Source: Maribacter sp. MJ134 (GTDB taxonomy: Bacteria; Bacteroidota; Bacteroidia; Flavobacteriales; Flavobacteriaceae). Taken from it: 64,000 nucleotides of DNA. Positions 1 through 64,000 of this stretch are shown here, piece after piece (position 1 is the stretch's first letter; every line of letters starts with the position of its first letter). The notes below the pieces were generated by a model that saw only the letters and a program-made list of their open reading frames with translations, was not told where the DNA came from and searched no databases. The translations under genes and the position numbers were made by a program. The stretch lies in the NCBI RefSeq assembly GCF_003970695.1, contig NZ_CP034570.1:2356001-2420000 (forward strand). The letters run 5' to 3'.

Positions 1-78
1 ATAACCTCATTTTTTTCTTCCTAGACCTCCTAAAATTGCAGTTTCACAACAAATATTTTCCTTAGAGGAACATAGCTT

Positions 79-87
79 TAGTTTTGC
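79..87 (+). promoter_or_regulatory. putative -7 promoter box of the tail-fibre-like gene
   Basis: TAGTTTTGC matches the Bacteroidota -7 consensus TAnnTTTG and lies 37 bp upstream of the ATG at 124. I see no clear TTG -33 element at the usual distance, so this rests on one box. The first 123 bases hold no gene I can support. Confidence 0.35.
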
Positions 88-123
88 GGCGTACAAACAT
101 GCGGTAGTGTTAAACAGTGCAAA

Positions 124-3100
124 ATGAATACATCTACAATGAAAATTAAAGAAAAAAATAATAGGTTCAATAAGAAAATGACAACGTCTTTAATTAGATA
201 TAGGGTAATTGATAAAAGAATTTTAGTGCTATTTTTATTCCTATCCGGAATCACATTCGCACAGACTAGGGTTGCAATCGGTGACCAATGTAACTGTGAG
301 GTAATACAAGGCACGGTCGTAGATGCGCCAGGTGCTACAAGTCCAAGCGGGTCGGATCTTGGCGATTTGTATGTAAATACCAATACGGGAACCATCTATT
401 TTTGGGATGGCACTTCTTGGGAATTGACTTCTACCGATTCCAACACGACCAACGTAGGCCTGAGCGATGACGGCACCAACCTGATATTAACGGACAGTGA
501 CGGCAACACCGTGACCATGCCCTTGGCGGACATCGCCGCGGCGACGGATACCAACACGACCAATGCGACCTTTGAGGTGGTAGGCTCCGATTTGGTGATC
601 ACCGACAGTGACGGTGGTACGGTAAGCGTACCCGTAACGGATATCGCCGCCCTCGCAGATACGAACACGACCAACGTAGGCCTGAGCGATGACGGCACAA
701 ACCTGATATTAACGGACAGTGACGGCAACACCGTGACCATGCCCTTGGCGGACATCGCCGCGGCGACGGATACCAACACGACCAACGCGACCTTTGAGGT
801 GGTAGGCTCCGATTTGGTGATCACCGACAGTGACGGTGGTACGGTAAGCGTACCCGTAACGGATATCGCCGCCCTCGCAGATACGAACACGACCAACGTA
901 GGCCTGAGCGATGACGGCACAAACCTGATATTAACGGACAGTGACGGCAACACCGTGACCATGCCCTTGGCGGACATCGCCGCGGCGACGGATACCAACA
1001 CGACCAACGCGACCTTTGAGGTGGTAGGCTCCGATTTGGTGATCACCGACAGTGACGGTGGTACGGTAAGCGTACCCGTAACGGATATCGCCGCCCTCGC
1101 AGATACGAACACGACCAACGTAGGCCTGAGCGATGACGGCACAAACCTGATATTAACGGACAGTGACGGCAACACCGTGACCATGCCCTTGGCGGACATC
1201 GCCGCGGCGACGGATACCAACACGACCAACGCGACCTTTGAGGTGGTAGGCTCCGATTTGGTGATCACCGACAGTGACGGTGGTACGGTAAGCGTACCCG
1301 TAACGGATATCGCCGCCCTCGCAGATACGAACACGACCAACGTAGGCCTGAGCGATGACGGCACAAACCTGATATTAACGGACAGTGACGGCAACACCGT
1401 GACCATGCCCTTGGCGGACATCGCCGCGGCGACGGATACCAACACGACCAACGCGACCTTTGAGGTGGTAGGCTCCGATTTGGTGATCACCGACAGTGAC
1501 GGTGGTACGGTAAGCGTACCCGTAACGGATATCGCCGCCCTCGCAGATACGAACACGACCAACGTAGGCCTGAGCGATGACGGCACAAACCTGATATTAA
1601 CGGACAGTGACGGCAACACCGTGACCATGCCCTTGGCGGACATCGCCGCGGCGACGGATACCAACACGACCAACGCGACCTTTGAGGTGGTAGGCTCCGA
1701 TTTGGTGATCACCGACAGTGACGGTGGTACGGTAAGCGTACCCGTAACGGATATCGCCGCCCTCGCAGATACGAACACGACCAACGTAGGCCTGAGCGAT
1801 GACGGCACAAACCTGATATTAACGGACAGTGACGGCAACACCGTGACCATGCCCTTGGCGGACATCGCCGCGGCGACGGATACCAACACGACCAATGCGA
1901 CCTTTGAGGTGGTAGGCTCCGATTTGGTGATCACCGACAGTGATGGTGGTACGGTAAGCGTGCCCGTAGCGGATATCGCTGCGGCAACGAATACTGATGA
2001 CCAAACCCTGACTTTGACCGGAACGGATTTGAGCATAGAGGATGGCAACACGGTTAACCTAAATGCAATTGCGGATGGTGATGCTTGGGGAGTTGATGGA
2101 GAAGACCAAGCAAGTGCTATAGGTAGAACAGGTAACGTAGGTATAGGTACAACCGCACCCACCCAACGCCTAACGATAGATGGTAATATTACAACCGTAC
2201 AAGATGGGCAAAGAATTCTTTTTCCGCACAGTAATGCTGTAGATGGTAACGATGGCACTATTGGTTCTGGTGCCTTTGAAGAAGGTTTAAACATTGTGGG
2301 TACACAAACCGTAGCAGGCAATGGTAGAAGAATTACCACATTTGGCGATGTAGTAAACCAAAATAGTGTGGGTATCGGTAATGTAGTGCCTACAAGCGCT
2401 TTAGATGTAAATGGTACAACTAGATTAAGAAATATACCCGCAGGTGAAGCTGCAGATGGTATTTTAACAACAGATGCAAATGGTAATATTAGGCAACGTA
2501 CATTAGCAGAGGTTGCGGGTGCTGGTTCAGATGGCGATGCTTGGGGTGTTACTGGAGAAGACCAAGCAAGTGTTATTGGCCGTACAGGAGATGTAGGTAT
2601 TGGTATTGCTGTACCTACACAAAAACTACAAGTAGACGGTAACCAGACCTTTACATCTGATGGTAACTTCCTAAGATTTCCCAACACTAATCAAACTGAT
2701 GGTAATGACGGTATTATAAGTGCTGGTCTGTTTGAAGAAGGACTTAACATAGTGGGGGTTCAAACCGTAGCAGGCAATGGTAGAAGAATTACCACATTTG
2801 GAGATGTAGTACACCAAAATAGTGTAGGTATTGGTAATGTAGTGCCAACAAGTGTTCTAGATGTTAATGGAGATGCTAGAGTAAGAAACATACCAGCAGG
2901 TGCAGCTGCAGATGGTATTTTAACAACAGATGCAAATGGTAATATTAGGCAACGTACATTAGCAGAGGTTGCGGGTGCTGGTTCAGATGGCGATGCCTGG
3001 GGTGTTACCGGAGAAGATATAGCAAGCAACATAGGTCGCACAGGTAATGTAGGTGTTGGTACAGCTACTCCAAGAGCCGGTTTAGAACTTTCTAAAGCAC

Positions 3101-6100
3101 CAGCTATAGGAGCAACCGTAAGACCGCTTACAGAGGCTGTAGATGTTGCAAACTCTGGTAACTACAACTATGTTTTATCTAATTCAGATAATGCTACAGT
3201 AGGTGCGGTTTCAGGGTTTTCATCAGAATTTGGTGGCTTTAATACATATTTACAAGCTAGAGGTTTTGCTGCAAACGGGCCTGCCTATAATTTACTGTTC
3301 AACCCAGTAGGGGGTAACGTAGGTATAGGTACAACCGCACCCACCCAACGCCTAACGATAGATGGTAATATTACAACCGTACAAGATGGGCAAAGAATTC
3401 TTTTTCCGCACAGTAATGCTGTAGATGGTAACGATGGCACTATTGGTTCTGGTGCCTTTGAAGAAGGTTTAAACATTGTGGGTACACAAACCGTAGCAGG
3501 CAATGGTAGAAGAATTACCACATTTGGCGATGTAGTAAACCAAAATAGTGTGGGTATCGGTAATGTAGTGCCTACAAGCGCTTTAGATGTAAATGGTACA
3601 ACTAGATTAAGAAATATACCCGCAGGTGAAGCTGCAGATGGTATTTTAACAACAGATGCAAATGGTAATATTAGGCAACGTACATTAGCAGAGGTTGCGG
3701 GTGCTGGTTCAGATGGCGATGCTTGGGGTGTTACTGGAGAAGACCAAGCAAGTGTTATTGGCCGTACAGGAGATGTAGGTATTGGTATTGCTGTACCTAC
3801 ACAAAAACTACAAGTAGACGGTAACCAGACCTTTACATCTGATGGTAACTTCCTAAGATTTCCCAACACTAATCAAACTGATGGTAATGACGGTATTATA
3901 AGTGCTGGTCTGTTTGAAGAAGGACTTAACATAGTGGGGGTTCAAACCGTAGCAGGCAATGGTAGAAGAATTACCACATTTGGAGATGTAGTACACCAAA
4001 ATAGTGTAGGTATTGGTAATGTAGTGCCAACAAGTGTTCTAGATGTTAATGGAGATGCTAGAGTAAGAAACATACCAGCAGGTGCAGCTGCAGACGTTGT
4101 TGTTACAGCAGATGCTAATGGTAATATACGCCAGCGTACTGCGGCAGAAATTGTAGCTGCTAGTGGCGTTAGTGGTGCAGATGGAGACGCTTGGGGCGTT
4201 ACCGGTGAAGATATAGCAAGCAACATAGGTAGAACAGGTAATGTGGGTATAGGCACAACAACACCAAGAGCTGGTTTAGAACTTTCTAAAACACCAACAA
4301 TAGGAGCAACAGTAAGACCACTATCTGAAGCTGTAAATGTTGCTAATTCAAGTAATTATAACTTAGTGCTCTCTAACTCAGACAATGCTACAATAGGTGC
4401 CGTTTCAGGGTTCTCGACTGAGGCTGGTGGGTTTAATACCTATCTACAAGCTAGAGGTTTCGCTGCAAACGCGCCTGCTTATAATCTACTATTTAACCCA
4501 TTAGGTGGTAACGTAGGTGTAAATAATGCAAACCCTGTCTCACCATTTACTGTGGGAATTACAAGCAATGGCTCTAGGTTTGCGGGAGATGTGCGTGTAG
4601 GTAATGCGAATGGTGACACACGTGCAGCGCTCGTAGTTGGAGAGGATTCGGCTAATAATGGTTTTATTGTGATGAACTCTAGTAATTCATCTGCTTTTGG
4701 TCAAGAAATTCAAATGATAAGTGGCGTAGATAATGCCAACTCTGATTTTATGCGCATGAGGTCTACTAATTTGGATGTTTCCATACAAGGTGCTTTAAGA
4801 AGTGGAGTTGGTGATGATTCAGAATTTAATCTTGTGGCAAGAAATAATATAGTGACCTTATCAGGGGACAGCAATGGTGGTGGTTCAGCAATAAACTTTG
4901 TAGGTAACGATATAGGAATCGATAATACAAACCCTACTGCCTCTGTAGATATAAATGGTAATGCAAGAGTGAGAAACATACCAGCAGGTGTAGCTACAGA
5001 TGGTATTTTAACAACAGATGTAAATGGTAATATTAGGCAACGTACACTAGCAGAGGTTGCGGGTGCTGGTTCAGATGGCGATGCTTGGGGCGTAACGGGC
5101 GAAGATCAAGTGGCGAACATCTCTCGATCGGGGAATGTGACCATCAGCAATACCAACCGCGAAGCCCTTACCATACAAACCCCTGATAACTCCGCCTCTA
5201 ACGGTATAGCCTTTCAGAACTCAGGCGGTTCGTACACTTGGAATATGTTCAGGGAGACAGCAGTTGGCAACGATGCGAACTTAGTCTTTTCCGGGGGGCA
5301 GATAGGTGCCAATCCCTCAGATTTAACGGAACGTATGCGTATTAATGCCAACGGAAACGTGGGCATTGGAACTTCGGCCCCTGCAGCCAATCTTCAGGTA
5401 GGTTCAGGTACCCCATTGGGTATTTTACAATCACCTGATTTATTGGTTATCGATGACGACCCTGCTGCTGGTTCAACAGCATTGATGCGGGTTGAAAAAG
5501 GATTAAGCAATGCATCCATTTTGGCTACTGAAACCTCATCACGTATTGCAACGGTTTCATTTGGTAGTGCCGAAAATCCTTCGACGGAACTTTTTTCAAG
5601 CCAAGCACAAGGGGCAGGATTGAGAATTAATGGGGGAAACCAATTTAGGGAGTTTTCGATTTCAATCAATGAAAATGATTCAAGAATTGAAAGTAATTTT
5701 GGTTCAGGTAGTACTTCGGATTTTGGATCTATCAACTTCCTCAATCAGCAAATAGGGTTCAATACCAATACCCCCACTAGAACCTTAGACGTTAACGGAC
5801 AGACCAGAATACGTGGCTTGGGAGCAGGATCTGTACAATCAGATGCCAACGGTAACTTATCCGTATCCTCCGATATTCGTTTAAAAAATGTAGTCGGTAA
5901 TTTCAAAAAAGGGTTGAACGCCCTCAGAGGTATCAATCCGATTGCTTACCAATGGAATGAAAAATCCGGCTTGGAGCAAAAAGGTACTTATATTGGTTTC
6001 AGTGCGCAAAATGTACAAGCAAACATCCCCGAGGCCATAAGCAAAGACGAAAAAGGTTATTTGACATTGGACAACCGACCCATATTGGCGACGATGGTCA

Positions 6101-6252
6101 ATGCTTTAAAAGAATTGACTGGCCAAATTGACACGCTCAAACAAGATAATAATGATTTGAATGAGGAAAATAAAAACCTTAAAGAAGAAAACGAGGCTAT
6201 CATGGCTCGTTTAGATGCCATAGAGGCCATGCTTAGAAAGGCCGATAAATAA
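124..6252 (+). CDS. Giant repeat-containing tail-fibre-domain surface protein with C-terminal S74 chaperone domain
   Basis: A 2042-residue secreted protein. A hydrophobic segment at about residues 37-47 ending ITFAQ looks like a signal peptide. Starts at 124, 139 or 178 are all in frame, and 178 gives the most normal signal peptide length. Residues 107-624 are seven copies of a 74-residue repeat, itself two related 37-residue halves ending in DIAA. Residues about 670-1900 carry many short GNVGIGT / LDVNG units typical of flavobacterial tail fiber domain proteins, including a 260-residue exact duplication (670-929 and 1064-1323). Near the C-terminus S1916-D-I-R-L-K begins a Peptidase_S74 intramolecular chaperone domain, a family that trimerises fibres and can cleave itself just before that Ser. 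The last 45 residues look like a coiled coil. No type IX sorting domain is evident. It is probably a trimeric surface fibre or adhesin; the ligand is unknown. Confidence 0.88.
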   Translation: MNTSTMKIKEKNNRFNKKMTTSLIRYRVIDKRILVLFLFLSGITFAQTRVAIGDQCNCEVIQGTVVDAPGATSPSGSDLGDLYVNTNTGTIYFWDGTSWELTSTDSNTTNVGLSDDGTNLILTDSDGNTVTMPLADIAAATDTNTTNATFEVVGSDLVITDSDGGTVSVPVTDIAALADTNTTNVGLSDDGTNLILTDSDGNTVTMPLADIAAATDTNTTNATFEVVGSDLVITDSDGGTVSVPVTDIAALADTNTTNVGLSDDGTNLILTDSDGNTVTMPLADIAAATDTNTTNATFEVVGSDLVITDSDGGTVSVPVTDIAALADTNTTNVGLSDDGTNLILTDSDGNTVTMPLADIAAATDTNTTNATFEVVGSDLVITDSDGGTVSVPVTDIAALADTNTTNVGLSDDGTNLILTDSDGNTVTMPLADIAAATDTNTTNATFEVVGSDLVITDSDGGTVSVPVTDIAALADTNTTNVGLSDDGTNLILTDSDGNTVTMPLADIAAATDTNTTNATFEVVGSDLVITDSDGGTVSVPVTDIAALADTNTTNVGLSDDGTNLILTDSDGNTVTMPLADIAAATDTNTTNATFEVVGSDLVITDSDGGTVSVPVADIAAATNTDDQTLTLTGTDLSIEDGNTVNLNAIADGDAWGVDGEDQASAIGRTGNVGIGTTAPTQRLTIDGNITTVQDGQRILFPHSNAVDGNDGTIGSGAFEEGLNIVGTQTVAGNGRRITTFGDVVNQNSVGIGNVVPTSALDVNGTTRLRNIPAGEAADGILTTDANGNIRQRTLAEVAGAGSDGDAWGVTGEDQASVIGRTGDVGIGIAVPTQKLQVDGNQTFTSDGNFLRFPNTNQTDGNDGIISAGLFEEGLNIVGVQTVAGNGRRITTFGDVVHQNSVGIGNVVPTSVLDVNGDARVRNIPAGAAADGILTTDANGNIRQRTLAEVAGAGSDGDAWGVTGEDIASNIGRTGNVGVGTATPRAGLELSKAPAIGATVRPLTEAVDVANSGNYNYVLSNSDNATVGAVSGFSSEFGGFNTYLQARGFAANGPAYNLLFNPVGGNVGIGTTAPTQRLTIDGNITTVQDGQRILFPHSNAVDGNDGTIGSGAFEEGLNIVGTQTVAGNGRRITTFGDVVNQNSVGIGNVVPTSALDVNGTTRLRNIPAGEAADGILTTDANGNIRQRTLAEVAGAGSDGDAWGVTGEDQASVIGRTGDVGIGIAVPTQKLQVDGNQTFTSDGNFLRFPNTNQTDGNDGIISAGLFEEGLNIVGVQTVAGNGRRITTFGDVVHQNSVGIGNVVPTSVLDVNGDARVRNIPAGAAADVVVTADANGNIRQRTAAEIVAASGVSGADGDAWGVTGEDIASNIGRTGNVGIGTTTPRAGLELSKTPTIGATVRPLSEAVNVANSSNYNLVLSNSDNATIGAVSGFSTEAGGFNTYLQARGFAANAPAYNLLFNPLGGNVGVNNANPVSPFTVGITSNGSRFAGDVRVGNANGDTRAALVVGEDSANNGFIVMNSSNSSAFGQEIQMISGVDNANSDFMRMRSTNLDVSIQGALRSGVGDDSEFNLVARNNIVTLSGDSNGGGSAINFVGNDIGIDNTNPTASVDINGNARVRNIPAGVATDGILTTDVNGNIRQRTLAEVAGAGSDGDAWGVTGEDQVANISRSGNVTISNTNREALTIQTPDNSASNGIAFQNSGGSYTWNMFRETAVGNDANLVFSGGQIGANPSDLTERMRINANGNVGIGTSAPAANLQVGSGTPLGILQSPDLLVIDDDPAAGSTALMRVEKGLSNASILATETSSRIATVSFGSAENPSTELFSSQAQGAGLRINGGNQFREFSISINENDSRIESNFGSGSTSDFGSINFLNQQIGFNTNTPTRTLDVNGQTRIRGLGAGSVQSDANGNLSVSSDIRLKNVVGNFKKGLNALRGINPIAYQWNEKSGLEQKGTYIGFSAQNVQANIPEAISKDEKGYLTLDNRPILATMVNALKELTGQIDTLKQDNNDLNEENKNLKEENEAIMARLDAIEAMLRKADK
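442..1995 (+). repeat. Seven tandem 222-bp coding repeats
   Basis: Copies begin at 442, 664, 886, 1108, 1330, 1552 and 1774, exactly 222 bp apart and almost identical at base level; a few substitutions are visible (for example in the first and last copies). Each encodes 74 residues made of two 37-residue halves starting NTTN. The array is GC-richer than the rest of the gene: 36 of 60 bases at 481-540 against 26 of 60 at 2341-2400 by hand count. The period is a multiple of three, so copy number can change without breaking the frame. Confidence 0.97.
2131..2912 (+). repeat. 782-bp direct duplication, copy 1
   Basis: This segment recurs at 3313-4094, offset 1182 bp. The encoded 260 residues are identical in both copies, and every stretch of bases I compared matched. 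Divergence begins abruptly at 2913 (T) against 4095 (C). It lies inside the tail-fibre-like gene and keeps the frame. Confidence 0.93.
3313..4094 (+). repeat. 782-bp direct duplication, copy 2
   Basis: Second copy of the segment at 2131-2912. After the breakpoint the two copies continue into related but diverged sequence, as expected if gene conversion or recent duplication homogenised only this block. Confidence 0.93.
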
Positions 6253-6279
6253 AGAATGGTAAACTCCAAGGTATGGTTC

Positions 6280-6304
6280 AAGTGTTACTGGATTCACTTT
6301 TTTT
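6280..6304 (+). terminator. weak putative hairpin terminator
   Basis: AAGTG and CACTT form a 5-bp stem with a 10-nt loop, followed by five T residues, 28 bp after the stop of the tail-fibre-like gene. The stem is short and AT-rich, so this is only suggestive. Confidence 0.28.
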
Positions 6305-6366
6305 AGCATTCTCCACTTGTTCCATTAAGGATTGAATAAAAATTTAAATAAACAAAAACCCAAATA

Positions 6367-8265
6367 TTGAAATTCAACTACCTACATCTACTATTCTTTG
6401 TAGTCCTCTTTTGGTCTATTCCAGTAAGTTCACAATTTATCTTGGATGCACCAAATACAAGGGATGAAAGCAATTATCGTTGGTATGAGGCTTCAGATTT
6501 AAGTACGGTTTTGGGAACCGATTCTTTTTATGAGGTTACACAACCTGGGGTCTATTTTGCCACTTATGATGGTACGCTCTGCGGTTCCAATGCTACAGGA
6601 TATTTCATCGTGACAGATTGTAATGACCCAGAAAACCAGGTTATTCTGGACATCACCGAAAACATAAACGAGGTAACTACAATAAATTGGAACGATCCCT
6701 CACTTTCAGGGAGCGAGCCAACGGTGACCGCAACGCAAACGGTTGAACGCTATGTAGCTACTATCACCAGAGCAGATAATCCAACTGTACTACCGTCGTT
6801 TACGGTGGTATGTATTGCTTCCTTGAATTCTAATATAGATTCGGATAATGATGGTATTGTTAATCTATTTGAAGATTTAGACTTGGATGGGGATAATGAC
6901 CCAGCTACGAACCCCACCGATAAAGACAACGATGGCATACCCGATTACTTAGATATTGATAGTGACAATGATGGTATACCTGATAATGTCGAAGCTCAAA
7001 ACGTAGCAGACTATGTTGCCCCTAGCGGTATTGATGCCAATAATAACGGTCTTGATGATGCTTATGAAAATAATGGTAATTTAGGTCTGGTTCCAATAGA
7101 CACGGACGGTGATGGTATACCGGACTATGTAGATGATGATAGTGATAACGACACTGTTCCAGATAATATAGAAGGACACGATTTTAATCAAGACGGTGTG
7201 GCCGATGTATCGTTCAGTGGAAATGATACCGATGGAGATGGCCTAAACGATGGATTCGAAGGAAATGAAGTAAACGATAATGACGTCAATGATGATATTG
7301 ACGATCCTCAATCAAGTCTACCCGATACCGATGGAGATGGTATACCCGACTTTAGAGACTTAGACGATGATGGCGATGGTATCAATACCCCAGATGAAGA
7401 TATTGACAACAACGGTGATCCTACCAACGATGATAGTGATAACGATGGCAGGCCAGATTATCTAGACCCAAATGGCCCTGTCTTCACAGATCCAAATTTT
7501 GAAGACATCACCATTATATGCGGTGATCCTATTCCTCCCATAACTGATTTAGGCGATGTGGGCGGTTGTACGCCTCCTCTAGTGGAGTTTTCCGAAGAAA
7601 TCCAAATGGTTGATGGAAGCGACGACTACAATATCGAGAGAATTTGGATGGTTTCTGACTCCTGTGGAAACACGGCGAACTTTACACAAACCATATTCGT
7701 TCTACAACAACAATTGGCTGAAATACAGATTGAAATTTGTATTGAGGACAGTCCTGTTGACTTATTGGATTATTTGCCTGAATCTTTTGATCCCTCCGAT
7801 ACATTTACTTTGTTTCAAGAAGGAACCCAACTCAATGGAAGTACTTTTGACCCTACAGTTCATGGAATAGGTGATTATACCATCTCTTATACATCCTCTG
7901 TTGATACTTGTAGGTATGAAGTAGACTTTATTGTAACGGTTGATCAGGATTGTGCTGACTGCGGAATCGTATCTCTTGAGGTGTCCAAAGCGGTGACTGC
8001 AAACAACGATGGCGTAAATGACTTGTTCGAAATCAGGAATAACGAGCTTTGCGATTATACTTTTAATGTAATGATTTTCAATAGATGGGGCAATAAGGTA
8101 TTTGAATCACAAAATTATCAAAACGATTGGGGTGGTTCTTCACCTGATAATGCTGTCTTTAAATCAGACAGCTTACCTACAGGAACCTATTACTATATCG
8201 TTAGTATTAACGAACAGCCCAATTTTGAACCCTTAAACGGATTTATATATCTGAGTGTGGATTGA
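6367..8265 (+). CDS. Secreted TSP3-repeat protein with CHU_C (type IX secretion) C-terminal domain
   Basis: 632 residues with a TTG start, chosen because it gives a clean signal peptide (hydrophobic LLFFVVLFW, then SSQ). Residues about 155-380 carry many Asp/Asn-rich calcium-binding units of the thrombospondin type 3 kind, such as DSDNDGIPD and DTDGDGIPDY. A middle part (about 395-540) has paired Cys and resembles HYR/adhesion-type beta domains. The C-terminal ~90 residues (TANNDGVNDLFEI, then FNRWGNKVFES and GTYYYIV) match the gliding-motility-associated C-terminal domain (CHU_C, type B sorting signal). The protein should therefore cross the outer membrane by type IX secretion and stay on the surface or be released. 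It lies 115 bp after the fibre gene in the same direction. An adhesin role is inferred. Confidence 0.9.
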   Translation: MKFNYLHLLFFVVLFWSIPVSSQFILDAPNTRDESNYRWYEASDLSTVLGTDSFYEVTQPGVYFATYDGTLCGSNATGYFIVTDCNDPENQVILDITENINEVTTINWNDPSLSGSEPTVTATQTVERYVATITRADNPTVLPSFTVVCIASLNSNIDSDNDGIVNLFEDLDLDGDNDPATNPTDKDNDGIPDYLDIDSDNDGIPDNVEAQNVADYVAPSGIDANNNGLDDAYENNGNLGLVPIDTDGDGIPDYVDDDSDNDTVPDNIEGHDFNQDGVADVSFSGNDTDGDGLNDGFEGNEVNDNDVNDDIDDPQSSLPDTDGDGIPDFRDLDDDGDGINTPDEDIDNNGDPTNDDSDNDGRPDYLDPNGPVFTDPNFEDITIICGDPIPPITDLGDVGGCTPPLVEFSEEIQMVDGSDDYNIERIWMVSDSCGNTANFTQTIFVLQQQLAEIQIEICIEDSPVDLLDYLPESFDPSDTFTLFQEGTQLNGSTFDPTVHGIGDYTISYTSSVDTCRYEVDFIVTVDQDCADCGIVSLEVSKAVTANNDGVNDLFEIRNNELCDYTFNVMIFNRWGNKVFESQNYQNDWGGSSPDNAVFKSDSLPTGTYYYIVSINEQPNFEPLNGFIYLSVD

Positions 8266-8323
8266 TTTTGAACCCGAATTATCCTGTGGAACTTTCTAGT
8301 AGATTTTTTACTTCACAAATCGG

Positions 8324-8757
8324 TTTAAGAAGATAAAGGAATTTCAACTTTCAAAAAAGCTGCTAGGTTCGGACAGCTATTTAGTATTGGATTTAGGTAG
8401 TGTCGCCATAATGGCCGAAATCATTATCAATGGTAAAAACGCAGGGATACTTTGGAAAGCACCTTTCAGGTTGCCTATTGACAAGTATGTTACCCAAGGC
8501 ACTAATACCTTAGAAATTAAGGTTACGAATTTATGGCCAAATAGGCTCATAAGTGATGAAAACCTGCCAATGGATTATGAACGGAATGGTAAAAAACTAA
8601 AAACCTTACCGGAATGGTTGACTAAGTATACCGAACGGCCCACAGAGCGGACTACATTTTCCTCTTGGAGCCATTGGAAAAAGGATGACCCTTTGTTGAC
8701 TTCGGCACTATTGGCCCCGTCACCCTCATTCCGATTAAAATAAAAACACTGAATTAA
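8324..8757 (+). pseudogene. C-terminal remnant of a GH106-type alpha-L-rhamnosidase (frameshifted)
   Basis: Reading in one frame from about 8324 gives the C-terminal jelly-roll of a GH106-like protein: LVLDLGSVAIMAEIIINGK, a PFRLPID segment and TNLWPNRLISDE. These line up with LDLG, PFRVDIT and TNQWSNRLIGDE in the intact GH106 gene (12675-16025). An in-frame stop at 8300 precedes it, and no start or catalytic part is present. Near 8702 one base appears lost: the open frame runs on to a stop at 8741-8743, whereas the next frame carries the expected ending GTIGPVTLIPIK to a TAA at 8755-8757. The remnant resembles but is not a copy of the intact gene, so it is probably a degraded paralogue. Confidence 0.8.
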
Positions 8758-8849
8758 TGACCCTAACTTACTTAAAAAAGTATATCAAAGTTATTGTACC
8801 AAAATTCATTATTTTAAATAGAAAAGAGAATTTGTATAAATACGATAAA

Positions 8850-10238
8850 ATGATACGAATACTACCTATACTCCTAATCCTACTATGTGTGGCATGTACC
8901 GGTAAAAAAGAGGTGAAAGCTCCAAATATCCTCATCATCAATGTAGATGATTTGGGATGGAAGGATGTGGGGTTTATGGGAAGTCAATACTATGAAACCC
9001 CCAATATAGATGAATTGGCTGGTCAAGGCATGATTTTTACCAATGGCTATGCATCCGCATCCAATTGCGCACCAAGCAGAGCCTGTTTAATGACGGGGCA
9101 ATGGACACCACGTCACGGGGTTTATACGGTAACACCTTCCGCCAGAGGGAAATCTGAAGACCGAAAATTGATTCCCACCAAAAACACCCATACCCTAGCG
9201 GCCAAACACAAGATATTACCAGAGGTTTTACAGGAAAACGGATATACCACTTGCCACGCTGGCACATGGCATTTGAGCGACAACCCTTTGGAATATGGTT
9301 TTGATATAAATATTGGAGGTGCCCACAACGGACTTCCGAAAAGTTATTATCCACCTTATAAAAATGTGGCTATAGAAAAAGGGAAGACCGAATACCTCAC
9401 GGATTTAATTGTTGAAAAGGCCCTCAACTTCATTGACACGGTTCAAAAACCATTTTATTTAAACTATGCTCCTTATGCGGTGCACGTACCCATTATGCCG
9501 GTGGACAGCATTGTTCCCAAATACGAAAAGAAGTCGCCCTGGCAAGGACAAGAAAATGCTGAATATGCCTCAATGGTCGATAATTTGGACAGAAACATTG
9601 GTTTAATTATCGGTAAACTAAAAGAGAGGGGGCTTTATGACAATACGCTAATTGTATTCACCTCCGATAATGGCGGCCTGTACGGCATCACCAAACAAAA
9701 ACCTTTACGGGCAGGAAAGGGCAGCTATTATGAGGGTGGTATCCGAGAGCCTTTTTTCTTTGTGTTCAACAAAAAAATAAAGCCTGGGACAAAAAGTGCC
9801 GTTCCCATTACCAATCTGGATATTTTTCCGACCGTATTGAAGTATGCACAGGTTGGGTCCCAGTCCCTTCAATTAGATGGTAAAAATTTGGCAGCGGTAT
9901 TAGAGGAACGGCAAACTACCATGGAGCGTCCTCTTTTTTGGCACTTCCCCGTTTATTTACAGGCTTACAATATACATGATAATGAAACCAGAGACTCTTT
10001 GTTCAGAACCCGACCAGGCTCCGTGGTTCGAAAAGGTGATTGGAAACTACATTATTATTTTGAAGATGATGGGATGGAGTTGTATAACCTATCCAAAGAT
10101 ATTGGGGAGAAAAATAATCTAGTCACCGCCCATCCCGAAAAGGCAAACGAATTACTGGAACTGCTTAAAAAATGGTGGGAAGAAACCAATGCCCCAATTC
10201 CAACGGAGTTAAATCCTGAATATAAAACTGAACTATAG
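8850..10238 (+). CDS. Family S1 sulfatase lipoprotein
   Basis: 462 residues from the ATG at 8850. An upstream in-frame ATG at 8757 would put 31 charged residues before the signal peptide, so it is less likely. The N-terminus has a lipoprotein signal peptide (LLCVAC, lipidated Cys16). PNILIINVDDLGW is the metal-binding start of formylglycine sulfatases, and N-C73-A-P-S-R is the C-x-P-S-R signature whose Cys is oxidised to formylglycine. TSDNGG supplies later metal ligands. Such enzymes remove sulfate esters from glycans; the S1 subfamily and target sugar cannot be fixed here. It follows the GH106 remnant directly, as if both once formed one operon. Confidence 0.92.
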   Translation: MIRILPILLILLCVACTGKKEVKAPNILIINVDDLGWKDVGFMGSQYYETPNIDELAGQGMIFTNGYASASNCAPSRACLMTGQWTPRHGVYTVTPSARGKSEDRKLIPTKNTHTLAAKHKILPEVLQENGYTTCHAGTWHLSDNPLEYGFDINIGGAHNGLPKSYYPPYKNVAIEKGKTEYLTDLIVEKALNFIDTVQKPFYLNYAPYAVHVPIMPVDSIVPKYEKKSPWQGQENAEYASMVDNLDRNIGLIIGKLKERGLYDNTLIVFTSDNGGLYGITKQKPLRAGKGSYYEGGIREPFFFVFNKKIKPGTKSAVPITNLDIFPTVLKYAQVGSQSLQLDGKNLAAVLEERQTTMERPLFWHFPVYLQAYNIHDNETRDSLFRTRPGSVVRKGDWKLHYYFEDDGMELYNLSKDIGEKNNLVTAHPEKANELLELLKKWWEETNAPIPTELNPEYKTEL

Positions 10239-10312
10239 TTTAAAGAGATTCTGGACTGCTAAAAAATATGAAGGTCTTGTAAAGAAAGGTGTAGCTAAAA
10301 ATTCAAGACTGC

Positions 10313-10329
10313 CATTATTTCAGATAATG
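10313..10329. terminator. small hairpin between convergent genes
   Basis: CATTAT-TTCAG-ATAATG is a perfect 6-bp stem with a 5-nt loop, midway between two convergent genes (stops at 10238 and 10394). No long T-run follows on either strand, so a terminator role is only suggested by position. Confidence 0.28.
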
Positions 10330-10393
10330 CGAATATCTTCCTTTTAGTGATGTAAGTTGAGATAGGTAATTCGGTTTAGACGAGACCTTTGCT

Positions 10394-11311
10394 TTACTGA
10401 TTTTCAAACTCCCCCCTAAAATCCATCAACATATTCTTGATGATTTCTTTTGGATTACCGTCGGATAAGCTCTCAAAGGATACATAGCCTTGGAATCCCT
10501 GTTTTTTTATCATGGTCGCCATCTTTGACATATCGGTCGGTCTTTTGACTTGGTCGTGATATACATGCTCTTTGATAAACCAATACTTGGCATAGGGTGC
10601 CAGTTTTTCCGCCTCGGCATAGGGGTCATCTGTAGTGCGTAGGCCGGATATATCCAAAATAAGCCCGAACCACTCGGAGTCTACCCGCTCAAGAATAGCG
10701 ATAACTTCATCTGCCGTAAACAAAAACTCATTATGGTTTTGTAGCGTGGCAAAAACGCCAACTTCTGCACCATACCGGGCACATAACTTGTATTCTTCCA
10801 CCAACCATGCTTTTACTTGGTCCTTCGTGTAGCCGTCGGGAAGATTCCTGCCCGTGAAAATTCGCAAAATGGTGGAACCTATCTGTGAGGAAACGGCCAA
10901 CCAATCTTTAATCATTTGTCGGTCCTTTTCTCTTGCTGCCACATCTGCGGTAACAAAATTATTTCGAACGCCGGTCCATGAAATGTTCAAACCTAGTTCC
11001 AACGCCCGTTTTTTTAAAGCAAAAATTTCCGCCTTGTCGGGTAGGTTTGGGTAGCTTGAAAAATAGTAGGAAGTTAAATCTACCGCATGAAGTCCAATAT
11101 CCGCAGCAAACTCCATCATATCGAAAAAATCCATCTTCCCGCTTTTAAACTCATCATTGAACGAGTAGGCATTAACGCTGTATTGCACACGTTGCAGCGT
11201 TGAAACAGGTTTTAAACTATTACCGGTTGAGGCCCCAAACAAGGTGGGAGCCGCAGCAAGGGCGGGTACCATTGTTAATTTACGAAGGGCGTCTCTTCTA
11301 CTATTTTTCAC
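10394..11311 (-). CDS. Tat-exported TIM-barrel sugar isomerase/epimerase-like protein
   Basis: 305 residues. The N-terminus (N-S-R-R-D-A-L-R-K-L, then an Ala-rich stretch) is a twin-arginine signal, so the protein should be exported folded. The mature part fits the AP-endonuclease-2 / xylose-isomerase-like TIM barrel (for example LHAVDLTSYYF, then LQNHNEFLF, GLILDISGL and YVSFESLSDG, with Glu/Asp/His metal ligands). Such proteins isomerise or epimerise sugars, or are 3-keto-sugar hydratases and related enzymes; the reaction here is unknown. It follows the YiaK-like gene by 11 bp and is probably co-transcribed with it. Confidence 0.82.
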   Translation of the reverse strand: MKNSRRDALRKLTMVPALAAAPTLFGASTGNSLKPVSTLQRVQYSVNAYSFNDEFKSGKMDFFDMMEFAADIGLHAVDLTSYYFSSYPNLPDKAEIFALKKRALELGLNISWTGVRNNFVTADVAAREKDRQMIKDWLAVSSQIGSTILRIFTGRNLPDGYTKDQVKAWLVEEYKLCARYGAEVGVFATLQNHNEFLFTADEVIAILERVDSEWFGLILDISGLRTTDDPYAEAEKLAPYAKYWFIKEHVYHDQVKRPTDMSKMATMIKKQGFQGYVSFESLSDGNPKEIIKNMLMDFRGEFENQ

Positions 11312-11322
11312 GGTCTTGGTTT

Positions 11323-12336
11323 TTAGTTATTTAAAAGGTTAATTACCCTGTTCCAAATTTCTTCGCTTACCTGCATCCCGTTTTTTTCATTTTCGATTTT
11401 ATTGGAAAGGGATTTTTCTCCGGGATAATACGTTTTCCCATCTGGACGGGTTGGTGTAATATCCTTTGTATAGGTAATGATTTCTTCTAGCAATTGTTCC
11501 TGAATGTTAGACTGGTGAAATGTTGTAGGGTCAATACACATAAAAATTTGAGATACCCCGTACTCATGTTCTTCCAAGCCCAACTTATAGGTAGACCTCC
11601 CTCCGGATAGTAGCGTGGCAAGCATATCCAAGACTATGGACAGGGCAGAACCTTTCCAATAACCAATGGGGAGTCCGCTTTTGGTCTTTAAAATGTCCTC
11701 CGGATTTTTGGTAAGATTTCCATGTGCATCAAATCCGCCATCATAGGGCAGTTGTGCTCCGCTAAGTTGGTACTCGTTAATTTTACCAAAGGAGAATTGG
11801 GTCATGGCCATATCCAAAACAATGTGTCCTTTTTTTCTTGGAATTGCGATTACCAAGGGATTGTTTCCCAATCGTGACTCCTTCCCGCCCCAGGCCGGCA
11901 TATTGGGCTCGGTGTTGGTAAACATCATACCGATGCAATTTTGTTCCGCGGCCATCCAACCATAATAACCTGCCCGCATCCAATGGTTGGTGTTCCGTAA
12001 TGCCACCAATCCCATTCCGTTTTCTTTCGCCATACCAATGGCTCGTTTCGTGCATTTTATCGCGTTGAGTACACCTGAACCCAAATTGCCATCCCACCGT
12101 TCTATGCTACCAAAACCTTCCTCTTTTTCAGCCTCAGCATCTTTACGGACCAAACCGCGTAGCAGCTGTTCAATAAAGAAGGGTACTCGGTTAATGCCGT
12201 GGGAATTTACACCATGCAAGGTGTTTTCGGTATGTACATGCGCCAATAATTTGGCCTTTTCTGAAGAAAATCCGTATTTGCTAAACAGTGTTGTCAGCAC
12301 TTCGTTCATTTCTTTAGCTGTAATGTTGATAGTCAA
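11323..12336 (-). CDS. yiaK: YiaK-type 2,3-diketo-L-gulonate / 3-dehydro-L-gulonate dehydrogenase
   Basis: 337 residues of the malate/L-lactate/ureidoglycolate dehydrogenase (Ldh2) family. Landmarks shared with E. coli YiaK are a SHGINR-type active-site motif (SHGVNR in YiaK), the run GLVALRNTNHWMR-x-GYYGW, the segment MPAWGGKESRLGNNPL, and GYWKGSALSIVLDM-ATLLSGG. Length matches the family (about 330). It is NAD(P)-dependent and cytoplasmic (no signal peptide). In E. coli, YiaK reduces 2,3-diketo-L-gulonate to 3-keto-L-gulonate. Here it heads a two-gene minus-strand unit diverging from the rhamnosidase operon. The precise acid-sugar substrate is inferred. Confidence 0.87.
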   Translation of the reverse strand: MTINITAKEMNEVLTTLFSKYGFSSEKAKLLAHVHTENTLHGVNSHGINRVPFFIEQLLRGLVRKDAEAEKEEGFGSIERWDGNLGSGVLNAIKCTKRAIGMAKENGMGLVALRNTNHWMRAGYYGWMAAEQNCIGMMFTNTEPNMPAWGGKESRLGNNPLVIAIPRKKGHIVLDMAMTQFSFGKINEYQLSGAQLPYDGGFDAHGNLTKNPEDILKTKSGLPIGYWKGSALSIVLDMLATLLSGGRSTYKLGLEEHEYGVSQIFMCIDPTTFHQSNIQEQLLEEIITYTKDITPTRPDGKTYYPGEKSLSNKIENEKNGMQVSEEIWNRVINLLNN

Positions 12337-12674
12337 TTCAATTAGTATTACGGATGAAACTAAATTATTAAAAGTTGCTAATACGAACCATGCTAGGGGC
12401 TTTGAAGATAGCTAAAATCTGTAAGTCTAAAATACTCGTCCCAATTACAGGACTTGTATCTTCATGCTATCCCTTATTTCTTAAAATGTCTCCTATACCA
12501 TTTACATAAGACGCACGACTAGCTTCTAATCTAAAGTAGTAAACCTTAATTGATGTTTTAAAGAATCTTTTTAGAACAAAGAATACATCGTTATTTTCCG
12601 CTATGTCAACCATATAGTACAGGATACCCTACCCCTTTCAAAACTGTATTTTAGTCCGTGAGGGATTATAGACA
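12337..12674. other. Divergent intergenic region, 338 bp
   Basis: AT-rich spacer between the minus-strand yiaK unit and the plus-strand GH106 operon. It contains the tandem-hexamer promoter at 12610-12654. I see no clear promoter box for yiaK and no RNA gene. Confidence 0.7.
12610..12654 (+). promoter_or_regulatory. Tandem-hexamer promoter A, GH106 operon
   Basis: CCATAT (12610-12615), AGTA, CAGGAT (12620-12625), then 21 bp to the -7 box TATTTTAG (12647-12654), 20 bp before the ATG at 12675. The two hexamers are 10 bp apart, one helical turn. The same arrangement with the same 21-bp spacing recurs at four other promoters in this window. No TTG -33 box is seen, which fits activator-dependent transcription. 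Confidence 0.72.
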
Positions 12675-15600
12675 ATGAAAAAGCTAATTTTAGGTGTTCT
12701 CACAGTGTTGACGGTGATACTTTTTTCCTGTGAGGAGAAAGGTGAAAATACCCGGAACCTTGCCCAAGAATTTCTAAATCCACCGGCTAGCGCCAAGCCC
12801 AAGACGTGGTTCCATGCCATGAGCGGCAACATGACCAAAGAAGGACTCACCAAAGATTTGGAATCCATGGCCGAGGTTGGCTTGGGTGGGTTATTATTAT
12901 TCAACGTTACCCAAGGCATTCCCAATGGACCTATAAAATACAACTCGGCCGAGCATCATGAAATGATTGACCACGCAGCCAAAGAGGCAGAACGCCTTGG
13001 TCTTTCCTTTGGCGTACATAATTGTGATGGTTGGTCTGCTAGTGGTGGCCCCTGGGTGTTACCCGAAGAATCCATGAAAATGGTGGTTTGGAGCGAAACG
13101 GTTACAGAAGGAGGAAACATCAGTCTCAACTTAAAAGAACCTACAAAAAGAGAGGGGTTTTACAAGGATATTGCTGTAATCGCCTACCCCGCCTTAGATT
13201 CAGAAATAGACGACACTACAAATACCCCGGTAATTACAGCATCTGATACATCGTTGGATACAGCCCTTATTTCTGATGGAAAAATAGATGCCGAATCTAC
13301 TCTAAACGCGAAGAAAGACGAATCCCTATGGGTACAGTTTACCTACCAAAAGCCCAAAACCTTACGGTCCGCCAAAATCATTTTCAACGACCGTCATAGT
13401 ACGGCTATGCTGCAAATCAGTGCGGATGGCATCAATTTTATTGATATACGAAATCTTTTTAAGGTGAGGACGGGAAAAGGAGAATGGGCCATCAACGACC
13501 ATTTTGAGGGTGTTACTTCAAAATATTTTCGCTTAAAGTTTAATCGTACCACCACCTTAAAAGAAGTACAGCTGACCGCAAATTATTTTATAAACAACCC
13601 TTTGGGCAGAACGGCAATCGCCAGAACCGAGGACAAGAATTTAGCTGATATAGGTTCTCCGGATAGCACGATGCTTATAGACCCTTGGCAAATAAGAAAT
13701 CTTTCGAATCAGATGGATGCCAAAGGTGTCCTAAAAACGGAACTGCCAAGTGGCAACTGGACCATAATGCGCTTTGGTTATACCTCCACGGGTGCATTTA
13801 ACAATCCCGCCTCTGACGAAGGTCGTGGCTTGGAAGTGGATAAATTAAGCAGGCCGCCTTTTAAGAAACATTACGATGCCTTTATTAAAAAGGTGGTGAA
13901 CAATGCTAGTCCTGTAGCGCCTAATGCTTTGCAATATATTGAGATTGACAGTTATGAAATGGGAGGCCAAAACTGGACTGATGGTTTTGCCAAAATCTTT
14001 GAGAACGAAAAAGACTATGATTTTATTGAAATGCTTCCCTTAGTAGCGGGAAGATTTATTGGCAATCCTGAAATATCAGAGGCCGTACTATCCGATTACA
14101 GAAAGGTAATTTCCGACCTCATGACCAAAAACTATTTTGAGTATTTTACGGAGCTGTGCAATGCAGACGGACTTAAAAGTTACATAGAACCTTATGGTTT
14201 TGGGCCTTTAAACGATTTGGATATTGGCGGCGTAACCGATATTCCCATGGGGGAATTCTGGATGAACCGCCCTATCACCCAAACCGAATCTGCCGTGTCT
14301 TCTGCCCATATTTATGGCAAACCTGTTATATCTGCAGAATCCTTCACCTCTAACCCTACCATCAACTGGAAAGGTCATCCCGCCATGGCAAAAACTTCTG
14401 GAGACTTAGGGTGGACCTACGGCATCAACGAATTCATGTTCCACAGATTTGCGCACCAGGCCAATCCTAATGTTGCCCCAGGAATGACCATGAACCGTTG
14501 GGGTTTTCATTTGGACAGAACCCAAACCTGGTGGGAAAATGCCGGAAAAGCATGGTTTGACTACATTGCACGTGGCTCTCATATGCTCAGGCAAGGGGTT
14601 CCAGTATCGGATGTATTGATATACGTGGGAGAAGGAGCGCCAAATTCTGCCTATTACAGAGACGATATTTCCCCGGCCATACCAAAAAGCATCAATTTTG
14701 ACAACGTAAATACCGATGTACTTTTAAATAGAATCGCCATTGAAGAAAAGGAATTGGTACTTCCCGAAGGCACATCGTATAAAATACTGCTGCTCCAAAA
14801 TAGCAAAACGATTTCCCTGAAAACCGCAAAACGCATACTGGCCATTGCCAAAAGCGGGGTTCCTGTTTACGGAGAACTTCCTGAAAAATTAGCAGGCTAT
14901 AAAAAAACGGAGGAAGACCTGAAAGCTTTTGACCAAGTAGTGTCCGAATTAAAAACTTTGATAAAATCGGTTACCGAGTGGAAAAGGGTTTTGACAGACC
15001 AGAACATTAGCCCAGATATGCGGTTTCTCAATCAAGAAACTACCGATTACGCACACCGAAAAACCGCTACGGAAGACATCTATTTCTTTTTTAATCCAGA
15101 TACCTTAGAAACGAAAACATTCCATGCCCAGTTCCGAGTAGGCCATAAAATTCCGGAACTATGGAATCCAATGGACGGGAGCATCACCAAACAAGGTCAG
15201 TTTATAACAGAAAATGGCAACACTACTACGCAGATTCGGTTAGATGCAGGAGCATCTATTTTTGTGGTGTTTCGGGAGGATGCCGATACCGTTCATAGCG
15301 CAAAAGAACACAAGGAGCATCTCAACCTCAGCTTATCCAAGGAAAATATCCTTAAAGCAACTGCGACGGAAAACGGCAGTTATTCCGTTCCATTGACCTC
15401 TGGGGGAAGTTGGGATTTTTCGGTGACCGATATCCCGGCGTCCCAAGATATTTCTACCATTTGGGAAGTAACCTTCAACCAAGAGCAAGGGTATGGCGGT
15501 ACTGTACCATTTGACTCCTTGGTAGATTGGAGCGCTCACCCTAAAGATTCCATCAACTATTACAGCGGAACCGCGAGCTATAGCAAAACGATTGTGCTGA

Positions 15601-16025
15601 ATGAAGAAGAAACAAAAAAAGGCACCAAAATACAACTGGATTTGGGCCAGGTTTATATTGTAGGGGAAGTGCTTGTTAACGGTCAACCGGTTGCCGTTTC
15701 GTGGATGCCGCCTTTTAGAGTAGACATTACAGATTACGTAAAAAGTGGCGAGAATCAAATTGAAATTCTGCTCACCAACCAATGGAGTAATAGACTGATC
15801 GGTGATGAACGCTACCCCGCAAATGATGGAGGGTACAAATTAGGACCGCATCGCGCCACCGATTTGACCATGCCGACATGGTACACCAACAATGAACCAA
15901 GGCCTAAAGGAAAAAGAACCACCTTTACTACAGCTCCTTTTTATAAAGTAAACGATGTACTGATGCCATCTGGATTATTAGGCCCGGTGCAACTGCATTT
16001 TTCTAAAACTATAACCCGTAAATAA
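12675..16025 (+). CDS. GH106 alpha-L-rhamnosidase (lipoprotein)
   Basis: 1116 residues, in the usual size range for GH106. The lipoprotein signal ends at VILFSC (Cys19). The start of the catalytic part, FLNPPASAKPKTWFHAMSG and NMTKEGLTKDLESMAEVGLGG, then VHNCDGWSASGGPWV-PEESMK, is characteristic of GH106 (PF17132). About residues 190-300 hold an inserted beta-sandwich. The C-terminus (about 960-1110: LDLGQVYIVGEVLVNG, then PPFRVDIT and SGLLGPV) is a GH2-like jelly roll. These enzymes remove terminal alpha-L-rhamnose in the periplasm or at the surface. First gene of the 12.7-26.0 kb operon, preceded by promoter A; its TAA overlaps the next ATG (TAATG). Confidence 0.93.
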   Translation: MKKLILGVLTVLTVILFSCEEKGENTRNLAQEFLNPPASAKPKTWFHAMSGNMTKEGLTKDLESMAEVGLGGLLLFNVTQGIPNGPIKYNSAEHHEMIDHAAKEAERLGLSFGVHNCDGWSASGGPWVLPEESMKMVVWSETVTEGGNISLNLKEPTKREGFYKDIAVIAYPALDSEIDDTTNTPVITASDTSLDTALISDGKIDAESTLNAKKDESLWVQFTYQKPKTLRSAKIIFNDRHSTAMLQISADGINFIDIRNLFKVRTGKGEWAINDHFEGVTSKYFRLKFNRTTTLKEVQLTANYFINNPLGRTAIARTEDKNLADIGSPDSTMLIDPWQIRNLSNQMDAKGVLKTELPSGNWTIMRFGYTSTGAFNNPASDEGRGLEVDKLSRPPFKKHYDAFIKKVVNNASPVAPNALQYIEIDSYEMGGQNWTDGFAKIFENEKDYDFIEMLPLVAGRFIGNPEISEAVLSDYRKVISDLMTKNYFEYFTELCNADGLKSYIEPYGFGPLNDLDIGGVTDIPMGEFWMNRPITQTESAVSSAHIYGKPVISAESFTSNPTINWKGHPAMAKTSGDLGWTYGINEFMFHRFAHQANPNVAPGMTMNRWGFHLDRTQTWWENAGKAWFDYIARGSHMLRQGVPVSDVLIYVGEGAPNSAYYRDDISPAIPKSINFDNVNTDVLLNRIAIEEKELVLPEGTSYKILLLQNSKTISLKTAKRILAIAKSGVPVYGELPEKLAGYKKTEEDLKAFDQVVSELKTLIKSVTEWKRVLTDQNISPDMRFLNQETTDYAHRKTATEDIYFFFNPDTLETKTFHAQFRVGHKIPELWNPMDGSITKQGQFITENGNTTTQIRLDAGASIFVVFREDADTVHSAKEHKEHLNLSLSKENILKATATENGSYSVPLTSGGSWDFSVTDIPASQDISTIWEVTFNQEQGYGGTVPFDSLVDWSAHPKDSINYYSGTASYSKTIVLNEEETKKGTKIQLDLGQVYIVGEVLVNGQPVAVSWMPPFRVDITDYVKSGENQIEILLTNQWSNRLIGDERYPANDGGYKLGPHRATDLTMPTWYTNNEPRPKGKRTTFTTAPFYKVNDVLMPSGLLGPVQLHFSKTITRK

Positions 16026-18889
16026 TGACTCACAATCGCATAAAATCAAATAAAAATTACTTTTTGCGCTGCATTGGAATTCTACTATTAGCAATCCTCG
16101 GTTCATGTACTGAGGAAAAACCAGGGCCTAACCTATCTTTTGAGCAGCTCTTATGTAATCAGAAAGAAACTCCTAAATCCATTGAAACTGAGAATCCCGT
16201 TTTTTCGTGGATTGTTGACGCCGAAGGGTTCAATAAATCACAATCCGCCTATCATATTTTAGTGGCATCTTCTGAAGAAAAATTAAACGAGAACGATGCC
16301 GATGTTTGGAATTCCAACAAAGTACAAAGCACAACATCTACATTTGTACCCTTTGCCGGCACTAACCTTAAAGCCATGCAGCGTTATTTTTGGAAAGTGA
16401 AAATTTGGGATGAAAACAACAAGGCATCCAACTGGTCCACTACCCAGCATTTTGAAATGGGCTTAATGAATCTTGACAATTGGGGTAACGCTAAATGGAT
16501 TACCCTAACAGAAGATAAAAGGATCTCGCCACACCGTTACAGGGAATACAAAACCGGTAAAATGGCAAAACCCATTATGGTAGAAGGTTTTGCGGCCAGT
16601 TATTTCAGAAAGGAAATAACCGTAGAAAAAGAAGTAGAAAAAGTACAGGCCTACATCTGTGGACTAGGATACTACGAACTCTATTTGAACGGGGAAAAAG
16701 TAGGCGACCACGTGCTGGACCCTGCACCATCCAATTATTACAAGCAGGCCTACTATGTCACCTATGACATAACAGAGGCTATTAAAGAGGATAAAAATGC
16801 CTTTGGTATTCTTTTGGGCAATGGTTTTTACGGACAGAATATCTCTTGGAAAAATGACCCTGAATCTGAAAAGGACTTGGCATACGGCCCACCTACCGTA
16901 AAGCTACTGGTAAAGACCACCTATACCGATGGTACAACTTCTGATTTTTATACGGATAACACATGGAAAGAAAATACCGGTCCCATCGTATTCAACAACA
17001 TCTACGGTGGCGATACCTATGATGCCCGCCATGAAATAAATGGATGGAACACCGTGGGCTACATAGATGATGATTGGGGAACAGCTACGGAAACAGTACC
17101 AAACATTACCAAAGTGAGTGCACAGCAAATACCGCCCATTAAAAAACTAAAAACCTTGGAGCCGCAAAAAGTGTTTAAAGGTTCGGATGGAGAATGGATA
17201 GTTGATTTTGGACAGAACATCGCTGGTTGGGTCAAACTAAATATCCAAGAAAAAGAGGGACAGCTTATAGAGATTACAAATACAGAGGCCTTATTGACGG
17301 ACGGTAGTGATATTTTTCCCGGGTCTACGGGAGGCGGTGCCAACGGTATGCCCCAAATATACAAGTACATCGCTAAAAGCTCAGAGCCGGAATCTTGGGA
17401 ACCAAAATTCAGCTATCATGGTTTTAGGTACGCCAAGATAAAAGGCATTTCCAAAAAGCCGGATGCCAATATGATTAAAGCGGTGCTTGTTGCTACCGAT
17501 ATTGACAACACCGGAAGTTTTTCCTCCTCGGACGATATCCTGAACCAAATGCACAGCATTAGTAAATGGACCATAGAAGATAACCTTCATGGTATTCCGG
17601 AGGATTGCCCCCATCGCGAAAAATGTGGTTGGTTGGGTGATGCCCATGCCTTTGCCGAGTATGCATTGTACAACTACGACATGTACGATTTCTATAAAAA
17701 ATACATGGAAGATATCCGTACCCAAATGCGGCCCACCAAAGGGCATAACGACCCGGATATCAAATTTCAGGTGCCTACCATGATTGCCCCCGGTAAGCGG
17801 ACCTCTACCTATGCAAAAATAGATTGGGGCGTTGCCACCATGTACCTGCCTTGGTACAACTATTTGTTTTATGGAGATGATGCCATCATAAAGGAGTACT
17901 ACCCGGAAATGAAAGAACTGACCAATTTTTATTTGAATTTTAAAGGTGAGAATGGGATTATGCAAGACGGCATGGGCGATTGGTGTCCGCCAAGTTGGGA
18001 CCGAAGGTTAAATCCCGGTGCCATGGAAACTGACCCGATTATTTCCGCCAATGCCTATTTCTTTGATATTTTAGGTGTTATGGAAACTTTTGCAAAAATG
18101 AATAATGACAGCACCTACGAAGCTCAAATGAAAATGGAAAAAGAAGCTTTAAAAAAAGCCTTCAACAAAGCATATTTAAAGCAGAAAGATGGCACCAAAT
18201 ATAAATGGTACCTGAGTCAGACCGCAACGGTACAAGCCTTACAATTTGGTATGGTGCCAGAAGGGGAGATTGAGAATGTAGTCAATGGATTAGTGCACGA
18301 TATTGTTGAAGTAAAAGGAGGGCATCATGCCACGGGGATACATGGAAATAGATATATCTACACCGTGTTGGCAAAGCACGGTAAAGCAGATTTGGCCCAT
18401 GCTATATTAACAACGCCGGACTTCCCCAGTCAGGCCTACCAAATGAACTCCGGATTCACCACATGGCCAGAACGTCAATTTGAGTGGGAAAAGATGGAAG
18501 GACCCACAAATTCTTTAAACCACCCCATGCATAGTGGTTTTGCAGCATATTTTTTTGAGACCCTAGGCGGTGTGCGACCCATTGCGGAACAACCGGGTTT
18601 TAAAGAATTTACGGTAAACCCAGTATTTCCTAGTCATCTCAAGAATAATGACATCAGCATTAGCACGCCTTACGGCACCATTAGTAACGAATGGACAAAA
18701 AATGGCACCGATTTTGAAATGAACCTTAAAGTACCCTTTAATACAATGGCGCGAGTATTCATTGATGAAAAACAAAAAGAGACCTTGAAAATTAATAGCG
18801 AGGACTGGAAAACATTTGCTGTTGGTGATGCAACGAACAATACCATACCCCTAGGTTCGGGAACCTATACCTTAAGTTATAAAAAATGA
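16025..18889 (+). CDS. GH78 alpha-L-rhamnosidase (lipoprotein)
   Basis: 954 residues with a lipoprotein signal (AILGSC). Domain order fits GH78: N-terminal Fn3-like domain (about 35-145), rhamnose-binding jelly roll (GLGYYELYLNGEKVGDHVLDP, about 210-330), second beta domain, (alpha/alpha)6 barrel from about 500, then a C-terminal beta domain. The barrel has the hallmark D527-C-P-H-R-E532-K-C-G-W with its conserved acidic residues, and later NHPMHSGFAAYFFETLGGV. It hydrolyses alpha-L-rhamnosides. Translation is coupled on both sides: 1-bp overlap with GH106 and 4-bp ATGA overlap with the next gene. Having GH78 and GH106 together suggests two kinds of rhamnose linkage. Confidence 0.95.
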   Translation: MTHNRIKSNKNYFLRCIGILLLAILGSCTEEKPGPNLSFEQLLCNQKETPKSIETENPVFSWIVDAEGFNKSQSAYHILVASSEEKLNENDADVWNSNKVQSTTSTFVPFAGTNLKAMQRYFWKVKIWDENNKASNWSTTQHFEMGLMNLDNWGNAKWITLTEDKRISPHRYREYKTGKMAKPIMVEGFAASYFRKEITVEKEVEKVQAYICGLGYYELYLNGEKVGDHVLDPAPSNYYKQAYYVTYDITEAIKEDKNAFGILLGNGFYGQNISWKNDPESEKDLAYGPPTVKLLVKTTYTDGTTSDFYTDNTWKENTGPIVFNNIYGGDTYDARHEINGWNTVGYIDDDWGTATETVPNITKVSAQQIPPIKKLKTLEPQKVFKGSDGEWIVDFGQNIAGWVKLNIQEKEGQLIEITNTEALLTDGSDIFPGSTGGGANGMPQIYKYIAKSSEPESWEPKFSYHGFRYAKIKGISKKPDANMIKAVLVATDIDNTGSFSSSDDILNQMHSISKWTIEDNLHGIPEDCPHREKCGWLGDAHAFAEYALYNYDMYDFYKKYMEDIRTQMRPTKGHNDPDIKFQVPTMIAPGKRTSTYAKIDWGVATMYLPWYNYLFYGDDAIIKEYYPEMKELTNFYLNFKGENGIMQDGMGDWCPPSWDRRLNPGAMETDPIISANAYFFDILGVMETFAKMNNDSTYEAQMKMEKEALKKAFNKAYLKQKDGTKYKWYLSQTATVQALQFGMVPEGEIENVVNGLVHDIVEVKGGHHATGIHGNRYIYTVLAKHGKADLAHAILTTPDFPSQAYQMNSGFTTWPERQFEWEKMEGPTNSLNHPMHSGFAAYFFETLGGVRPIAEQPGFKEFTVNPVFPSHLKNNDISISTPYGTISNEWTKNGTDFEMNLKVPFNTMARVFIDEKQKETLKINSEDWKTFAVGDATNNTIPLGSGTYTLSYKK

Positions 18890-19659
18890 GAAAAATCCAT
18901 CGTATTAAAATATACAGTTTCATCTGTTTTTTGACGCTAGGTTTTTCCTGTAGTTCAGACGCTAACACGGAAGAACCCATTGAGGAAATGATGGAAGAAA
19001 TGGAAGAGCCGGAGGAAGAAGGCACAGACAACCCAATGAACCCAAATACCGATTTAGATGTTATCAGCTACAAGGAAAACGACGGAATCGTAAGTGTGGA
19101 ATTTGAAACCGTAGAGGGCGATTTGGAATGGGAACGCGGAAACACCCTTGATGCTTTTGACGGCACCGGTTATTTACGTTGGAACAAAGAAGATAATTTT
19201 AATATGCCCGGAGTAGGCATTTTGGTCTATAAATTAAACATCTCCACTCCCGGAACCTACCAGTTTGTGTGGCGGTCCAGAATTTCAGAAGGCGATAGTC
19301 AATCTGAAGGAAATGACTCCTGGCTCCGCTTTTCCGATGCAAGTGATTTTTTTGGGCAGCGAGAGGGCAGCATCGTTTTTCCAAAGGGATTGGATAAAAC
19401 CCCTAATCCGGAAGGCAGCAGCTCGGACGGTTGGTTTAAAGTGTATATGAACCGGGTTGGGGAATGGTTTTGGCGTTCCAATACCAGCGATAATGACCCA
19501 CACAATATATTTGTGAAATTTGATACCCCCGGTATCTATACCATGGAAGTATCCGGACGTTCTAAGTTCCATGCACTGGACCGATTTGTTTTGTTTATAG
19601 AAGGAAAAACATTGACCGAGGCACAGAATGCAGAACGCAGTGTAATTGTACAACCCTAA
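18886..19659 (+). CDS. Lipoprotein with acidic linker and beta-sandwich domain, function unknown
   Basis: 257 residues. The lipoprotein signal ends at GFSC (Cys22). A very acidic, low-complexity linker (about 26-50, rich in Glu and Met) leads to one beta-sandwich domain (about 55-250; EFETVEGDLEWERG, then GTGYLRW, STPGTYQFVWRSR and DTPGIYTMEVSGRSKFHALD). The pattern resembles the C-terminal domain of GH115 enzymes and other carbohydrate-binding jelly rolls, but I see no catalytic signature. A surface glycan-binding lipoprotein is the likeliest role, since it is translationally coupled to GH78. That role is inferred. Confidence 0.78.
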   Translation: MRKIHRIKIYSFICFLTLGFSCSSDANTEEPIEEMMEEMEEPEEEGTDNPMNPNTDLDVISYKENDGIVSVEFETVEGDLEWERGNTLDAFDGTGYLRWNKEDNFNMPGVGILVYKLNISTPGTYQFVWRSRISEGDSQSEGNDSWLRFSDASDFFGQREGSIVFPKGLDKTPNPEGSSSDGWFKVYMNRVGEWFWRSNTSDNDPHNIFVKFDTPGIYTMEVSGRSKFHALDRFVLFIEGKTLTEAQNAERSVIVQP

Positions 19660-19705
19660 AAAAGTATGGTAAAATCCTTAAAACAATTTTTAGAATTAAA
19701 CATTT

Positions 19706-21970
19706 ATGAAACAAATAAAATATCCAATCCTATTTTTCCTTTCACTTCTAACCGTTGGCCTAACGGCACAAAAAAAGAAGATGGACTACAAAGACGCTTC
19801 ACTTTCTATAGAAGAACGGGTTGAAGATTTGCTGCCCAGACTATCGCTAGAAGAAAAAGTGGCCCAAATGCGGATTTTCCATGCCAATATCGGGGTAAAA
19901 TCCGACGAAAAAGAGAGATTGGAACTATCGGATAGAGTCATTGAGAAATTAAAGCTAGGCATTGCCGGTATCAAGAATCCCGGAGAGCATATTTCTCCCT
20001 TAGCAGCCGCCAAACTGAACAACGAACTACAGAAGTATATCATTGAACATAACCGTTGGGGCATACCTGCCCTATTTGTCACCGAATCATACAACGGAGT
20101 AGACGCTGAGGGCTGTACAAAATTCGGTAGACCTATTACCTCGGCCGCCTCTTTCAATCCCGAGTTAGTTAACCGTATTTGGGACGTGGTAGGTAATGAA
20201 GCACGATTAAGAGGAATGCATATGTGCCATTCGCCGGAGGCGGATATTGTGCGCGACCCCCGTTTTGGCCGTATGTCCGAAGCTTTTGGTGAAGACACTT
20301 ACTTGACCACTCAAATGGTGGTAAACGCCATAAAAGGCGTGCAAGGCGATTATAAAGGCTTAGGAGCAGGAACCCATATCGGTGCCGTTGCAAAACACTT
20401 TGCAGGTTACGGACAAGTGTTGGGAGGTTCTAATTTTGCCGCAGTTGAAATATCACCCAGAACCTTGATAGACGAAATATACCCTCCTTTTGAGGCAGCG
20501 GTAAAAGAAGCTAGAACCTTAGGCATTATGGCCTCCCATGGCGATTTAAATGGTGTAGCCAGTCACGGAAACCCAGAATTATTGACCGGGGTTTTACGCG
20601 ACCAATGGGGATTTGACGGCTACGTAGTCTCAGATTCCAATGACATTGCGCGTTTATACTATTTTATGAAGGTTGCGGAAAGTCCGGAAGCTGCAGCCCT
20701 GATGGGGCTTGTTGCTGGTATCGATATTGATTTGTATGCCGAGGATTCCTATGCCTACTTGCCGGAAATGGTCAAGAAAGACCCTTCCATAGAAAAAATG
20801 ATAGACCGTTCCGTACGACGGGTATTACGGACAAAGATGATTCTAGGGCTTTTTGACAACCCCTATGTTGACATAAAAAAGGTAGAGAAAACGGTCCGTT
20901 CTGAATCCTCATTGGCATTAGCGCAAGAAGCCGATTTAGAATCCATTATCCTATTGAAAAATGAGGCAAATACACTACCCCTAAAAAAAGAGAAACAGCA
21001 AATTGCTCTATTAGGGCCTATCTTGAACGAAACCACCAAAGCCGCTTTTGAATCGGTAACAGGTGACCAAGTAACTTTTGTAGCAGCACAAGGTTTTGAA
21101 TTGACGGACAAGAATAAAGGCGTACCGAAATTACTTCCAACCAGTTCTGAAGAGATAAATAAATTAGTTGATATTGCCCAAGCCTCGGACGCCGTTGTCC
21201 TATTTTTAGGCGGTGATGAGTTTACCTCGAAAGAGGCCTTTTTCAATAATGCCTTGGGCGACCGGGCTACTATTGACCCCGTTGGTGCCCAAGACGAACT
21301 GGTAACGAAAATTAAAGCTCTTGGAAAACCCGTCATCGTTATTTTAAAACACAGAAGAACCTTATCCATCAACACGATATCGGAACAAGCTGATGCCATT
21401 TTAGACGCATGGGATTTAAGCGAACTTGGCGACGCCTCATTGGCAAAAATCATTTTTGGAGATGTGTCCCCGTCCGGGAAATCCCCCGTAACTATTCCTA
21501 GGTCCATAGGGCAACTTCCCTTTCATTACAGCATGAAGGAAATCAATAACAAGAAAGGTTATTTATTTCTGGAAGATGGTCCTTTATATCCTTTTGGCCA
21601 CGGATTGAGCTATGGAACATTTGAATATAAAAACCTTAAATTATCGGACAGTACCATCACCCCTACTTCCGAAATAACCATTAGCGTTGACGTTTCCAAC
21701 ACCGGAAAAGTAAAAGCCAAGGAAGTGGTTCAATTCTATTTGAAAGATGATATTGGCTCCGTAACCAGACCGGACAAAGAGCTAAAAGGCTTTGAAAAAA
21801 TTGAATTGGCCCCAGGGGAATCCAAAACCGTTTCCTTCACCATCAACCCAAAAATGCTCGAATTTACTGGATTGACCATGGAGAAAATACTGGAAACAGG
21901 AGATTATACGGTTATGGTAGGTACTTCTTCCAAAGAAGGGGTAACGGGGAAATTCAGACTAGAAAAATAA
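19706..21970 (+). CDS. GH3 beta-glycosidase (beta-glucosidase/xylosidase-like)
   Basis: 754 residues with a signal peptide ending LTAQ. The order is GH3 N-domain (about 35-380), GH3 C-domain (about 410-620) and C-terminal Fn3-like domain (about 660-750). The nucleophile is D310 in GFDGYVVSD; K230-H231 and the R-D-P-R-F-G-R motif at 183-189 are substrate-site residues. The loop VTESYNGVD replaces the more usual HEE-x-x-HG loop of plain beta-glucosidases. GH3 enzymes remove terminal beta-linked glucose, xylose and others; xylose would fit an ulvan-type polymer, but specificity is not readable here. It is 46 bp after the lipoprotein, in the same operon. Confidence 0.92.
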   Translation: MKQIKYPILFFLSLLTVGLTAQKKKMDYKDASLSIEERVEDLLPRLSLEEKVAQMRIFHANIGVKSDEKERLELSDRVIEKLKLGIAGIKNPGEHISPLAAAKLNNELQKYIIEHNRWGIPALFVTESYNGVDAEGCTKFGRPITSAASFNPELVNRIWDVVGNEARLRGMHMCHSPEADIVRDPRFGRMSEAFGEDTYLTTQMVVNAIKGVQGDYKGLGAGTHIGAVAKHFAGYGQVLGGSNFAAVEISPRTLIDEIYPPFEAAVKEARTLGIMASHGDLNGVASHGNPELLTGVLRDQWGFDGYVVSDSNDIARLYYFMKVAESPEAAALMGLVAGIDIDLYAEDSYAYLPEMVKKDPSIEKMIDRSVRRVLRTKMILGLFDNPYVDIKKVEKTVRSESSLALAQEADLESIILLKNEANTLPLKKEKQQIALLGPILNETTKAAFESVTGDQVTFVAAQGFELTDKNKGVPKLLPTSSEEINKLVDIAQASDAVVLFLGGDEFTSKEAFFNNALGDRATIDPVGAQDELVTKIKALGKPVIVILKHRRTLSINTISEQADAILDAWDLSELGDASLAKIIFGDVSPSGKSPVTIPRSIGQLPFHYSMKEINNKKGYLFLEDGPLYPFGHGLSYGTFEYKNLKLSDSTITPTSEITISVDVSNTGKVKAKEVVQFYLKDDIGSVTRPDKELKGFEKIELAPGESKTVSFTINPKMLEFTGLTMEKILETGDYTVMVGTSSKEGVTGKFRLEK

Positions 21971-21991
21971 AAACGCACTAAAACGAAAACG

Positions 21992-23101
21992 ATGAAAACG
22001 ATGAAAAGATTACTGCTTATTCTACTAGTATTTGCGACAACCAAAAACATGGGGCAGCAGATGGACAACAAGGCCATAGAAACCGCCATGGTCAAAGCGA
22101 TGGAGTGGCAAGAAGCGCATCCTATTTTTGCCCTTGCCCCAACGGACTGGACCAATGGTGCCTATTACGTGGGCGTAGCCAAAGCCCATGAAACGACCAA
22201 AAACCCTATCTTCTTGGCAGCTCTTAAAACACAGGGGTATAGAAATCATTGGAAACCATTGTATAGAACCTACCATGCCGATGATGTCGCTATTTCCTAT
22301 TCATATTTATATGCCAATAGTACTCGGAAAAACTTGGTGGATTTAGGCCCTACCAAGGAATTTTTAGACACACATCTTTACGAACCCAACAAATGGAAAG
22401 ATGGTACTGACAAAAACAAAGAGAAAAAAATTCTTTGGTGGTGGTGTGATGCGCTGTTTATGGCGCCCCCGGTAATTACCGAATACGCCAAACAAACCGG
22501 GGAGCAGAAATACCTTGATGCAATGCACAAGTATTACATGGAAACCTATAACTTATTGTTTGATAAAGAAGAACACCTTTTTGCAAGGGATACGCGTTAC
22601 CAGTGGGGCGTTAACGAAAAAGATTTGAAAGAACCCAATGGTAAGAAAATATTTTGGGCCCGCGGTAACGGTTGGGTATTGGGCGGACTTGCCTTAGTAT
22701 TGACTGATTTGCCCAAAGACTATGAACACCGTGAATTTTATGTAAATCTCTACAAAGAAATGGCCGCTCGAATCAAAGAATTACAACATGAGGATGGTCT
22801 TTGGAGAACCAGTTTGCTCTCGCCAGAATCATGGAATCACGGTGAGGTCAGTGCAAGCGGATTTTACACATTTGCATTGGCTTGGGGAGTAAACAATGGA
22901 CTTCTAGACAAAGACGAATATGGCCCATCCGCAAAAAAAGCTTGGAATGCCTTGGTGGCTTGTCAGCAAGAGAACGGTATGGTAGGCTGGGTGCAAGATA
23001 TTGGTGCCGACCCACAACCAGCCACGGCAGACAGCTGGCAGAATTATGGTACAGGCGCTTTTTTATTGGCCGGTAGCGAGCTACTAAAACTGGAACGATA
23101 A
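21992..23101 (+). CDS. GH105 unsaturated rhamnogalacturonyl/glucuronyl hydrolase
   Basis: 369 residues, normal for GH105, with an N-terminal signal peptide. Family landmarks: H95-A-D-D ([13 protein letters not shown]), W-W-C-D153-ALFMAPPV with the catalytic Asp corresponding to D143 of YteR, and [13 protein letters not shown]. The enzyme removes the 4,5-unsaturated uronic acid that a polysaccharide lyase leaves at the non-reducing end, often next to rhamnose. Its presence implies that a lyase acts upstream. A second in-frame ATG lies 9 bp further on. The next gene starts 2 bp after its stop. Confidence 0.94.
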
Positions 23102-23102
23102 A

Positions 23103-24344
23103 ATGCATACAGGCACCAAAAGCCTTCCGTTTTCAGTTTTTTTCTTGCTGATACTGTTAGGCTGTTCCTGTTACGGTCAAGAAAAGGAATCCTACATAAG
23201 CGATACCTTTACTATGCTTGATTTTGATAAACTTCAGAAGGTAAAACTAGAAATCAAAAATAAATCTGACCATTTTTTACCAGCCTATCAAAAATTGATG
23301 GCCGATGCGAAAAACGCTTTAGATGCGAAACCAACTTCAGTTGTTGAAAAAAGCAGAACGGCGGCTAGCGGCGATAAGCGCGATTATTTAAGTCTGGCCC
23401 CCTATTGGTGGCCAAACCCGGATAAAGAGGACGGCCTACCGTGGATACGCAGGGACGGGGAAGTAAACCCGATGACCCGAGGAGAAAATGTAGATACGGA
23501 TGCAAAAAATCTATTATTCTATCATGTTAAAACACTTTCCTTTGCATTCTTTTTTTCAGGCGAAAAGCAATATGCCGATAAAACCAAAGAATTATTGCAG
23601 GTTTGGTTTATAGACGAAACCACTAAAATGAACCCCAACCTAGATTATGCACAGGGCATCCCGGGAAGGAATACCGGCAGGGGTTTTGGCATTATCGACT
23701 TTCATGGCATCCTGAACATTGTAACCGCTTTGGAAATTTTGAAGGTGGGGAATACATTGGAACCTGAAGTTGAAACCCCGATGAGAAAATGGATGGAGGA
23801 CTATCTGCATTGGTTACAGACCAGCGAATTTGGAATCTTTGAAAAAACCCGTAAAAACAATCATGGCACGCTATACGATGTACAAGTCGTCTCCTTGCTT
23901 CTATTTTTAGATAAAACCGATGCCGCAAGAACTGTCCTAGAATCGGTAAGTGAAAATAGAATTCGGCATCAAATTGAAGCTGATGGGAGACAGCCACATG
24001 AATTGGAAAGAACTAAAGGCATGACCTATAGCATCCTAAATCTGTCCGGTCTTACCAAATTAGCCTTCCTAGGAAGAAAAGAAAGTATGCAAATCGATTT
24101 ATGGAAAGATGAATCGGCATCAGGAACCCTAAAAAAAGGGCATGACTTTCTGTATCCCTATATGAATGAAGATAAAACTTGGCCCTACCAGCAATTAGGC
24201 AGTATGGACAAAGCGTTAGAAAGACTTCAAAAAATGTTCGCAGCTACGGGCAGCATGCTTACTATCCCATCCTATTGTAAAACCAATATTAGCTTAATAG
24301 AGAAGAATGACGTACTACACCTACTTTATCCCTGTTTCCCATAA
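23103..24344 (+). CDS. Alginate-lyase superfamily (PF05426) polysaccharide lyase, PL38-like
   Basis: 413 residues with a signal peptide (LLILLGCSCYG; could be a lipoprotein). PF05426 landmarks are YLSLAPYWWPNP, then MNPNL-YAQGIPGRNTGRGFGIID, KNNHGTLYDVQ and DGRQPHELERTKGMTYS-LNL. The fold is the (alpha/alpha) toroid of alginate-lyase-like enzymes. Many PUL members of this type are classed in PL38, where glucuronan lyase activity is known; true alginate specificity is doubtful next to rhamnosidases. It sits directly after GH105, which would process lyase products. A distant paralogue lies at 39475-40632. Confidence 0.85.
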   Translation: MHTGTKSLPFSVFFLLILLGCSCYGQEKESYISDTFTMLDFDKLQKVKLEIKNKSDHFLPAYQKLMADAKNALDAKPTSVVEKSRTAASGDKRDYLSLAPYWWPNPDKEDGLPWIRRDGEVNPMTRGENVDTDAKNLLFYHVKTLSFAFFFSGEKQYADKTKELLQVWFIDETTKMNPNLDYAQGIPGRNTGRGFGIIDFHGILNIVTALEILKVGNTLEPEVETPMRKWMEDYLHWLQTSEFGIFEKTRKNNHGTLYDVQVVSLLLFLDKTDAARTVLESVSENRIRHQIEADGRQPHELERTKGMTYSILNLSGLTKLAFLGRKESMQIDLWKDESASGTLKKGHDFLYPYMNEDKTWPYQQLGSMDKALERLQKMFAATGSMLTIPSYCKTNISLIEKNDVLHLLYPCFP

Positions 24345-24386
24345 AATACCTAACTTTAAGATTACAAATTTGATTGCTGCTATACT

Positions 24387-25685
24387 ATGAAAGAGGACGT
24401 ACCCAACCATCATAATTCCCGAAGAAAATTTATAAAGCATACGGCACTTGCTGCAGGGCTCATAAGTATTGTGCCAAGGCACGTTTTGGGGAGAGGTTTT
24501 ATGGCACCTAATGATAAGATAAATCTGGGTTATATAGGCTTGGGAAAACAAGGTGGCATTTTAGCGAATAGGTTTTTGGGCAATACCGAAGCGCAAATTG
24601 TTGCTGGTGCCGAAGTTTGGAATTCTAAACAAAAATGGTTTAAGCAACTGGTAGAAGGCTATTATGCTCAAAAAAGGAATATAACCAACTACAAGGGGGT
24701 CACTACCTATTTAGAATACGGTGAACTCTTGGAACGAACGGATATTGATGCTGTAGTCATTGCCACACCAGACCATTGGCATGCCAAGCAAGCTATAGAC
24801 GCTATGAAAACGGGTAAAGATGTGTATTGCGAAAAACCCATGACCAACACCATCAAAGATGGTAGGGATATGGTAAATGCCAAAGAAAAGTATGGCAGCG
24901 TAGTGCAAATAGGTAGTATGCAACGCTCATGGGCTAAATTTAAGAAAGCACAGGAAATCGTAAGTTCCGGCAAGCTGGGTGAGATTAAAAAAGTACTGGT
25001 TAATGTTGGTGACCCTTACCGGCCATATGACCTAACCGCGCAGCCTTTACCAAAAGGTGTAGATTGGAACCTTTGGTGTGGTCCTGCTCCCCTACTTGGT
25101 TATCATGAAAGCATTGCTCCTGAAATCGTAAAAACCTATCCCGCGTGGCGCGACTTTAAGGAAACCGGTGGTGGACGCATCGCCGATTGGGGAACGCACA
25201 TGTTCGATATTGCGCAATGGTGCTTGGGTATGGACAAAACCGGGCCAGTATCTTTTATTCCGCCAAAAGACCCCAATGCCGTTCGCGGACTACGAATGTT
25301 CTATGAAAACGGAATCGAACTGGTACATGAGGACTTTGGTCGTGGATGGGCGGTACGTTTTATAGGCACCGAAGGGGAATTGGACGTAAGCCGTGGATTT
25401 TTGGAAACGCGACCCGATACCATTCTTTTACCAAACGGAGGTGACCCAAAAGAACTGTTCAAAGACCAGGGCAACCATTATCAAAATTGGTTGGATGCCA
25501 TTAGAACACGACAAGAACCTATTTGCGGGGTAGAAACTGGGCATCGTTCCGCGACCATCTGTAATGTTGCGAATATTGCCTATGAACTCGGTAGACCTTT
25601 GGAATGGAACCCTGAAAAGGAAAAATTCAAAGGAGATTACGAGGCCAACAAAATGAGGAAGAGAAAAAAACGCAATTATGCTTAA
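24387..25685 (+). CDS. Tat-exported Gfo/Idh/MocA family oxidoreductase (GH109-like)
   Basis: 432 residues. N-S-R-R-K-F-I-K followed by ALAAGLISI is a twin-arginine signal. The Rossmann part starts with INLGYIGLGKQGG, followed by ATPDHWHAKQAIDAMKTGKDV and CEKPMTN (the conserved E-K-P). GGGRIADWGTHMFDIAQWCLG carries the usual C-terminal-domain Asp/His site. Exported members with tightly bound NAD include GH109-type glycosidases and sugar oxidoreductases. The substrate is unknown. It is in the rhamnosidase operon, 42 bp after the lyase-fold gene. Confidence 0.88.
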   Translation: MKEDVPNHHNSRRKFIKHTALAAGLISIVPRHVLGRGFMAPNDKINLGYIGLGKQGGILANRFLGNTEAQIVAGAEVWNSKQKWFKQLVEGYYAQKRNITNYKGVTTYLEYGELLERTDIDAVVIATPDHWHAKQAIDAMKTGKDVYCEKPMTNTIKDGRDMVNAKEKYGSVVQIGSMQRSWAKFKKAQEIVSSGKLGEIKKVLVNVGDPYRPYDLTAQPLPKGVDWNLWCGPAPLLGYHESIAPEIVKTYPAWRDFKETGGGRIADWGTHMFDIAQWCLGMDKTGPVSFIPPKDPNAVRGLRMFYENGIELVHEDFGRGWAVRFIGTEGELDVSRGFLETRPDTILLPNGGDPKELFKDQGNHYQNWLDAIRTRQEPICGVETGHRSATICNVANIAYELGRPLEWNPEKEKFKGDYEANKMRKRKKRNYA

Positions 25686-25710
25686 CCCTGAGAATAGTAT
25701 CTAAAAAACT

Positions 25711-26025
25711 ATGCAACGATTAGCCTTTAAAATGAAACTGAATCCAGGTCAGAAAGAAGCGTATACCAAACGCCATAATGAAATCTGGCCAGAACTTAAA
25801 AAATTATTAGAGGAAGCCGGTGTTAGTGAATATTCCATCTTCCTTGATGAGGATACCCACACCCTTTTTGCTTTTCAAAAGGTATCGGGTAATGGCGGTT
25901 CCCAGGACTTGGCGAACAATCCCATAGTGCAGAAATGGTGGGCCTTTATGGCGGATATCATGGAAACCAATCCCGATAACTCGCCCGTTTCGACGGCATT
26001 GGAAGAAGTGTTCTACATGGAATAA
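25711..26025 (+). CDS. rhaM: L-rhamnose mutarotase
   Basis: 104 residues, matching the family length. R-H22-N-E-I-W-P-E-L carries the active-site His at the same position as E. coli RhaM; NPIVQKWWAFMADIMETNPDN and SPVSTALEEVF are also closely shared. It interconverts alpha and beta anomers of L-rhamnose in the cytoplasm, speeding entry to RhaA. It ends the GH106-led operon and directly ties it to rhamnose release. No rhaA, rhaB or rhaD lies in the window. Confidence 0.95.
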   Translation: MQRLAFKMKLNPGQKEAYTKRHNEIWPELKKLLEEAGVSEYSIFLDEDTHTLFAFQKVSGNGGSQDLANNPIVQKWWAFMADIMETNPDNSPVSTALEEVFYME

Positions 26026-26097
26026 TTCCTTCGTTAAAGTTCAATTTCCCCGTTTTACAAGCTTATTTTTTTACCAGTATGGCAACGATTTACTGAC

Positions 26098-26142
26098 CAG
26101 TATAGTACAGGATGTGCTATTCCTAAAATAAGGCTAGTATTA
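26098..26142 (+). promoter_or_regulatory. Tandem-hexamer promoter B, acid-sugar operon
   Basis: CAGTAT (26098-26103), AGTA, CAGGAT (26108-26113), 21 bp, then -7-like TAGTATTA (26135-26142). The start codon is at 26204, giving a leader of about 55 nt. An ACCAGTAT at 26073-26080 repeats the first half 23 bp further upstream and could be an extra half-site. Confidence 0.7.
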
Positions 26143-26203
26143 TACACGCTTTAGATTATAAAAAACAAATCACAAACATTTTAATATTAAACTAGGTAGT
26201 ACA

Positions 26204-27265
26204 ATGGGTAAACAATACAAAATCGCAGTAGTTAACGGTGACGGCATAGGAAACGAGATTGTTCCGGCAGGGGTATCGGTATTAAGTGCGGTTGCCAAAA
26301 AATATAATTTTGACATTACAACAGAATATTTTTCTTGGGGTGCAGGACATTATGTGAAACATGGGGAATTTATGCCGAAAGACGGTCTGGAAACTCTAAA
26401 AAATTTCGACGCCATTTACTTTGGTGCCGTGGGACTTCCCGAAGTGGACGACACCCTACCTGCAAAGGACTATACTTTTAAAGTACGAACGGAATTGGAA
26501 CAATATGTAAACTACAGACCTGTAAAATTATTTTCAGGGGTGCAGAGTCCATTGCGTGACAAAACAGAAAAAGATATTGATTTTGTCATTCTACGGGAAA
26601 ACAATGAAGGGGAGTTTGTACAAAATGGTAAAATATTCTATCCGGACACACCCAATGGTTGCGCAGTAGATACCAGTATGGTTACCCGTTTGGGTGTAGA
26701 ACGCATAGCGCATTATGCCTTTAAATTGGCACGGAAAAGAAGAAAAAAGGTAACCAACGTCACCAAATCCAACACCCTAATTTATACCTTGGGATTTTGG
26801 GACAAAGTGATTGCCGAAGTAGCAGCCGAATATCCCGATGTAGAATACGGTAAAATGTATATTGATAATGCCTCCGCTAGTTTTGTACTGAAACCGGAAT
26901 TTTTCGACGTCATCGTTACTACCAATATGATGGGCGATATACTATCAGACCTAGGAGGCGCCATCATGGGAAGTTTAGGTTTGGGCGGTAGTGGAAACAT
27001 CAATCCAGAAGGAGATTTCCCCTCCATGTTCGAACCTATTCACGGTTCTGCACCGGATATTGCAGGGCAGAACATCGCAAACCCCATTGGCCAAATTTGG
27101 TCGGCCGCAATTATGTTAGAACATTTGGGGGAGCAGGAAGCTGCCGATACCATTGTGGCGGGCATTGAATATGCCACCGCGCAAGGAAACCTCACCAAAG
27201 ACCTCAAAGGCAACGCTTCCACTTCGGAAATTGCGGAACGCATTGTTGGCTTTATCAATTCATAG
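26204..27265 (+). CDS. Isopropylmalate/tartrate-dehydrogenase family beta-decarboxylating dehydrogenase
   Basis: 353 residues, cytoplasmic. NGDGIGNEIVPAG, then FGAVGLPEVDD, RENNEGEF and DNASASFVLKPEFFDVIVTTN-MGDILSD, and the cofactor loop HGSAPDIAGQNIANP, define the isocitrate/isopropylmalate dehydrogenase superfamily. Details (QYVNYRPVKLFSGVQSPL) look closer to tartrate/D-malate dehydrogenase (TtuC/DmlA) than to LeuB. These enzymes oxidise a 2-hydroxyacid and usually lose CO2. It heads a five-gene operon with a DUF1537 acid-sugar kinase, so the substrate may be a four-carbon acid or its phosphate. That is inference. Confidence 0.87.
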   Translation: MGKQYKIAVVNGDGIGNEIVPAGVSVLSAVAKKYNFDITTEYFSWGAGHYVKHGEFMPKDGLETLKNFDAIYFGAVGLPEVDDTLPAKDYTFKVRTELEQYVNYRPVKLFSGVQSPLRDKTEKDIDFVILRENNEGEFVQNGKIFYPDTPNGCAVDTSMVTRLGVERIAHYAFKLARKRRKKVTNVTKSNTLIYTLGFWDKVIAEVAAEYPDVEYGKMYIDNASASFVLKPEFFDVIVTTNMMGDILSDLGGAIMGSLGLGGSGNINPEGDFPSMFEPIHGSAPDIAGQNIANPIGQIWSAAIMLEHLGEQEAADTIVAGIEYATAQGNLTKDLKGNASTSEIAERIVGFINS

Positions 27266-27270
27266 TTTAG

Positions 27271-27915
27271 ATGATGGACCTCATCGGTAAAAATGTGATT
27301 GATTTAACCCTCACCTTGTCTGACAAAATGAAAGGAGTTTCCATCACAGAGGCAAGAAGTTTGGCTAAAGATGGTTGGAACGCCAGCACCTTGGAACTCT
27401 ACTCCCATGTGGGAACTCATATGGACGCTCCGCTGCATTTTGAAGTAACCCAACAAAGTATCGATGAGATTTCTGTTGCGCGTTTCATCTCGGAAGCTTG
27501 GGTGGTCAACTTATCACATATTGCCCCAAGTGCCATGATAACAGTTTCGGATATGTCACCTATTGCCAATAAAATTAAGAAGGGGCAAAGCCTCATCCTT
27601 CAAACGGATTGGAGCAAAAGAGTGGATACCAAAAGTTATCGCGATGAGCTACCCAGAATTAGCAAAGAATTAGCACTTTGGATGGGTAAAAAAGGTATTG
27701 GACTTTTGGGCGTGGAACCACCTTCTGTCGCTGATGTCAATAATCTGAAGGAAGTGACGGAAATACATACCATCCTGATGCAAAATGACATTATCATTGT
27801 AGAAGGCTTGACAAACTTGGATTCAATAAACAAAGAACAGGTGACCTTGATTGCCCTACCACTTAAGGTTTTACGGGGTGATGGTGCACCGGCAAGAGTT
27901 TTGGCCTTGGAATAA
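27271..27915 (+). CDS. Cyclase-family (PF04199) metal-dependent hydrolase
   Basis: 214 residues. S-H-V-G-T-H-M-D-A-P-L-H-F fits the H-x-G-T-H-x-D-x-P-x-H metal motif of the kynurenine formamidase / isatin hydrolase family; GVEPPSVAD and a late E-G-L-T-N-L also fit. It is 5 bp after the dehydrogenase and 5 bp before the kinase, so certainly co-transcribed. Tryptophan breakdown is unlikely in this context; ring opening of a lactone or hydrolysis of another acid-sugar derivative is more plausible but unproven. Confidence 0.85.
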   Translation: MMDLIGKNVIDLTLTLSDKMKGVSITEARSLAKDGWNASTLELYSHVGTHMDAPLHFEVTQQSIDEISVARFISEAWVVNLSHIAPSAMITVSDMSPIANKIKKGQSLILQTDWSKRVDTKSYRDELPRISKELALWMGKKGIGLLGVEPPSVADVNNLKEVTEIHTILMQNDIIIVEGLTNLDSINKEQVTLIALPLKVLRGDGAPARVLALE

Positions 27916-27920
27916 CAACT

Positions 27921-29300
27921 ATGGAAAACCAACGCATCTTAAAATCAATAGAAGAGGGCAACCTTTTAAAGGGTCAAGAGAAGGATATAGTTGACTATCT
28001 AAAAGAGCACCCCAAAACCATAGTAATTTTAGATGACGACCCTACCGGCACTCAAACGGTTCAGAACATTCCCGTGATAACCAATTGGGAGGAACCTATT
28101 TTGGAACAAGAACTTTTACAGAGTCCCGTTTTTTTTATCCTCACTAATTCTAGGGCCTTACAAAAAGACAAAGCAATAGCCCTTCTAACTCTCATCGGTA
28201 GGCGATTAAAACAACTAGCAGAAAAACATCATAAAAAGTTACTAGTGGTCAACCGTGGTGATTCTACCCTGCGTGGGCATTATCCGGATGAAGTAATCGC
28301 GCTATCAAAGTCACTTGGGTATAAAAATGACAAACACGTATTGATTCCCGCTTTCTTCGAGGGTGGAAGATACACCTGTGACAACATACATTACGTGAGG
28401 GAAGGAGACACATTTATCCCAGCCGCTAGTACGCCTTTCGCAAAGGATAACACCTTTGGCTACGACGCCTCAGACCTTACCGAGTATGCCATTGAAAAGT
28501 ACAAAGGCAAGATTGATGCGACACAAATTACATCAATATCCTTAAATGAACTTAGGTCGAGTCCAGACTTTTCGGATATCAAAAAGAAGATAGAGCAACA
28601 CCAATGCATTATAGTCAACGCCACGACCCATGCCGATTTAGAAACTTTTGCCCTGTTTGCGCTAAAAACCAATATTCCATTGGTTCACCGAACCGCAGCT
28701 TCTTTTGTCAATGCCATCATAGGTAAGCGTCCGGCAGCTTTACTGGAAAAAGATGCCCTAGGTAAAGCAAAAGGACAGGGAGGTTTAATTGTTATAGGCT
28801 CCTATGTGCCAAAAACCACAGCACAGCTAAACGTTCTGAAAGCAAAATATAAGGCGAGTTATATGGAGCTAGATGTTGATGAGATTTTTAATGATGAAAA
28901 TTTGAACGCTTCATTAAAGAAGAAGGCGGAGCGTATAGATTTATGGTTGGGTAAGGGTGAAAATGTGGTACTTTACACCAGCAGAAAGGTTAAACAGGGA
29001 AGTACCAAAGAAGACAGTTTAGCTATCGTGAACAGGGTATCACAAGCGCTAACCACGCTCGTTGAACTTATAGGTCCTCAGCCTCGGTTTATTGTAGCGA
29101 AAGGCGGAATTACCTCAAGCGATATTGCCGTAAAATCATTACAAATTAAACGCGCAATTGTGATAGGTCAACTCATTAAAGGCGTTCCTGTTTGGCAAGC
29201 GGACGAAAATTCTAAATTTCCCGGAATCCCTTATATCGTTTTTCCCGGTAATGTAGGTACAGATAACGATTTGTATAACCTTTTAAATAGATTGGAATGA
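27921..29300 (+). CDS. DUF1537 four-carbon acid sugar kinase family protein
   Basis: 459 residues. The N-terminal substrate domain starts ILDDDPTGTQTVQ, followed by LTNSRAL, NRGDSTLRGHYPDE and PAFFEGGRYT. The C-terminal nucleotide-binding domain has GSYVPKTTAQL, then VLYTSRKVK, AKGGITSSDIA, and PGNVGTDNDLYNL. Both halves match PF07005/PF17042. Characterised members phosphorylate D-threonate, L-threonate/D-erythronate derivatives or other acid sugars. The usual partners (OtnC aldolase, OtnI isomerase, PdxA2) are absent; instead the neighbours are a dehydrogenase of isopropylmalate type and a cyclase-family hydrolase. The stop overlaps the next start (ATGA). Confidence 0.9.
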   Translation: MENQRILKSIEEGNLLKGQEKDIVDYLKEHPKTIVILDDDPTGTQTVQNIPVITNWEEPILEQELLQSPVFFILTNSRALQKDKAIALLTLIGRRLKQLAEKHHKKLLVVNRGDSTLRGHYPDEVIALSKSLGYKNDKHVLIPAFFEGGRYTCDNIHYVREGDTFIPAASTPFAKDNTFGYDASDLTEYAIEKYKGKIDATQITSISLNELRSSPDFSDIKKKIEQHQCIIVNATTHADLETFALFALKTNIPLVHRTAASFVNAIIGKRPAALLEKDALGKAKGQGGLIVIGSYVPKTTAQLNVLKAKYKASYMELDVDEIFNDENLNASLKKKAERIDLWLGKGENVVLYTSRKVKQGSTKEDSLAIVNRVSQALTTLVELIGPQPRFIVAKGGITSSDIAVKSLQIKRAIVIGQLIKGVPVWQADENSKFPGIPYIVFPGNVGTDNDLYNLLNRLE

Positions 29301-30565
29301 GCACAAAAAACCATTTCCCAAAGCGTTATTTTATGGTGGCCGGCACCTTTCTATTGGCATTGTTACTGTACATCGATAGGATATGCATTTCGGTAGCGAA
29401 AGAACCCATTTCTTCAAGCTTGGACCTTAGTGATAAGCAAATGGGTTGGGTTCTGGCAGCATTTTCCCTCGGCTATGCGTTTTTTCAGACTCCATCGGGT
29501 CTTATGGCAGACAGATACGGGCCTAGAAAAATATTGGCCGGGATTGTCACTATCTGGTCCGCTTTTACTGCCCTAACCGGTGCGGCATGGAACTTTAGTT
29601 CCTTACTGGTAGTTCGTTTTCTTTTTGGCGCAGGTGAAGCCGGGGCATTCCCTGGAATGTCAAGGGCCATTTACAATTGGTTTCCTTTAAAGGAAAGGGG
29701 GGTGGTTACCGGTATCAATTTTTCAGGTTCAAGATTGGGGGCGGCATTTGCACTGCCTCTAGTAGCTTGGATGATTGAGGATTTAGGATGGAGGGCTACC
29801 TTCCTCATACTAGGTGGCATAGGTGTAATCTGGGCCTCTGGTTGGTACATTTTGTTCAGGGATAGACCAGAAGACCATAAAGGTATCTCCGCAGCGGAAA
29901 AAGAATATATAATCTCGAACAGACAGGATAAAAAAGTATCCCTGACCAAAGAGAAAATCAGTTTTCGTCAGCTTTCAAAATCAAAGAACATGTGGCTAGC
30001 CATGGGGCAATATTTCTGCAGTAATTTTACGTTCTTTTTCGCCCTGACTTGGTTATTTCCACACATAAAAAAAGAGTATGGATTGGAAACCATTGAGGCC
30101 GGACTTTATACCGCCGTGCCCTTGATTTTTGGAGCTTTCGGTAATTGGTTTGCAGGTTGGTTAATAGATAGGATTTTTTCCAAAGGAGATTGGGACAAGT
30201 CTAGGATATTTCCTGCATCCTTAGGTTTTGGCTTAGCCGCCATAGGTTTGATAGGAAGTATATATATGGATACCGCTACAGGTGCCATATTGATGCTAAG
30301 CATCGCCATTTTTGGTGCGGATATGACCTTACCGCCCTCATGGGCCTTCTGTGTGGACATTGGCAAGAAAAATGCGGGGGCAATTTCTGGCACCATGAAT
30401 ATGGCCGGAAATATAGGTGCATTTATCACGGCACTTTTATTTCCGTATCTTTTGGATTGGACTGGCTCCACAACACTTTTTTTTATTGTTGGGGCCGCCT
30501 TAAATATCATAGCAATACTACTTTGGTCAAAAATGAAGCCAAGACGACATTTTACGACATATTAA
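29297..30565 (+). CDS. MFS transporter, acid-sugar (ACS/ExuT-like) type
   Basis: 422 residues with about 12 membrane segments. The loop G-L-M-A-D-R-Y-G-P-R-K after segment 2 and the R-F-L-F-G-A-G-E-A-G-A-F-P-G motif are typical of the anion:cation symporter family, which includes hexuronate and galactonate carriers. It is translationally coupled to the kinase, so it probably imports that kinase's acid-sugar substrate with protons or sodium. The exact substrate is unknown. Confidence 0.91.
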   Translation: MSTKNHFPKRYFMVAGTFLLALLLYIDRICISVAKEPISSSLDLSDKQMGWVLAAFSLGYAFFQTPSGLMADRYGPRKILAGIVTIWSAFTALTGAAWNFSSLLVVRFLFGAGEAGAFPGMSRAIYNWFPLKERGVVTGINFSGSRLGAAFALPLVAWMIEDLGWRATFLILGGIGVIWASGWYILFRDRPEDHKGISAAEKEYIISNRQDKKVSLTKEKISFRQLSKSKNMWLAMGQYFCSNFTFFFALTWLFPHIKKEYGLETIEAGLYTAVPLIFGAFGNWFAGWLIDRIFSKGDWDKSRIFPASLGFGLAAIGLIGSIYMDTATGAILMLSIAIFGADMTLPPSWAFCVDIGKKNAGAISGTMNMAGNIGAFITALLFPYLLDWTGSTTLFFIVGAALNIIAILLWSKMKPRRHFTTY

Positions 30566-31594
30566 ATGAAAAGAAAAAGAGGCGTAGCGGTAGGTCTAGG
30601 GTATTTCAGTCAGTTTCATTTAGAAGCTTGGATGCGTATAAAAGAGGTCGATTTGGTAGCGATATGTGATACCGATATCGCCAAGGCTGAAGGCACTGCA
30701 TCCCAATATGGCATACCACGATTTTATTCTGATATCAATGAAATGCTAGCCAATGAAAATCCCGATTTCATCGATATCATAACTCCACCTGAAACCCATT
30801 TGGAACTGTGTATCTTGGCCGCTGAAATGGGAATTGATATTATTTGTCAAAAGCCTCTGGCACCAGATTTAAAAGAAGCACAAAAAATAGCCGAAACCAT
30901 TTCAAAAAATAAGGTTCGGATGATGATACATGAAAACTTTCGGTTTCAGCCTTGGCATCGGGAAATCAAAAAACTGCTTGACCAACAAACTATTGGAAAC
31001 CAATTGCATAGTATCCACTGGCGTATGCGCATGGGAGACGGTTGGCAGAAAGATGCCTATATGAACCGGCAGCCTTATTTTCGAGAAATGAAACAGTTAT
31101 TGATATATGAAACCGGGATACATCTCATTGATGTACTTCGTTATTTTGGAGGGGAAATCAATCAGGTGTTTGCCAAATTACAACGGTTCAATCCCAACAT
31201 TAAAGGAGAAGATTCTGCATTGGTGCTATGCGATTTCTCACAGGGAGGCACGGCTATTATAGATGCCAATCGGTTTCATGAGAGTACCTGTGAAAACCCT
31301 AGATTAACCTTTGGTGAAGTCCATATCGAAGTGAACAAAGGCCATTTGCACTTACACCAAGATGGCCGTATTACCGTAAAGCGATTGGGTAAGCCTGAAA
31401 CCGTACATGACTACCATTTTGAGGATAAAAATTTTTCTGGAGATTGTGTGTACTATACCCAGTTGCACTTTATAACACAACTAATTTCGAAAAAGTCTTT
31501 TGAAACCGATGTTCAAGAATACCTGGCGAACATTAGGGTATTGGAAAGCGTTTATGCATCCAATAGCAAAGGACATCCACTAATCGTGCAATAG
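30566..31594 (+). CDS. Cytoplasmic Gfo/Idh/MocA family oxidoreductase
   Basis: 342 residues with no signal peptide. The N-terminus (VAVGLGYFSQFHLEAW, then AICDTD) is a Rossmann fold; C-Q-K-P-L-A-P is the family E-K-P motif with Gln for Glu; E-T-G-I-H-L-I-D holds the usual His/Asp. It starts immediately after the MFS stop and is the last gene of the operon, probably a sugar or acid-sugar dehydrogenase. The Q in place of E in the E-K-P motif is unusual and may alter cofactor handling. It converges on the NHL gene 26 bp away. Confidence 0.87.
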   Translation: MKRKRGVAVGLGYFSQFHLEAWMRIKEVDLVAICDTDIAKAEGTASQYGIPRFYSDINEMLANENPDFIDIITPPETHLELCILAAEMGIDIICQKPLAPDLKEAQKIAETISKNKVRMMIHENFRFQPWHREIKKLLDQQTIGNQLHSIHWRMRMGDGWQKDAYMNRQPYFREMKQLLIYETGIHLIDVLRYFGGEINQVFAKLQRFNPNIKGEDSALVLCDFSQGGTAIIDANRFHESTCENPRLTFGEVHIEVNKGHLHLHQDGRITVKRLGKPETVHDYHFEDKNFSGDCVYYTQLHFITQLISKKSFETDVQEYLANIRVLESVYASNSKGHPLIVQ

Positions 31595-31620
31595 GCCTTC
31601 CATTATTATCAAAATAGGAC

Positions 31621-32718
31621 TTATACCCGCTCCAGTTTTACCGGATAAGTCCTGTTGGCGTTCCACTGACAAACGTATAAGTTTTCGTCCTCATCTACAC
31701 AAACATCATGGCAGTGCTTAAAAATTGGCTCTTTTTGAAGCATACGTTCCAATTTTCCTTTTTTATAGGTTGGAGCGGTACCTCCGGGATTAGAAACCAC
31801 TTTATTCTGTTCATTTAAAATGGTAACAAAACCAGATTTTGGACTGGTTCTGGTCGGATGCGTAGTCATATCCCCTTCCACAAAGTCGGTCTCTGAGGAC
31901 CAACATACGCCCGCATACAATTGCTGACCATGTATTACGGGCCTACAGACAAAAGCACCGGGTAAAGAAATTTCTTCCAGATACCTGCCATCAAGTGTAA
32001 AACGCTTAAAACTATTGCTTGCACGCGAAGTAATCAACAAAGTGGGATTTGTCTTATCCCGATTATCGATACAAACTCCGTGGGCTGTCTGAAACTGTTC
32101 GTTTTCGGTACCCCGTCCGTTTCCTATTTTTCGTTTAAACTCTCCATTTTTAGTAAATTGTAGGACGTACTGTGAACCGTATCCGTCCGCAATATAGATA
32201 TCCCCATTAGGACCAATGGCGGATTCGGTAGGTTTGAAGGTATCGTCCTTTTCATACGCTCCATATTCCGAAGGATGGCCAATCAATAGCAACTCCCTTC
32301 CATCCAATGTGGTCTTTATCATGGCCCCATCGGTATCACAGATAAAAAGAAAGTCTTCTTCACCATCGTTCCACAAAGAAAGTCCATGTCCCCCTTTGTA
32401 ACGAATACCCCAACTATCCAACAACTTTCCGGATTTATCATAAATCAGGATATTGTTCTGGGTATGATCACCCACCATAACCAATCTCCCTTGAGAATCC
32501 ATTACCATTTCATGGCAATTTTTAACCGGAGTGGTATTAGGGTCTAAATCGCCCCAAGCCTTGTGCACCCGATAGGTATAATCGCCATGACCAATAATGT
32601 CATCCGATAGTTTAGGTTTAGCACTATTGATATTGAAATGCGGCATTAAAACCATACCGGCACTTGCCTTTGCGGTTGTATTCAAAAAAGTCCTGCGACT
32701 TGTTTTAGGTGCACTCAT
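31621..32718 (-). CDS. Tat-exported NHL/six-bladed beta-propeller protein
   Basis: 365 residues. T-S-R-R-T-F-L-N then an Ala/Gly-rich stretch is a twin-arginine signal. The rest is repeated beta-propeller blades of NHL type (GPNGDIYIADGYGSQYVLQF, then FTKNGEFKRKIG and AHGVCIDN; VCVDEDENLYVCQWN at the end). There are His residues near the top face (NCHEMVMD, HCHDVCVD). It is last in a three-gene minus-strand unit after the DUF1501 gene (19-bp gap). Peptidylglycine-lyase-like and sugar-lactone propellers share this fold, but I assign no activity. Confidence 0.83.
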   Translation of the reverse strand: MSAPKTSRRTFLNTTAKASAGMVLMPHFNINSAKPKLSDDIIGHGDYTYRVHKAWGDLDPNTTPVKNCHEMVMDSQGRLVMVGDHTQNNILIYDKSGKLLDSWGIRYKGGHGLSLWNDGEEDFLFICDTDGAMIKTTLDGRELLLIGHPSEYGAYEKDDTFKPTESAIGPNGDIYIADGYGSQYVLQFTKNGEFKRKIGNGRGTENEQFQTAHGVCIDNRDKTNPTLLITSRASNSFKRFTLDGRYLEEISLPGAFVCRPVIHGQQLYAGVCWSSETDFVEGDMTTHPTRTSPKSGFVTILNEQNKVVSNPGGTAPTYKKGKLERMLQKEPIFKHCHDVCVDEDENLYVCQWNANRTYPVKLERV

Positions 32719-32737
32719 GTGTAATTATTTAAATAGA

Positions 32738-34189
32738 TTAACCAGCCTCGGTCATCGGCTTGCCGAACAAATCCAAAATAGGTTCTCCGTGACCGTCTGG
32801 CGTGGTATAAAAGGGCCGACCTTCAATGGTGTATTCCGTTTGGGGATGTATACCCAAAGCATGATATATAGATTGATGTACTTGATCTATGACCACAGGA
32901 TTTTCTATGGAAGAGCAGGGCCTTTCGTCAGCGGTTTTACCATATATCAACCCTTTTTCGATACCCCCACCCCAAAGCAAGATAGAACTCCCGTCCGTAA
33001 AGTGGCGATGCATGCCGTAGAACTTTTCGTCCTCAATAATATCCGGTTGCCTTACTTGGTCTTTTACTTGTTCCCCCGGTCTACCTTCCATGATGGCATC
33101 ACGGCTAAACTCACTCGCTAGAATGATTAAGGTCCTGTCCAAATGACCACTTTCATCCAAATCTTTAATTAGTTGGGCAACAGGCCTATCTATCAACTCC
33201 TTCATTTTTTTGGCTCGTGTATGTCCATTTTCGTGGGTATCCCAACCTAAAAACGGCTCATATTCGGTAGAGACACTGATAAAGCGTCCCCCGTTCATAG
33301 CCAATCTTTTTGCCAATAAACAGCCTAATCCAAATCTACCTGTATTGTACGTGTCGTAGACTTCTTTAGGTTCTTGGGAAAGGTCAAACACCTTGGCCTC
33401 TGGGGAGTTCAATAAGCGATAGGACTGTTCCATGGAGCGCATTAGGGATTCCCTTTGGTAATCACTCCCCTGCTCCATCAGTTTATTCTTGTTCGCCAAT
33501 TCTTTGTACAATTTGTATCTGGCCTCAAAACGTTTGAGGGACATCCCGTGCGGAGGGCGTACACTTTCCAATCCGCCAGAAGGGTCGGGAATCAAAAAAG
33601 GTCCAAATTCGGAACCTAAGAACCCGGCGGAATGAAATGCTTTCAACTCCTCTGCCTCTCCCACGGTAAAACGTTGCCCCATACTAATAAATGGAGGAAT
33701 TACCGGATTGGCAGGCCCCAACTCTTTAGCTATCCAAGCTCCAATATGAGGAGCCTGTACGGATTGGGGTGGCTCATAACAGGTATGCCAATGGTACTGA
33801 TGCCTCGTATGGAGAATATGACCTAAATCGGCCGATTTATAGGAGCGAATGATAGCCCCCTTGTCCATAACTCCGGCAATGGATTCCAATCCTTCTGAAA
33901 ATTCCAATCCATCTACCACCGTTGGTATTTTGGGAAAAGTGCTTAATATCCGCTTGCTTTCCACCCCTTTTTCAAAAGGCACATAGGCTTTTGGGTCAAA
34001 GGTTTCGGTATGTGCCATACCTCCTGCCATCCATAAAAGAATAACACTGTCCGCCGTGGCGGCTCGTCTGGCAACCTCTGGCGAACAGGAACTTAAGAAA
34101 CTGGCTAAGGGAATTGTGGTTGTGGACGCTGCCAAACTAGCCGCTGTCATTTTCTTTATAAACTCCCTTCTTTGATTCTGTTTCTCCAT
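32738..34189 (-). CDS. Tat-exported DUF1501 protein
   Basis: 483 residues. Q-R-R-E-F-I-K is the twin-arginine motif, followed by AASLAASTTTIPLASFLSSC. The mature part fits DUF1501 (PF07394): SVILLWMAGGMAHTETFDPK, later GHILHTRHQYHWHTCY, GGRFISVSTEYEPFLGWDTHENG and HLDRTLIILASEFSRD. DUF1501 belongs to the alkaline phosphatase/sulfatase fold group, but the C-x-P-S-R signature is absent. DUF1501 genes are typically found with DUF1549/DUF1553 cytochrome proteins, as here (39-bp gap). Biochemical role is not established. Confidence 0.88.
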   Translation of the reverse strand: MEKQNQRREFIKKMTAASLAASTTTIPLASFLSSCSPEVARRAATADSVILLWMAGGMAHTETFDPKAYVPFEKGVESKRILSTFPKIPTVVDGLEFSEGLESIAGVMDKGAIIRSYKSADLGHILHTRHQYHWHTCYEPPQSVQAPHIGAWIAKELGPANPVIPPFISMGQRFTVGEAEELKAFHSAGFLGSEFGPFLIPDPSGGLESVRPPHGMSLKRFEARYKLYKELANKNKLMEQGSDYQRESLMRSMEQSYRLLNSPEAKVFDLSQEPKEVYDTYNTGRFGLGCLLAKRLAMNGGRFISVSTEYEPFLGWDTHENGHTRAKKMKELIDRPVAQLIKDLDESGHLDRTLIILASEFSRDAIMEGRPGEQVKDQVRQPDIIEDEKFYGMHRHFTDGSSILLWGGGIEKGLIYGKTADERPCSSIENPVVIDQVHQSIYHALGIHPQTEYTIEGRPFYTTPDGHGEPILDLFGKPMTEAG

Positions 34190-34228
34190 GAATCGATACT
34201 TTTTAAATCTAATACAACTACATTGAAA

Positions 34229-37063
34229 TTAATTTATAAATTGAAATTCCGGTAACATTAAAGTGGACCAAAATATATCCTGTACATCTTCTGGGTTAGG
34301 TTCATTGCCCAACACACCAAGCAGAACATCCTGCTCATCCTCTGATGGATTCCTCCCCAGCGTTTTCTGATATAGATGAGTTATTATCTTTTGACTATCA
34401 TTTTGATATTTGTCAATCCAACTTTTAGCACCGTCGGCCAAAACCCCGTTAAAAAAAGCTCCGTTTGTTAGTTCTAGGGCTTGCAACAAGGTCGCTTGGT
34501 CGTCTCTTGAGGTCGTAACGTTCTCCCTGCTCGGTCTACCTAAAGCTTTCATGAACGGGTGTTGCTTCACCAAACTGGCACGGGCAAATACCCCATTTTG
34601 TTCCTTGAAGGTAAAATTGACCAAATCTCCCCAATTTGCAGTACCATAATTACGGACTTTAACCCAAGAACTATCATCGTATTCCAACGAAACCCAATCT
34701 TCCAATGGGGCTTCGGCCGTACTCTTCCAGGTGGTATCGGAATCAATTTGAATTTCCTTTTCAGTACCATAAGAAACTCTCAATGAAAATAGAGTGCCTG
34801 CAGGGTTGGCCAGAGTTCCTTCGTTTATACCCTCTATAGCGATAATATTCTCGCCAGAATTCAGGTACTTTTCAACCTTTAATCGAGTTACTTTTTCCCA
34901 ATCGTTTCCCTCCGAGACTTTATTTCCATTAATATAAAGTATGTAAGAGTGGTCTACGGAAATTAAAACTTCCGCTATTTCTGGCGCTGTACTTGGTAAC
35001 GTAATTGTTTTTCTGAAATAGCGCTTTCCAGGTTCTGGAAGAACGTTACGGTCAAATTTTATCTCAGGATGCCAAATACGTTTCGCCATAATCTTTTCAT
35101 TGGCCGGATTATAGGCCACCGTATGATAAAGCGGTTCAATAATTTGACTTACAGCGTCGGAAAATTGTTCTGCACTCAATCGCCTCACCACCGGACCCTG
35201 AAAAACATAGTCACTTTTTAGTCCTTCCTGATTGTCATAGGTTACCGCCGGCAACTGATAAGCTTTTGAAGTCATAATGCGTTTTAATAAATGCTTCAAA
35301 TCATAACCCGATGCCACAAAATCAGAGGCCAGCCAATCTAGCACATCAGCATCCCAAGGCGCATTATCCATTTCATCCAAAGGCTCAATAATACCCCGGC
35401 CCATCAATCGGTGCCAAAGTCTGTTGGTAATGGTCCGATACAAACGACCATTTTCTCGCTTTACCATTATTTTAGAGAGATTGAACAATCGTTCCTGAAC
35501 GGTTTCACCAGCCACATTACCCAATTCCGGATACAAAAAATTCACTTTTGCCATCTTGCCTATCGGCTTATCGCAACGGTTGAGTTCCAGAACCGAATCT
35601 GCAAATATGGTCGCAAAGCCATAGGCCTGGTCCAAAGTCATATTACTTACAAAACTATTGTGACAAGATGCGCATTTGACGTTGGCACCCATAAGAGACT
35701 GCCCAATGTTTTGGGCCGCCTGCATCTCAGTACGTTGGCTGGCGTTGACCACGCCTCGCCATTGAATACCCTTGATAAAACCCTCAGAACTTGGCGAGGG
35801 ATTTACAAGCTCCGCAACCATTTGGTCATATGGTTTGTTTTCCTTCAATGAGGTATACAACCAATCTGTAATCTGTTTTCTACCTCCCGTAATAAATCCG
35901 GTACCGCTATAGTCATTCCGCAAGAGGTCGTTCCAAAAACTCAGCCAATGTTGTGTGTAATTGTGCGTATCCGCAAGCAAGGTATCAATTAATTTTTCTC
36001 GCTTTTTAGCATCAGTATTCCGTTTGAAAGCACTTATTACATCGGGCCCCGGAAGCAAACCTATAATATCTAAATGAACACGACGTATAAAGACATCGTC
36101 GTTTACCACCTTGGACCAATCTACCCCTTCTTTCTCAAAGTAGGCGTCAACCAATTTATCTACTGGTTGCTTTTCCGAAGATTCTGGTAGCTCCGGTTCC
36201 TGAAGTGCCAGTTCGGCTTCAGGAAAGACCTTTAACGCCTGGTCGGACCAATGGGCTCCGTTTTCAATCCATAATTTGATAAGACTGATTTCATTGCTTT
36301 TTAGCACTTTGCCCTTTTTTGGCATCACCTCATCGTCATTGGGTGATAGCGTAATCCTTCGGTATAGTTCACTTTCCCCTAAATTACCCGCTACAACGGC
36401 CATACCCGTATCACCACCCTTGAAAACACCTTCCTTACTGTCCAGTACTAAACCTCCTTTTTGCTTGTTCTCGTTATGACATTGGTAACAATTGTGTGCA
36501 AAAATAGCCCTCACCTCCATATTTAGCTCATCTTGTTGATGCTGTGTTATGGAATCAGATGTCTTTAAGTCAGCTAGTAATGCTAAGCCTTTGGCATCGT
36601 CATAAGAATTTTGATTACTCGGGAGAACAGCGCTCAAATAATCCTCGCCGTGCGTTAAATTAGCACCTAAATGTCCTGCCACGGTCAATAGCCCAACCGT
36701 GGCGATGAAAGTGGCTCTATAAATTTTTAAATCCTTTAACTTCCCTTTGTTCGTTTGATGCAATAAAAAGGACGTGATGACCGCTAAAACCGCTGTGGCG
36801 ATTCCGGTATATTGATGATTATCTACCAAATCCCCTGCATAGTCTTCTTGGGTGCGTAACAACCAACCGAACAATGCGGAAAGAACAGCGAAAATAGTTC
36901 CAATGTAGAGCATCCAACGAATACCTTCACGAAGCCCTTTTCTTTTTCCACCTATACTCAGCAGTTCCATAAATAGCGCCACCACTAACAGTCCAATAGG
37001 AAAATGCACCATCAAGGGATGAAACCTTCCTAGAAGCTGAAGTACCCAATTAAAATCTTCCAT
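34229..37063 (-). CDS. DUF2231 membrane / planctomycete-type cytochrome c / DUF1549-DUF1553 fusion with inserted jelly roll
   Basis: 944 residues. Residues 10-140 are about four membrane helices (DUF2231-like; HPLMVHFPIGLL). Residues 180-272 are a cytochrome of PSCyt1 type with haem site C192-Y-Q-C195-H196 and the MPKKGKVL segment. Residues about 300-500 are DUF1549, including a second C464-A-S-C467-H468. DUF1553 pieces occupy about 525-645 and 830-940. Between them, 680-810, lies a beta-sandwich (FRKTITLP, then YILYINGNKVSEG and YDDSSWVKVRNYG) resembling the sugar-binding jelly rolls of rhamnosidases. It is anchored in the inner membrane with redox and catalytic parts outside. First gene of a three-gene unit with promoter C. 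Confidence 0.87.
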   Translation of the reverse strand: MEDFNWVLQLLGRFHPLMVHFPIGLLVVALFMELLSIGGKRKGLREGIRWMLYIGTIFAVLSALFGWLLRTQEDYAGDLVDNHQYTGIATAVLAVITSFLLHQTNKGKLKDLKIYRATFIATVGLLTVAGHLGANLTHGEDYLSAVLPSNQNSYDDAKGLALLADLKTSDSITQHQQDELNMEVRAIFAHNCYQCHNENKQKGGLVLDSKEGVFKGGDTGMAVVAGNLGESELYRRITLSPNDDEVMPKKGKVLKSNEISLIKLWIENGAHWSDQALKVFPEAELALQEPELPESSEKQPVDKLVDAYFEKEGVDWSKVVNDDVFIRRVHLDIIGLLPGPDVISAFKRNTDAKKREKLIDTLLADTHNYTQHWLSFWNDLLRNDYSGTGFITGGRKQITDWLYTSLKENKPYDQMVAELVNPSPSSEGFIKGIQWRGVVNASQRTEMQAAQNIGQSLMGANVKCASCHNSFVSNMTLDQAYGFATIFADSVLELNRCDKPIGKMAKVNFLYPELGNVAGETVQERLFNLSKIMVKRENGRLYRTITNRLWHRLMGRGIIEPLDEMDNAPWDADVLDWLASDFVASGYDLKHLLKRIMTSKAYQLPAVTYDNQEGLKSDYVFQGPVVRRLSAEQFSDAVSQIIEPLYHTVAYNPANEKIMAKRIWHPEIKFDRNVLPEPGKRYFRKTITLPSTAPEIAEVLISVDHSYILYINGNKVSEGNDWEKVTRLKVEKYLNSGENIIAIEGINEGTLANPAGTLFSLRVSYGTEKEIQIDSDTTWKSTAEAPLEDWVSLEYDDSSWVKVRNYGTANWGDLVNFTFKEQNGVFARASLVKQHPFMKALGRPSRENVTTSRDDQATLLQALELTNGAFFNGVLADGAKSWIDKYQNDSQKIITHLYQKTLGRNPSEDEQDVLLGVLGNEPNPEDVQDIFWSTLMLPEFQFIN

Positions 37064-37128
37064 TAAAACCTCTCTGTTATAGTAAATTCTTTAGTTCTGA
37101 GCGGTTAAACCTTGTCCCAGAAAACAAT

Positions 37129-37173
37129 CAATACTAATAGAATTTCTACTTGTTACCATCCTGTACTATACTG
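37129..37173 (-). promoter_or_regulatory. Tandem-hexamer promoter C, DUF1549/DUF1501/NHL operon
   Basis: On the minus strand CAGTAT (37173-37168), AGTA, CAGGAT (37163-37158), 21 bp, then TAGTATTG (37136-37129), close to TAnnTTTG. The ATG is at 37063, giving a leader of about 60 nt. The Kelch gene diverges from 37290, so the element could also affect it, but orientation and spacing favour the minus-strand operon. Confidence 0.72.
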
Positions 37174-37289
37174 TCGTTCTCATGAGTAACCCCTCTATCT
37201 TACGATTACTATGTCAAAAAAATAACGTTATCTTGGCTATTGAAAACTATTTATCTCTTTTCAATAATAATGGCTCTTATCACATTAAA

Positions 37290-38291
37290 ATGAAAAATAT
37301 ACGTATCACTTATTTATTTCTTTTGTTTCTTGGCACTTGCCTTATACATTCCCAAAATCAGGATTCGCTAAATGAATGGAAAACTATAGAAACAAATGGA
37401 CTTCCTTTGGCACGGCATGAAAACAGTTTTGTCTCTATTGGACAAAATTTTTATTTGTTAGGCGGAAGAGGCCTAAAACCCATATCCATATACAATGTAG
37501 ATAGCCATACGTGGACGACGGGTTCCACTCCTCCTATTGAAATTCATCATTTTCAAGGGGTTACATACAATAACAAAATCTATGTTATCGGAGCCATGAC
37601 TGGAAAGTACCCTTATGAGACTCCCCTGCCGCATATGCTAATTTATGATGCTAGTACGGACACGTGGGAAAAGGGCCCTGAAATACCGAAAGAAAGAAGA
37701 AGAGGCTCCTGTGGTGTAGTAGTTGATGGAAATAGTGTTTATATGGTCAGCGGAATTGTTGACGGGCACAACAGCACACACGTGCCGTGGCTTGACCGCT
37801 ATGATTTTAAAACGGGAAAATGGACAGTTTTAGCGGATGCACCAAGAGCACGAGACCATTTTCAAGCAGCTATTGGCGGTGGTAAAATTTATGCTGCTGG
37901 GGGAAGAAATTCATCCTACGCTACGAAGCAAACTTTTGAGCTCACCATTCCAGAAGTTGATGTTTTCGATATAGAAAGTAACATATGGACCACTCTGAAA
38001 GAAAGCGGAAATATACCTACCGAAAGAGCAGGTACTACTTCTGTTCTACATAACAACCAACTTATCGTTATTGGAGGAGAAAGTAGCAGTCAGGAAAGTG
38101 CTCATGACCATGTAGAGGCACTACATCTTAAAACGATGAAATGGAATGAATTACAACCGTTAAATAGGGGAAGGCATGGCACCCAAGCAATTGTACATAA
38201 AGATGCTATCTATATTGCGGCGGGTTGTGGTAATAGGGCCGGAAAACCGGAATTAGACTCCCTAGAGAAGTTGCCGTTAAAAACCAACTAG
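37290..38291 (+). CDS. Secreted Kelch-repeat beta-propeller protein
   Basis: 333 residues from the ATG at 37290, which opens a normal signal peptide (LFLLFLGTCLIHSQ). An in-frame ATG at 37182 would add 36 residues unlike a signal peptide and overlap promoter C. Six or so Kelch blades are visible (FYLLGGRG, then IYVIGAMTG, VYMVSGIVDG, IYAAGGRNS, LIVIGGES and IYIAAGCG, each followed by a Trp-containing strand). Related propellers include NanM-type sugar mutarotases, but no activity can be assigned. Its stop overlaps the stop of the convergent lactonase gene by 3 bp (CTAG). Confidence 0.87.
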   Translation: MKNIRITYLFLLFLGTCLIHSQNQDSLNEWKTIETNGLPLARHENSFVSIGQNFYLLGGRGLKPISIYNVDSHTWTTGSTPPIEIHHFQGVTYNNKIYVIGAMTGKYPYETPLPHMLIYDASTDTWEKGPEIPKERRRGSCGVVVDGNSVYMVSGIVDGHNSTHVPWLDRYDFKTGKWTVLADAPRARDHFQAAIGGGKIYAAGGRNSSYATKQTFELTIPEVDVFDIESNIWTTLKESGNIPTERAGTTSVLHNNQLIVIGGESSSQESAHDHVEALHLKTMKWNELQPLNRGRHGTQAIVHKDAIYIAAGCGNRAGKPELDSLEKLPLKTN

Positions 38292-39430
38292 TACCTTTTG
38301 TAAGTGCGCATTTGAAGGCTGGAAGGATTATTAAAGGGCAACTCTGTTGCTAGTTTAGTGAGCTCTCCCGTAACCGAATCCCGTTCAAACACGATGATAT
38401 TATTAGAAAACTGATTGGCTACCAATAAGAATTTCCCTGATGGGCTTATAACAAAGTTTCGCGGGTGTTTACCGTATGTTGGCACATGTCCCACTGCGTT
38501 TAAACTACCTGTTTCTTGATTAATTAAAAAAATAGAAATAGAATCTTCCTTAGGGCCACGGTTAGAGGCATACAAGAATTTTCCGTCTGGAGAAATATGG
38601 ATATCCGCTGACCTATATATCTCTTGCTTCGTTGCGTAGGATTGATAATCCGCTAAAAATTCTAAATGACCGTTGTCATATGTGTATGCAGCGACCTTAC
38701 CGCTTAATTCGGACACGCCATATCCGAACTTACCATTGGGATGGAAGGTAAAGTGCCTTGGACCACTACCTGGTTTTACGGGAATTTCTTTTGATGGCTG
38801 CAATCGCAAAGAATCGGCTTCAATGTCAGTTACCTTAAAGGCACGTATTTTATCGGCCCCTAAATCCTGTCCAAATAAAAACTGCCCATCAGGTGAAAAA
38901 TTTGTAGAATGCAAATGCGCTTCGTCCTGCCTTCCTTTTACGATACTACTATCATTAAATTCCACTAGTTGATGATACGGTGCTAAACTTCCATCGGTTT
39001 CAATTTGAAAAAAGGAAATGCCAGCATCGGTGTAGTTGGAATTCACTAAATATTTTCTGTCAGGATGTAAAGAAAGGTGTGCGGGGTTGCGTCCTCCAGC
39101 ACTTTGCACGTTAAGTAATTTCAACGAACCGGTTAAGGAATCTACGGCGAACGCAGCTACTTTTCCATGGGTAGGCAACTGACTTTCCATTACGGAGTAA
39201 AGATGCTTACCATCTATGGCAATTTTTAAGAATGATGGATTAATCAATGAATCTACTTTAGAGCGAAAGAAAAGTTCTCCAGTTGCATCGTCAAACTCAT
39301 AGACATGTATACCATCACTTGGTGCGCCTTCAGTAAAGCTGCCAACAAAAAGTAAAGTTTTTGAAGGTTTCTTTACACAGGACATGAAAGAAGCGATTAG
39401 AATAAGTGATAAAACGATATACTTTCTCAT
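38288..39430 (-). CDS. Lactonase-family (PF10282) seven-bladed propeller lipoprotein
   Basis: 380 residues with a lipoprotein signal (LIASFMSC, Cys18). Repeated motifs HLYSVMES, HLSLHPDRKYLVNSNY, HLHSTNFSPDGQFL, RHFTFHPNGKFGY, DIHISPDGKFLYASNRG and PRNFVISPSGKFLLVANQ define the 6-phosphogluconolactonase-like lactonase family, including its conserved His and Arg in the blades. Being exported, it probably hydrolyses a sugar lactone outside the cytoplasm, for example one made by an oxidoreductase of the locus. That substrate is inferred. It heads or joins a minus-strand run of genes. Confidence 0.9.
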   Translation of the reverse strand: MRKYIVLSLILIASFMSCVKKPSKTLLFVGSFTEGAPSDGIHVYEFDDATGELFFRSKVDSLINPSFLKIAIDGKHLYSVMESQLPTHGKVAAFAVDSLTGSLKLLNVQSAGGRNPAHLSLHPDRKYLVNSNYTDAGISFFQIETDGSLAPYHQLVEFNDSSIVKGRQDEAHLHSTNFSPDGQFLFGQDLGADKIRAFKVTDIEADSLRLQPSKEIPVKPGSGPRHFTFHPNGKFGYGVSELSGKVAAYTYDNGHLEFLADYQSYATKQEIYRSADIHISPDGKFLYASNRGPKEDSISIFLINQETGSLNAVGHVPTYGKHPRNFVISPSGKFLLVANQFSNNIIVFERDSVTGELTKLATELPFNNPSSLQMRTYKRY

Positions 39431-39474
39431 AAGGAATAGGCTTCATTAAAGCTAAGTTAGTATTAAAACAATTG

Positions 39475-40632
39475 TCACAGCCATAACAAAGGATAACGCA
39501 CTGGCATATTTCGGATTATTTCTGGGGTGTTAAAATCCGCTTCTAAATTGTTCCATAACACCAAATAGGCCTCGTTTTTAGTGGCCATACCTCCAAAAAA
39601 CAAGAATGGGTGCCGAACAGGCCATTCCTCCCAAAACATAACGTCTTGGGCATAAGGCCATTTTGTTTTATCCGTTACATATGGAAAAAGAAACGAGATG
39701 CCTTTTAGAATACCTTTATTATCATTTGTTCTATAATCAAATAGGTTTTCCTCTGATGATGAAAGTACTTGACATAATGCGGTCATCACATCCAAATTAA
39801 AAAGAGAATATCCGTAAGGCTTCGTGCGTTTCAATTCTAAAGGAAAAGAACCGTCTATGTCCATTTGATTGGGCAGTAATACCGTCTTATACATTTTTAT
39901 CGCGTAATCGGTTTGTTCTTCATTACCAACAAGTTCTGCAAAAACCGCTACTTGGAGTGCCCAACAGACACTATGATTATTTCCATTATCTCGCTCAGCT
40001 ATGCCGTAAGGGTGGGTAGTTATCCAATCTAAATATTGAGAAAACCAGCTTTTGATTCCCTTTAATTCCTCCATGGATAAAACATCGGTATCGGCTATTG
40101 CCATAACGGCTTTGGCAACTTCTAATAGATGAATGGTATCTATAATTCCAATACCCCTACCGGTAACCCTTCCCATTATGGCTTGCCCGAAAAGAAGGTT
40201 TGGATTCATTTTAGTATCCTCATCTAAAAACCACGCTTTTAGATGTGGCAACAGGTAATGGGCATATTTTTTATCACCGGTGATAAGATAAGCTGAGCCT
40301 AATGCTCCTGAAATCTGACTGAAACGAATCATAGCCTCTCGGTGCGCGGTAAAATTTTCAGGATTGGTCATCCCGTCCTTTCTCATATAAGGTCCTTTGG
40401 GATTCTCGGGGTCTGGCCACCAATAGTCGCCCTCGGAATAAAAATCGTTCTTACCACCGGCGCTACGTTCACAAACAAAAGCACTTACCGTAACAGGTTT
40501 TAATTTAGAATAATCATTGGCAAGCTTCAGAACTCTTTTCTTCTCTTTATCAAAGATTACATTTTCATGATTTGTCTGTGCGCTCCCGTACGCAACAAAC
40601 AATAGTAAAAGCCAATATCCTACATATTTCAT
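39475..40632 (-). CDS. Second alginate-lyase-superfamily (PF05426) lyase, PL38-like
   Basis: 385 residues with a signal peptide ending AYGSAQ. Family landmarks: YWWPDPENPKGPY, then MNPNLLFGQAIMGRVTGRGIGIID, GNNHSVCWALQ and DGSFPLELKRTKPYGYSLFNLD. It aligns with the paralogue at 23103-24344 over the whole catalytic core but is clearly diverged, and it lacks the basic N-terminal extension of that protein. It lies in the GH88/GH2 gene run of the minus strand, 72 bp after GH2, so it likely cuts a uronate-containing backbone whose ends GH88 then trims. Confidence 0.86.
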   Translation of the reverse strand: MKYVGYWLLLLFVAYGSAQTNHENVIFDKEKKRVLKLANDYSKLKPVTVSAFVCERSAGGKNDFYSEGDYWWPDPENPKGPYMRKDGMTNPENFTAHREAMIRFSQISGALGSAYLITGDKKYAHYLLPHLKAWFLDEDTKMNPNLLFGQAIMGRVTGRGIGIIDTIHLLEVAKAVMAIADTDVLSMEELKGIKSWFSQYLDWITTHPYGIAERDNGNNHSVCWALQVAVFAELVGNEEQTDYAIKMYKTVLLPNQMDIDGSFPLELKRTKPYGYSLFNLDVMTALCQVLSSSEENLFDYRTNDNKGILKGISFLFPYVTDKTKWPYAQDVMFWEEWPVRHPFLFFGGMATKNEAYLVLWNNLEADFNTPEIIRNMPVRYPLLWL

Positions 40633-40704
40633 ACGCTTAATTTACTTAAAATGCCATGATTGCATAACACAACCACGGCATTCACCTAACAACTCAACTC
40701 GTAA

Positions 40705-43113
40705 TTATTTCTCAATGGTTAAATAGGTTCCTTTAAAATTTTGGTTCAGCACCATTACCTTTAGGGCATCCTGCGTTTCATTGGGTATAATTTCTATAGA
40801 TGCCTTCCCGTTGGCCATACCGATAATTTCACTTCCGGTAGGTGTTCCTTGATGCTTTAAACTTCGTCCACCCTCTAAGGTTTGAAAGTACACTTTATCC
40901 TCATAATCCAAACAGCGCAAGCCATTTGCATCCACAGCAATGGCCGTGACCAAATAATTTCCATTCTCCATTTTTTGCGCGGAAAGTTCTAAACCTTTAG
41001 CTGTTTCATTTTTTGTATATCGGTAATTCAATAATAACGAATCCGTTACCATAGTACCGTTTTTATACCTTGCCTTTGCGATAAGTTCATTAGCGCCCTC
41101 GATAAAATTTACGTCCCAAGTTAAACCTGATGCAGGGAATGCTGTAATATCTTTTGACCTAAGACCCAACGATTTTCCATTATGGAATAGGGTAACTTCA
41201 TCGCAGTTGCTAAAAACACTAATGGTCCTTGCTAAATCTTCAGGGCCCTGGCGTTCGGTCCATGTATGTGATTCAATATAAGCAAAAGGTTCTTTGCCCC
41301 AATAACTCTTAAATACGTAGTAAGCATCCTTTGGGTTACCCGAACGATCAACCAATCCTTTTTGGTTCATGTACGGAATATCATTTTCTGGACGCAGAGG
41401 TGTACCAAAATCTTTGAAGGCCCATTGCGCGTTACCCACGAAGGTAGAATCGGTTTCCGTAATTCGTAAATGCCAATCAAAAAGATCTACCATATAATTC
41501 TCGCTCCAGTCGCCAATTTGAGCGATGTTAGCAACTTTGGTTTGTACAATGGCTTCTTCCCAACCGTCAGAGTTAATAACGCCCTCTCCTGTGATAGGGT
41601 TTTCCGTATGCCTTCCTACGTGGCTAGAGCCCCCGTATTCCGCGTGCAAAAAACTTTTGTATTTGGGCTTGTAGGTATCCAAAGCCTTTTGATAACTTTT
41701 ATAACTACCCGAATACCATCCCGACCAGATAGATGGTGAGAAAACATCCACGATATCTGCGCCTTCATAATATTTACGTATCGCCGTTTTTCTATTCGGG
41801 TCTAACTCGTGGGCTATGGTATTCAATTCGGTCAAGAAAGTGTTCATTTTACCCGTATCATCTCCACCTTCAAAATCTGGCAACCAATACATTTCATTCC
41901 CTAATGACCAAATAATGATGCTCGGATGGTTATAGTTTTGAGTAATTATTTCCTTTAGCATATTCTTGGTATTGGTCTGCCAAACAGCTTCTCCTAAACC
42001 ACCTCTGCACCAAGGCAATTCGTCCCAAACAAGTAGTCCTAGCTCGTCACATGCCTTGTAAATTTCTGGATCTTGGGGATAGTGTGCCAACCGAACAAAA
42101 TTGGCTCCCATCTCCTTGATCATTTCCATGTCCTTCCTATGAAGTTCATTGGACATGGCCGCTCCTACTCCAGCATGCTCTTCATGACGGTGTGTTCCTC
42201 GCAATAAGACGCGACGTCCATTTAAGAAAAACGGTCCGTTTTCTACAAACTCGAACCAGCGGAAACCTACCCTATCGGATACTTTGTCCATCTCCTTTTT
42301 TCCCTTTTTCAAAAAAACATCGATGGTATATAAGTTCGGATTATCAATATCCCAAAGTTTAGGTTCCACAATATTCTCTATAGTAATCGTAGCAGAGCCC
42401 CCTTGAACAAGACCCGTTTTTGAAATGACTACATTCCCATCTGGGCTTTTCAAAATAATCTCAACCCCATACCCTTTTAAATCTTCTTTTGATTCTATGG
42501 GTACAGCAATTTGCAAGGAAGCTGATTCCTTAGATACTTTAGGTGTAGTTACCTGTATCTTTCCAATAGCCGTACTAGGTTTGGTCTTAAGCCAAACATC
42601 CCTAGTAATACCACCATAAATAAAGAAATCGCTCTTTTGAGAAGGAATGATATCTGGATTGTAGCCACTATCGACTTTTACGTATACTTCGTTTTTTCCC
42701 TTTTTGATATAGGGGGTAATATCGATTTCAAAACCAATATATCCCCCGATGTGGTTTCCTGCTCTTTGACCGTTAACAAATACGGTAGTTGTGATATTGG
42801 AGCCTTCAAAGTAAAGGAAGTATTGACGATTATTAATAATTTTTTCGATTAATACATCCTTTTTATACCAACTTATCGACCTTCGGTAGCCCGGCTCATT
42901 ATCGGTTACATCTTCACTGTTCCAGGTATGTGGTAAGTTTATGTTTACCCAATTCGTCTGTGCTTTAGCATTATTCAACTCTTCTGTTGCATGCTCAAGA
43001 TAAGACCAATTTTCATTGATGACCTGCGCTGTTCTAACTTCTGCTTGACCAAACATATTGATGCAGCCTAGTAACACAAGAACAATAGAAAGAATACTAA
43101 GATTAAATTTCAT
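40705..43113 (-). CDS. GH2 beta-galactosidase/beta-glucuronidase-type enzyme
   Basis: 802 residues with a signal peptide (LSIVLVLLGCINMFGQ; possible lipidation Cys17). Order: GH2 sugar-binding jelly roll (about 30-180), Ig-like domain (185-285), TIM barrel (290-590), C-terminal beta domain (615-795). Acid/base E407 is in S-L-G-N-E and nucleophile E492 in H-A-E-Y-G-G. FLNGRRVLLRGTHRHEEHAG is the usual barrel entry. It removes terminal beta-galactose, beta-glucuronate or similar. Neighbouring GH88 and lyase-fold genes favour an acidic substrate, but this is not certain. Confidence 0.93.
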   Translation of the reverse strand: MKFNLSILSIVLVLLGCINMFGQAEVRTAQVINENWSYLEHATEELNNAKAQTNWVNINLPHTWNSEDVTDNEPGYRRSISWYKKDVLIEKIINNRQYFLYFEGSNITTTVFVNGQRAGNHIGGYIGFEIDITPYIKKGKNEVYVKVDSGYNPDIIPSQKSDFFIYGGITRDVWLKTKPSTAIGKIQVTTPKVSKESASLQIAVPIESKEDLKGYGVEIILKSPDGNVVISKTGLVQGGSATITIENIVEPKLWDIDNPNLYTIDVFLKKGKKEMDKVSDRVGFRWFEFVENGPFFLNGRRVLLRGTHRHEEHAGVGAAMSNELHRKDMEMIKEMGANFVRLAHYPQDPEIYKACDELGLLVWDELPWCRGGLGEAVWQTNTKNMLKEIITQNYNHPSIIIWSLGNEMYWLPDFEGGDDTGKMNTFLTELNTIAHELDPNRKTAIRKYYEGADIVDVFSPSIWSGWYSGSYKSYQKALDTYKPKYKSFLHAEYGGSSHVGRHTENPITGEGVINSDGWEEAIVQTKVANIAQIGDWSENYMVDLFDWHLRITETDSTFVGNAQWAFKDFGTPLRPENDIPYMNQKGLVDRSGNPKDAYYVFKSYWGKEPFAYIESHTWTERQGPEDLARTISVFSNCDEVTLFHNGKSLGLRSKDITAFPASGLTWDVNFIEGANELIAKARYKNGTMVTDSLLLNYRYTKNETAKGLELSAQKMENGNYLVTAIAVDANGLRCLDYEDKVYFQTLEGGRSLKHQGTPTGSEIIGMANGKASIEIIPNETQDALKVMVLNQNFKGTYLTIEK

Positions 43114-43223
43114 TTTAAACTTTTAATAATGATAAACAAGCCGATTTTAAGGGGCTTTTGGTATGGTCTATTAGGGCCTATGGATATAACAATTAAGGGA
43201 GACAAAAAGCCATATTATAATTG

Positions 43224-44420
43224 CTAGTTTAACCTCGAAATACTGTTTTGTCTTAGCAAGGCCTCTAGAAAATAATAGTCCCCATAAACAATAGGCTCAT
43301 CCATCTCATCTTTTTTAGGCCAATTTCCCGTACTATGATCTAAAATGAATGGTGCATTTATACCAGCGTCCAAAACATATTCCTTCGTTCGTAAGTTATC
43401 CAAGACCTTATCCGCATATTCCTTATATCTAGGGTCATCATCATATTTCATAAGCTCATAAAATGCAGAAGCTATTACAGTAGCGGCGGAAACATCCCTA
43501 ACCGCGTTTGGAAGAGCTGGGTCGTTAAAATCCCAATATGGTATACCATCTTCTCTTAAATTTGGATGACTTAAGTAAAAGGAAGCACTAGCTTTGGCCT
43601 GTTCTAAATAGTTCACATTTTTTGTATACCTATAGCACATGGTAAACCCGTAAATACCCCAAGCTTGGCCTCTAGCCCAGGCGGAATCGGCATTATATCC
43701 TTGATGGGTGACTTTATCCTTTACCTTCCCAGAAATAGTATCGTATACTACCACATGATAGCTGCTATTATCTTCTCTAAAATGGTTCTTCATTGTTGTG
43801 TTGGCGTGGGATATTGCGATTTTGTGATAGGTACTATCTCCAGAAATCCGAGTAGCTTCGAATAACAATTCCAGATTCATCATATTATCTATAATAACCG
43901 GAAATTCCCAAATATCCTCGTTAAAATCCCAAGATCGTAAACTTCCAACGGTTTCATTGAAACGCGTAGATAAGGTTTTTGCGCTCTCAACGACAATTTC
44001 GTCGTACTGTATATTTCCTTGAACCTTCAATCCCTGTCCAAAACTTGAAAACACCTTAAAGCCCATGTCGTGCGTGACACCATTAAATTTCTCTCTTTCC
44101 ATAAAAATGGTCCAAGCCTTTGCACGCTCTTTGTAATCGTTATTTCCCGTTAGTTGATAGAGCTGCCAAAGATTACCTGGAAAAAAACCACTGGTCCAAT
44201 CCTTGGAAGGTACTTTTTTAATAGTTGTTGTCTCGGCAGTATAACTTCTTGGAAACGCTAGGGAATCTAGAGGGTACGTCAGTAATTTTTGATAACGAAC
44301 CTGTAGTAGGGAATCTATCGTTATAGCACCGGTGTTTTTATCATCTTTGCCATCGGTTTTGCACGCACTAAAAAGCAATACAAAACCAATAGCTAAGACA
44401 ACATAGCTAACTCTGTTCAT
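43224..44420 (-). CDS. GH88 unsaturated glucuronyl hydrolase (lipoprotein)
   Basis: 398 residues with a lipoprotein signal (FVLLFSAC, Cys20). T-H-D118-M-G-F and I-I-D178-N-M-M-N-L-E give the two catalytic aspartates, 60 residues apart as in characterised Bacillus UGL (D88/D149). HQGYNADSAWARGQAWGIYGF is also diagnostic. The enzyme hydrates the double bond of 4,5-unsaturated glucuronate at the non-reducing end of lyase products, releasing it for conversion to the KduI substrate. It lies 63 bp after susD, separated by a strong hairpin. Confidence 0.95.
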   Translation of the reverse strand: MNRVSYVVLAIGFVLLFSACKTDGKDDKNTGAITIDSLLQVRYQKLLTYPLDSLAFPRSYTAETTTIKKVPSKDWTSGFFPGNLWQLYQLTGNNDYKERAKAWTIFMEREKFNGVTHDMGFKVFSSFGQGLKVQGNIQYDEIVVESAKTLSTRFNETVGSLRSWDFNEDIWEFPVIIDNMMNLELLFEATRISGDSTYHKIAISHANTTMKNHFREDNSSYHVVVYDTISGKVKDKVTHQGYNADSAWARGQAWGIYGFTMCYRYTKNVNYLEQAKASASFYLSHPNLREDGIPYWDFNDPALPNAVRDVSAATVIASAFYELMKYDDDPRYKEYADKVLDNLRTKEYVLDAGINAPFILDHSTGNWPKKDEMDEPIVYGDYYFLEALLRQNSISRLN

Positions 44421-44435
44421 TCAATTTTTTTTGAA

Positions 44436-44474
44436 AAACTCCTTTAAGTTTTAACATAAAACTTAAAGGAGTTT
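44436..44474 (-). terminator. Strong 17-bp hairpin between susD and GH88
   Basis: The arms 44436-44452 and 44458-44474 are perfectly complementary over 17 bp with a 5-nt loop. On the minus strand the stem begins 9 nt after the susD stop and runs into a T-rich stretch before the GH88 ATG. It could be a partial terminator or an RNA-stabilising structure that keeps susCD message levels above those of the downstream enzymes. Confidence 0.75.
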
Positions 44475-44483
44475 GGTAAGTGA

Positions 44484-46004
44484 TTAGTATCCTGGGTTCT
44501 GTGGTTCAAGGTTCGGATTTCTTGCCAGTTCGTCGGCGAGAATGGGGAATAGGTAATCCCTGCCCGGGTCAAAGTTTTCCTTTAATCCTTCCAGTCCCGA
44601 GGCCCCGAATACTTCTGCACCCAATTGTCTTCTGGCAATATCGTACCATCTCTTGTATTCAAAAGCAAGTTCCCATTTGCGTTCTTCTAGGACCATGTCC
44701 CTAAAGTCTCCCTGCGACATACCTCCCGTTACATCTTCCGGAAAAGCGGAACCGTTACCCGCTCTTGCCCTTGCGCGCACCCTGTTCACATAACCTGCCG
44801 CCTCACCGGAACCCGGACTGGTCTCGTTCAACGCCTCTGCGGCTATCAAGAGTACCTCGGCATAGCGCATCATCATGTAGTTCTGCTGGGACCCCCTACC
44901 GTTACCGGTGGAAGTGACCCCCGTACCACGGGTATACTTGGCGATATGCGGTCTGTTCACGGCTCTGCCCGCCCCGCTTTCCTTAAAAACGGTAAAGGGC
45001 TGTACCACACCGTCAAAAAGCCCGATGGTATCCAGGCTTACGGCCTTCCTATAATCGCGTCCGTCCCATGAATCGTATACGCCCAGTGCCGGAACTCCTA
45101 CGGACCAACCTCCTCCCAGGCCATACTGTTCGTCGTCACGAATGCCCGTAAGTGCGGCCTGATAGTCCCTACCGTCGTCCCCGTTACTGGCCCCTATGAA
45201 ATCCAATACAAAGATCGGTTCACTGGAACCGTCGATCTTAGTGGCGTCGAACAGATCCTGAAAATCGGCTTCCAGACCTAGCCCATAGGCACCTTCGTTG
45301 TCTATAACCCCTTTGGCCTCCGTGTACGCGTTAGCATATTCTCCCATGGTCAAATATACAAGTGCCAAATAGGAATGTGCCGCGGATTTTGCGGGTATGG
45401 ATCTTGCCGCCTGCGTATCGGGCAACCACTGCTTAGCGAATTGAAGGTCTGCGATTATGTTGGCATACACCTCGGCAGCAGGAGTTTTACTGATACTACT
45501 TGCAGCTGCAAGATCAGTTACTGTTTCTGATATGTACGGGATGTCCCCGAATTGCCTTACCAAATGAAAGTAAGCGAAGGCTCTTGCAAAATAGGCCTGT
45601 GCCGTAACCGGGTTCTTGATGGACTCGTCCACGTCCACGTCCTCCGCACCGGCGATAGCTTGGTTGGCGGCGGCTATGATCTGGTAGACCCTAAGCCAGT
45701 ACCCGTCGATCATACCGTTATCCGCTTGCACGGTGAATATGTCGTGGTCGATTCTTCGTTGTGATGTGGTCGGGTCGCCAAAAGCTACCATATCACTTCG
45801 TAACATAAGGGTCAAGGACATTTTCCTTCCCCAGAAATCTTCGTGGGTCATGTGGCCAAAAGCGGCGTTTGCCGCAGTTTGGATATCATTGGTAGATCGG
45901 AAGAAACCGTCCGGGGCCAATAGCCCTATCGGTTCTTCCTCTAGATCGGAGCATCCCATGATCGACAATGCAATGAACGCGAATAAAAATTTACAAGTTT
46001 TCAT
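44484..46004 (-). CDS. susD: SusD/RagB-type glycan-binding lipoprotein
   Basis: 506 residues with a lipoprotein signal (IALSIMGC, Cys18), placing it on the outer membrane. N-terminal TPR-like helices (DIQTAANAAFGHMTHEDFW; AYFARAFAYFHLVRQFGDIPYI) and the C-terminal RagB/SusD signature (MMRYAEVLLIAAEALNE, VNRVRARA, and EERKWELAFEYKRWYDIARR) are clear. It forms the lid over the SusC channel and delivers oligosaccharides to it. susC ends 19 bp upstream. Base composition looks GC-richer than the genes on either side. Confidence 0.96.
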   Translation of the reverse strand: MKTCKFLFAFIALSIMGCSDLEEEPIGLLAPDGFFRSTNDIQTAANAAFGHMTHEDFWGRKMSLTLMLRSDMVAFGDPTTSQRRIDHDIFTVQADNGMIDGYWLRVYQIIAAANQAIAGAEDVDVDESIKNPVTAQAYFARAFAYFHLVRQFGDIPYISETVTDLAAASSISKTPAAEVYANIIADLQFAKQWLPDTQAARSIPAKSAAHSYLALVYLTMGEYANAYTEAKGVIDNEGAYGLGLEADFQDLFDATKIDGSSEPIFVLDFIGASNGDDGRDYQAALTGIRDDEQYGLGGGWSVGVPALGVYDSWDGRDYRKAVSLDTIGLFDGVVQPFTVFKESGAGRAVNRPHIAKYTRGTGVTSTGNGRGSQQNYMMMRYAEVLLIAAEALNETSPGSGEAAGYVNRVRARARAGNGSAFPEDVTGGMSQGDFRDMVLEERKWELAFEYKRWYDIARRQLGAEVFGASGLEGLKENFDPGRDYLFPILADELARNPNLEPQNPGY

Positions 46005-46023
46005 ATTGATTTTTTTTTTGTTT

Positions 46024-49000
46024 TTAAAATTTTAAATTGACACTGAAGTTAACGGATCTTACCGTTGGATAGTTACCAAAATCGAAACCGTTGGTAGTAT
46101 TACTGGCCGAGCTGTCCTGGCCTACCACACCATAACTTACCTCGGGATCTAATCCGGAGTAATCGGTAAAGGTCAACAGGTTCTGACCACTGATGGAGAA
46201 CCTAACGTTGTCCATACCTATTCTATCGGTTACCTCCTGAGGCAGGTTATACCCTAAAGCTATGTTTTTTAGTCGAAGATAACTACCGTCCTCCACGAAA
46301 CGGGAAGTTATCTGCTTACCTCTCAACCTAGCTCGTGGTATATCGGTATCCGTATTGGTCGGTGTCCAAGAATCAAGGATAGCCGTCGTAGCGTTTGAAT
46401 CTCCGTTGAACAACTGCACATTGGTGAGGTTCATCACGTCCCCTCCGAAAGACCCCTGGAAAAAGATGTTCAGGTCAAAGTTTTTGTAAGAGAAGTTGTT
46501 CGTGATACCCATGGTCCAATCCGGGTTGGGATCACCGATTATGGTCTGGTCGTCCGTAGTAATATCACCACTACCGTCAAGATCGGCGAACAATTGATCC
46601 CCTACATCACTACCGGCAAGTAGGGCCGTACCTTCTGGCAATGCACCTCCTTGATATACGCCTTTGTAATCAAAGCCCCAGAAAACACCTACCGCTTCAC
46701 CTTCCCTTAGGACATGCGTACGGGGTACGTTGAAATATCCGGGGGAGGCATCTTGGAAAATATCCTCTCCGTTCAATAGTGTAACGAATTCGTTCCTGTT
46801 CCTGGACCAGTTGAAATCGGTCGTCCAACTGAAATTATCGTTCACTATGTTCCTTGTGTTCAAGGTAATCTCGAACCCCTTGTTGTTCACCTCACCTACA
46901 TTTCTTAGACTGGCCGCGGTAAGAAAACCTAAAAATTGTGGTTGGCTCGTATCCTCGATGATAAGATCCTTCGTATCTATATTATAGTAGTCCAGGGAAA
47001 GGGAGACCCTGTTGTTGAAAAGTCCCAGGTCAAGACCCAGATTCGTCTGGAAGGACGATTCCCATTTCAGATCGGGATTGGCAACTTGATTCGGCGTTAC
47101 GTTGATCACCGTGGTACCGTTGATCGGTGTGAATACGGAACCGAAACTCGCCAAGGACTGGTATGCCGCTATCGCCTGGTTACCGGTAACACCGTAACTG
47201 GCCCTTAATTTCAGGTTGGATATGGTTTTGTGATCCTTCAGGAAATTCTCGTTGGAGACTTTCCAGCCCAATGCACCGGACGGAAAAATGGCATATTTTT
47301 CATTTTCGGCGAAGTTGGAGGCTCCATCCCTTCTTACGGTCGCGGTAATCAGGTACTTATCGTCATAATCATAGTTCAATCTAGCGAACTGGGACTGAAT
47401 CTCCGTTTCCGAGAAAGACGAAGTAGGGATCAGCTGAACTGCGCCCGACTGTAGGTTGAAATAGGAAAAAGAATCGGATGTAAAACCGGAAGCACCTGCG
47501 GAAAACCGTTCCGTTGTCGTCTTTTGGTAGGAGTAACCCGCTAAAAGGTTCAAATTGCCCTTACCTATTTCCTTGTTATAGGTCAAATAGTTCTCGCTCA
47601 ACAGACTTGTTCTCTTAAAGTTCTGTACCGTGGCCCTGCCCCCGGTACCAGCTCCGGCGGTCACCACCAAAGTGGATGGTCTAAAGACCCCTTCCGTACC
47701 GTTGGCGGTACTGAGACCGAACGTTGTTTTAAAGGCCAGGTTCTTGACAATATCGTAATTGGCATAAAGGTTGGCCCTGTAATTATCCGTCTTCGTCTCG
47801 TTGACCCCTTCCGTTGCAACTGCAAAGGGGTTGTCCACGTTGTCGCCTACCGAATTAATGGTATTTACGCCGTTAGCGTCTTGAACGGGCTGATCGGGAG
47901 CAAACCTGAAGAGTAGTGAAATAACATCGTCCCCACCTCCGTTGGCGGTCTCACCGGTGGATTGTGTAGGAACACCGTCCTTGGAACCCCTACTTCCAAA
48001 AAGGTTGAATCCCAGTTTAAGCTTATCCGTTACCTGCGCATCGATATTGGACAGAAAGGATACACGCTCGAATTCCGAGTTCACGATGACCCCCTCTTGT
48101 TTAAAGTAAGTGGCGGAGGCATAGAAGTTCACTTTATCCGTCCCTCCCGAAAAGGAGAATTGATGGTTCTGTGTACTTCCCGACCTGTACAGTAGATCTT
48201 GCCAGTCCGTATTGGCGCTACCCTGCACATAACCGGGATTGATGGCCTGTTGATAGGTAGCGAACTGGTCCGCGTTCAACAGATCCAGTTCGTTCGCCGT
48301 ATTCTGAACGGAATAGTTGGTATTGAACTCAACGGACAGTTTGCCCTTCCTACCTTTTTTGGTGGTCACCAGGACCACTCCGTTGGAACCCCTTGAACCA
48401 TAGATCGCGGTTGCGGAAGCATCTTTCAGGATCTCTATGGATTCGATATCGTTGGGTTGGGGAAAGACCGCCCCCACAAAACCGTCGACCACTATCAGTG
48501 GCGCACTACTGGCATTGATAGAGGTGTTGCCCCTGATCTGAATATTGATAGGGGCACCGGGCTCCCCACCGTTGTTGGACTGTACCACCACACCGGCGGC
48601 ACGTCCCTGTATCGCCTGCGCCGCATCGAGCACAGGGAAGGCGTTCAGTTCCTCCGATTTTACCGAGGATACCGAACCGGTAATGTCGCTCTTCTTTCTG
48701 GAGCCGTAACCGACCACCACCACTTCGTCCAGTTGAGCGGAGTCTTCCGCGAGGACAACGTCTATTCTCGTCTGTCCCGTAACGGTTCTGGAAACAGTGG
48801 TAAAACCAAGTGAGGAAAATTCCAGTACGTCCCCTTCGCTTACCGTGATCGAATAGTTACCGTCGAAATCGGTAGAGGTTCCTGTCGCACTGGACGTAAC
48901 GACGACATTGGCCCCCGGAACGGGAACGTTGGCCTCGTCCGTAACCGTGCCGGTTACTGTATAGGTCGATTGCGAAAAGCCCACCGAACTTGCCAGCAAA

Positions 49001-49053
49001 AAGGTAAAGAACAATAGTGCTCCTAACCAATTGTTTTTTCGTTGTTTGAACAT
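46024..49053 (-). CDS. susC: SusC/RagA-type TonB-dependent outer-membrane transporter
   Basis: 1009 residues. Signal peptide (FFTFLLASSVGFSQ), carboxypeptidase-D-like regulatory domain (about 31-110), TonB box region DEVVVVGYG, plug with IRGNTSINASSAPLIVVDGF and AIYGSRGSNGVVLVTTKKG, then a beta-barrel ending VNFSVNLKF. It imports oligosaccharides with energy from TonB. Two hand-counted lines have 37 and 36 G+C of 60 (48541-48600, 48601-48660), against 18 of 60 in GH2 (42301-42360) and 26 of 60 in the sensor gene (51301-51360). It is probably induced by the neighbouring hybrid sensor. Confidence 0.97.
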   Translation of the reverse strand: MFKQRKNNWLGALLFFTFLLASSVGFSQSTYTVTGTVTDEANVPVPGANVVVTSSATGTSTDFDGNYSITVSEGDVLEFSSLGFTTVSRTVTGQTRIDVVLAEDSAQLDEVVVVGYGSRKKSDITGSVSSVKSEELNAFPVLDAAQAIQGRAAGVVVQSNNGGEPGAPINIQIRGNTSINASSAPLIVVDGFVGAVFPQPNDIESIEILKDASATAIYGSRGSNGVVLVTTKKGRKGKLSVEFNTNYSVQNTANELDLLNADQFATYQQAINPGYVQGSANTDWQDLLYRSGSTQNHQFSFSGGTDKVNFYASATYFKQEGVIVNSEFERVSFLSNIDAQVTDKLKLGFNLFGSRGSKDGVPTQSTGETANGGGDDVISLLFRFAPDQPVQDANGVNTINSVGDNVDNPFAVATEGVNETKTDNYRANLYANYDIVKNLAFKTTFGLSTANGTEGVFRPSTLVVTAGAGTGGRATVQNFKRTSLLSENYLTYNKEIGKGNLNLLAGYSYQKTTTERFSAGASGFTSDSFSYFNLQSGAVQLIPTSSFSETEIQSQFARLNYDYDDKYLITATVRRDGASNFAENEKYAIFPSGALGWKVSNENFLKDHKTISNLKLRASYGVTGNQAIAAYQSLASFGSVFTPINGTTVINVTPNQVANPDLKWESSFQTNLGLDLGLFNNRVSLSLDYYNIDTKDLIIEDTSQPQFLGFLTAASLRNVGEVNNKGFEITLNTRNIVNDNFSWTTDFNWSRNRNEFVTLLNGEDIFQDASPGYFNVPRTHVLREGEAVGVFWGFDYKGVYQGGALPEGTALLAGSDVGDQLFADLDGSGDITTDDQTIIGDPNPDWTMGITNNFSYKNFDLNIFFQGSFGGDVMNLTNVQLFNGDSNATTAILDSWTPTNTDTDIPRARLRGKQITSRFVEDGSYLRLKNIALGYNLPQEVTDRIGMDNVRFSISGQNLLTFTDYSGLDPEVSYGVVGQDSSASNTTNGFDFGNYPTVRSVNFSVNLKF

Positions 49054-49167
49054 AAGTTTTAAATTTTGAGTTAGTTTGATTATTCATTAAAAACACAACT
49101 AAAGCGTTTAAAAAATTCATAGGTGCTTGAAAGTATCTATGAGTGATGTATGGCTATTAGCATGACT

Positions 49168-49175
49168 CAAAATTA
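49168..49175 (-). promoter_or_regulatory. Putative susC -7 promoter box
   Basis: TAATTTTG on the minus strand matches TAnnTTTG exactly and lies 114 bp before the susC ATG, giving a leader of about 110 nt. No TTG -33 box is evident, as expected for an activator-dependent PUL promoter. No CAGGAT-type tandem hexamer is present here. Confidence 0.45.
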
Positions 49176-49205
49176 AAGGAATACGGATTATTAAAAATAC
49201 AGAAC

Positions 49206-49233
49206 TAGGGGTACAATAATCCCAAAACCCCTA
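49206..49233. promoter_or_regulatory. Inverted repeat upstream of susC, candidate sensor-regulator operator or terminator
   Basis: TAGGGGT (49206-49212) and ACCCCTA (49227-49233) are perfect 7-bp inverted arms, 14 bp apart. The repeat lies 31-58 bp upstream of the putative susC -7 box, where an activator would bind, and 25 bp after the sensor-regulator stop, where a terminator would sit. Both roles are possible. Confidence 0.4.
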
Positions 49234-49257
49234 TTTAGACCCTATAAAATCGAAGAA

Positions 49258-52200
49258 TTAGTTTAAATCGAAGAATTTTTCTGAGAATTTCTCAATATAA
49301 GCTGTAGGACTCAAACCAAACTTTTTATGAAAACACTTGCTGAAATATTTTGGGTTTTTGAAACCTACTTGATATCCTATTTCTGAAATATTCAGATTAC
49401 CTTGCTCTAGTAACTGCACAGCACGTTTCATTCTAATTTCTTGAATAAAATCATTGGGAGTAAAATTTGTCCATGCTTTTATTTTAGTAAATAACAAGGT
49501 CCTGCTCACACCCAATTCCGTGCTAAAAGTAATAATATCAAATTGATCGTTAGAAATATTATCCTCAACAATCTGTAATGCCTTTTTGAGTAATTGCTCG
49601 TCAATTGAAGAAATTACTATCTCGTTAGGAGTAAGACTTTGCTCTTCACCAAATTTTGTGCGCAAGCGTTTATTAGAATCTATTAAGTTCTTAATACGTA
49701 ATTTGAATTCCTTAATATTAAAAGGTTTACTTATATAATCATCGGCACCGCTTTCTAAGCCTTCAAACTTATATAAAAGCGAGGTCCTTGAGGTAAGCAG
49801 TATTATAGGTATATGACTGGTCTTGATGTTTTCCTTGATTTTTGCGCACAGTTCGGTCCCGACCATCTCGGGCATTATCACATCCGATACGATTAAGGTA
49901 GGAACGTACTTCATCGCCTTCTTTAAAGCTTCACGACCATCACCAGCTTCCATAACGTTATAAGTATCCTTCAAAATATCTTTAATGAAATTACGTAACG
50001 GCAAATTATCCTCTACTATTAGCACAAGGTCTTTCTCCTTATCCATGGCTAATTGTTCCGAACTTAAAAGAATTTCCTTAGACGGTGTATGTGATAATTG
50101 GGAAGTATACAAGGCTACATCGTCACTAAATTTAAAATCCTCTATGATTTCTTCCTTAGCAATATGTTCATTACCCAATTTTAACGCAACCCTAAACGTA
50201 CTTCCAGTTCTTGAGTCACTTAAAACAGATATCTCTCCTTTGTGCAATTCGATGATTTTTTTTGCGATGGCAAGTCCAATACCGGTTCCTTTATTTTGAG
50301 AGGTATCCCCTTTTATATAATCGGGAATTTCAAAAAATCGTTCAAACACCTTATCCTGATATTTGGCGGGAATCCCTGGCCCGGAATCAACAATATCAAT
50401 CACGACCTGGTTGTGACTCCTTTTTACCTTAATAGCTATTTTTCCGCCTGCGGGGGTATATTTAAAAGCGTTGGAAATAAGGTTATAGAAGACTTGTTCC
50501 AATTTAGGGCGATCATAATACACTAAAACCTGTTCTTCGTCGGTTTCAAAAGTATATTCATAATAATTGCCTTTAGCAAACTCTGAAAAGGACAGGAAAA
50601 TTTCTTTCAAGAATTTTATAAAATTCCCTTCGGCAGATTCTAGCACATATTTTTTATGTTCAAGTTTCCTGAAATCCATAAGCCTGTTGATGAGTTGCAG
50701 CAGGTGATTAGCGTTACTTTCTATGACCAGTAGTTTCTTATACACCATACTGCTACCTTTATAATCTGCTAACAATTGTTGTAACGGACCCGTTATTAAA
50801 GTTAAGGGCGTTCTAAATTCATGGGAGACGTTAGTGAAAAATCTAAGTTTTGCATCGGTAATATCCTGATTTCTTTCATTTTCTAAATGCTCTAGCTGCA
50901 ACTTGTGTTTTAATTTTGTCCTTGAACGTATTATACTTATGATGCCAAGAACCACAGCTAGTATAGTAAAAATGTACAGCGCAAACGCCCATTTACTGAA
51001 CCACGGCGCAGGATGTACCGTAATTTTCAAGGTAGTTGGCTGCGGATTCCATAACTTATCGTTATTTGCCCCCATGACCTCAAAAACATAATTTCCCGGC
51101 CTCTGAATCGTATAGTTTGCACTGGCTTGGTCCGTCAAGGTCCAATTCTCCTCTAAGCCAACCATACGATATCGATACTGATTACTGTTGGGATTTATAA
51201 AATTGGGCATGGTAAAATCAATGGAAAAATTAGCGTTATCATAGTCAAGCGCTATCTCTTTCGTAAAGGGCATGCTCTGGGACAAAACACCGTTTTCATC
51301 ACCGACCAGTACAGATTGGTTCTTTACTTTTAAGTCCGTAAGCAGTACTTGGGGGTTGAAATTATTACTTACAATTGTCTTGGAGTCAAAAAAAGAAACT
51401 CCTTCCGGTCCGCCAAAATATAGTTTTGAACTTCCTTGTTTAAGTGCCGCGCCACTGCTAAATTCATTTCCCACCAAACCATCTCGTTCCGTGTACACTA
51501 CAAAAGAGTCGTCCGCCACACCATACTTTAACAGCCCTTGGTTACTACTCATCCAAAGTCTATTGTTATCATCTTCTAATATGGCATAGATAGACGTTAT
51601 TTCTCGGGTGGTCTTTATAGGCACTTGATTGAATGTTTTACCATCAAAGCGAAACAAACCCTTGGCTCTAATACCTACCCATATGGTACCTCTTGAATCC
51701 TGAAAAATAGTTAGTATGTCATCCCCGGAACCCGTTTCTTTATCGTAGAAAAAACGTGTAAGCCGCTCTTCGGAATAACCGCCATTTGCATATTTTAATA
51801 GATTCAATCCCCCTTGGGTACCTACCCAAATATTAGACCCTTTGTCTACCATTAAGCTTCTAATCCTATTACTGGATAGGCCTTTCAATTCTTCTTTAGA
51901 ATTATCAAAAATCACGTACTTCCTACTTTCAACATCATATTTTATTAGGCCTAGACCAAATGTTCCGAACCAAATATCATTGTGTAGACCTTTTTTTATG
52001 GTATAGGTTCCTGAATTACTTAAAAGAGTACTTAAATCATCCGTCAAAATATCCGTGACAAAACGATTTCTTGCTAAATCATAGATTTTCACTCCTTTAT
52101 TAAAAGTGCCGATCCATAACTTTTGATTATCGAAGAGCAATGATTTGATATTATCGCTACGTAAAAATTCGTTGTTTTCTGTATTGATATACTGCATACC

Positions 52201-53367
52201 ATTTGTCTTTTTATTAAAGATGGTTATTCCACCGCCTTCGGTACCTAAGTAGAGGTTACCTTCGGTATCATCCACTATAGAACTAACTACCTTATGCCCT
52301 AACCGTTTCTTACCGGAGGACTCCTTATAATTTAGAAAGTTGGTGTTTGAAGCATCCCAAATATCAACGCCGCCATAATACGAGCCCACCCAAATGGACC
52401 CTTTTTTATCCTTGAAAATAGATTTTACGTAGTTATGGCTTAAACTATTTTCTTCATTGGGCTCATTTTTTATTGTCCGTACGAGATTCTCATTAGCTAT
52501 AAGGTCTATCCCATCCGAACTACCTACCCATAACAAACCATTATCGGCAGCAGCAACAGCTCTGATATCTTCATCCGTGTTGATAATATCCCTGGGAAGA
52601 AAACGTTCCGAGATCAAATCAAATTTAAGGAGACCCATATTCTTTGTACCTACACAAAGTGTGTTCTCATCACAAACGGTAATTGTTTGAACAAAGAGAT
52701 TTTTATCCTCGTTTTTTGGTTGATAGGTTTTGAACTCAAACGTATTATTATCGGCAGAGACCACCTTGCAAAAGCCTTCTGAAGTTCCAATCCAAATTGT
52801 CCCGTTATTCGCTTGGGTGATACTAAGGATATAATCTGACGGTAAGGTATTGTGCTGATCGTTCGCATTTGCATAAACGGTAGTGAAACTATCCTTCTCT
52901 TTGTTATAAATAGAAAGTCCATTTGAGGTGCCAATCCAAATTTCACCATCAGATAGTTCTTCAATAGCCCAAATGGTATTGTTACTTAAAGATGTCTTCT
53001 CATTAAAATGGTAATATCGCTCAAACGAATTATGGGCTGGGTCATATTTGTTCAAACCGTTATAGGTACCGATCCATATATAACCTTCCGTATCCTGTTT
53101 AATGGAAAGAATGTCACTATTACTGATGGAGGTACTATCATCCACAACGGTTCTATACACATTAAAACCTGTACCGTCATATAGGTTCAGGCCATCGCGC
53201 GTACCCAGCCACATACGCCCTAGATTATCCTGCTCAATGGCGATAACAGAACTTTGTGAGAGTCCATCCGAAGTGTTCAAGTGTTTAAACTGATAGGTAC
53301 TAGGTAAATTTTGTCCAAGACAAAAAATACAATTAAGCATTATAAATATGACGAACCTAGTTTTCAT
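49258..53367 (-). CDS. Hybrid two-component system sensor-regulator (HTCS)
   Basis: 1369 residues from the ATG at 53367, which opens the signal peptide (FVIFIMLNCIFCLGQ); an ATG 27 bp earlier is less likely. Order: about 14 Reg_prop propeller blades (I-W-I/V-G-T motifs, about 20-690), Y_Y_Y domain (about 700-780), membrane helix (about 790-815), histidine kinase with S-H849-E-F-R-T-P-L and ATPase motifs (NLISNAFKYTPAGG, GTGIGLAIAKKI), receiver with phospho-acceptor D1162 (VSDVIMP), and C-terminal AraC HTH (about 1275-1369). It senses a periplasmic oligosaccharide and activates the adjacent susCD unit. All parts look intact. Confidence 0.96.
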   Translation of the reverse strand: MKTRFVIFIMLNCIFCLGQNLPSTYQFKHLNTSDGLSQSSVIAIEQDNLGRMWLGTRDGLNLYDGTGFNVYRTVVDDSTSISNSDILSIKQDTEGYIWIGTYNGLNKYDPAHNSFERYYHFNEKTSLSNNTIWAIEELSDGEIWIGTSNGLSIYNKEKDSFTTVYANANDQHNTLPSDYILSITQANNGTIWIGTSEGFCKVVSADNNTFEFKTYQPKNEDKNLFVQTITVCDENTLCVGTKNMGLLKFDLISERFLPRDIINTDEDIRAVAAADNGLLWVGSSDGIDLIANENLVRTIKNEPNEENSLSHNYVKSIFKDKKGSIWVGSYYGGVDIWDASNTNFLNYKESSGKKRLGHKVVSSIVDDTEGNLYLGTEGGGITIFNKKTNGMQYINTENNEFLRSDNIKSLLFDNQKLWIGTFNKGVKIYDLARNRFVTDILTDDLSTLLSNSGTYTIKKGLHNDIWFGTFGLGLIKYDVESRKYVIFDNSKEELKGLSSNRIRSLMVDKGSNIWVGTQGGLNLLKYANGGYSEERLTRFFYDKETGSGDDILTIFQDSRGTIWVGIRAKGLFRFDGKTFNQVPIKTTREITSIYAILEDDNNRLWMSSNQGLLKYGVADDSFVVYTERDGLVGNEFSSGAALKQGSSKLYFGGPEGVSFFDSKTIVSNNFNPQVLLTDLKVKNQSVLVGDENGVLSQSMPFTKEIALDYDNANFSIDFTMPNFINPNSNQYRYRMVGLEENWTLTDQASANYTIQRPGNYVFEVMGANNDKLWNPQPTTLKITVHPAPWFSKWAFALYIFTILAVVLGIISIIRSRTKLKHKLQLEHLENERNQDITDAKLRFFTNVSHEFRTPLTLITGPLQQLLADYKGSSMVYKKLLVIESNANHLLQLINRLMDFRKLEHKKYVLESAEGNFIKFLKEIFLSFSEFAKGNYYEYTFETDEEQVLVYYDRPKLEQVFYNLISNAFKYTPAGGKIAIKVKRSHNQVVIDIVDSGPGIPAKYQDKVFERFFEIPDYIKGDTSQNKGTGIGLAIAKKIIELHKGEISVLSDSRTGSTFRVALKLGNEHIAKEEIIEDFKFSDDVALYTSQLSHTPSKEILLSSEQLAMDKEKDLVLIVEDNLPLRNFIKDILKDTYNVMEAGDGREALKKAMKYVPTLIVSDVIMPEMVGTELCAKIKENIKTSHIPIILLTSRTSLLYKFEGLESGADDYISKPFNIKEFKLRIKNLIDSNKRLRTKFGEEQSLTPNEIVISSIDEQLLKKALQIVEDNISNDQFDIITFSTELGVSRTLLFTKIKAWTNFTPNDFIQEIRMKRAVQLLEQGNLNISEIGYQVGFKNPKYFSKCFHKKFGLSPTAYIEKFSEKFFDLN

Positions 53368-53716
53368 GAAATCGAAAAATATTACTTCAAGCAATTTTAG
53401 ACCATACTTCGAGGATGAACGATTTACTTAATAGTCCTCTTACCGAGCTTTGAGCAGGTTGTACCGCTACAAAGAAAGAACATCCATTAAATATAGCTAT
53501 AAAAACAGTACAGATTAATGCCAAGACAAGATACTACAGGATACGTATAACACAGGTATGAAGTAGTTTTAGAACTAATGAAATGGACGTTTTTACCCCT
53601 TATTTGCACTATTGTTTGAACGAGCCATTAGTTCTTTTAAATTAAAAGCTTGAAATTTGAGTAAATAGCAGTTATACTAATATTTCTGCTCACTAGCTTT
53701 AAAATAACAACTAAAA
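53368..53716. other. Divergent intergenic region, 349 bp
   Basis: AT-rich spacer between the HTCS gene (minus) and the uronate operon (plus). It contains promoter D (53527-53571), a likely long leader (about 140 nt) for the plus-strand operon, and on the minus strand a weak TAAAATTGC box near 53398 that could serve the HTCS gene. Within the leader an AT-rich palindrome CTTTTAAATTAAAAG is visible near 53635-53649. No RNA gene recognised. Confidence 0.6.
53527..53571 (+). promoter_or_regulatory. Tandem-hexamer promoter D, uronate operon
   Basis: CAAGAT (53527-53532), ACTA, CAGGAT (53537-53542), 21 bp, then -7-like TAGTTTTA (53564-53571). A further CAGGTA at 53553 may be a third half-site. The operon start codon is at 53717, so the leader is about 140 nt, longer than at the other four promoters. 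Confidence 0.68.
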
Positions 53717-54547
53717 ATGAGTAAAAAAGTAGTTGTGCTCACCGGAGCCGGGGGTGTTCTTTGCAGCACATTAGCATTGGCCCTATCAAAAGAAGGGCAT
53801 AAAATTGCGGTTTTAGACCTTAAAAAAGAGGCAGCGGAAGAGGTTGCCAATGAAATAAACAACTCTGGGGGTACGGCCATAGGAGTTGTGGCCAACGTAT
53901 TGGAAAAAGAATCGCTTTTGGCGGCCAAGGAAGAAATCAATTCAAAATTAGGTGCTTGCGATATTCTTGTAAACGGCGCCGGAGGAAATCATCCTTTGGG
54001 CACCACAAGTAACCCGTATTTAGAAGAAGAAGACCTATCGAATACCACGGAGGGTTTTAAAACCTTTTTCGATTTGGATAGTTCGGGCATCCAGTTCACG
54101 TTTAATCTTAATTTTATTGGAACCCTTTTACCCACTCAAGTTTTTGCCCAAGATATGGTAGGTAGGGAAGGTTGTAGTATTTTAAACATATCTTCTATGA
54201 ACGCTTTTACACCATTGACCAAGATTCCCGCCTACAGCGGAGCCAAGGCGGCCGTCTCAAATTTCACCCAGTGGCTAGCGGTACACTTTTCAAAAGTGGG
54301 CATTCGCGTAAACGCTTTGGCACCTGGTTTTTTTCTTACCGACCAAAATAGGGCATTATTAACAGAAGGGGATGGTTCACTAACACCAAGAGGTAATACG
54401 ATTATCGGTCAGACCCCTATGGGTCGTTTTGGAACACCGGAAGACCTTATAGGTACAACCCTATGGTTGTGTGGCGATGGTGCTACTTTTGTAACGGGAG
54501 TTGTAGTTCCTGTAGATGGTGGATTTAGCGCATTTAGCGGAGTTTAA
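53717..54547 (+). CDS. uxuB: SDR-type D-mannonate/fructuronate oxidoreductase (UxuB-like)
   Basis: 276 residues, cytoplasmic. TGAGGVLCSTLALAL is the cofactor-binding loop and resembles SDR-type UxuB (YjmF) of Bacillus subtilis rather than the long-chain mannitol-dehydrogenase type of E. coli. Catalytic Ser/Tyr/Lys are in NISSMNAF and Y-S-G-A-K. It would reduce fructuronate to mannonate with NAD(P)H, feeding UxuA two genes downstream. First gene of the uronate operon after promoter D. Confidence 0.85.
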   Translation: MSKKVVVLTGAGGVLCSTLALALSKEGHKIAVLDLKKEAAEEVANEINNSGGTAIGVVANVLEKESLLAAKEEINSKLGACDILVNGAGGNHPLGTTSNPYLEEEDLSNTTEGFKTFFDLDSSGIQFTFNLNFIGTLLPTQVFAQDMVGREGCSILNISSMNAFTPLTKIPAYSGAKAAVSNFTQWLAVHFSKVGIRVNALAPGFFLTDQNRALLTEGDGSLTPRGNTIIGQTPMGRFGTPEDLIGTTLWLCGDGATFVTGVVVPVDGGFSAFSGV

Positions 54548-54557
54548 TAAGAGTATA

Positions 54558-55994
54558 ATGAATTATAAAGGTGTTATCTGTGTACTTGCCCTATGTGTTG
54601 TAGGACTGAACACTAATGCGCAATCTGAAAAGCTGCAAAACGTTCTTCTAATTTGTATCGATGATTTGCGCCCAGAACTAAGTTCTTTCGGCCAACCCTA
54701 TATTCACTCTCCAAATATTGACAAACTGGCTCAAAAAGGCCGCGTCTTCTTAAATCATTATGTAAATGCCCCTAGCTGCGGTCCTTCAAGATATACCTTG
54801 TTGACCGGTGTTTATGGTCCATCTTCAAATAATGCGCTTTTTAAAAGGGCTGAAATAATTTTAAAGGAGACCAAGAACACACACCCCTCTATGCCGGAAT
54901 GGTTTAGAAACCATGGATACAGAACAGTTTCAGTAGGTAAAGTATCCCATCACCCCGGTGGCTTGGGAGGTAAAGACTGGAACGATAAGGACGCTATTGA
55001 AATGCCCAGCGCTTGGGATAGTAGTCTTATGCCCGTTGGACCGTGGAAACATCCCCGTGGTGCCATGCACGGATTAAAGAATGGTATTATTCGTAGCAAA
55101 GAAAAAGGTACGATGCCCGTATACGAGTCCGCAAATAATTTTGGCGACAGCTATCCGGACGACCTTATCACAAAACAAGCCCTCTCCGAATTGGAAAACT
55201 TAGCCTCCAACCCTGACCAACCGTTTTTTCTAGCGGTAGGTATTATAAAGCCACATTTACCATTCGGGGTTCCTCAAAAATATTTGGACCGCTATGATAC
55301 TATTTCAATTCCAGAAAACCCCTATCCTAAAAAACCAGATGGTAAAAGTACTTGGCATCCATCTAATGAGATAAGACGTTATGATTTCTTTGGAAAGGAC
55401 CTTGAACTTGGTTCCGAACTGGATTTGGAACTTAAAAAATATTATGCCGCCTGCGTAAGTTATGCCGACGAACAAGTTGGCCAAATCCTTAGAAAATTAA
55501 AGACAACAGGTGCGGATAAGAATACTGTGATAGTCCTTTGGGGAGACCATGGATGGAATTTAGGAGAGCATGGCATTTGGGGCAAACACAATCTTTTTGA
55601 TGTAGCCTTAAAATCTCCTTTAATCATCGCTACCCCCCAAATGAAAAATCCTGGGGCAAAAGCCAAAGGTATTGTAGAAACCTTGGATATCTTTCCTACC
55701 TTATGTGAACTAACAGGAGTTGCTAAAACAGCTTATACCACTGGTAAATCTTTAGTCCCTATGTTGGAAAATGCTGATAACCCCGGACACTCGGCCGTAT
55801 CGTACTGGAAAAAAGCCAAAACTATTCGCGTGCCCGATTACAGACTTATAGTACATGATGATAACTTTGTTGAACTTTACAACTATGAATCTATTGAAAA
55901 AGAAAACCTAAATATTGCAGAAAGCAATAGGAGTAAAGTAAATGAATTGAAACGAATGCTTCAGATAAAATTGAATAGCGAATTATATGATTAA
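54558..55994 (+). CDS. Family S1 sulfatase, iduronate-2-sulfatase-like (S1_7-type)
   Basis: 478 residues from the ATG at 54558, which opens a signal peptide (VICVLALCVVGLNTNAQ). An in-frame start at 54516 would overlap the SDR gene and precede the signal by 14 residues. NVLLICIDDLRPELSSFG is typical of iduronate-2-sulfatase-like enzymes, and S-C74-G-P-S-R is the C-x-P-S-R signature with Gly at the variable position. LWGDHGWNLGEHGIWGKH supplies further metal and substrate residues. It removes sulfate from a uronic acid or rhamnose unit; the target is inferred. Lying inside the uronate operon, it links desulfation with uronate use. Confidence 0.93.
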   Translation: MNYKGVICVLALCVVGLNTNAQSEKLQNVLLICIDDLRPELSSFGQPYIHSPNIDKLAQKGRVFLNHYVNAPSCGPSRYTLLTGVYGPSSNNALFKRAEIILKETKNTHPSMPEWFRNHGYRTVSVGKVSHHPGGLGGKDWNDKDAIEMPSAWDSSLMPVGPWKHPRGAMHGLKNGIIRSKEKGTMPVYESANNFGDSYPDDLITKQALSELENLASNPDQPFFLAVGIIKPHLPFGVPQKYLDRYDTISIPENPYPKKPDGKSTWHPSNEIRRYDFFGKDLELGSELDLELKKYYAACVSYADEQVGQILRKLKTTGADKNTVIVLWGDHGWNLGEHGIWGKHNLFDVALKSPLIIATPQMKNPGAKAKGIVETLDIFPTLCELTGVAKTAYTTGKSLVPMLENADNPGHSAVSYWKKAKTIRVPDYRLIVHDDNFVELYNYESIEKENLNIAESNRSKVNELKRMLQIKLNSELYD

Positions 55995-56006
55995 AATAAA
56001 TATAAA

Positions 56007-57200
56007 ATGAATTTGTCATTAGAACAAACATGGAGATGGTACGGACCTAATGACCCAGTATCCTTAGCGGATATAAGACAGGCCGGTGCTACTGGTATCG
56101 TATCTGCCTTACACCATATTCCTAATGGAAAAGTTTGGCCCATTTTGGAAATCCAAAAAAGAAAAGAAACTATTGAAGCTGCCGGGCTCAAATGGTCTGT
56201 TGTAGAAAGTGTACCCATCCACGAAGCCATCAAAACACAATCGGAAGGCTATCTAGACTATATTGAAAATTACAAGCAAACCCTATCTAATTTAGGAAAA
56301 TGTGGTATAGATATTGTCTGCTATAATTTTATGCCGGTGCTGGATTGGACACGGACCAATTTGGACTATGAAATCGAAGATGGTTCCACAGCCCTTAGAT
56401 TCGAAGCAGCCGCATTCGCAGCCTTTGAGCTGTTCTTACTAAGAAGACCCGGAGCTGAAGAATCCTATACGGTGGAACAACAACATAAAGCAAAGACCTA
56501 TTTTGACGGTTTGGACGATGCTCAAAAGCAAAAACTTTCTGATAATATCATTGCGGGACTACCCGGAGCGGAGGAAGGTTATTCCTTGGAGGAATTCAAT
56601 ACTATCTTGGCTACCTATGACACCATTGACGCGGCAAAACTTAAAGAACATCTCTTTGAATTTTTAGCACATATTATCCCGGTTGCAGAAAAGGCGGGAG
56701 TTTTAATGTGTATACACCCAGATGATCCTCCCTATCCTATTCTTGGCCTACCAAGAGTAGTAAGTACGGAACAAGATATCTTGGATTTGTATCATGCTGT
56801 GGACAGTCCTAATAATGGACTTACCTTTTGTACGGGTTCTTTTGGAGTCCGTGATGACAACGATTTAGCGGGAATGGTGAACCGATTGGGACATCGAATT
56901 CATTTTATCCATTTAAGAAGCACACAACGGGATGCAGATGGTAATTTCCATGAAGCCAATCATTTAGAAGGCGATGTGGATATGTACGCGGTGATGAAAG
57001 CCCTTGTGCAAGAGCAAGAAAAAAGAAAGAAAGCGGGTCGTAAAGATATACGGATGCCTATGCGTCCGGACCATGGCCATAAGATGCTTGACGACTTACG
57101 TAAAAAAACGAATCCGGGATATTCCGGCATTGGTCGTTTAAGAGGTCTTGCGGAATTACGTGGGCTTGAACTTGGAATTAGAAGGTCGGCCAACTCGTAG
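56007..57200 (+). CDS. uxuA: Mannonate dehydratase
   Basis: 397 residues, normal for UxuA. N-terminal [14 protein letters not shown], then [45 protein letters not shown] and [12 protein letters not shown] are diagnostic. It dehydrates D-mannonate to 2-keto-3-deoxy-D-gluconate, with a divalent metal bound by the His/Asp/Cys motifs. It follows the sulfatase by 12 bp. Confidence 0.97.
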
Positions 57201-57241
57201 CAAATTTACGAGTCATTAGAAAAGATACAACGTTTACCTTT

Positions 57242-57255
57242 CGAGGCAAGCCTCG
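57242..57255 (+). other. Small GC-rich hairpin between uxuA and kduI
   Basis: CGAGGC-AA-GCCTCG is a perfect palindromic stem in the 109-bp gap between uxuA and kduI, the largest gap inside this operon. It could be an attenuator or mRNA-stabilising element; no T-run follows directly. Confidence 0.4.
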
Positions 57256-57309
57256 GAATAGAAAAATCTCGATTATCGAATCAATATTAATCATAAAATA
57301 AACTATACA

Positions 57310-58149
57310 ATGTCCATATCCTACGAAACACGATATGCCTCCAGTCCGGAAGCCGTTAAAAAATATGACACAACCGCATTGCGAGATGAGTTCTTAATCG
57401 ATAACCTTATGCAAAAAGGTAAAATCAACCTCACCTATACGCACTATGACCGCTACATTGCGGGTTCTGCAGTTCCGGACAGTCCCTTAAAATTAGAGGC
57501 TATAGACCCTTTAAAAGCGAGTTACTTTTTAGAAAGGAGAGAGCTCGGAATCATCAATGTTGGAGCAGCTGGTACGGTAGACGTAGATGGTACTACCTAC
57601 AGCCTTGCGCATAAAGACGCTTTGTATATAGGCAGCGGTGCTAAAGAGGTCATTTTTAAAAGTGATGACCCAAAAAACCCAGCAAAGTTCTATTTGAACT
57701 CTGCTCCGGCGCACACCTCCTACCCCACAAAAAAAGTAAGCCTGGCCGAAGCCAATAAACTACAATTAGGCTCTTTAGAAACTGCAAACCATCGTACCGT
57801 AAGTCAAATGATTATTGGGGGTGTGGTTACTACTTGCCAACTACAGATGGGCATGACAGAATTAAAAACGGGTAGTGTTTGGAACACCATGCCAGCGCAT
57901 GTTCATGATAGAAGAATGGAAGTATATTTTTATCTGGATGTACCAGAGGGTCAATCGGTTTGTCATTTTATGGGCCAGCCTCAAGAAACTAGACATATTT
58001 GGATGCAGAACAATGAAGCTGTCATTTCCCCACCATGGTCCATTCACTGTGGTTCCGGAACTTCCAATTATACCTTCATATGGGGTATGGCAGGTGAGAA
58101 TTTAGATTATGGCGATATGGATGTTGCCAAAATAACCGATTTAAGATAA
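57310..58149 (+). CDS. kduI: 5-keto-4-deoxyuronate isomerase
   Basis: 279 residues. The zinc ligands H197, H199, E204 and H246 (PAHVHDRRMEVYFY; PPWSIHCG) match the known E. coli KduI ligands almost number for number. It converts 4-deoxy-L-threo-5-hexosulose uronate, formed from unsaturated uronates released by GH88/GH105, to 2,5-diketo-3-deoxygluconate. kduD follows 4 bp later. Confidence 0.97.
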   Translation: MSISYETRYASSPEAVKKYDTTALRDEFLIDNLMQKGKINLTYTHYDRYIAGSAVPDSPLKLEAIDPLKASYFLERRELGIINVGAAGTVDVDGTTYSLAHKDALYIGSGAKEVIFKSDDPKNPAKFYLNSAPAHTSYPTKKVSLAEANKLQLGSLETANHRTVSQMIIGGVVTTCQLQMGMTELKTGSVWNTMPAHVHDRRMEVYFYLDVPEGQSVCHFMGQPQETRHIWMQNNEAVISPPWSIHCGSGTSNYTFIWGMAGENLDYGDMDVAKITDLR

Positions 58150-58153
58150 TTTC

Positions 58154-58948
58154 ATGAGTATAGAACTTTTTAACCTCAGCGGAAAAATAGCCTTGGTAAC
58201 CGGCAGTACGCACGGCCTGGGGATGGCTATGGCCAAAGGACTTGGTAAAGCGGGAGCTACCATAGTCGTTAACGGAAATTCATCACAACAAAAAATTGAT
58301 GATGCTATTAAAATGTATGAAAGTGAAGGCATCAATGCAATAGGCTATAAATTCAACGTTACCGACGAAGCCCAAGTCATTGACGCCATCAATAAGATTC
58401 AAAGCGAAGTGGGGACTATTGATATTCTGGTCAACAATGCCGGTATTATCAAAAGAACACCTTTGGAAGAGATGGAGGTCGCAGATTTTAAACAGGTAAT
58501 CGACGTAGATTTAGTGAGTCCGTTTATTGTTTCCAAACATGTTGTCAAAGGTATGATTGCTCGTAAACAAGGAAAAATCATCAATATTTGTTCTATGATG
58601 AGCGAGTTGGGACGTAATACGGTGGGAGCCTATGCGGCCGCCAAAGGCGGACTAAAAATGCTTACACAGAACATGGCAACCGAGTGGGCCAAACACAATA
58701 TACAGACCAACGGTATTGGCCCAGGCTACTTTGCTACATCGCAAACCGCCCCTATACGTGTGGACGGTCATCCGTTCAATGAATTTATCATCAATAGAAC
58801 ACCAGCGGCAAAATGGGGAGATCCGGACGATTTAGCAGGAGCTGCAATTTTCTTGGCTTCTCGGGCAAGTGATTTTGTCAACGGCCATGTCGTCTATGTG
58901 GACGGAGGTATTTTGGCCACTATAGGAAAACCATCGAACGAAAAATAA
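58154..58948 (+). CDS. kduD: 2-keto-3-deoxygluconate-forming SDR dehydrogenase
   Basis: 264 residues, short-chain dehydrogenase. T-G-S-T-H-G-L-G is the cofactor loop; catalytic residues lie in NICSMMSELG and Y-A-A-A-K; the end has GHVVYVDGG. It would reduce 2,5-diketo-3-deoxygluconate to 2-keto-3-deoxygluconate. Gluconate 5-dehydrogenase (IdnO) has a near-identical family profile, but coupling to kduI makes KduD more likely. Confidence 0.9.
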   Translation: MSIELFNLSGKIALVTGSTHGLGMAMAKGLGKAGATIVVNGNSSQQKIDDAIKMYESEGINAIGYKFNVTDEAQVIDAINKIQSEVGTIDILVNNAGIIKRTPLEEMEVADFKQVIDVDLVSPFIVSKHVVKGMIARKQGKIINICSMMSELGRNTVGAYAAAKGGLKMLTQNMATEWAKHNIQTNGIGPGYFATSQTAPIRVDGHPFNEFIINRTPAAKWGDPDDLAGAAIFLASRASDFVNGHVVYVDGGILATIGKPSNEK

Positions 58949-58953
58949 GTATC

Positions 58954-60132
58954 ATGAGAACAGTCAAGCTTTTAGTATCTGTATATGTCACTTTACTACT
59001 CTTCTCTTGCGAAGAGCAGACACAACCCAACCAACAGGTTGTAGTGAAGAATACCTTGAATAGCGACCGCTCTTTTGAAACCGTTTCCGTGGATTTGGAA
59101 GCTATACCACAAGAGAACCAAAAAGGCAACATTGTCATTTTGGATGCCGAGACAAAGGCCGAAATCGTTTCACAACAAATAGATACTGATGGAGATGGTA
59201 CCATGGATGAAATTTTATTTCAACCAGAAATTGCTGCCAATAGTGAAAAAGTGTATGAAATCAGCTTTTCCGAAGGTATGGTACCTAAGGACAGTATTCC
59301 CGCTTGCTATTCAAGATTTGTGCCTGAGCGTACGGACGATTACGCATGGGAGAACAATCGCGTTGCATTTAGAACCTACGGACCCGTTGCACAAAAAATG
59401 ATTGAGGATGGTATCAAAGGAGGCACCCTTTCTAGCGGAATAGATGCTTGGCTAAAACGTGTAGATTATCCTATCATTAATAAATGGTATAAAAAAGAAT
59501 TAGAAACCGATGGCAGTTATCATAAGGATGATGGTGAAGGTTTGGATAATTTTCATGTGGGCATCAGTAGAGGTGTGGGTGGTATTGCTAAAAAGATAGA
59601 TACCAGTTACTATATTTCTAAAAACTTCATCTCTTGGCAAACGTTGAGTACAGGACCCATACGAACCAGTTTTATTTTAATCTATTCGAATTGGGATGCA
59701 GCAGGCAACAATATATCCGAAGAAAAAATGATTTCCTTGGATTACGGTCAAAATTTATCTCGTTTTGAAATTACGTTAAAAGGAACGGATACCATTTCGG
59801 CCGGATTAACACTACATAAAAAAGAAGGGGAGATTGGAGTAAATGAGGATCAGGGATGGATTAGCTATTGGGAACCCCATTTTGACTCCGAACTAGGTAC
59901 AGGTATCGTAGTACCTAATGATAGGATGGTGGGTTATGAACATTACGAAACGACTAGAAAAGACGAAAGCAATCTTTTTGCCCATATCAAAACCAAAGAC
60001 AGTAAGGCAGTTTATTATGCTGGTTTTGGTTGGAAAAAAAGCAATCAATTTACTTCTAAAGAGGAATGGGAGAAGTATTTGGCAACATTCGCGGAAAACC
60101 TTAAAAATCCGTTACAAGTCACCGTGAAATAA
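58954..60132 (+). CDS. DUF4861 lipoprotein
   Basis: 392 residues with a lipoprotein signal (VTLLLFSC, Cys19). The overall pattern (VVVKNTLNSDRSFETVSVDL, then ENNRVAFRTYGPVAQ, YHKDDGEGLDNFHVGISRGVGG, then GWISYWEPHFDSELGTGIVVP) fits DUF4861. Conserved His, Asp, Glu, Trp and Arg in these segments could form an active site on a beta-sandwich. DUF4861 genes recur in uronate-degrading clusters, but I know of no firmly assigned activity. It lies 6 bp after kduD and 8 bp before the TRAP genes, so it may act on a uronate oligomer before import. Confidence 0.82.
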   Translation: MRTVKLLVSVYVTLLLFSCEEQTQPNQQVVVKNTLNSDRSFETVSVDLEAIPQENQKGNIVILDAETKAEIVSQQIDTDGDGTMDEILFQPEIAANSEKVYEISFSEGMVPKDSIPACYSRFVPERTDDYAWENNRVAFRTYGPVAQKMIEDGIKGGTLSSGIDAWLKRVDYPIINKWYKKELETDGSYHKDDGEGLDNFHVGISRGVGGIAKKIDTSYYISKNFISWQTLSTGPIRTSFILIYSNWDAAGNNISEEKMISLDYGQNLSRFEITLKGTDTISAGLTLHKKEGEIGVNEDQGWISYWEPHFDSELGTGIVVPNDRMVGYEHYETTRKDESNLFAHIKTKDSKAVYYAGFGWKKSNQFTSKEEWEKYLATFAENLKNPLQVTVK

Positions 60133-60139
60133 ACGTACT

Positions 60140-61117
60140 ATGAAACTAAAAAGACACGTATTTCTGATTCTTATTGTTGCTCTAATGGCGTCCTGTGCAA
60201 AAACGGACGACACCAAAACACTTCGCCTAGGTCATGGTTTGGATGTGAGCCATAGTGTTCATAAAGCCATGGTGAAAATGGGAGAAGACTTGGACAAGTT
60301 ATCCGACGGAAAGTTAAAACTGGAAATCTATCCAAGTCAACAATTGGGAACGGAACGACAGTGTTTAGAATTATTGCAAATTGGAAGCCTAGATATGACC
60401 AAGGTTTCCGTAGGAGTTTTAGAGAACTTTGCACCAAAAATGAAGGTATTGGGACTACCATTTCTGTTTCGGGATAGGGAACATTCTTTTACCGTTCTCG
60501 ATGGCCCCATAGGACAGCAACTACTTAATGAAGGGGAACAATATTGGCTAAAAGGATTAGGGTATTACGATGCCGGAAGTCGTAGTTTTTACACTAAGGA
60601 TAAACCTGTAAATACCCCGGAAGACCTAGAGGGACAGAAAATACGTGTCATGGAGAGTGTTACCGCCATGGATATGGTAAGTGGTTTGGGTGGCTCCCCT
60701 ACCCCAATATCTTGGGGTGAACTGTACACAGCATTACAACAAGGCGTTGTAGATGGGGCAGAGAACAATCCTCCGAGTTTTTACCTGTCCAGACATTACG
60801 AGGTAGCTAAATATTACACCTTGGATGAGCATACCGTACTCCCCGACGTTCTTTTGGCAGGAACCTATTTATGGGATAAACTAACTCCAGAAGAACAAGG
60901 CTGGTTAAAGCAGGCCGTGGAAACATCTGTAGTGTACCAACGTAAACTTTGGTTAGAAGCAGAGAATGAAGCCTTGGAAGCTGTTAAAGAAGCTGGCGTA
61001 CAAATCATAAGACCAGATAAAACATTGTTCTCGGACAAAATAAAAGACTCCTTTGACAAGTACAAAGAGGACAAAGAATTTTACCAACTGATACAAGATA
61101 TTCAAGCAACCAACTAA
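60140..61117 (+). CDS. dctP: TRAP transporter substrate-binding lipoprotein (DctP type)
   Basis: 325 residues with a lipoprotein signal (ALMASC, Cys19). DctP-family landmarks: LRLGHGLDVSHSVHKA, then KLEIYPSQQLGTERQCLELLQIGSLD, GQKIRVMES with the conserved carboxylate-binding Arg, and GVVDGAENNPPSFYLSRHYEVAKYYTLDEH. It binds an acidic solute and presents it to DctQM. Context with kduI/kduD/uxuA suggests a uronate or keto-deoxy acid. Four base pairs or so separate the linked genes, indicating one operon. Confidence 0.95.
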   Translation: MKLKRHVFLILIVALMASCAKTDDTKTLRLGHGLDVSHSVHKAMVKMGEDLDKLSDGKLKLEIYPSQQLGTERQCLELLQIGSLDMTKVSVGVLENFAPKMKVLGLPFLFRDREHSFTVLDGPIGQQLLNEGEQYWLKGLGYYDAGSRSFYTKDKPVNTPEDLEGQKIRVMESVTAMDMVSGLGGSPTPISWGELYTALQQGVVDGAENNPPSFYLSRHYEVAKYYTLDEHTVLPDVLLAGTYLWDKLTPEEQGWLKQAVETSVVYQRKLWLEAENEALEAVKEAGVQIIRPDKTLFSDKIKDSFDKYKEDKEFYQLIQDIQATN

Positions 61118-61128
61118 ACAACCAAGGT

Positions 61129-61590
61129 ATGCAACTACGAAAAACCATTGATAAGATACTTGCCAATTTTCTGGTAATCATTATGGCCATTATGGTACTT
61201 AATGTGCTTTGGCAGGTAGCCAGTCGTTTTATTCTAGGCTCACCCAGTTCCTTTACGGATGAATTGGCGCGTTATCTAATGATTTGGGTCGGTATTTTAG
61301 GTGCTGCCTATATATCGGGCAGAAATATGCACGTGGCCATTGATGTACTACCAACCCGCTTGAGCCCACCTATGCAGAAACGATTGATCTTAATCGTACG
61401 CATATTGATAATTCTGTTCTGCCTACTGGCCATGGTCATTGGTGGTTCTAGACTGGTCTATATTACCTATGTTCTGGGTCAAAATTCCCCTGCCCTACAA
61501 GTTCCGTTAGCTGTCGTATACATGGTCATCCCCATTAGTGGTCTACTTATTATATACTATAAACTTTCGGACATTCTCAAAAAACAATAA
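61129..61590 (+). CDS. dctQ: TRAP transporter small permease (DctQ type)
   Basis: 153 residues with four hydrophobic segments (about 14-33, 50-66, 90-112, 127-147), the standard DctQ topology. L-W-Q-V-A-S-R-F and SSFTDELARYLMIWVGILGAA are family motifs. It pairs with DctM, starting 3 bp after its stop, to form the membrane complex. Confidence 0.94.
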   Translation: MQLRKTIDKILANFLVIIMAIMVLNVLWQVASRFILGSPSSFTDELARYLMIWVGILGAAYISGRNMHVAIDVLPTRLSPPMQKRLILIVRILIILFCLLAMVIGGSRLVYITYVLGQNSPALQVPLAVVYMVIPISGLLIIYYKLSDILKKQ

Positions 61591-61593
61591 GCC

Positions 61594-62889
61594 ATGGAAT
61601 ACGCACCTATACTAGTATTAGTTATCAGTTTCATATGCCTTTTGGCCATAGGAACGCCCGTTGCTTGGAGCATCGCTATTTCATCGCTATTGACCCTGTT
61701 GGTCAGCATACCTATATTGCCTGCGGCCACTACCGTTTCACAGCGAATAGGCACCGGATTGGATAGCTTTGCCCTCTTGGCCATACCCTTATTTATTCTA
61801 TCGGGAGAACTAATGAACAAGGGAGGTATTGCCCATCGACTTATTGCCTTCGCAAAAACCCTAGTAGGTGCATTACCAGGAGGTTTAGCTTTAATTAACA
61901 TCATTTCGGCTATGCTTATGGGCGCCATAGCAGGTTCTGCTATGGCCGCTGCTTCCGCAATGGGGAGTATACTTGGCCCAGAAATGGAAAAAGAAGGATA
62001 TTCTAGGGAATTCGGTGCCGCCGTAAATATAACTGCGGCAACTACAGGTCTTGTCATACCCCCTAGTAATGTATTGATCGTTTATTCCTTGGCCAGTGGT
62101 GGCGCATCTATAGCCGCTCTTTTCTTGGCAGGCTATATACCGGGAATTTTAACGGGACTCTTTTTAATGATAGTTGCCTCTTTCTGGGCAAAGAAAAAAG
62201 GATATAAAGTTGGGAAACGAAGCACTTTAAAGGCTGTTTTAAAGACTTTCGTGGATGCATTACCTAGCCTATTTATGCTCGTAGTAGTCATTGGAGGTAT
62301 CGTTACAGGAATTTTTACGGCTACAGAAGCCTCTGCCATTGCAGTACTCTACAGTTTTATCTTAGGAATGATATATCGAGAAATAAGCCTTCCTAAAATG
62401 CCTCAGATTCTGTTAGATTCTGCTGGAACAACAGCCATAGTTATGCTCCTCATAGGCGCCTCCATGAGCATGTCTTGGGCACTAAGTTATGAAAACATTC
62501 CACAAGAGATAAGTACAGGTCTTTTAGCCTTAAGCGATAATCCTATTGTCATATTATTGATTATAAACTTACTGTTGCTGTTCGTGGGAATATTTATGGA
62601 TATGACCCCGGCCGTACTCATTTTTACCCCTATTTTTTTACCAGTCGTTACGGCGCTTGGCTTAGACCCCGTTCATTTTGGAATCATTATGGTACTGAAT
62701 CTCTGTATAGGACTCTGCACGCCGCCTGTTGGCTCAGTGCTCTTTGTGGGTGTCGGAATAGCTAAGACCTCTATTGAAAAAGTAGTGAAACCGCTATTGC
62801 CTTTATTTATCGCCATGATTTTTGCATTGTTTTTGGTCACCTATTTTCCAGAGTTGAGTCTGTGGTTGCCAAGACAGTTTGGGTTGTAA
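61594..62889 (+). CDS. dctM: TRAP transporter large permease (DctM type)
   Basis: 431 residues, very hydrophobic, with about 12 membrane segments. Landmarks: IPLFILSGELMNKGGIAHRL, then GAIAGSAMAAASAMG, PPSNVLIVYSLASGG, EASAIAVLYSF, and CTPPVGSVLFVG. It is the sodium-coupled channel subunit of the TRAP importer. It ends the uronate operon, 91 bp before the GMC gene with its own promoter. Confidence 0.96.
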   Translation: MEYAPILVLVISFICLLAIGTPVAWSIAISSLLTLLVSIPILPAATTVSQRIGTGLDSFALLAIPLFILSGELMNKGGIAHRLIAFAKTLVGALPGGLALINIISAMLMGAIAGSAMAAASAMGSILGPEMEKEGYSREFGAAVNITAATTGLVIPPSNVLIVYSLASGGASIAALFLAGYIPGILTGLFLMIVASFWAKKKGYKVGKRSTLKAVLKTFVDALPSLFMLVVVIGGIVTGIFTATEASAIAVLYSFILGMIYREISLPKMPQILLDSAGTTAIVMLLIGASMSMSWALSYENIPQEISTGLLALSDNPIVILLIINLLLLFVGIFMDMTPAVLIFTPIFLPVVTALGLDPVHFGIIMVLNLCIGLCTPPVGSVLFVGVGIAKTSIEKVVKPLLPLFIAMIFALFLVTYFPELSLWLPRQFGL

Positions 62890-62914
62890 AGTCTGCTAAG
62901 GAGAACAAGGTACA

Positions 62915-62959
62915 CCTTACACTACAGGACACCCTAAAAGGTTCTAATTTGTACTTTTA
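62915..62959 (+). promoter_or_regulatory. Tandem-hexamer promoter E, GMC oxidoreductase gene
   Basis: CCTTAC (62915-62920), ACTA, CAGGAC (62925-62930), 21 bp, then -7-like TACTTTTA (62952-62959), 21 bp before the ATG. This copy is closest to promoter A, sharing CAGGAY-ACCCTA and nearly the same distance to the start codon. Confidence 0.68.
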
Positions 62960-62980
62960 GTAACACTCAAACACTAAAGA

Positions 62981-64000
62981 ATGCCTTTAAAAAATCCAGA
63001 AACTGAATTTGACGCCATTGTAGTAGGAACAGGAATTAGCGGCGGTTGGGCTGCAAAAGAACTTTGTGAAAAAGGGTTAAAAACCCTTGTGCTGGAACGT
63101 GGCAGAATGGTAAACCACCTTTTGGATTACCCGACCATGCACCAAGACCCTTGGGATATCCCAAATGCAGGCGTTCTTACCGCCGAACAAAAGAAAGACT
63201 ATAGCAAGCAGTTACGGTGGCGGCTGGACAATACTACAAAACACTTTTTCAATAACGATTCTGAACATGACTACGATGAAGTAAAACGTTTTGATTGGAT
63301 CCGTGGCACACAAGTTGGAGGCCGCTCTTTAATATGGGGAAAACAAACTTATCGCTGGTCCGACCTAGATTTTGAAGCCAATGTCAAAGATGGAATAGGT
63401 GTGGATTGGCCCATACGTTACAAAGATGTTGAGCCTTGGTACACCTATGTTGAAAAACATGTGGGCATTAGTGGTGAAGCTTTAGGATTACCTCAGCTAC
63501 CGGATAGTGTTTTCCTTAAACCAATGGAGCTAAACTGTGTGGAAGAACATTTAAGGAAGGGAATAGCGGACCATTATGAGGATCGTGTTCTGACAATAGG
63601 AAGGGTGGCACATATCACAGAGGGAACAAAACCTGGTGCAGGAAGAGGAACTTGTCAGCACAGAAATAGATGTAAAAGAGGCTGCCCATATGGAGCCTAC
63701 TTTAGCTCTAACTCTTCTACCATTCCCATGGCCGAAGCTACCGGGAATATGACCTTAAGACCAGACTCCATTGTATGCGAAGTGTTGTACGATAAGAACA
63801 AAAAGAAAGCCACAGGCGTTAGAGTAGTAGATGCCAATACAAAAGAAATACTAGAGTTTAAAGCTAAGGTAATTTTCCTTTGTGCATCATCAATGGCCTC
63901 TACCGCTATTCTAATGCAATCCAAATCCGATGCATTTCCTAATGGAATGGGTAATGCGAGTGGAGAGCTCGGACATAATATTATGGACCACCAACTGGGT
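62981..64000 (+). CDS. GMC family oxidoreductase, partial at right edge
   Basis: The first 340 residues are present and the frame is still open at the window end. F-D-A-I-V-V-G-T-G-I-S-G-G-W-A is the FAD-binding loop; TQVGGRSLIWGKQTYRW and ASSMASTAILMQS are family motifs. A Cys cluster, C225-x5-C231-x3-C235, lies in the substrate domain, as in membrane-linked gluconate/sorbitol dehydrogenase-type GMC enzymes of Bacteroidota. No export signal is obvious at the N-terminus. It probably oxidises a sugar or sugar acid released by the locus; a small partner subunit may follow outside the window. Confidence 0.92.
   Translation, partial: MPLKNPETEFDAIVVGTGISGGWAAKELCEKGLKTLVLERGRMVNHLLDYPTMHQDPWDIPNAGVLTAEQKKDYSKQLRWRLDNTTKHFFNNDSEHDYDEVKRFDWIRGTQVGGRSLIWGKQTYRWSDLDFEANVKDGIGVDWPIRYKDVEPWYTYVEKHVGISGEALGLPQLPDSVFLKPMELNCVEEHLRKGIADHYEDRVLTIGRVAHITEGTKPGAGRGTCQHRNRCKRGCPYGAYFSSNSSTIPMAEATGNMTLRPDSIVCEVLYDKNKKKATGVRVVDANTKEILEFKAKVIFLCASSMASTAILMQSKSDAFPNGMGNASGELGHNIMDHQLG

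Follow-up and report, generated by a model that had tools for sequence, protein, structure and literature searches.

A tandem-hexamer element near-exactly spaced from the -7 box in a Maribacter rhamnosidase/sulfatase cluster, and its probable GntR/LacI-type regulator

Thirteen promoters within a single 128-kb stretch of the Maribacter sp. MJ134 chromosome carry two hexamers one helical turn apart, followed at a nearly invariant distance by a -7 box. The element is most likely a head-to-tail pair with a 10-bp period, CNGKAY-ASTA-CAGGAY, which a partial palindrome overlaps. It is probably the operator of a GntR regulator with an AraR-like layout whose rhamnose-bound form acts as a class II-like activator of all 13 promoters, a reading in which binding, activation and effector are inferred from sequence and gene context. 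By computation we document the sites, their spacing, their confinement to the cluster, their linkage to and co-occurrence with the regulator gene, and the correspondence between its recognition helix and the hexamer.

Results

Five elements and their boxes in the window

The window is a 64,000-bp stretch, bases 2356001-2420000 of a 4,016,247-bp genome. The original prediction placed five such 16-mers in it, at 12610, 26098, 37173 (minus), 53527 and 62915, each exactly 21 bp from a -7-like box, and all five are present there with that distance. CCATAT-AGTA-CAGGAT (12610..12625, plus; box TATTTTAG, 12647..12654, plus) lies upstream of a GH106 gene (12675-16025). CAGTAT-AGTA-CAGGAT occurs twice, at 26098..26113 (plus; box TAGTATTA, 26135..26142, plus) upstream of an isocitrate/isopropylmalate-type dehydrogenase gene (26204 onward), and at 37158..37173 (minus; box TAGTATTG, 37129..37136, minus) upstream of a DUF1549/DUF1553 gene and a DUF1501 gene (37063 leftward). 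CAAGAT-ACTA-CAGGAT (53527..53542, plus; box TAGTTTTA, 53564..53571, plus) precedes SDR/sulfatase/UxuA/KduI/TRAP genes (53717 onward), and CCTTAC-ACTA-CAGGAC (62915..62930, plus; box TACTTTTA, 62952..62959, plus) precedes an ORF at 62981. As predicted, all five lie between listed ORFs and face first genes, four of which were checked against Pfam; the putative GMC oxidoreductase at 62981 keeps the label given to it in the prediction.

The tandem arrangement at one helical turn is supported, and the consensus sequences proposed for element and box hold in part. The strict element consensus CMKKAYASTACAGGAY fits three of the five, the left hexamers at 12610 and 53527 deviating, and strict TAnnWTTR fits every box except TATTTTAG. 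The estimate that about 0.5 copies of the ten-base core ASTACAGGAY should occur by chance is the same under the genome's own background, and six were observed in the window (p ~2e-5); the sixth, at 59647..59656 (plus), lies within a DUF4861 gene and is not counted as a site.

Thirteen sites confined to one cluster

The pattern CVGKAYASTACAGGAYR with at most one mismatch has 14 matches genome-wide. Thirteen fall within a single 128-kb stretch that makes up 3.2% of the genome (P 5e-19); the fourteenth lies in a coding frame, without a box. At up to two mismatches there are 36 matches against 27 for the reversed control, and the weaker matches are therefore mostly chance. Of the 22 two-mismatch matches, 16 were inspected, and all of these but L261, which overlaps a known site, lie in long frames. 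The ten-base core behaves similarly, with 46 matches in the genome against 29 for its reversed control. All intergenic core matches with TA at +21 fall between 2306366 and 2433979, and across the rest of the genome no core match has a box at 21 bp, two matches within ORFs having only TA there.

A matrix scan of a 184-kb region returned 13 sites of at least 18.8 bits, all between called ORFs, with the next position, in a gene, at 15.9 bits, a gap that is partly built in by training on 11 of the 13 sites; 2320804 (minus) and 2322296 (plus) were outside the training set. The pattern search is independent of the matrix, and 13 of its 14 matches with at most one mismatch are the same 13 sites. Their box stands at 21 bp in 12 cases and at 20 bp in one, 2336792 (minus). 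The genome-wide scan for which the original prediction called thus yields 13 sites confined to one rhamnosidase/sulfatase cluster, not scattered unrelated matches. Chance as the origin of the set is ruled out by the matrix scan, the pattern search against its control, the spacing in relatives and the clustering statistics.

At site 2336909 the mechanically called ORF starts 8 bp past the core start and so covers the -7 box; its true start is probably later. This site and 37173 (minus) also lie within long stop-to-stop frames.

Behind the 13 sites are sulfatases, two susC-type genes, a sulfatase-GH78 fusion, GH106 and GH78 rhamnosidases, uronate and TRAP genes, DUF1549/DUF1501 genes and a rhamnose operon. 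This gene content suggests, as the probable substrate of the cluster, an algal polysaccharide that is sulfated and rich in rhamnose and uronate, ulvan being an example. The earlier proposal of two control circuits survives for the window's own susC and hybrid two-component (HTCS) genes, which lack the element, but not for two other susC-type genes of the cluster (2309940 and 2434116), which have it.

A candidate regulator beside the cluster's rhamnose genes

The regulator was predicted to be encoded outside the window, and the best candidate gene indeed lies 12.7 kb beyond its right end, at 2432716-2433762 of the same chromosome, between the element sites 2432601 (minus) and 2433970 (plus). 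One element site is in the divergent region ahead of the gene. The 348-aa product combines a GntR-type winged helix (PF00392, residues 17-80, E 3.7e-12) with a LacI-like sensor domain, and at E<=1e-30 its own genome contains no second match. Against GntR structures, the N-terminal domain matches the DNA-binding domain of AraR (4egy, E 2.5e-9) and, better, Lmo2241 (4ham, 6e-13). The AF2 model (pLDDT 90) resembles LacI-family folds, and each of the 50 Foldseek matches listed is a LacI-family regulator, a ribose-binding protein or a regulator without a more specific name; PF13377 scores 26.2 bits, slightly below its cut-off of 26.5.

The gene adjoins an L-rhamnose catabolic operon. Neighbouring genes encode a RhaD-SDR, which exceeds its NCBIfam cut-off, a RhaI-like isomerase, strong but below its own cut-off, a kinase with a weak relationship to rhamnulokinase, an L-lactate-dehydrogenase-like protein and an NCS1-like transporter. 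RhaEW or RhaI lies within 3 kb of the regulator homolog in 53 of 80 named loci. It is from this gene neighbourhood that we predict rhamnose, or a catabolite of it, as the effector.

The motif tracks the regulator across the family

Conservation in relatives had been named as a check, and the motif does follow the regulator homolog. In 299 genomes of the family, GKAYASTACAGGAY is present in 57 of the 60 that have a close homolog, compared with 38 of the 239 others (p 9e-32). A close homolog is here defined by a best E <= 1e-90, a cut chosen because the values leave a gap from 1e-109 to 1e-84. Because the reversed pattern has matches in ~38 of the 299 genomes, the motif in the 38 genomes without a close homolog is mostly chance. 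The 80 named homologs belong, by genus name, to Flavobacteriia, Cytophagia and Saprospiria, the nearest being that of Maribacter huludaoensis at 90% identity. A site of at least 17 bits is found in 66 of their loci (4-7 kb each), the other 14 having none above threshold; with a threshold of 15 bits, 24 of 30 family loci have a site and six do not.

The distance to the box is also conserved. A good box stands at exactly 21 bp in 109 of 152 relatives' sites scoring at least 16.5 bits, against two at 20 bp, three at 22 bp, zero to six at each other spacing and a shuffled mean of 2.2; the 152 include upstream array copies and 20 stretches picked for holding the motif, some genomes are in two collections, and coding and intergenic positions are pooled. 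Many of the 43 sites without a good box at 21 bp are from Flavobacterium and have a weak box that fits 22 bp best.

The hexamer itself changes with the recognition helix. Proteins with helix EKAY, following SRDT(V/I), have CAGGAY at 70 distinct loci (19 more gave none), the V[KR]AY sister group has CAGAAY at three (one more gave none), and a third group, [LIM]xA[FY], has TRGTAG at 30 (four more gave none). No crossover between the three helix types and the three hexamer types was seen among the typed loci, 12 loci being untypable, and the locus of a single EKGY protein gave no site; because each helix group is a clade and some of the same loci went into the motif models, these counts represent few independent events. 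Spacing in the TRGTAG class is looser, with 23 of 29 boxes at 19-21 bp and the others at 17, 18, 22 or 27.

Direct repeat and palindrome

Two symmetries coexist in the element. An odd palindrome, CNGTAY-A-STACNG, matches at 3.84 of its five defining pairs (0.77), a level equal to that of the direct repeat; over seven pairs each, in 128 sites, the direct repeat reaches 4.78 and the palindrome 3.89. Pair counts in sites of the CAGGAY class would thus not decide between the two. The direct repeat is favoured because of three other observations. Four loci (L133, L151, L163 and L172) have extra copies in the 10-bp register, giving arrays of three or four hexamers; the CAGAAC class has A at both base -3 and base +7 (three distinct loci); and in a matrix-free scan of periods 7-22 the top six pairs of period and spacing all have period 10. 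That period ranks first in close- and distant-homolog loci but does not in the other MJ134 loci, and its peak over spacing is broad. Extra copies are rare, one at -10 occurring in 2 of 109 sites by a strict rule. In three of the arrays the box stands 21 bp past the last, promoter-proximal pair only; the fourth, L172, reaches the end of its locus. A 5-bp sub-period (ACAGT ACAGT ACAGG) is also seen.

Promoters without a -33 element

At intergenic TAnnTTTG promoters without the element in the fetched loci, TTG peaks 22 bp upstream of TA (17 of 238), whereas none of 43 element promoters has TTG at that place, the purine that always follows the second hexamer being enough to forbid it. TTG anywhere near -33 is found at 1 of 12 own sites and 4 of 109 relatives' sites. 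Since TTG is missing from its usual place, the element ends where the -33 element would begin, and the class II-like position that the original prediction assigned to it is borne out: it stands at a fixed distance and covers the -33/-35 position.

Discussion

Bacteroidota use their own -33/-7 promoters, and activator action on these is, to our knowledge, little mapped. Fixed spacing together with the missing -33 element leads us to infer class II-like activation, as a repressor would not need a fixed distance. The regulator that we propose, of mixed GntR and LacI type, would bind the head-to-tail hexamers one helical turn apart and, with rhamnose or a catabolite bound, would act like a class II activator. 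With the promoter-proximal hexamer ending at the would-be start of the -33 element, and a normal -7 box 21 bp on, the bound protein may replace the missing -33 contact, and in this way could switch on the 13 promoters of a cluster for rhamnose-rich, sulfated polysaccharide.

The main rival keeps the same protein and reverses its sign, making it a repressor that sits over the -33 region until rhamnose or a catabolite releases it, the mode described for Bacillus AraR and Zobellia AusR. The element does overlap the -33 position, one site lies in the divergent region ahead of the regulator gene, and spacing in the TRGTAG class is looser. The PDB names AraR a transcriptional repressor, AusR is described as a flavobacterial GntR protein that represses alginate genes, and the usual role known for AraR-type and other GntR proteins is repression through a palindromic operator, a palindrome being present here too. 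Yet a repressor's site would tolerate shifts, and 12 of the 13 sites in this genome and 109 of the 152 in relatives keep 21 bp; the absence of TTG at the usual place in 43 of 43 promoters makes the naked promoter look weak; and in three arrays a box at 21 bp follows the promoter-proximal pair alone. We therefore regard repression as unlikely.

AraC proteins typically bind direct repeats in a class II position, and the original prediction had suggested a regulator of that family. The window moreover contains an HTCS gene (49258-53394), and RhaR of Bacteroides is described as AraC-type. This assignment is not supported by the distribution of the motif, which tracks the GntR-type gene over 299 genomes and changes its hexamer with that protein's helix. 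HTCS and AraC-type rhamnose motifs, as far as the accounts consulted describe them, consist of direct repeats whose period is about 21 bp, against 10 in the element, and the HTCS gene and the adjoining susC lack the element; an AraC-family or HTCS protein is thus a very improbable binder. Least credible of all is that the hexamers are a promoter element of an alternative sigma factor, for which the fixed spacing to the box would speak, given that the -7 box looks ordinary for the phylum, that arrays of three or four copies are unlike sigma elements and that the motif tracks the GntR gene.

If the element is indeed the operator of the GntR-type candidate, its closest known counterparts are the AraR types, which are classed as a minor subfamily of GntR and carry a LacI-like domain (PMC4494728). 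With Bacillus subtilis AraR, as presented in that source, the candidate shares the N-terminal winged helix, the C-terminal LacI/periplasmic-binding-like domain and a sugar regulon; it differs in belonging to Bacteroidota, in its rhamnose genes and probably in using head-to-tail 10-bp hexamers at a fixed distance from the -7 box, not a palindrome alone. Direct-repeat operators are known for NanR (PMC8012715), FarR, NagQ and the MocR types GabR and TauR (PMC5320631, PMC4494728), and some MocR types are activators. These proteins have other sensor domains, the parts of the sources drawn on here describe no fixed 21-bp rule for them, and NanR, unlike the present case, represses from repeats less than half a turn apart.

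In a 2013 survey (PMC3870299) the L-rhamnose regulators RhaR/RhaS are assigned, in the sections used here, to the AraC, LacI and DeoR families. They share with the candidate the control of rhamnose catabolism and of rhamnoside use, and motifs of the DeoR type repeat directly every 10-11 bp, but their DNA-binding families are unrelated to it. By description only, the candidate may also be likened to AusR of Zobellia galactanivorans, which as a GntR-family protein controls a flavobacterial polysaccharide system and is a repressor, and to FucR and ManR of Bacteroides (PMC3878776), which exemplify GntR control of sugar use in Bacteroidota. In keeping with the expectation that the element was undescribed, we found no account of motif or regulator in open-access full text. 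Motif and regulator together are a new form of GntR/AraR-type control.

Thirteen near-identical promoters with near-exact spacing and a candidate regulator offer a clean model for an activator that replaces the -33 contact. They also point to a rhamnose regulator of a family outside those named in the consulted sections of the 2013 survey, tied to the use of rhamnose-rich sulfated polysaccharide, and the suggested helix-to-hexamer code may allow targets to be predicted for the regulator's relatives. More tentatively, and with somewhat less than even confidence, we suggest that GntR/LacI-hybrid activators throughout the Bacteroidota follow the same design of modular 10-bp hexamer arrays, a fixed distance to the -7 box, a four-residue helix code and substitution of the -33 element. 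If so, rhamnose, and other sugars in sister clades, would switch on dispersed operons by one geometric rule, and the Bacteroidota-wide hybrid group would constitute an activator class for phylum-specific promoters.

Hexamer arrangement and promoter spacing

Arrays of three to four hexamers, running head-to-tail with a 10-bp period, lie upstream of susC-like genes at three loci (L151:6114-6149, L163:5125-5160 and L133:6441-6466). Such arrays suggest that several molecules of the regulator bind there cooperatively.

Many Flavobacterium species share one and the same AAGGAY-type site (for example at loci L131, L138 and L140), for which the -7 box is weak and fits best at 22 bp, and it is possible that the 21-bp spacing rule changed specifically in this lineage. 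A sister clade of regulators, with LMAF-type recognition helices, has a homolog at E<=1e-80 in 47 of 199 family genomes. Across the loci of these homologs (L202-L231), AAACTAGTAGGTACTAGTAGGTTT-like repeats adjoin the regulator genes in direct as well as partly palindromic arrangement, and the spacing to the box is 19-21 bp in most.

Other genes

Within the window, a 2042-aa ORF with a Peptidase_S74 C-terminus (124-6252) contains both copies of an identical repeat of at least 57 bases, located around 2582 and 3764 and separated by 1182 bp. A single 1197-aa protein, a predicted fusion, combines a sulfatase with a GH78 rhamnosidase (L047:6336-9929). The rhamnose gene cluster includes an NCS1-like transporter gene (L049:5098-6516), relatives of which adjoin the regulator gene in 6 of 80 other loci, and we consider its product a candidate rhamnose transporter.
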